From a virus, in IMG/VR virus record IMGVR_UViG_3300008516_000108, positions 1 through 23,483 of that record: a stretch of DNA of 23,483 nucleotides; one strand, written 5' to 3'. Both the position numbers and the translations under genes were made by a program. Under the pieces are notes generated by a model. It was not told the origin of the DNA. It ran no database searches and saw only the letters and a list, made by a program, of their open reading frames with translations. Of this stretch, positions 1-23,483 are shown one piece after another. How positions within the stretch are numbered: the stretch's first letter is position 1; every line of letters starts with the position of its first letter.

Positions 1-426
1 GACGATACGAGTGTCGTAGATATTCGTAAACCAGACGATCCAATGCTTGCCACAGGTGAGCCATCTAGGGTATACTCTAGTACTGGGTCGTATCTCCGTA
101 AGGGCGCTAACTTCGCCGTTAACTATAATCTGCATGTATTGGCCGGTCAGCAGGACCAGGTGATTTACCTATATGCAGCGATGAAGGCTCTTCTTCTTTC
201 GCAGAGAGCGTTCCTTGAGAGTCAAGGAATCATCAACCTAAAGATTGGCGGATCCGATTTCGCCCCCAGAACTGAGTTCCTACCTGATGAGGTCTTTCAG
301 AGAATGATGACCCTTCAGTTTACAACTCCGTTCAGCTTCCTAGAGGAGCAAGAGGTCTTCGAACAGATCCAAATCAACTACTCGGTTTATGGTACCACAA
401 TAGTCGAGTTCCCGATAACCTTATAA
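1..426 (+). CDS. Partial virion protein upstream of the tail sheath (possible neck/tail-terminator protein)
   Basis: The frame is open from the first base, so the true start lies upstream. The first in-window ATG is at 43, but codons before it (reading DDTSVVDIRKPDDPM) look like normal protein and are probably coding. About 141 C-terminal residues are visible, ending in TAA at 424-426. The sequence is a compact alpha/beta protein with a hydrophobic helix (YLYAAMKALLLSQRAFLES), a charged middle (SDFAPRTEFLPDEVFQR) and an even beta-like end (QINYSVYGTTIVEFPITL). There are no membrane segments. Its place just before the sheath gene is where contractile phages keep neck or tail-completion proteins, so I infer a structural role at the head-tail joint. 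I do not recognise a named family from the sequence alone, and it could be another minor structural protein. Confidence 0.6.
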   Translation, partial: DDTSVVDIRKPDDPMLATGEPSRVYSSTGSYLRKGANFAVNYNLHVLAGQQDQVIYLYAAMKALLLSQRAFLESQGIINLKIGGSDFAPRTEFLPDEVFQRMMTLQFTTPFSFLEEQEVFEQIQINYSVYGTTIVEFPITL

Positions 427-438
427 GGCGGTTAGTAC

Positions 439-717
439 ATGTCTGAAGACAGAAAAGAGTTTAAGCCAGAAGTGAAGCGCGAAGCTGAACCTGTGGCGGA
501 AAAGAAAGTGGCCCCTAAGAAGGCCCCTACCAAGAAACGTCGTCCAGCACCTGCTGCACGTCCAGCTGTTAAGCCCGAAAAGCGCTACAGCTTCGAACAA
601 TGGGCCTCGCGTCGTGGCGTTAAAGAACATCACCGTGGCGGCCTTCGCGCATTTATCACGAATTCAAAGAAGCATCGCTCTCTAGCCGAGTGGGATGCTT
701 GCTTTAAGGGCTATTAA
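439..717 (+). CDS. Small basic protein with disordered Lys/Ala/Pro N-terminus, function unknown
   Basis: A 92-residue protein with a strong ribosome site AAGGCGG (425-431) seven bases before ATG. Residues 1-47 are a low-complexity stretch rich in Lys, Ala, Pro and Glu (KKVAPKKAPTKKRRPAPAAR), surely disordered and very basic. Residues 48-92 look folded, with aromatic and charged residues (RYSFEQWASRRGVKEHHRGG ... SLAEWDACFKGY). It lies 12 bases after the previous gene and 16 bases before the sheath gene, so it is cotranscribed with virion genes. The tail resembles histone-like or nucleic-acid-binding extensions, but the folded half resembles small helical domains that could bind another virion protein. 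I do not know its function. Confidence 0.75.
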   Translation: MSEDRKEFKPEVKREAEPVAEKKVAPKKAPTKKRRPAPAARPAVKPEKRYSFEQWASRRGVKEHHRGGLRAFITNSKKHRSLAEWDACFKGY

Positions 718-720
718 TAG

Positions 721-727
721 GAGATAA
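721..727 (+). promoter_or_regulatory. Ribosome binding site of the sheath gene
   Basis: GGAGATA, preceded by A at 720 to give AGGAG, lies about nine bases before the sheath ATG at 734. It is one of the clearest Shine-Dalgarno sites in the window, in keeping with a protein needed in hundreds of copies. Confidence 0.6.
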
Positions 728-733
728 TCTAAA

Positions 734-3313
734 ATGGCACGCAGCGTAACTTTCAATGGTATCACACGATTCACCCCAGGTGGTATCACTAAAATCAATG
801 CAGCTGGGTTGGCACAGGTTCTCCTGTCCGACAACAGCATCGTTGGCATTGTAGGTGAAGCAGAAGGCGGAGCACCAGGCTCCACCGCAGGTCTCGTTAC
901 ATTATTCGACCCAGCTAGAGCATCCGAATTGTTCAAGAGCGGCGATATTGTTGACGCCCTTGGCCTTGCTTTCCAGTCCTCGAACGACCCTGACGTACCA
1001 GGTGGCGCTTCCCGAGTACTTGTTTACAAGACTAACGAGTCTACCGCATCTTCCCTTAGCCTCCCAGCCGAGAACGCAACGGAGCTTCTAGGAACACTTG
1101 CTGCTCCTAATACCACGGATACTCTTGGTGACGTAACCTCCGTCATCGACAGCACCCTCTCCGCCACGACCTCCGACGACGAGTTCAACGGCAAGATCAT
1201 GGTGCTTCGTCCGTACACGGCAAACGCCGAGGTTCGCACGATCACTGACTACGATGCTACCACAGGTGACTTTACAGTTTCCCCAGATCTCGACACCCTT
1301 GCAGGTGCTACGGACGACTACATTGTCCTTGAGGCAGAGGTAGAGTTCGCTGACGTGGCAGACACTGGCGGAACCACTACGACTATCGTTCTCACTGAGA
1401 ACTCGGCTATGACGGTCGACGAGCACGCTGGTCGCTGGGTTTACTTCCAGGACACCGCTTCTTCTACTCCATTACTTCGTCAAATCAACGCAGCAGACCC
1501 TGATACTCCTGGTGAGGCAAATACTGTAGATACTCTTAAGTTCTCCCCAGCGCTTCCTGCTGCTTCCACGCAGTACGGCGTTGTTCAGATTCTTGCTAAC
1601 GCAATCGACCTTACCTCTAAGGACTGGGGCGAGCACACCAACGGTATCACTGTTGATGTAGCCACCGGTACCGGAGCAGGCACTAAGGTTGTGACTGTTA
1701 CCTTCGAAGGCGAAGAGGAAGTATCCTCTGACCTCGGCGGCACTGCTCAGTTCAAGGTGTTCTACGCTACGGGCGAGACAGCTACAGACACTGTAGCAGC
1801 AGCCTCGACTCCTACAACCACCTCGCTTGAAATGACCACTGCCATGACGGCCAATGAGTATGCAGGAGTGCAGGTTCTGATCAACGGTGAATACACTGTA
1901 GTAGCGTCAAACACCACTGACACCCTTACTCTGAGCCCAGCATTGTCCGCTGCTCCAGCAGCACTGGATACTGTGAGTTTCCGTGGTTCCCCAACCCTCA
2001 ATGTTGGTGGCGCTGCAGGAAACGCAACCGGCCTTACCACCTCTGGTACTCTTGACGACCTGGCGATTACCTTTACATCAGGTCAGACCCTTCGTCAGTT
2101 GCTGGACGCTATCAATGCGAACCCAGCATACTCGGCAGAGGCAGGCCAGGCAGTTAACGTAGACACCACATTGGTAGCTGACCTTGACTTTGGTCCAGAG
2201 GCTACCTTCACGATTGGTGCTGAGCTAGACCTTAATCCTACTGTAGGTCCTACCCGCAACGTAATGGCCATCGTAGATTACTTGAACGACTTCTCCACGT
2301 ATGTTAGCGCAGTGCGCTCGGCAGACACGGGAAGCACCGTTTCGGGTTGCTGCCCTCCAGCAGACATCGGTGAGCCTCTCTACCTAGCAGGTGGTTCTCG
2401 CGGTATTTCTGAGAACACTGATTTCCAGGCTGGTCTCGATGAGCTTCTAAAGGTTCGTTGTAACTCGGTTGTTCCTCTAATCGACCAGGATCTTTCTAAC
2501 GAGGGCCTAGGCTCCACGGCAACTGTCGCTTCCGTTGCTGCTCAGCTTGCTGACCACGTTGCTACCGCTCGCGGTACCGGCCAGGACAAGGCTGGCGAGC
2601 GCGGTGGCTTCCAGGGCTTCGTAGGAACCAAGGATCAGGTTATCGCTCAGGCGAACTCCCTCAACGACATGGACGTAGCTCTTGTAGCTCAGAATCCAAC
2701 TGTCCTTAACGCCGCTGGCTCCCTTGAGGAGTTCGGGCCTCGTATGCTAGCTGTTATGGCTGCTTCGATGCGCGCTGGTGTTACCGAGGTTGCAGAGCCA
2801 CTTACCCACAAGCTGGTCCGCAGCTCTGGTATGACTCAGGACGCTTCCTGGGATCCAGGCGACCTTACGGACGCAAACGAGATGATCATCAGTGGTGTTC
2901 TGTTCACAGAGACTATTGATGGTGTTGGTACCCGCTGGGTACGAGACCTCACAACTTGGGTCGCAGACGACAACCTTGCATACAGCGAGGGAAGCGTTCG
3001 TGACGCAGTTCGTTACGTAGCATACGGGCTACGCACGACTCTTGTAGAGCGTTTCACAGGGAAGAAGGCAGCTCCATCCACTATCGCTAACGTGAAGGAT
3101 GCAGCCGCAACATTCCTTGAGCTAACTCGCCAGGATGACATTATCGTGGATTCTACGGATCCAACAACCGGTTCGACCATTAAGGCGTACCATAACCTAA
3201 AGGTGACATCCTCCGGTGACACCGTTCGTATCAACGTAGGTATCTTCCCAGTCCCAGGGATTAACTTCCAGTTGACCGATATTTACCTTCAGTTGCCAAC
3301 GCAATCGTCGTAA
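734..3313 (+). CDS. Tail sheath protein, enlarged by inserted beta modules
   Basis: An 859-residue contractile tail sheath protein. Sheath subunits polymerise around the tube and shorten on infection to drive it through the envelope. The C-terminal third is typical of the family: a conserved core (residues about 555-760) followed by VRDAVRYVAYGLRTTLVERF and an end domain with PSTIANVKDAAATFLELTRQ, then a closing beta section (VRINVGIFPVPGINFQLTDI) ending near QLPT. The N-terminal part opens with VTFNGITRFTPGGITKI and a GIVGEAEGG segment, as seen in sheath proteins. Between about residues 130 and 490 there is a large insertion of beta-rich repeats (133-201, 212-287, 359-416), making it longer than T4 gp18 (659 residues). 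The insertion probably sits on the outer face of the tail. Start ATG is chosen for its AGGAG site. The identity is based on the C-terminal pattern plus the neighbouring tube gene. Confidence 0.93.
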   Translation: MARSVTFNGITRFTPGGITKINAAGLAQVLLSDNSIVGIVGEAEGGAPGSTAGLVTLFDPARASELFKSGDIVDALGLAFQSSNDPDVPGGASRVLVYKTNESTASSLSLPAENATELLGTLAAPNTTDTLGDVTSVIDSTLSATTSDDEFNGKIMVLRPYTANAEVRTITDYDATTGDFTVSPDLDTLAGATDDYIVLEAEVEFADVADTGGTTTTIVLTENSAMTVDEHAGRWVYFQDTASSTPLLRQINAADPDTPGEANTVDTLKFSPALPAASTQYGVVQILANAIDLTSKDWGEHTNGITVDVATGTGAGTKVVTVTFEGEEEVSSDLGGTAQFKVFYATGETATDTVAAASTPTTTSLEMTTAMTANEYAGVQVLINGEYTVVASNTTDTLTLSPALSAAPAALDTVSFRGSPTLNVGGAAGNATGLTTSGTLDDLAITFTSGQTLRQLLDAINANPAYSAEAGQAVNVDTTLVADLDFGPEATFTIGAELDLNPTVGPTRNVMAIVDYLNDFSTYVSAVRSADTGSTVSGCCPPADIGEPLYLAGGSRGISENTDFQAGLDELLKVRCNSVVPLIDQDLSNEGLGSTATVASVAAQLADHVATARGTGQDKAGERGGFQGFVGTKDQVIAQANSLNDMDVALVAQNPTVLNAAGSLEEFGPRMLAVMAASMRAGVTEVAEPLTHKLVRSSGMTQDASWDPGDLTDANEMIISGVLFTETIDGVGTRWVRDLTTWVADDNLAYSEGSVRDAVRYVAYGLRTTLVERFTGKKAAPSTIANVKDAAATFLELTRQDDIIVDSTDPTTGSTIKAYHNLKVTSSGDTVRINVGIFPVPGINFQLTDIYLQLPTQSS
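1130..1981 (+). repeat. Three copies of a beta module inside the sheath gene
   Basis: Protein-level repeats at 1130-1336 (residues 133-201), 1367-1594 (212-287) and 1808-1981 (359-416). Shared pattern: a short Thr/Ser-rich strand, then D/NE..G, a variable strand, then R or V.TITDYD or VVASNTTD, then a strong TLTLSPAL or FTVSPDL strand, then A..DDY or A.LDT and a closing V.L strand. Copies differ in sequence and are not DNA repeats. The pattern is the same as in the 303-residue protein downstream. I recognise this kind of segment as widespread in phage structural proteins but cannot give it a family name. Confidence 0.65.
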
Positions 3314-3338
3314 AGCAGCTTTTTGATTGAAAGAGACT

Positions 3339-3344
3339 AAGGAG
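3339..3344 (+). promoter_or_regulatory. Ribosome binding site of the 303-residue protein
   Basis: AAGGAG lies seven bases before ATG 3352, a near-perfect Shine-Dalgarno site in the 38-base gap after the sheath gene. Confidence 0.6.
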
Positions 3345-3351
3345 TTTTAAC

Positions 3352-4263
3352 ATGGCTATCACGATTGACCCAGGAGTTGTTACCTATCTAACAGCAATAA
3401 AGGCAGCGCTGACAACTGGTACTAATACAGGAGACCCAGGTCTCTATGATGGTAAAGTCCACGCCGCTGCGCAGAATTACCTTCGCGCGCAGGATATGGC
3501 AACCGTTCTGGAGCTTCTTCAAGAACAACTGAGCGCCACAACCGCCCTAGATGCAGTTAGCGGCAGCACCACTACAATTGTAGATGCTGCTTCTACGTTT
3601 GTCGCAGGTGAGCAGGTTGGTAATGAAGTAACTATCACTTCTGCCACCGAGTCTATCGTAGGCGAGACAGCTACAGTTGTATCTAACGATACAACCACGC
3701 TGACCGTTTCCCCTGCGTTCTCGGCAACCATTACCGCAGCGGATGAATACACCATCGAGGCCAAGTTCCTTGATACCGAGATTGCTACCCTTAGAAAGGG
3801 TGGCGGTATCGCTGACTCTACTGTGGACCCATACGGTGCTCACAGAGATGCTATCAACGGCCTAGTTAGGTTCGCAGAGCAGCTCGGTTCATCGTTCGCA
3901 GAGCGTAATATGGGCGGAACTGGCCTAGTAGCCCTAGATGGCTCTGATGACACAGTAGTACTTCTCTCTGGTGGTCCATACCGAATCGACCAGTTCAAGG
4001 GCTACCGCGTTGCTGTTAATACAGCAGGAGAAGGAATTGTTGTAAGCAGCAATGAGAACTCTGTCACCCTTCGTGGTCCAATGGCAGCTGCAGCAGCCGC
4101 TGACGATGCTGTTACCATCACCGTCCCACTAAATGATTTTGGCGGCACTTCTGCTCCTAAGATCCGAACCCACCCAGGCGCACAGCCAGGTGAGAATGCC
4201 GCTTTGGCTGACCTTATCGATCAGTTGCAGGCTCTGGTTGCAGCCGCTACGGTTCCATCCTAA
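3352..4263 (+). CDS. Unrecognised virion protein between sheath and tube, with two beta modules
   Basis: A 303-residue protein with a good ribosome site. Residues 1-65 are mainly helical (VVTYLTAIKAALTTG ... YLRAQDMATVLELLQEQL). Residues 70-137 are one beta module (SGSTTTIVDA ... TTTLTVSPAFSA ... ADEYTI) and 198-258 a second (DTVVLLSGGPYRIDQFKGYR ... ENSVTLRGPMAA ... DDAVTITV). A helical linker with NGLVRFAEQLGSSFAERN lies between them, and the end is again helical (LADLIDQLQALVAA). There is no signal peptide or membrane segment. Its place between sheath and tube, where most phages have nothing, and its codon use close to that of the sheath suggest an abundant tail or capsid accessory protein. 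It could decorate the tail or the head. I do not assign a named function. It is followed by a terminator-like hairpin. Confidence 0.8.
   Translation: MAITIDPGVVTYLTAIKAALTTGTNTGDPGLYDGKVHAAAQNYLRAQDMATVLELLQEQLSATTALDAVSGSTTTIVDAASTFVAGEQVGNEVTITSATESIVGETATVVSNDTTTLTVSPAFSATITAADEYTIEAKFLDTEIATLRKGGGIADSTVDPYGAHRDAINGLVRFAEQLGSSFAERNMGGTGLVALDGSDDTVVLLSGGPYRIDQFKGYRVAVNTAGEGIVVSSNENSVTLRGPMAAAAAADDAVTITVPLNDFGGTSAPKIRTHPGAQPGENAALADLIDQLQALVAAATVPS
3559..4125 (+). repeat. Two copies of the shared beta module in the 303-residue protein
   Basis: Copy one spans 3559-3762 and copy two 3943-4125. The first is closest to the sheath copies: a GSTTTIVD strand, GE.VGNEVTI, TATVVSNDTTTLTVSPAF, then ADEYTI. 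The second keeps the order of strands with FKGYRVAV, GIVVSSNENSVTLRGP and DDAVTI. They are related at protein level only. Confidence 0.65.
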
Positions 4264-4278
4264 TCTAAAGTTTGGCAG

Positions 4279-4330
4279 CCTGGGGGCCGATCTGTCGTCC
4301 CCTCCGGAGAGGCCCTTGGGTTTGCTTTTT
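4279..4330 (+). terminator. Rho-independent terminator-like hairpin after the sheath/303-residue pair
   Basis: CCTGGGGGCC (4279-4288) pairs with GGCCCTTGGG (4311-4320): ten pairs, three of them G-T or T-G wobbles, around a 22-base loop that contains a small CCTC/GAGG stem (4301-4312). The hairpin is followed directly by TTTGCTTTTT (4321-4330). This is the layout of an intrinsic terminator, though the loop is large and the T run is broken by GC. It would reduce read-through from sheath into the tube gene, so the tube gene either depends on leaky termination or on its own promoter. Confidence 0.55.
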
Positions 4331-4377
4331 ATTAGATTTAGTCCGCAATTAGTGTTATAGTATATTAGGAGTTTAAA

Positions 4378-4800
4378 ATGGCGTCACAGACATTTTCAGG
4401 AGCAAGAGCTATCTTCCTGGTCAACGGTGCAGCTGTTGGTTTCGCAGGAGGCGTTTCCGGCGAGGAAATGATCGATTACGAGCCAATTGATGTTCTCAAC
4501 TTGCTCGAAGTACGTGAGCACGTACCAGTAGCTTACAGAACTAGCTTGAACGCTCAGATCTTTAGAGTCGTTGGCGACTCTCTCAAAGCACAGGGTATCC
4601 TCCCTGTTCAGAGCGACATTATCACATCCGGTGATTTGGAAGCCGCTATCCAGGATAGCGTCACTCGCAATACCGTACAGCTTTTCCAGGGCGTTCGTTG
4701 CGCTGGTCACAGCTTCGACATTACCGCACGAGGAGTCGTTCAGGAGAACGTTCCATTCGTAGCAATCAGGGTCGTAGACGAGTTCGAAAACCCAGTATAA
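4378..4800 (+). CDS. Tail tube protein
   Basis: A 140-residue protein that fits the tube subunit of contractile tails in size (most are 130-170 residues), position just before the chaperones, and sequence. It has a short beta start (SQTFSGARAIFLVNGAAVGF), a central beta section around PVAYRTSLNAQIFRVVGDSL, a helix with SGDLEAAIQDSVTRNTVQLF and a final beta section with ITARGVVQENVPFVAIRV. Subunits would stack in rings inside the sheath to form the channel for DNA. Ribosome site AGGAG (4367-4371) lies six bases before ATG. The gene is isolated by a terminator-like hairpin upstream and a stem-loop downstream, consistent with expression set apart from its neighbours. The family call rests on context and general pattern. 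Confidence 0.85.
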   Translation: MASQTFSGARAIFLVNGAAVGFAGGVSGEEMIDYEPIDVLNLLEVREHVPVAYRTSLNAQIFRVVGDSLKAQGILPVQSDIITSGDLEAAIQDSVTRNTVQLFQGVRCAGHSFDITARGVVQENVPFVAIRVVDEFENPV

Positions 4801-4810
4801 ATCAGAAAAC

Positions 4811-4864
4811 CTATGAGATCCTTGTGCTGCCCCTTGGTGGGGCGGCATAAGCTCGTTCTCATAG
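4811..4864 (+). promoter_or_regulatory. Long two-part stem-loop between tube and chaperone genes
   Basis: An inner stem pairs 4821-4833 (CTTGTGCTGCCCC) with 4839-4851 (GGGGCGGCATAAG): 13 pairs, two of them wobbles, around loop TTGGT. After a small internal loop, an outer stem pairs CTATGAGA (4811-4818) with TCTCATAG (4857-4864), eight perfect pairs. There is no T run, so it is not a standard intrinsic terminator. The outer stem ends one base before the ribosome site of the chaperone gene (AAGGGGAA, 4865-4872). It could act as an RNA-processing or stability signal, or limit translation of the chaperones relative to the tube. Confidence 0.6.
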
Positions 4865-4879
4865 AAGGGGAATAGTATA

Positions 4880-5359
4880 ATGGTAGATTCATCTCGAACG
4901 CATACTTTCACGGTTGACTTCCTTTCTGAAGCCAGTGAACGCAGGTATGCAGGCACATTTACAACTAAGAAGCTGAGCATCAGAGACATGACCCTAGTGG
5001 GTGTCCGCAAGGTGCAGCTCTGTGGTGGCATGTCTTTTAATCCGGCCCAGCCAGGACAGGGTATTGACTTCGCTACGTTCCAGATCAACGGCATGATTGC
5101 CCATCTGGAGGTTGCCCTTACTGCTTCGCCTAAGTGGTGGGACCTAGACGAGATCACAGACATAGAGGTACTGTCTAAGGTTTTCGGGGAGGTAATCGCT
5201 TTCGAAAACAACTTTCCAGGACGAGGGACAGACGCTTCCGAAGGAGGACGCAGTAGAAGCGGCTCAGATAGTGGCGAGGCGCAGGAAAACGAGCCCGTCC
5301 GTTCTGGAGACGCTCCGCAGGTGGTGGTCGGAGAAGTACAAGCTTCCCTCGAACCATGA
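4880..5359 (+). CDS. Tail assembly chaperone, short product (G-like)
   Basis: A 159-residue protein in the position of the first tail assembly chaperone, between tube and tape measure. Residues 1-115 look folded (HTFTVDFLSEASERRYAGTF, ISIRDM-like segment KKLSIRDMTLVGVRKVQLCG, FATFQINGMIAHLEVALTAS, WWDLDEITDIEVLSKVFGEV). The last 45 residues, from about FPGRGTDASEGG on, are low in complexity and look disordered. In this family the short product coats the tape measure during tail assembly and does not stay in the virion. A long frame in another phase overlaps its end (5196-5738), the classic sign of programmed frameshifting. Ribosome site AAGGGGA precedes ATG by eight or nine bases. Confidence 0.75.
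   Translation: MVDSSRTHTFTVDFLSEASERRYAGTFTTKKLSIRDMTLVGVRKVQLCGGMSFNPAQPGQGIDFATFQINGMIAHLEVALTASPKWWDLDEITDIEVLSKVFGEVIAFENNFPGRGTDASEGGRSRSGSDSGEAQENEPVRSGDAPQVVVGEVQASLEP
5196..5270 (+). other. Likely programmed frameshift zone, +1 or -2
   Basis: The short chaperone frame starts at 4880. The downstream frame is offset by +1 (equally -2), not the usual -1. That downstream frame has a stop at 5193-5195 and then no start codon until GTG 5271, although 5235-5270 already reads like real protein (LPKEDAVEAAQIV). The shift should therefore lie after 5195 and, if this segment is made, before about 5240. Two sites suit +1 slippage: TTT-C at 5213-5216 (Phe tRNA re-pairing UUU to UUC) and GGG-A at 5225-5228 (Gly tRNA re-pairing GGG to GGA), the latter after a CGA codon. 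The GGG site would give NFPGRG joined to QTLPKEDAVEAA. I see no good -2 site. Confidence 0.55.
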
Positions 5360-5738
5360 ACTGTTCCAGAATAGTACTCTATTTGAGTTACTAGCAGATT
5401 TCTGGGAAGATTACTATTACAAGAATCCTCTTGAGGCCTTTCGCAACGAGAAGGGCGAAGTACAGTTTTCCAATACTGGAGACGAGCTTATCGATAAGTG
5501 GGAGAAGGAACTTGCTGAAGGCAAGAGTCCAGACTACTTAGAAGGCTTTAACGCAGAAGATCTTGAGAAGCTTGAGAATCTTAGGACACGGGGCAGGTCC
5601 AAACACGGACATATTGTGCGTGGTGGAACCCTGAAGAATGCCGTAGATTCAGCCGCACGAGACGCGCAGGCAATAGCTGCTCCAGAGAAAAGACCTCCTA
5701 TATACAAGAGGTTTAGTGACCACGACTCTGATGAATGA
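5271..5738 (+). CDS. Tail assembly chaperone extension (T-like), probably made by frameshift
   Basis: The coordinates start at the only conventional start codon (GTG 5271), but the coding sequence probably enters by frameshift upstream. The region encodes ARRRKTSPSVLETLRRWW, SEKYKLPSNHELFQNSTLFE, LLADFWEDYYYKNPLEAFRN, a charged middle with DELIDKWEKELAEGKSPD, and a basic end. As in other phages, the fused G-T product would link the chaperone coat to tail tube subunits. GTG has no Shine-Dalgarno at a normal distance: the nearest, AAGGAGG (5241-5247), lies 23 bases upstream, so independent initiation is unlikely. It ends with TGA at 5736-5738, which overlaps a possible promoter for the tape measure gene. 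The chaperone role is inferred from position and frame overlap. Confidence 0.7.
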   Translation: MARRRKTSPSVLETLRRWWSEKYKLPSNHELFQNSTLFELLADFWEDYYYKNPLEAFRNEKGEVQFSNTGDELIDKWEKELAEGKSPDYLEGFNAEDLEKLENLRTRGRSKHGHIVRGGTLKNAVDSAARDAQAIAAPEKRPPIYKRFSDHDSDE

Positions 5739-5744
5739 TATACT
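5716..5744 (+). promoter_or_regulatory. Possible sigma70-type promoter for the tape measure gene
   Basis: GTGACC (5716-5721) matches four of six bases of TTGACA. Seventeen bases later comes TATACT (5739-5744), with the extended -10 element TGA in front (5736-5738), which is also the stop codon of the chaperone gene. Transcription would start near 5751, leaving about 22 bases of leader that contain the ribosome site. It is supported by pattern only. Confidence 0.35.
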
Positions 5745-5760
5745 ATTATAGTGGGGTAAA

Positions 5761-5766
5761 AGGAAG
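5761..5766 (+). promoter_or_regulatory. Ribosome binding site that fixes a TTG start
   Basis: AGGAAG lies six bases before TTG 5773. An in-frame TAA at 5767-5769 lies just upstream and the next in-frame ATG is about 73 codons in, so TTG is the only sensible start for the tape measure gene. Confidence 0.65.
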
Positions 5767-5772
5767 TAACAC

Positions 5773-7794
5773 TTGGTTGACGAGAAGAAAACAGTCGAAC
5801 TTGAGGTAACTGCCAATACGACGCAAGCCGAGCAGCAATTAGACAAGATTGCTACTAAGGCGCAGACTATTGGTACGACCGATAAGAAGTATGCTGAGAT
5901 CGCTCAGAAGCATCAGCAACAGACCAAGAAGTTCACCGATAAGATTAACGATCCTCAGAAGCGCAAGAAGTTAGAAGGCAGCTCTGAGAAGATGCTTGAC
6001 CACGAGAAGGAGCGTCTAAAGCTCCTTGAGAAGCAGAACAAAGAGCTAGAGAAGTACGAGCGCACCCAAAACAAGATTACCCAAAACAATAAGAACAAGG
6101 GTAAAGGCGGCGGCGGAGGTGATGGTGGCAGCAGCGGGGCCGACTTGATGAAGAGCATCAAGGGCAAGCTAGGATTGGCGGCTATAGCCATAGCTGGTTC
6201 GATTGTAGGTACTGTCGCTAAGCAGATGAGTCAGGGCTATGATGCCTATGTAGAGTACGGAAAGTCTAAGATAGGCCTTGCTGGTATGGGAGCAACGGAC
6301 CAGAGTCTAGACGCTCTACGAGATGCAAGTGCTGAAAAGTATGCTTACACTGGCGTTGAGACGATGGAGCAGGCCGCTGCTGTTGGCCGTGCTACCGGGC
6401 AGTATGGCTCCGTAAGTGAAGCACAAGCTCTTACACGCGGCACATCGATGCAGATGGACGAGAGCATCGGTATCATGCAGACGATGACCCAGGCCGGTAC
6501 AGGCTTTGGAGGACAGGCCGGTAAGAAGGGCTTTAGAGAACTCAAACAGGCTGTTGCTCTAGGGTTCAACGCTGGGATGGACGACGCTCGTCTTCCAGAG
6601 TACCTAAGAGGCGTTCAGCAGGTTGTTACTGCCCAGGGTGGTCGAACAGCGGGTGAGGTTTCGTTTACAGAGTATGGCAAAATGTTTGCTGCTCTTGGTA
6701 GGGGCGGTGGACCTGGCTGGCAGGGCGACCGAGGTGCCGCCATGTTCCAGCGGCTTAATGAGGGCATTGTAAGACCAGGAGGCGGAGAAGCGGGACAAGC
6801 CCTGACGCTCCAGGCTATGGGCTTTGGTACTCCTGGTGGAGACGCTACTTACTACGAAGCATTGAAGAAGCAGCAGGAAGGAGCCACTCCTGAGAATGTA
6901 AGGCGAGTCATTGAGATGACCGGCATGCAGGCGGGCTCTGGCGAAGAAGAATACCTGACACTGGCTACGCAGCTGAATATGAGAGACAATTTAGATGCCG
7001 TCGAGAAGATGGTTGAAGTTGTCAGGTCGCAGGACAGTGGGGAGATGACAGACGAAAAGCTTCAGGCGCTTATCAACGAGACTGGAACTGCAGAAGACAG
7101 AGCTGCAGCCGAACTAGAAGGCATCGGTAGCGTGCTTAGCGATTCTGTAGGTCTTCAAAACCGTCTTATTAAGATAGGACAAGATAACTACCAAGCTGTT
7201 TTGAACTTGATTCTTGCAACAAATAAAGGAGTGGATGAACTTCTCCCCGCCGGTAATGCAGCCTTAAATGCTATATCCAACTCCGCTACTTACATTGCTC
7301 GGATCATGAGTGGGGAGGACGAATATGATCCTACTGCTGGCGTTCGTACAGGAATGGGCGGCATGCCGCACATAGACCGCAAGGCGGGCTTAGGGATGGG
7401 TCCTGAGTTCGACCCAACCTACGTTGCTGGGCAACAAGACATGTCTGAGGCGAAGCGCCAAGCTATTGCTAAGATTTTCCAAGCTAACCCAGAAGCTAAG
7501 ACAATGGGTCACAGAAACTTGCAGGATGTTTATAAGCAAATGACTTCTGGTGAAAAGGGTGGCCCAAGCAAGAGCAGCCAAATCGCCATGATGGAGAAGC
7601 TCTTTGGCCCTGGTGGAGAGTTTGAGGGCCGTATGAACGAGCTGATCACCGCCGCTGCGTCCACTGCTCAATCCGCTGCAAAGGCTGTTGAAGCAACTGC
7701 GGAAGCTCAAAGACTAAACAACTCAGGCCCAGCGGTCAGCACCGTGCCGCCAGATCAGCTTGAGAGCGTTCAGGCTCCTGGTGTTGTATACTAA
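5773..7794 (+). CDS. Tail tape measure protein, TTG start
   Basis: A 673-residue protein that follows the chaperone pair, as tape measures do. Residues 5-108 are rich in Lys, Gln and Glu and predict a coiled coil (KKYAEIAQKHQQQTKKFTDK, HEKERLKLLEKQNKELEKYE). A Gly-rich linker at about 110-125 (KGKGGGGGDGG) follows, then a hydrophobic segment at about 133-150 (LGLAAIAIAGSIVGTVAKQM) that could insert in a membrane. The long middle is rich in Gly, Met and Ala with repeated short helices, and the C-terminus is again Ala-rich helix. Tape measures set tail length and are thought to exit with the DNA. Using the usual 0.15 nm per residue, this would give a tail of about 100 nm, a rough inference. The length is modest for the family. 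There is no lytic enzyme domain visible here, in contrast to the next gene. Confidence 0.85.
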   Translation: MVDEKKTVELEVTANTTQAEQQLDKIATKAQTIGTTDKKYAEIAQKHQQQTKKFTDKINDPQKRKKLEGSSEKMLDHEKERLKLLEKQNKELEKYERTQNKITQNNKNKGKGGGGGDGGSSGADLMKSIKGKLGLAAIAIAGSIVGTVAKQMSQGYDAYVEYGKSKIGLAGMGATDQSLDALRDASAEKYAYTGVETMEQAAAVGRATGQYGSVSEAQALTRGTSMQMDESIGIMQTMTQAGTGFGGQAGKKGFRELKQAVALGFNAGMDDARLPEYLRGVQQVVTAQGGRTAGEVSFTEYGKMFAALGRGGGPGWQGDRGAAMFQRLNEGIVRPGGGEAGQALTLQAMGFGTPGGDATYYEALKKQQEGATPENVRRVIEMTGMQAGSGEEEYLTLATQLNMRDNLDAVEKMVEVVRSQDSGEMTDEKLQALINETGTAEDRAAAELEGIGSVLSDSVGLQNRLIKIGQDNYQAVLNLILATNKGVDELLPAGNAALNAISNSATYIARIMSGEDEYDPTAGVRTGMGGMPHIDRKAGLGMGPEFDPTYVAGQQDMSEAKRQAIAKIFQANPEAKTMGHRNLQDVYKQMTSGEKGGPSKSSQIAMMEKLFGPGGEFEGRMNELITAAASTAQSAAKAVEATAEAQRLNNSGPAVSTVPPDQLESVQAPGVVY

Positions 7795-7800
7795 TCAACC

Positions 7801-10800
7801 ATGTCTGCCATAATACATCAACCAGATGCAGTTGACTTCCTAGGTTCTTTAGGACCTGATGGAGTTCGTCGTTATAAGACACGCTGTAAGATTTTACTTG
7901 ACAGCCATTCGCACCCTGAAACACTCGTCATGGTTGACGATGTTGTGTCTGTTCAAACCAGCAAGACCATCAAGGGAGCTGGGCAGGCGACGTTCATTCT
8001 TACCCCTTCCGAGAACTACCTCAATATTATCTTCCCTAATGATTACGTAAATATCTATTTCGATATTGGCGACGGTTCGGGGTGGACCCGTACTTTCTTT
8101 GGGCTAGTAGATAGGATTGAAGAAGAATACGTTGTAGCAAAAGAAGGACAGCCTAGAACTACGTATAAGGTTGTTTGTTCAGACTTTCATAAGATCTTTG
8201 AGCGAACCTCGGTTTATTTCAACCCGCACTTGGCTAACCGTGACGAGTTCCAAAACTACGACTTTGCAAAGGCCAACGTTGCTGGCCTTTCCTTGATGAC
8301 TAAAGGTATTTTGGCAGGAGGCACTCCTCCCGACATCATCCTAAATGTTATCACTCAGATGATTGGGTTTGGTACGCAGTTCCAGCTTCCGGCTTCCTAC
8401 TTCCCTGGTAGCGTCCAAGATAGGCTACGAAAGAAGCGAGCTGCAGATGTGGTGGGCCGCCTTCCCGGCGAGCTGGCAGATAAGATAGGCTCTGATGGCC
8501 AAGGATACCTTCGGTACAAAGAGGACCTTCAAACGCAAATTACGGCGACTGTTGATAAGTTTGGAAAGCTAGGCAGTATTGAAGAACAGAAGAAACAAGT
8601 TGCAGAAGAGCTTGGAATTACGCTGAGAGGAGTCAAAGACCAGATTGCTACTCCAGACCAGATTATTCAGCAGGCAACAGACCAGAAGCTAAGAGAGAAC
8701 CTGCAGTCAGTGGAGGCTTTGCGGGGACTTGCAGGTACGGCGTACTCCGATGCTCAACGCAACGTATCCACTCTCGAAAGCACCGTTGCTGAGGACTCTT
8801 ACCTAATTGACATCCTAGATATGTATACCTTCATAGAGAAGAGAGCTATAGATGGTTACTTATTCGGCCAGCCAGTTTGGGAGAAGCAGGGGTCTCTACT
8901 CTCTATCCTAAGGGCCTTCTCGAATGAGCCTATCAACGAGCTGTTCTTCGACCTGCGTCCACTTAGTTCTAACACCTCCGAAGACGACAATGCTTTTCGC
9001 CCCGTAGAGGGAGCGTATGCTGTCATCGAGGACGATAAGAAGGCCAACCTGAGTGAGACGACGAATCAGGGAATCACCATGATTCCTGCCGTCATCATGC
9101 GCGAATATCCTTTCTCAATGATTGAGGGCCTAGATCTCTCTGATGTTGAGTTGTTGGTCAAGTCTAACGATAAGAGAATCCGGGTGGGTCAAGTACCTTT
9201 CGGCGCTATCTTTAGCAGCAGGCCAAACCAGCCTGGACGACATGTAGTCGATATCCCAAACATCAATGTAGACGATCGAGCAACAGCTATGGCTGACGCC
9301 CAAGACCAAGCTACTGAACCAACGGCTCTTGGGTACAAGCATTTAGACGTGGCTGTGGTTTCCGAGGGAGAGATTGTGAAATCTACCCTTGGCCGCTCTG
9401 ACGCGGATCACTTCAACCTTTTCGAGTTTTACAGTGATGCGGTTCTGGGTTCTGACCAGCGGTTCTACATGAAGGACCTTTTACCTATCATCACCCCAAT
9501 TCACATTCTTCGTCACGGGCTTAGGGTACGTACAGTTACCACTCGCGCAGCACGTTTCAGCTTGGGCGCTGTGGCCCACTTGAAGGGATTTAGAAGTGAT
9601 GAACCCGAAAAGGTAGACCCCAGCAATACTGCGGACGGCACTCCAGCAGAGGTTGACCCCAGGCAGTTGGGCCTTCCTGTGGACCCTGCTGATGTACCGG
9701 CAGAAACTCTTGTCTTTTGGAACGGCCAGCAGTCTGATTGGGGATATAGGCCAAAGCCTGGGCCTCCTCCAAGGGACCAGACTAAGGGACCACAAGCATG
9801 GGTATTTCACCAGGGCGTTGATATCTCGAAGAATAGGAATAGCACACTTTCCACTCCCATCCCTATTAGAGCTATTGCAGACGGGGAGGTGACACACGCC
9901 GTTCCCGATAGAGGAAAGGCTGGCTACGGAAACTACGTAGTTATCCGACATAACTTTGCGGGAATTAAAGGGTATAGGTCCTCTACTTACGCTCACCTCT
10001 CCGCCATTCACCCTTCAGTAATGCTTGCCGGGAAGGTCAAGCTCACCAGTACTCCACAGCAGATGGGCAACATGTGCTCCGTAGATGCGGAGGGTGTAAG
10101 CAGGGGTAGGATGAAGTCCAAACAGGTAAAGAAGGGCCAGATTATTGGGTGGATGGGGAACACCGGCTGCGGCTACAAGCCTGGGGTGGGGTTTCACCTT
10201 CACTTTGAGATCACTAGGCACTTCGCCCCTAAGAAGGATACTGTTACAAAGAGAATTACTTTCTCGGGAGACCCCGACTCGGTTCCACAAGATGGGTCTA
10301 CTCCACCCCCGCCTGCTGGCTTCGACTCATATGGGACTAACTCTGATGCAATGCGTGCCGCAGACCAAAACAGTTGCGACCCTGTACGCTTCTATTCCTC
10401 GTTTGGCAAGGACTTAGTTGGGCTCATCAACGCTAGTGCAGGCTCAGGGGAAGAGGGCGCTAACGAGCCCGACGACAAAGATCCGGGAGACGGTTCCCCG
10501 GAGGAGCAACAGAACCCTTCTAAGGCGCAAGTTGCGGCAGAAACCAGTACGGATCTTACGACGCCGACAGTACCCGCTAGGGTTAGAAACTCAGTAGATA
10601 GTGGGTCTACTCGTAGGCAGATTATTAGGTGGGCGCTACTCCAGGACCACTGGTACCAGCACAACCTTGAGTTTCTATCCGGTAGAATTGATATGCGAGG
10701 AGCCCCAGAGATTCGCGTAGGCTATCGCCTGGATATCCAAGAGCGCAACATGAGTTTCTATGTTGAAGGAGTAAACCATAGTTGGTCCTACCCTAACAGC

Positions 10801-11274
10801 ATGAAGACCAATCTTCAGGTGTCCAGAGGGCAACCTAACAACCCTTGGCCTCTTTATGTGTTCCCTTACTTCGAGAGTCTTGGAGCCACAGACTCCCAGC
10901 GAAGAAATGCACGAAGCCGCCTAGCAACTTACTTCCTAACTCCAGATCCTATCGCTATCCGCAGGTCTTTGTTCTTGCGTGGGGACACTGTAAAGGAAGC
11001 CGGTCAGTACCGCAATGATGCCTTTATTGGCGCTCAAGACGGAAACAATATGACAGACAACCTAGAGGCCATTGAATATGTTGCAGAGGCAAGGATTTCC
11101 GAGAAGTACAACGAGATGGTTGTTCCAGCCGGTAGGTACGGTGACCTAGAAGACTCTGGTCTACAGGATAACGAGGCCGCAAGAGACAATGCTGGCACCT
11201 CTAGCATTGCCGGTACAGATGCCACCGGTCTGCCTAAGCTTGGCAGTATGAGGAAGAGGAAGCGTAGGAGATAA
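7801..11274 (+). CDS. Baseplate hub protein with an internal M23 metallopeptidase
   Basis: A 1157-residue protein. Residues 1-150 fit a gp27/XkdQ-like hub start (TLVMVDDVVSVQTSKTIKGA, GQATFILTPSENYLNIIFPN, NDYVNIYFDIGDGSGWTRTF), with FFGLVDRIEEEY as the usual hub strand. Residues about 215-330 form a helical, Gln/Glu-rich insertion. Residues about 637-806 are an M23 (LytM-type) peptidase: HQGVD (H670, D674), YAHLS (H732) and HLHFEI (H799, H801) are the expected zinc ligands and active site. After a disordered Pro/Asp/Ser stretch, the hub fold resumes with IRVGYRLDIQERNMSFYVEG and SWSYPNSMKTNLQVSRGQ. The peptidase would cut peptidoglycan cross-links as the tail enters. No Shine-Dalgarno is seen before ATG, which lies six bases after the tape measure stop, so translation is probably coupled. 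Confidence 0.88.
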   Translation: MSAIIHQPDAVDFLGSLGPDGVRRYKTRCKILLDSHSHPETLVMVDDVVSVQTSKTIKGAGQATFILTPSENYLNIIFPNDYVNIYFDIGDGSGWTRTFFGLVDRIEEEYVVAKEGQPRTTYKVVCSDFHKIFERTSVYFNPHLANRDEFQNYDFAKANVAGLSLMTKGILAGGTPPDIILNVITQMIGFGTQFQLPASYFPGSVQDRLRKKRAADVVGRLPGELADKIGSDGQGYLRYKEDLQTQITATVDKFGKLGSIEEQKKQVAEELGITLRGVKDQIATPDQIIQQATDQKLRENLQSVEALRGLAGTAYSDAQRNVSTLESTVAEDSYLIDILDMYTFIEKRAIDGYLFGQPVWEKQGSLLSILRAFSNEPINELFFDLRPLSSNTSEDDNAFRPVEGAYAVIEDDKKANLSETTNQGITMIPAVIMREYPFSMIEGLDLSDVELLVKSNDKRIRVGQVPFGAIFSSRPNQPGRHVVDIPNINVDDRATAMADAQDQATEPTALGYKHLDVAVVSEGEIVKSTLGRSDADHFNLFEFYSDAVLGSDQRFYMKDLLPIITPIHILRHGLRVRTVTTRAARFSLGAVAHLKGFRSDEPEKVDPSNTADGTPAEVDPRQLGLPVDPADVPAETLVFWNGQQSDWGYRPKPGPPPRDQTKGPQAWVFHQGVDISKNRNSTLSTPIPIRAIADGEVTHAVPDRGKAGYGNYVVIRHNFAGIKGYRSSTYAHLSAIHPSVMLAGKVKLTSTPQQMGNMCSVDAEGVSRGRMKSKQVKKGQIIGWMGNTGCGYKPGVGFHLHFEITRHFAPKKDTVTKRITFSGDPDSVPQDGSTPPPPAGFDSYGTNSDAMRAADQNSCDPVRFYSSFGKDLVGLINASAGSGEEGANEPDDKDPGDGSPEEQQNPSKAQVAAETSTDLTTPTVPARVRNSVDSGSTRRQIIRWALLQDHWYQHNLEFLSGRIDMRGAPEIRVGYRLDIQERNMSFYVEGVNHSWSYPNSMKTNLQVSRGQPNNPWPLYVFPYFESLGATDSQRRNARSRLATYFLTPDPIAIRRSLFLRGDTVKEAGQYRNDAFIGAQDGNNMTDNLEAIEYVAEARISEKYNEMVVPAGRYGDLEDSGLQDNEAARDNAGTSSIAGTDATGLPKLGSMRKRKRRR

Positions 11275-12489
11275 ATGTTCTCTAGTAAGTACAGAGGAGT
11301 AACCCTGCCTGACGGAACTACTTTACAGAGTTCTGTCGCGACGGATTTGACGGACTACCCTGACCAGCGCCTGAACGCATTGTTCTTGGGTGTGATTCTC
11401 GATGTTTTCCCCTCTGATTCAGATAAGAACCGTTCAGGCTATCAGACTACAGATAGAAGAGGCTACAGACACGAGTGTACGGTTCTGATTACGGACGATG
11501 GCCAGAACGGATACTTAACGCTAGAGAACGTAGCGATTACCCCAGATGCGCCTATTGGCCTAGATGACTACGCCGAAAAGATTCCAAAGGGCTCCTCCAT
11601 CCTGTTCGATGGGGAAGACTATGACGCCACCTTGAAGCAGATTGACCCCTATGACTTGGATGGAGATTGGTGTGTTGTAGGTTTCCTAGGAGGACGAATT
11701 GATTCTCCCTTCATCGTGCGCTGGTGGCCACACGCACGAAACTCTTTTGACCCTGCTACCAGCGGGGTTGCAGGTGACGAGACTGCCCTAGTTCAGCTTG
11801 GGCGCTACTTCCGCCGAGTAAATGGAGTTGAGACTGTAATCAACCCTCGTGGGGATATCATTATCTCCACCACTTATTGTGGGGCTTCCTTGGCTCCAGG
11901 CAGTGACCCAACTTTTGGTCGTTTCCCAAGAAACGTAAACGAAGAGGTTGGTGGCAGTGTAAGGCTATATGTAAAGCCCTCCCAGACTTTTGAGATTGAT
12001 TTCAACCCTCAGCAGGATGGTATTGGGGTCGTGGATGCTCCCGACGTTAATATGCCTCAAACTAACCCTCCCCAACAAGAAGCGGAGCCTGAGGAGACCG
12101 GAGAGCTTCCAGCTGAGAGCTTCCTTTATATGGACAGGGAAGTTCTAGACCTGTATATCCCGGTATCCGCCTCGATCGTCAGCCAAGATAATGTCCTTGT
12201 GAAGGCTGTTAACTTCATTTCTATAGCAACTGATGGGGATGAGGACTATATCGACCTTACGTCCAACGTCAAGATGACCCTGGAATCCACTAAGATCTAC
12301 CTGGGCCAGGCTGCTGAGGACTCTGAGGAGGACCCTGTGGTGCTGGGGGAGAAGCTTAGGGAGTGGTTCATCACCCCCTTTCAGGTTTTGTCTCCTTTCG
12401 GGCCTCTCAAGATTGACCCAACTACCGTGACTCCCGTAGGTTCCGCTCCTTACGATGATACTCTTAGTGAGAAGTCTTTTGTAGAGTAA
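11275..12489 (+). CDS. Baseplate spike-like protein with OB-fold character
   Basis: A 404-residue protein whose ATG touches the previous TAA, with AGGAG just upstream (11266-11270). Residues about 30-160 alternate short beta strands (LNALFLGVILDVFP, HECTVLITDDGQNGYLTLEN, WCVVGFLGGRIDSPFIVRWW), the pattern of an OB-fold at the base of gpV/gp5-type spikes. A region with SFDPATSGVAGDETALVQLG and IINPRGDI-like strand ETVINPRGDIIISTT follows, with residues up to about 245 still beta-rich. Pro/Glu-rich linker PQTNPPQQEAEPEETGELPA (about 262-281) leads to a last domain around YLGQAAEDSEEDPVVLGEKL. No lysozyme or PAAR motif is visible. Placement right after the hub supports a central-spike role, but the C-terminus lacks an obvious needle, so a hub-spike connector is also possible. 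Confidence 0.7.
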   Translation: MFSSKYRGVTLPDGTTLQSSVATDLTDYPDQRLNALFLGVILDVFPSDSDKNRSGYQTTDRRGYRHECTVLITDDGQNGYLTLENVAITPDAPIGLDDYAEKIPKGSSILFDGEDYDATLKQIDPYDLDGDWCVVGFLGGRIDSPFIVRWWPHARNSFDPATSGVAGDETALVQLGRYFRRVNGVETVINPRGDIIISTTYCGASLAPGSDPTFGRFPRNVNEEVGGSVRLYVKPSQTFEIDFNPQQDGIGVVDAPDVNMPQTNPPQQEAEPEETGELPAESFLYMDREVLDLYIPVSASIVSQDNVLVKAVNFISIATDGDEDYIDLTSNVKMTLESTKIYLGQAAEDSEEDPVVLGEKLREWFITPFQVLSPFGPLKIDPTTVTPVGSAPYDDTLSEKSFVE

Positions 12490-12513
12490 TACTAAAAAAA
12501 GTGATATACTGTA

Positions 12514-13089
12514 ATGGCGACAGATAAACAAGGCTTGATCGATGCTCTAGCGTCCTTCTTCAAAAGCCAAGACTACACCTCTGAGAATGATCCAGAGCCG
12601 GGAGTTTCTGGCAGCCTTCCTGCGTCTACTGGAGACGCCGCTGCTCATAGAACAGCCTGCTCTCAAAAATGGAAAGACGCGCTCCAAACCTATATAGCTG
12701 CTATGGACCCTCCTCACGTACCCGCTTCAGGAGGCGCTGCCACAGACAAGCTCGCTGCCTCCCTGCTTACCGCCTTTACCTCTTGGGCCGCCTCAGATAG
12801 TCCCCAAGACAACTGCGCTCTACTAGATGCCGCGTTTGCGGATATGGCAACTGCTATAGCCGTCGCAGCTTCGCCTCCTCTAGACCACCTTGATTGGACG
12901 TGGGTTTCTGATGTTCCCCCACCCTTGACTGTAGGTCTTTGCTCCGTATCAACCATAGACGAAAACTCATCTACTCCGTTCACTTCGGCGGCTACTAACT
13001 TTGCAAATAAGATCGACACCTGGTTTAAGACAGGTATTTCTAATTACACGGACCCAGGAATGAACTCCCACTCAGTGACTTGGGAATAA
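12514..13089 (+). CDS. Unrecognised 191-residue protein of the baseplate cluster
   Basis: Start ATG 12514 is the first start after the previous gene, with in-frame stops just upstream, but no Shine-Dalgarno is visible. Residues 1-45 are polar and contain an acidic, Pro/Ser-rich linker. The middle is helical and Ala-rich (SQKWKDALQTYIAAMDPP, DKLAASLLTAFTSWAA, AFADMATAIAVAASPP), and a Trp-rich segment (LDHLDWTWVSDVPPPL) leads to the end around NKIDTWFKTGISNYTDPGMN. The composition suggests a soluble structural protein that binds baseplate neighbours. It is conserved in neither sequence motif nor name that I know. Its place between spike and wedge genes suggests a baseplate part. Confidence 0.7.
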   Translation: MATDKQGLIDALASFFKSQDYTSENDPEPGVSGSLPASTGDAAAHRTACSQKWKDALQTYIAAMDPPHVPASGGAATDKLAASLLTAFTSWAASDSPQDNCALLDAAFADMATAIAVAASPPLDHLDWTWVSDVPPPLTVGLCSVSTIDENSSTPFTSAATNFANKIDTWFKTGISNYTDPGMNSHSVTWE

Positions 13090-13092
13090 TAT

Positions 13093-15066
13093 ATGGCACT
13101 AAGAAACTTCAACCCCCAAAGCGCAATTGACTCCCTTACGGGACAGGGCAGTACTACGGGTAGCGGAAGCTCTAAGTTTTCTACTACTATAAGCGTATCT
13201 GAGGACACTCAGCAAGCAGCCTGGCACACCGGTCCTATTTCCGAGGCGCTCAAGACTCAGTACAGCATATATATCCATAACACTACCACTAACAGTGTAG
13301 AGTCTTCTCCTAGTTTTTTGAACCTTGACCCAGCGTCAAGTTCCCCTGCCGAATACTTCTTTCGTGTAGCTCCTCGTGTTACGGATCTGTCGGAGCCGTT
13401 TACTACAACTATCATCCCCACTCAGCGTGGTGGTAAGTTTGTGGAGTCTCACGGTTCTATCATCAAGAACCTTCGAATCCAAGGCACCACAGGTGTTCGC
13501 CCCAACAGAGGAACCCTGGGAAGGGGAGGCGATGCGGCCAATATTCCTCTAGTAGGACAAGCCGTTGGGGATTTGGCGTCGAACTTCCGTCTAGGTGATC
13601 GTCGAAGGCAAGCTGCTAACGGAGAGCAAACTGGCTTTACGGACATTACGTTCCTTAGAAACATCTTTAGAGCCTACTCTGATATTAAGGAAAACGATGA
13701 GTTCTCGAATAACATCGTGATGATATTCCAGAATAACAAGGATAATGATTCTTGGATTGTAGAACCGATTGATTTCAAAGTAACTCGTTCCTCTAAGTCT
13801 CCTCTTGCATACGACTATGCCATCACCCTGAAGACCCTAGCCCCCAAAGAGGCTATACTAAGGGCCGACGCAGACGACCCTCTTTCCCGCATCCTGAACG
13901 TTCAGAGGGTTTTCTCCAGAGTTCAGGAGTTCAACCAGTCCCTTCGTAGAACCTTCTTGGTTGTATCCACCCAGATTCGCCGTCTAGAAGGTCTAGGCGT
14001 TTTTGCTCAGACACAGATTATGGATCCCATAATCAACGTAACACGCGGCTTGGGAGTAATCCGGGCAACTGGGGCTAACTTCGGTCGTGCCCTTCGTAGG
14101 AACGCTCAGACACTTGCAGAGAACTTGGACGAGGCTATAGACCTCCTTACGGGCTCGCCAGCGGTGGAAGAGCAAGACGCCTTGGTTAGGTCTCTTCGTA
14201 GGGCTCGTATCACCGCCTCCAGAATCCTTGTGGAGCCGGGCGTTCGGGAGACTGCTGGAGGAGACAGCGCTGAGAGACATGACCGCTACAGCCGCGCATA
14301 CACCGTTGCACAGGATAGAGCAGACATTACTACCGTTGCCCCGGCTGTGGGTGGATCTCGGACTTACCTTGGTAACGAACGAAACTCTACCAAGCTTGGT
14401 CAAGGTACTGTTCACAAGGATGAGAATATCCGTGCAGCTGCCGGAAGACTTCTTGGAGATAGGTCTCGTTGGCAGATTCTTGCTACCATCAACAACTTGA
14501 GGCCCCCCTACTTTACTTCAGATGGAGCAGGAGATACCCTTGCTTTCGGCTCACCGATCCTGTATCCTGTGTCTGCTTCTGGTGTTGGAGGGACCATAAA
14601 CACCGCTTCTGTGTCGGAGGACGAGACCGCAGGAAGCGACCAAGGAACCCTCGGTCCTGTTCAGCATGCTTACGGTCGCGATTTTCGTTTGAGGTCGGTA
14701 GATGTTTCCGCCTCTGGTGTTGCTCTTACTGATTTTAAGGTTAACCAAAGAGGCGATCTGTCCTCGATTGTTGGTACTCCCAACGTAGAGCAGGCCATCC
14801 TTTTGAAGTTCTCTACGGAAAAGGGAGAATTGATTGCACACGCAAACTATGGGGCTAAGTTTCCTATTGGAAGCAAGGCAACCCCTAGAGCTATAAACGA
14901 TTTCAGGTCGCAGTCCGAGGCGATCATTCTTAGTGACCCAAGAGTTTCCCGAATTGCAAACATGTCCTTTGTTGTTGATGGAGACACTATCTTAGCCCAA
15001 GCAGACGTTGTTTTAGTAGGCGCTGCTACCAGCTTAAATCTTTTCGTTCCTGTTAGGATCTTGTAA
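13093..15066 (+). CDS. Baseplate wedge protein: LysM-like (gp53/XkdP type) fused to a gp25-like domain
   Basis: A 657-residue protein that starts three bases after the previous stop with a weak GGGA site. The N-terminal 130 residues are Ser/Thr-rich. Residues about 195-260 (NIVMIFQNNKDNDSWIVEPI, DFKVTRSSKSPLAYDYAITL) resemble baseplate proteins of the XkdP kind. Residues about 438-495 look like a LysM domain (VHKDENIRAAAGRLLGDRSR, WQILATINNLRPP, LAFGSPILYPV), which binds peptidoglycan in some proteins and is structural in gp53-type wedges. The last 130 residues look like a gp25/XkdS-type wedge domain (GELIAHANYGAKFPIGSKAT, SRIANMSFVVDGDTILAQAD). These are normally separate genes, so this is a fusion. 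The family assignments rest on motif resemblance. Confidence 0.8.
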   Translation: MALRNFNPQSAIDSLTGQGSTTGSGSSKFSTTISVSEDTQQAAWHTGPISEALKTQYSIYIHNTTTNSVESSPSFLNLDPASSSPAEYFFRVAPRVTDLSEPFTTTIIPTQRGGKFVESHGSIIKNLRIQGTTGVRPNRGTLGRGGDAANIPLVGQAVGDLASNFRLGDRRRQAANGEQTGFTDITFLRNIFRAYSDIKENDEFSNNIVMIFQNNKDNDSWIVEPIDFKVTRSSKSPLAYDYAITLKTLAPKEAILRADADDPLSRILNVQRVFSRVQEFNQSLRRTFLVVSTQIRRLEGLGVFAQTQIMDPIINVTRGLGVIRATGANFGRALRRNAQTLAENLDEAIDLLTGSPAVEEQDALVRSLRRARITASRILVEPGVRETAGGDSAERHDRYSRAYTVAQDRADITTVAPAVGGSRTYLGNERNSTKLGQGTVHKDENIRAAAGRLLGDRSRWQILATINNLRPPYFTSDGAGDTLAFGSPILYPVSASGVGGTINTASVSEDETAGSDQGTLGPVQHAYGRDFRLRSVDVSASGVALTDFKVNQRGDLSSIVGTPNVEQAILLKFSTEKGELIAHANYGAKFPIGSKATPRAINDFRSQSEAIILSDPRVSRIANMSFVVDGDTILAQADVVLVGAATSLNLFVPVRIL

Positions 15067-16907
15067 TGGCTTTTACTCCTAGATCATTCAATACTATTCT
15101 CACTGATATGGTTGCCTATGTGCAGTCTCGAACAACCCTTACTGACTTTACAGTAGGTTCTTCAATCAGAACTGTTCTGGAAGCAGCTGCCTTGGAGGAT
15201 GATGAGCAGTATTATCAGATGGTGCAGCTCCTTGATATCTTTTCGTACACCACAGCCTCTGGAGAAAACCTAGATAGACGACTTGCTGACTTCAATATCG
15301 TTCGCACAGATGCCCAGACCGCCTTTGGCCTTGTAAGCTTCACTAATGGTAACATTAAGACAGATCTTGCCTCCTCTGATGCTGTATCCGGGAGCACCTC
15401 TGTTGCGGTGTTTGACTCTTCACCATTCCCAGTTACAGGTTTTCCTTACACGATTCGTATCGCAGAAACTACAACAAGGGTTCAAGATGCCTCCGTGCTG
15501 GCGTTAGATACAGCCACCAATACCTTTACGTTGGCCGCTGGCCTTCTTTCCGACTCTGAGGTTGGTGATCGCGTATCTTTGGTTTCTGGTGCTTCTTCTC
15601 AGAGCATACCTATTAGTACTAATATTCAGAGCCCTGCCACAAACACAGAAGATTCTCAGATTTATAGAACTACAGAGAATGCTACTATTCCTGCAGGCAA
15701 CTACTACTCTAACGAAGTAAATATACTCGCTACATCGGCAGGACCTAATGGCAACGCTGGTTCCGGTCGAGTGACCCAATTTGTTGGAGCTGCTCCATTT
15801 ACCGGGGCGGGTGTTACTAACGCCTCCGCTATCTCGGGCGGTTCGTCTAGAGAATCAGACGAAGAACTTAGAGCTAGAGCAGTCGATAAGCTCCAGTCTC
15901 TTTCCCGAGGAACTGTGCTTTCTCTTAAGGCCGAGTCTGTTGGCGTAGCCGATCCAGCAACTGGTCAGCGTGTTATCTCCTCAAATGTTCTTGAGGACTT
16001 TGCAGGAGACCCCGATGAGGTAATTGTCTACGTAGATGACGGTACTGGTCTCACGCCTGATGTTGTTTCCTTTGCGCAAAGCACTATCGTCACAGGAGGA
16101 GGAGGCACTACTGCTAATGCGTTTGAGCTTACTGATGCCACGAACTTTCCTTCTTCAGGGTTTATCTTTATAGAAACTTCTCCCAACACAATTATGGTAG
16201 AATATGTTTCTAAGAGTGGAAACTTTTTAACTTTGGCCACCGCATCTGCTGTAGTCCCTACCGGCGACGAGTTAGTGCGTAGAATTAATGTTATTTCGGA
16301 AGGAACAGAGGATGGACAGAGGCGTTTTTCTCTTAGAAATCCTCCGGTTGTTAGGTCCACTGACTTGATTTGGATTAAAGAACCCGCCGCTACTACTTGG
16401 ACTCAGTTAACTCCTAATACGGAATATGTCCTCAATAAAGGAACTGGCGAGTTTGTCGTTATTGATGTAGCTGGGTTGGGCTTAAACACGGAAGTTATAG
16501 CCTCTTACAGCTACTATACAAATCTCATTGCCGAAGTTCAAAAGGTTTTGGAGGGATTTGAGGACGATAGCGTTAACTACCCCGGCGTAAAGGCTGCGGG
16601 TGTGTTTCTTACGGTAGAAGCTCCTTCTTCCAAGAGAATCACCGTTACAATGTCTATTGCTGCTGAAACTACTTTTGTTGAGACTGACTTGGCCCCATTA
16701 GTACAAACCGCTGTCGAAGACTACATCAGGGGGCTCAAGATTGGTAATGACGTAATTCGTTCTAGAATTGTAGACGCAGCACATGATGTGCAGGGCGTTA
16801 GAAGCGTCTCTGTTTCTGAGCCTTTTTCGGATGTTATTGTGCTAGAAAATGAGCTTCCTACTCCATTTGATTCGAATGACGATTCACTGGTAACAGTGCT
16901 TTCTTAA
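15066..16907 (+). CDS. Baseplate J-like wedge protein with inserted beta modules
   Basis: A 613-residue protein whose ATG shares one base with the previous TAA, preceded by AGGA at 15055-15058. It shows the baseplate J (P2 gpJ / T4 gp6) pattern: N-terminal helices and AALEDDEQYYQMVQLLDIFS with GENLDRRLADF; SRESDEELRARAVDKLQSLS near residue 260-280; and the C-terminal section with VTMSIAAETTFVETDLAPLV, VEDYIRGLKIGNDVIRSRIV and HDVQGVRSVSV. It joins baseplate wedges and triggers sheath contraction. It is about twice the length of P2 gpJ because of inserted segments at residues 108-175 and 351-411, both copies of the shared beta module, plus a region with FSLRNPPVV and a Y.Y strand around 430-490. 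Assignment is firm from the DEELRAR motif and ordering. Confidence 0.88.
   Translation: MAFTPRSFNTILTDMVAYVQSRTTLTDFTVGSSIRTVLEAAALEDDEQYYQMVQLLDIFSYTTASGENLDRRLADFNIVRTDAQTAFGLVSFTNGNIKTDLASSDAVSGSTSVAVFDSSPFPVTGFPYTIRIAETTTRVQDASVLALDTATNTFTLAAGLLSDSEVGDRVSLVSGASSQSIPISTNIQSPATNTEDSQIYRTTENATIPAGNYYSNEVNILATSAGPNGNAGSGRVTQFVGAAPFTGAGVTNASAISGGSSRESDEELRARAVDKLQSLSRGTVLSLKAESVGVADPATGQRVISSNVLEDFAGDPDEVIVYVDDGTGLTPDVVSFAQSTIVTGGGGTTANAFELTDATNFPSSGFIFIETSPNTIMVEYVSKSGNFLTLATASAVVPTGDELVRRINVISEGTEDGQRRFSLRNPPVVRSTDLIWIKEPAATTWTQLTPNTEYVLNKGTGEFVVIDVAGLGLNTEVIASYSYYTNLIAEVQKVLEGFEDDSVNYPGVKAAGVFLTVEAPSSKRITVTMSIAAETTFVETDLAPLVQTAVEDYIRGLKIGNDVIRSRIVDAAHDVQGVRSVSVSEPFSDVIVLENELPTPFDSNDDSLVTVLS
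15387..16298 (+). repeat. Two copies of the shared beta module in baseplate J
   Basis: Copy one at 15387-15590 (SGSTSVAVFD, FPVTGFPYTIRIAE, ATNTFTLAAGL, VGDRVSLVSG) and copy two at 16116-16298 (FELTDATNFPSSGFIFIETS, IMVEYVSKSGNFLTLATA, PTGDELVRRI). The second has the FP..G. / E.V.Y / LTL / G..V order seen many times in the next gene. Confidence 0.6.
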
Positions 16908-16908
16908 T

Positions 16909-19900
16909 ATGACTACAGAGCGCATACAAAGTGATATCAAAGAGGTAAGGGACCAGCTGTCCCTTGACTTCGCTGATAGCGAATATCTAAACGTTATTAG
17001 CCGTAACCTTGGAATGGACCGCCCTATTCTTGGGTATACGGACGATTCGTGGCGTGCGGTTGTCAAGATTCTAGCTCTTGAATATAAGCAGATTGCCAAT
17101 AAGTTCAGGGATGTTCTTGAGATCATTTTTGGGCCTCGTATCACGGAGGTAGCTACTCTGGTAGAGGATGTGATTGTTGGGGATGCTGAGTGTGTCCTGA
17201 ACGACACGAGCAATCTACCGCAGCTAGGCACACTTGTATTCGACGAGGGTTTGGCCTCGGAAGAGACCCTTGCTTACTGCTATATTGACCGGGTAACAAA
17301 TACTGTCTTCCTAGAGACGAACTTCGGGGCGGCGCATAGTGCTCGTAGTTTTGACGCAGAGGAGCCCCTCGTCCTGGTAGACGGTACTAAGGTTGTGTGC
17401 CGAAAGACCAATAACTTCCCAATCACCAACTATCCATACCCTGTTGTACTTGGCAGGGGCACGGCTAATGAGGAAGTAGTTCAAGTAGTAGACAACAACC
17501 TGGTTACAGGAACACTTACCTTAAGTAGTGCTCCTTTGAATAGCCACGATACTATTAGTGTTGGCGATGTCTTTGACCAATTAAACCAGGAGTATTTTGC
17601 AACTTCTAGCTTCCTTCAGCTAGAAGACTCCACTCAGTTTCCTTCTGAGGGTTATATCAAGTTGAGAGCTTCCGGGGACGCTACAGATACAGCTTTTGTT
17701 CTAACTGCTAACACCCCCCTTGCAGCGGACGACTTCGTTCTGCTGGCAGCTGATACGTTTGTAGCGGCTACTAAGGCCGTCCCTGACATGGTGTTCGCTA
17801 ACGTGGCTGGCAGCAGCATAGACATCCAATCTGCAGGAGGTAACTTGCCCTCCTTTGTAGTTGGGGACCGCTTTGAGGTACATAACGCAAATAATCCAGC
17901 GAATAACGCCCTGTATGAGGTTACGGTAGTAACTACAGAAAACGAAGACTATACAGTAACCTCATTGGACGGTACCCCTGCCGATGATGCTTCCCCTACC
18001 ACTAATGAGGAAGTTTCCTACGACGGTGAGGTAGCTGGATACGAAGTAGTATTTACGGGCAACATCACGTCTGCCCTTGCTGGTGTAACCCGTAGGATTG
18101 TTTCTGGTACTGATTCTTATCTCTCGTTCGACGATGACTTCACCGCCCCCGCAGCTGCTCCAGCTACCGGCGACGAGTTTACCCTCTACCCTATTGTTCA
18201 GTATGTTAGTCTAGACTACGACTCCCACACACTCACATTGCGGGCTCCAATCCTGGAGACTAACCTTACTATTCCCCTTAACTCTACAGTAGAGTTGCTG
18301 GTGGTTGAGGAAACAGCTGCCCTTTCCCCAGTAAAGTTCGCGGGTACAGGGTGGGATATTATCCAGACTACCCCACGTTTGGTGGAACTTCTTATCCCAG
18401 AAGATATTCAAGACCCAAATGATCTTCGTAGTTCTTCTCATGTTCACGATTTCACCATCCCTACTACAAGCACCACAAACTCGGTGCAGGTAGACCCCGG
18501 AGAAACTGTTGTAGAGGCAGCGTCCTTCGCTGCTTTCCCAGACGCAGGAACCCTTGAGTTCGACCCAGGAGGAGGCAGCGCTGAGCGTATTGCTTACAAC
18601 AAATACATCTCTGAGGTGAACGTATACGCCCCCGAAGGATCTGGTACACTTATTCTTGCTAACACCAGGGCCTTTCCTTCTACTGGCTCTATAGTTGTCG
18701 ATGTAGGTCTTGATACCGAAGAAACTCTAGTCTATACCGCCAATAACATAACTTCTGGAGAACTTACCCTTTCTGGCACTACATCGTTTGAGCATAAAAT
18801 AGGGGTAATTGTAAAGAACTATACAGAGTTAGCCCTGCAGTCTGGGGCAATAAACACTCACGCTATTGGAACTACCGTTGAGTTTTACCAGCCTAAGTAC
18901 GGTTCTACTAGTATTCCTATAGGGGACTTCAACCAGCAGCAGCATACTTGGCCTGGTCCCTATCTTTACTCCTTGGATGAAAGGGCTGCTACGGGTACAG
19001 TAGCCCTCACTAATGCCGCCTCCCCTGTTCCTGGTGCCTCTAATTTAGCTATAGGACAGTCGTTGGGCAGGTTTGCTCTTGAAGTAGAAGATGGTCTAGC
19101 TTTATTGGAGGGTGCAGCTGTTCCGTTCGATCTTTTGGTGGGACCGGGAACTTCTAAAGAGGAAACTATTCAGGTTGATTCTATTGCCATAAAGGGGAGA
19201 GCTTCTACTACTATAGCCTCAGACCCAGCTTTGGGAGCTACAATTCTTCAAGCAACTTCTCTTTCTCCTCACCCAGCTGGAGAGGGCGGAACCTTCCCTC
19301 CTGAAGGTGGCTACAGAATTGTCATAAACGAGGCTGGAGGAGTTGGCACTCTTGAAGTTGCTTATGTCACTAGCACCGTTACAGTTGTTGACGCTACTGC
19401 AGCTATTGGTGCTGGTGCGGATGGAACTGTGAACATCACAGCTGTTGGGAGCCTGGCTGGTGTAGCAGGCAACGCCGCTACTGTAGAGGTCTTTGAGCCA
19501 GCAGGTACGTCGGCCTTGTCTGCCTCTGCCGTGGGTGGTGTGCTGACGGTGAACCTTGATGTTGTTGCCGGTGTCGCTGGTGCAGGCCCCAACACCGCTA
19601 CTCTTATCGCAGCTGCTATATCTCTCCTTCCTAATTTCAGCGCCGTCGCTTCAGGCACAGGAGCTGATTCTATCATTGACCCAGAAGCTCTTACCTCCTT
19701 TACAGGGGGCATTGATGGGTTCGCTCTAGAAGAGCCCCTTACCATTGACCACCCTAATGGGGCTACTGTGGATCTTATGTCGGACGTTGTGGAGACTAAC
19801 GTTGTCTTGACTAAGAGCCATAATGGTTTCACTTCGTTTACCAATAGGTCCACGGCGTCTGGGGGCGTAAATGCTTATGCCTCTCTTCAAGACACTACTT

Positions 19901-20502
19901 CCGCTAATGAGATAGCTCAGCCCCTGCTTGATAGTATTACTTTGGTTTCTGGCACCGGCCTGGATACAGACGGAGGAAACGTAATATTCAACTTCGGACT
20001 AGGTTTTATCCCAGTGGAAGCCACCATAGACTCTGGAGTTACCGCAGGAGATACACTCATTTCTGTGGACACCTCCGACAATTTCCCCGCGCCAACTTCA
20101 CGATTTGTTGCTATAATAGGGAGAGGGACTCCAAACGAAGAGAAAGTGCTGGTTACCGCGAATAACACCGCCTTGGACCAGTTCACTCTAGGTGATGGCA
20201 CCCACGGAGTTCAATACGACCATGCTATCGGAGAGACAGTTATCTTCGAGCCAGGAGCACAAGAAGCCATAGAATACTCAGAGGTTGATGGAGCTATCCT
20301 TCGCTTTGATCCTGAGATTGTGCTACAATATACTCATTATCCTGTAGAGACTGTGGTAGATTCTTCCGCTACAAGCGACCCTTCCGATAATGGGTTTGAT
20401 TTTCCTTTCCGCATGCCAATCGATATTCTAGTGAGACTACAATACTTGTTAGACATCGTTAGGGCTGCAGGGGTACAAGTGGAACTGATAACACAGAGGT
20501 AA
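16909..20502 (+). CDS. Large modular baseplate protein (tail protein I/gp7-like N-terminus)
   Basis: A 1197-residue protein starting one base after the gpJ stop, without a Shine-Dalgarno, so translation is probably coupled. Residues 1-75 are helical with SEYLNVISRNLGMDRPILGY and DDSWRAVVKILALEYKQIAN, similar to the start of tail protein I or other wedge proteins that bind gpJ. Most of the rest is a string of beta modules (residues 93-159, 160-226, 233 on, 523-573, 577-641, 1038-1116 and weaker ones between). Residues about 822-938 form a different Gly/Ala-rich segment (GAGADGTVNITAVGSLAGVA, GNAATVEVFEP, ATLIAAAISLLPNFSAVASG). The C-terminus returns to a helical end (MPIDILVRLQYLLDIVRAAG). It probably connects wedge and fibre and spans the outer baseplate. 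The exact homologue is uncertain. Confidence 0.78.
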   Translation: MTTERIQSDIKEVRDQLSLDFADSEYLNVISRNLGMDRPILGYTDDSWRAVVKILALEYKQIANKFRDVLEIIFGPRITEVATLVEDVIVGDAECVLNDTSNLPQLGTLVFDEGLASEETLAYCYIDRVTNTVFLETNFGAAHSARSFDAEEPLVLVDGTKVVCRKTNNFPITNYPYPVVLGRGTANEEVVQVVDNNLVTGTLTLSSAPLNSHDTISVGDVFDQLNQEYFATSSFLQLEDSTQFPSEGYIKLRASGDATDTAFVLTANTPLAADDFVLLAADTFVAATKAVPDMVFANVAGSSIDIQSAGGNLPSFVVGDRFEVHNANNPANNALYEVTVVTTENEDYTVTSLDGTPADDASPTTNEEVSYDGEVAGYEVVFTGNITSALAGVTRRIVSGTDSYLSFDDDFTAPAAAPATGDEFTLYPIVQYVSLDYDSHTLTLRAPILETNLTIPLNSTVELLVVEETAALSPVKFAGTGWDIIQTTPRLVELLIPEDIQDPNDLRSSSHVHDFTIPTTSTTNSVQVDPGETVVEAASFAAFPDAGTLEFDPGGGSAERIAYNKYISEVNVYAPEGSGTLILANTRAFPSTGSIVVDVGLDTEETLVYTANNITSGELTLSGTTSFEHKIGVIVKNYTELALQSGAINTHAIGTTVEFYQPKYGSTSIPIGDFNQQQHTWPGPYLYSLDERAATGTVALTNAASPVPGASNLAIGQSLGRFALEVEDGLALLEGAAVPFDLLVGPGTSKEETIQVDSIAIKGRASTTIASDPALGATILQATSLSPHPAGEGGTFPPEGGYRIVINEAGGVGTLEVAYVTSTVTVVDATAAIGAGADGTVNITAVGSLAGVAGNAATVEVFEPAGTSALSASAVGGVLTVNLDVVAGVAGAGPNTATLIAAAISLLPNFSAVASGTGADSIIDPEALTSFTGGIDGFALEEPLTIDHPNGATVDLMSDVVETNVVLTKSHNGFTSFTNRSTASGGVNAYASLQDTTSANEIAQPLLDSITLVSGTGLDTDGGNVIFNFGLGFIPVEATIDSGVTAGDTLISVDTSDNFPAPTSRFVAIIGRGTPNEEKVLVTANNTALDQFTLGDGTHGVQYDHAIGETVIFEPGAQEAIEYSEVDGAILRFDPEIVLQYTHYPVETVVDSSATSDPSDNGFDFPFRMPIDILVRLQYLLDIVRAAGVQVELITQR
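17185..20256 (+). repeat. Array of shared beta modules in the 1197-residue baseplate protein
   Basis: Clearest copies: 17185-17385, 17386-17586 (directly adjacent), a diverged one from 17605, 18475-18627, 18637-18831 (nearly adjacent) and 20020-20256. Common order: V.L..T.NFP..G.., then a strand with GT..EE.V.Y.., then NN...G.LTLS, then H..G..V. Examples are FPITNYPYPVVLGRGTANEE, FPSTGSIVVDVGLDTEETLV and FPAPTSRFVAIIGRGTPNEE. Similarity is at protein level, with no exact long DNA repeats. Confidence 0.7.
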
Positions 20503-20509
20503 TACTTAC

Positions 20510-23483
20510 ATGCCAAAGAAACTAAATATAAGCTCCAATCAGAGAGTTGACCTTGATGATTTCACAAGGGCGGCCTCGGATTATACACAAGAAGGAGACA
20601 ACTTTTCTAGACAGAAGGTACTACTTTCTGGTAACTCTGCAGTCGCTAGAGGCTTTAGGATCGAAATCTCTGACCAGGTAGCGTCCCCTGGAGAGTTCAC
20701 CATCTACAATGGTGTGGGCGTAGACAAGGCTGGAAACATCCTGAACAACGAGCAGCAGGTTGCAGATGCGCGTACTCTTACGCTCGCTGGTGCTGGTCTT
20801 AGTTTTTACGTCGAGATTGAGTACACAGAATCTGAGTCAGATGTTGACTCTCGTGCTTTTTGGGATCCTACTTTTTCGGGCAATAACCCCCCCGGAAAAG
20901 AGTTCACCCTTAACGTTGCTACCCGTCTTACCCCGGATTGGCAGGTTGTGCAGCCTGTAGGCACATCTGCCTTTACCGTTACTGGATCTGTAAATAGTAT
21001 TCGTATTCCTATCGCTATTTTAACGACTAATGGGTCTAACGAGATCACTGGCTTTACAGCGGTAAACGCCGCTACGGTCCTCGCAAGAGACGCAGGAACC
21101 TTGGACACTGAGATCGAGGTTATAGACAGCTTGGTATTTCCGACCACCGGCAATGCTACAGTTGGAGGAACAGCTGTAGCTATTACAGGAAATGATCGTA
21201 CTAACAATATCATTTCGCTTTCAGGTGCTCTTGGCGTAGCTAAAGTTGCGGGGGATATAGTCGTAGAGACTGGCCCAGCCGCTGCTTTTGTGCCACACAG
21301 CGCAGATAGCAGGACGATGCTGTTCTCTGGGGACGAAGAGAGAGGTACCGCCCTAGTTGCAGACCCAGAGGATGGGGCTGCTAGAAGCGATATTCAGCTT
21401 GCTAGCCTAAAAGACCATGTAGACTTCCTATCCGCACAGCTCAGAGAGCTAAAATATGGTAACTCTCGCCCAGGTAATACCTCCACTCCCTCTATTACGT
21501 TCAACACTTCTGCGAGATACTACGAGTACGCAGGTAGCATTGCCGGTGCTAGAGGTTGGTCCTTTACTGTCGGTGATGCGGTTACTTCTTACGGGGATTT
21601 TAACTCGACAGCCGACGACCTAGGGACGCAGTTGCAGGCCGCACATGATTTGCTAGACGTAACCAACGGTGGCTCTATTTTTGTCAAGTCAGGCACTTAC
21701 GTCTGGGATTCCGTACTCAACATTGATCGTCCTTTGACTTTGGTGTTTCAGACAGGCGTTGTCTTAGGAGCAGGAACTTACGCAAGTAATCCTATTTCTA
21801 TTGATGCCGCCGTAAAGGTTGTTGTAGAAGGTATGCCAGCTGCCCCCGCCGCTACTTATCCCTTCCCTGTTATCTGTTCCGACTATAATGGTTTTGAGTT
21901 TAGAGCACATGATAGCTTTCTTCAGGTTGACCTTAGCGGAGCTACTACTGCCGTTACTAATAATGTTGTTCACCTAGAAGACTGTATCTTGACTTGCGAG
22001 ACTACTGCCGGTGCTTTTGTAACTGTCGGTTCTGCCGATGAGAGCTTTAAGTCTATAACGCTGAGTAACTGTGGTCTTAGATACGATGACGCGGTTCCTG
22101 GGACTACCCAAGCTATTATGGCTCTACAACATTCCGGTAGTAGTCTCATCGAAGACTGTATCTTTGACCTTGCCTATAGCACGGGGTCAGCTAGCCAATT
22201 CCTAACGGTATTAACTGGAGTTAACATTGACGAAGAAGAAAGGCTGACTGTTCTTCGTTCTTCTTTCATTGATACAAATACAGGCACGGCAAAGAATCCT
22301 ATTGACTTTGCCGTCACAGCGGGCTGTGTTTTATTCGATGAGTGTTTCTTTGAGGCTGACTGGGCGGCAACAACCGCTTCAGGTGCTGAAAAGTCTTTTA
22401 TTCACAGCCTGGCAACTGAGGTTGTTGTTACTAACTCCCTTTTTAAGGGGATGGATGTTCCCGACGCGACTACAGCAGTGTCTTGGCCTCCAGGCAGTGT
22501 AGATGGTTACGGTTGTTATATCCACTGTGGAGAGCCAATCGGTGAAGCCTGCGCGCTTAGGGTTCAAGATTGCAAATTCTACGGACCAGGCTCCAACAAC
22601 GAAGCTAGTGTGGGAGTCTACTTTACAGGAAATACCCAATCGGTTGTAGAACGGTGTTATTTTAGTGCGTTTGGTATTGGGATCGCTGCCGACTCCGCCG
22701 AGGGCACCCGGATCACAAACAACCACTTTAGAACGTTTGTTACTGATCCAACCATGACTGTAAGCTGCGATCTACTTGTGATGTCCTTCGGCACGCGCGC
22801 TGCCGTCATTAGTGATAACTACTTTGAACACTACTCTGGCTTCGACGGGGTTTTGGGCGATAGCTATAACTGGTATGGCGTTTGGCTAAACACCGATGAT
22901 GGCTACTATGCCGGCTATATAGTTTCTAATAACAACTTTGAATTCAGAAATTCAGGAGGCAACGTAACCGCTCTTAAGCTGCCCGAGTATTTCGATATTT
23001 TCACGGGATCCGCGTCACCTGAAGTGGTCTCGGGCAATACCTTCTCCTCTAACTATAATAGAGGCACCGCATCCAGTATTACCGAAAGTACTATTACAGC
23101 TATTTGGTCAGACCTATCTGGGACAGGGAATTTTGGTTATGCTAGAAATCTTACAATCTCCGATAACAGTATTTATATAGACCATAACAGCGCCGCCCGT
23201 GGAGATATATATGGAATTTATCTATGGTGGGGCAGCGAAAACCTACCTGGATATCAGGGCGGTACGACTATTACTGGCAACTCTATTTCGGTGTATCATG
23301 GAGGTTACGGAGATGCTTTTGGTATTTTCTACCAGGGAGTGAAGGGTACGATCTCACATAACACCATCGCCGTCGCAGGAGGGAGTGGAACTCCGGGCAC
23401 CAATAGCTACGCTGCCTATTTGAGTGGAGGTTGGCTAAACTTCGACAATAACGTGATAGGCGTCCGAACTGACTGTGATGACG
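20510..23483 (+). CDS. Beta-helix tail fibre/tail spike, C-terminus beyond the window
   Basis: An open frame from ATG 20510 to the last base, at least 991 residues, preceded by AGAGG at 20495-20499. The N-terminal 300 residues are probably the baseplate-binding part (LNISSNQRVDLDDFTRAASD, FTIYNGVGVDKAGN) and include one shared beta module at residues 201-253 (VIDSLVFPTTGNATVGG, NIISLSGALGVAKVAGDIVV). A helical stretch (SDIQLASLKDHVDFLSAQLR) around residues 298-320 could form a trimeric coil. From about residue 370 it reads like a pectate-lyase-type beta helix: LQAAHDLLDVTNGGSIFVKS, then many rungs with an Asn at the turn (ISDNYFEHY, VSNNNFEFR, ISDNSIYI, ITGNSISV, ISHNTIAV). Such proteins bind or cut surface polysaccharide. 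The catalytic residues cannot be placed by eye. Confidence 0.85.
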   Translation, partial: MPKKLNISSNQRVDLDDFTRAASDYTQEGDNFSRQKVLLSGNSAVARGFRIEISDQVASPGEFTIYNGVGVDKAGNILNNEQQVADARTLTLAGAGLSFYVEIEYTESESDVDSRAFWDPTFSGNNPPGKEFTLNVATRLTPDWQVVQPVGTSAFTVTGSVNSIRIPIAILTTNGSNEITGFTAVNAATVLARDAGTLDTEIEVIDSLVFPTTGNATVGGTAVAITGNDRTNNIISLSGALGVAKVAGDIVVETGPAAAFVPHSADSRTMLFSGDEERGTALVADPEDGAARSDIQLASLKDHVDFLSAQLRELKYGNSRPGNTSTPSITFNTSARYYEYAGSIAGARGWSFTVGDAVTSYGDFNSTADDLGTQLQAAHDLLDVTNGGSIFVKSGTYVWDSVLNIDRPLTLVFQTGVVLGAGTYASNPISIDAAVKVVVEGMPAAPAATYPFPVICSDYNGFEFRAHDSFLQVDLSGATTAVTNNVVHLEDCILTCETTAGAFVTVGSADESFKSITLSNCGLRYDDAVPGTTQAIMALQHSGSSLIEDCIFDLAYSTGSASQFLTVLTGVNIDEEERLTVLRSSFIDTNTGTAKNPIDFAVTAGCVLFDECFFEADWAATTASGAEKSFIHSLATEVVVTNSLFKGMDVPDATTAVSWPPGSVDGYGCYIHCGEPIGEACALRVQDCKFYGPGSNNEASVGVYFTGNTQSVVERCYFSAFGIGIAADSAEGTRITNNHFRTFVTDPTMTVSCDLLVMSFGTRAAVISDNYFEHYSGFDGVLGDSYNWYGVWLNTDDGYYAGYIVSNNNFEFRNSGGNVTALKLPEYFDIFTGSASPEVVSGNTFSSNYNRGTASSITESTITAIWSDLSGTGNFGYARNLTISDNSIYIDHNSAARGDIYGIYLWWGSENLPGYQGGTTITGNSISVYHGGYGDAFGIFYQGVKGTISHNTIAVAGGSGTPGTNSYAAYLSGGWLNFDNNVIGVRTDCDD
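21110..21268 (+). repeat. One shared beta module in the fibre N-terminal part
   Basis: Residues 201-253 keep the order: VIDSLVFPTTGN strand, GGTAVAITG, NNIISLSGALG, then VAGDIVV. It is compact compared with the copies in the preceding gene and lies between the N-terminal attachment part and the helical stretch. Confidence 0.5.

Follow-up and report, generated by a model that had tools for sequence, protein, structure and literature searches.

About 18 inserted copies of a small beta module are present in five tail proteins of an uncultured virus fragment with contractile-phage tail genes: three in the sheath, two in a 303-residue protein (p303), two in baseplate J, ten in a 1197-residue baseplate protein (p1197; nine copies of a beta and one of an alpha family, defined below) and one in the fibre. 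The fragment, 23,483 bases long and analysed whole, is referred to here as the window, and its modules span from nt 1130, the start of S1, to nt 21274, the end of F1 (Table 1). They are compact beta domains of ~60-80 residues, they sit in loops of otherwise continuous host tail proteins, and in p1197 several of them interrupt one another. Relatives gain, lose and swap modules at the same sites, and hence the phage tail offers here a clear case of domain shuffling. Our joint reading, to which we assign a probability of about 0.7, is that the modules are insertion barrels which nest, which spread long ago with later refilling and exchange at some sites, and which may serve as exposed accessory domains.

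The window encodes a sheath, p303, tube, tape measure, a tail protein bearing an M23 peptidase domain, p657, baseplate J, p1197 and a fibre. The sheath was identified from its match to PHROG tail sheath (1e-34) and the fold matches of its model to sheaths such as that of phage 812, and baseplate J from its match to Pfam Baseplate_J (1.7e-16). Relatives were gathered by scans with p1197, J, sheath and tube, and the full records behind the matches were included. In the 1157-aa tail protein (7801-11274) the M23 peptidase domain is internal (Pfam 3.6e-14); the versions in L003-L007 are shorter, and their matches end before the M23 region. Just before the tape measure (window 4880-5738), the ORFs p159 (4880-5359) and p155 (5271-5738) share 89 nt, read in different frames, an arrangement also kept in relatives. 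The pair resembles a gpG/gpGT-type frameshift pair, as a candidate only, no slippery site having been identified.

Table 1. Module copies and other inserted domains in the tail proteins of the window.
Feature	Protein, residues (aa)	Position (nt)	Strand	Support
S1, alpha	sheath, 133-201	1130..1336	+	alpha HMM iE 3.6e-19 (S1 in training set); hhalign S2 87%, K2 83%
S2, alpha	sheath, 213-288	1370..1597	+	alpha HMM iE 1.8e-16; hhalign 96-97% with S3, A1, A2, K3i
S3, alpha	sheath, 357-417	1802..1984	+	alpha HMM iE 2.5e-21; beta HMM 3.6e-4
A1, alpha	p303, 68-138	3553..3765	+	alpha HMM 4.2e-22; beta HMM 1.1e-5; hhalign K3i 99%
A2, alpha	p303, 194-259	3931..4128	+	alpha HMM 3e-21
J1, beta	J, 104-175	15375..15590	+	beta HMM 3.1e-24
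J2, beta	J, 345-408	16098..16289	+	beta HMM 4.7e-15
K1, beta	p1197, 85-157	17161..17379	+	beta HMM 5.2e-20
K2, beta	p1197, 157-222	17377..17574	+	beta HMM 8.7e-23
K3 N-terminal part, interrupted beta	p1197, 229-254	17593..17670	+	excised K3 hhalign: J2 97%, K4 96%
X, extra inserted domain within K3	p1197, 255-351	17671..17961	+	
K3i, alpha within K3	p1197, 352-428	17962..18192	+	hhalign A1 99%, S2 96%, S3 95%; alpha HMM 6.3e-7
K3 C-terminal part	p1197, 428-470	18190..18318	+	as K3 N-terminal part
K4 N-terminal part, interrupted beta	p1197, 526-569	18484..18615	+	excised K4 beta HMM 24.9 bits, above all 400 controls
K5, beta within K4 D-E hairpin	p1197, 574-637	18628..18819	+	beta HMM 5.9e-20
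K4 C-terminal part	p1197, 638-662	18820..18894	+	
K6 N-terminal part, interrupted beta	p1197, 708-764	19030..19200	+	hhalign K2 98%, J1 98%
K7 N-terminal part, beta within K6	p1197, 764-824	19198..19380	+	VIA 9n71_A
K8, third mobile domain, within K7	p1197, 828-934	19390..19710	+	
K7 C-terminal part	p1197, 934-957	19708..19779	+	VIA and homologue comparison
K6 C-terminal part, tentative	p1197, 958-980	19780..19848	+	alignment only
K10 N-terminal part, interrupted beta	p1197, 1000-1034	19906..20010	+	excised K10 6.0 bits, control maximum 2.3
K9, beta within K10 C-D loop	p1197, 1035-1116	20011..20256	+	beta HMM 8.9e-22
K10 C-terminal part	p1197, 1116-1155	20254..20373	+	HMM and homologue comparison
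F1, beta	tail fibre, 192-255	21083..21274	+	beta HMM 1e-14; alpha HMM 0.0016

An initial seed alignment built from 12 copies of the window had a weak leave-one-protein-out signal, and per-copy profiles were used instead: copies were excised together with their orthologues, and hhalign was run between all of them. Copies from different proteins matched with probabilities of 90-99% inside each of two families, against a maximum of 13.4% in 1116 control comparisons with 62 segments from other proteins and core regions. The alpha family ("LTLSPA"; S2, S3, A1, A2 and K3i, mutually mostly 90-99%) joins the sheath, p303 and, through one insert, p1197; the beta family ("FPxxG..E.V.Y..H..G..V"; J1, J2, K1-K7, K9, K10 and F1, mostly 90-99% for contiguous copies and lower for some interrupted pairs) joins J, p1197 and the fibre. 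By BLAST, identity is 45-49% between K3i and the A1 copies of relatives, and 42-45% between A1 and their S2 copies. When profile HMMs of both families were run against the 1252 unique ORFs of the relatives, matches at E<1e-3 were confined to the families of sheath, p303, J, p1197 and fibre, apart from three additional ORFs, of which two have weak matches to tail proteins; none at this threshold fell in other families, hub, tape measure and tube among them, and reversed sequences gave nothing below 0.19.

An earlier note had reported a beta module recurring in five virion proteins, and had made profile similarity between copies of different proteins its test. The copies lie where it placed them, its counts were exact or low, it had missed that several p1197 copies are interrupted by others, HMM specificity and the reversed-sequence control exclude chance, and the similarity is found within each family. 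Its description of one module with one motif order holds as to recurrence but not as to a single family: by hhalign the motifs that it named are partitioned, FP..G and E.V.Y belonging to J, p1197 and the fibre, and LTLSPA to the sheath and p303.

Modules were also noted in two other places. At L108:3547-6401, about 40 kb away from the sheath region in G015, two adjacent ORFs of ~475 aa each have an alpha module and weak tail-protein matches. Myxococcus phage Mx1 (L114), which is cultured and a possible laboratory system, has a very long J-like protein (ORF 17722-23754) with a beta module (iE 9e-8).

That the modules are insertions into unrelated folds, as had also been proposed, is strongly supported by their presence or absence at fixed sites, since homologues lacking an insert align through these sites. 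The S1 site is empty in a group of shorter sheaths (e.g. L053, L039, L049), and J homologues of 470 aa (L012, L016) are without a module at both the J1 and J2 sites. Homologous p1197 sites are empty or hold alpha, beta or K8. Thus the K3 site is empty in five phages (L003, L004, L005, L007, L065) and contains alpha in seven, its insert measuring 173 aa in the window and 89 in L057; the K4 site holds beta in five (window, L082, L083, L004, L005), an alpha module in L080 (2.5e-9) and a 195-aa insert in L007, and is empty in L058, L003 and L065; and K10 is uninterrupted in L065, where K9 is absent. By eye, the 195-residue insert of L007 comprises a K8-like stretch and a beta module.

In p1197, K3, K4, K7 and K10 are split by other modules, and K6 less surely so. 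With the insert removed, the flanks of the interrupted copies match the family by hhalign, and in an HMM test of the excised copies the controls scoring as high numbered 0/400 for K4 and for K10, 3/400 for K3, 7/400 for K7 and 59/400 for K6. Given that last figure, K6 is tentative, and as its C-terminal part lacks a significant HMM score we dropped K6 as a fully bipartite barrel. In the AlphaFold model, strands of K4 flank K5 on both sides and strands of K10 likewise flank K9; for K3, a VIA alignment covers 220..466, with 72 residues aligned. The loops of the modules would themselves be insertion sites, with K5 in K4, K9 in K10, K3i in K3, K8 in K7 and K7 probably in K6, which would account for the nesting and for the build-up of the long p1197.

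There are other mobile pieces in p1197. Domains about 60% identical to K8 (107-108 aa) occur in relatives, in tail-region ORFs of 313 aa and 610/712 aa that lie upstream of the sheath, and a more distant form lies near the N-terminus of p303 homologues of 408-532 aa; the window p303 is without K8. At the K7 site it occurs in the window only, with none of the homologues having that region carrying it there. A relationship of K8 to the sheath domain that S3 interrupts was considered and found unsupported (probability 0.7%). X shares 52% identity over 75 aa with a stretch of an 829-aa ORF that lies elsewhere in the relative G015. We tentatively suggest, at somewhat less than even odds, that the barrel is a self-nesting platform whose C-D and D-E loops are preferred docking sites for recombination that inserts, removes or swaps domains of three kinds or more (alpha, beta and K8). 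If so, tails would grow and re-surface by insertion into insertions, like a protein-level mobile element.

The beta copies are predicted to be small barrels. A small closed antiparallel barrel of ~75 residues, OB-like or RIFT-like, is seen in the predicted models of K7 and K9, both beta copies, for which the top VIA matches listed are mostly small barrels. For K7, 76 residues of model 761..958, a span including the 107-residue K8, align to residues 103-178 of 9n71_A, the tail tube chain of phage Mystique (Z 11.6, rmsd 1.9). K9 matches 8jov_1 at Z 9.4 (model 1034..1144, reaching into K10), 9in6_M at Z 8.0 (model 1036..1116) and residues 164..241 of the R4C hub chain 8gtc_P at Z 7.6 (model 1034..1114), and lambda gpJ (8k35_A, 490..562) is matched at Z 7.2, a Z of 7-8 being one that by itself may reflect a common arrangement. 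Overall confidence in the models is modest (mean pLDDT 63.6 and 59.7), with module blocks mostly at about 60-90. Among the matches listed for the sheath model, VIA gave sheath proteins only, and is therefore uninformative on the fold of S1-S3; strands of S3 are predicted at 364-367, 380-383, 386-393, 397-400 and 413-417, in a block of pLDDT about 79-87. The module profiles yielded no convincing hit in PDB, Pfam or PHROG, nor did profiles A3 and A4 against PDB chains (one weak VP4 match at 0.47), and tblastn with part of p1197 or with individual copies found nothing in named phages. At E up to 1, none of 41 module members matched Big_2, I-set or FN3 in Pfam.

A copy placed in a surface loop would leave the host fold intact, be it that of sheath, p303, J, p1197 or fibre, so that insertion could proceed without breaking the host protein. 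The likeliest role of the modules would be that of exposed accessory domains by which the tail is lengthened and re-surfaced, weak adhesion being possible. Carbohydrate binding, by weak lectins for host or environmental glycans whose copy number would give avidity, is in our judgement a rather unlikely role. Its attraction lies in the location of the modules in sheath, baseplate and fibre, their fast divergence and exchange (see below) and the most informative of the fold matches, that to an R4C hub domain named oligosaccharide-binding, but binding by that domain is itself a proposal (PMC10276861). Moreover, the Trp content of the modules is 0.1%, and no conserved set of exposed aromatic residues or shared binding motif was noticed in the family alignments, which favours accessory re-surfacing barrels over a strong lectin role. 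Neutral insertion, with barrels tolerated as harmless and having no selected function, would accommodate both the presence or absence of a module at the same site among working relatives and the lack of conserved functional residues seen; it is nonetheless unlikely, given that several modules keep their site in many relatives (J homologues of 600 aa retain J1 and J2, and p1197 homologues K1 and K2).

The two families are probably of one origin. Most alpha-beta hhalign pairs lie within the control range, as would be expected if alpha and beta were two unrelated inserted beta domains alike just in strand order and a few motifs, an explanation made improbable by several observations. The beta HMM, whose training set has no alpha copies, matches three alpha copies in register, A1 (1e-5), S3 (4e-4) and S1 (5e-4), and the alpha HMM in turn picks out F1 (0.0016), all at values below any obtained with reversed sequences. 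S1 acts as a bridge in hhalign, matching S2 (87%), K2 (83%) and K5 (80%); one and the same K4 site accepts either type; and in the models the predicted short strands of S3 and K9 have the same order and spacing. Shared origin, to which this weak in-register signal points, is thus likely though not proven, and the alpha-beta HMM link, at E 1e-5 to 1e-3, lends the notion of one module weak support.

For 93 of 97 alpha and 72 of 83 beta copies, the nearest neighbour by identity is the copy at the same site in another phage, and same-site copies in other phages are up to 92% identical to those of the window, which share just 22-38% with one another. Most copies are therefore old and have stayed at their sites by descent; six K5-site occupants and three K3i copies depart from this, their nearest neighbours being copies at other sites. 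A recent within-genome duplication, suggested by the many copies in one short record and by the earlier proposal of spread by duplication within one genome, was rejected on these same-site neighbours and low paralogue identities and is very improbable.

Sheath modules are 54% identical where the sheath cores are 83-85% identical, and divergence clearly outpaces that of the core in the sheath modules, in J2 and in the majority of p1197 copies; no such clear excess is seen in p303, or in J1 compared with the J core. Between L030 and the window the sheath cores are 95-96% identical and S1-S3 47-59%, and fourfold sites match at 46% in S1 and S2 together versus 79% in the cores (p 4e-5). L038 has the reverse pattern, with a fourfold match of 79% in S2 versus 53% in the cores (p 0.002; S1 and S2 jointly, p 0.27). 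These tests comprise few sites, in regions picked after viewing the alignment. On such sequence comparisons, the sheath module cassettes are best read as exchanged between phages, and the data overall point to a spread that is mostly old, with continuing exchange: copies would mostly be inherited in place, some sites refilled and the sheath cassette exchanged by recombination.

The outcome is a site-by-site record of insertion in a contractile tail, in which the same loop is empty or variously filled and the host protein is always kept. With it one can ask which loops tolerate insertions, how these nest and what drives the exchange of virion surface domains outside the receptor-binding tip. 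The module boundaries can also guide annotation where long baseplate and sheath proteins lack a Pfam match.

Phage structural proteins are already known to carry promiscuous domains. Ig-like domains turn up in many unrelated proteins of this kind and pass from phage to phage (PMC10276861, PMC9230969), and our modules (cf. Big_2, I-set, FN3) share this recurrence and movement; they differ in having no Ig-family match, and the top fold matches listed for the beta copies K7 and K9 are mostly barrels. Domain mosaicism, in which unrelated phage proteins share homologous domains, with shuffling still under way in receptor-binding proteins and others of the tail (PMC10684548), describes the present case as well, as homologous domains appear in proteins of unrelated function and in different combinations. 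What goes beyond that study is the involvement of the sheath and of nested self-insertion, 'tail sheath' and 'nested' both being absent from its text as searched; a limited literature search found no paper on nested domains in phage tails. Sheaths are known to acquire additional beta-rich domains, which lie between the conserved N- and C-terminal parts of the core, on the side turned from the tube, and for which a part in adhesion or stability has been proposed (PMC9230969). Those described here are likewise added to a sheath and would also face outward, but they are common to p303 and a baseplate protein. Closest in form are the inserted barrels of siphophage and GTA tails, namely the R4C hub domain 162-243, which is called oligosaccharide-binding, is proposed to aid adhesion and splits an iron-binding domain in two (PMC10276861), the extra inserted beta domain in HDIV of lambda gpJ (483-569; PMC10721106) and the OB-like domains of T5 and RcGTA Dit. 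These are small all-beta inserts of tail proteins with a structural alignment to K7 or K9, and no sequence link between them and our modules was found. There the insert is single, whereas here about 18 copies occupy five proteins and several are nested. New in this tail are small barrels repeatedly nested in each other, different domain types replacing each other at one site, and modules common to sheath, p303 and baseplate.
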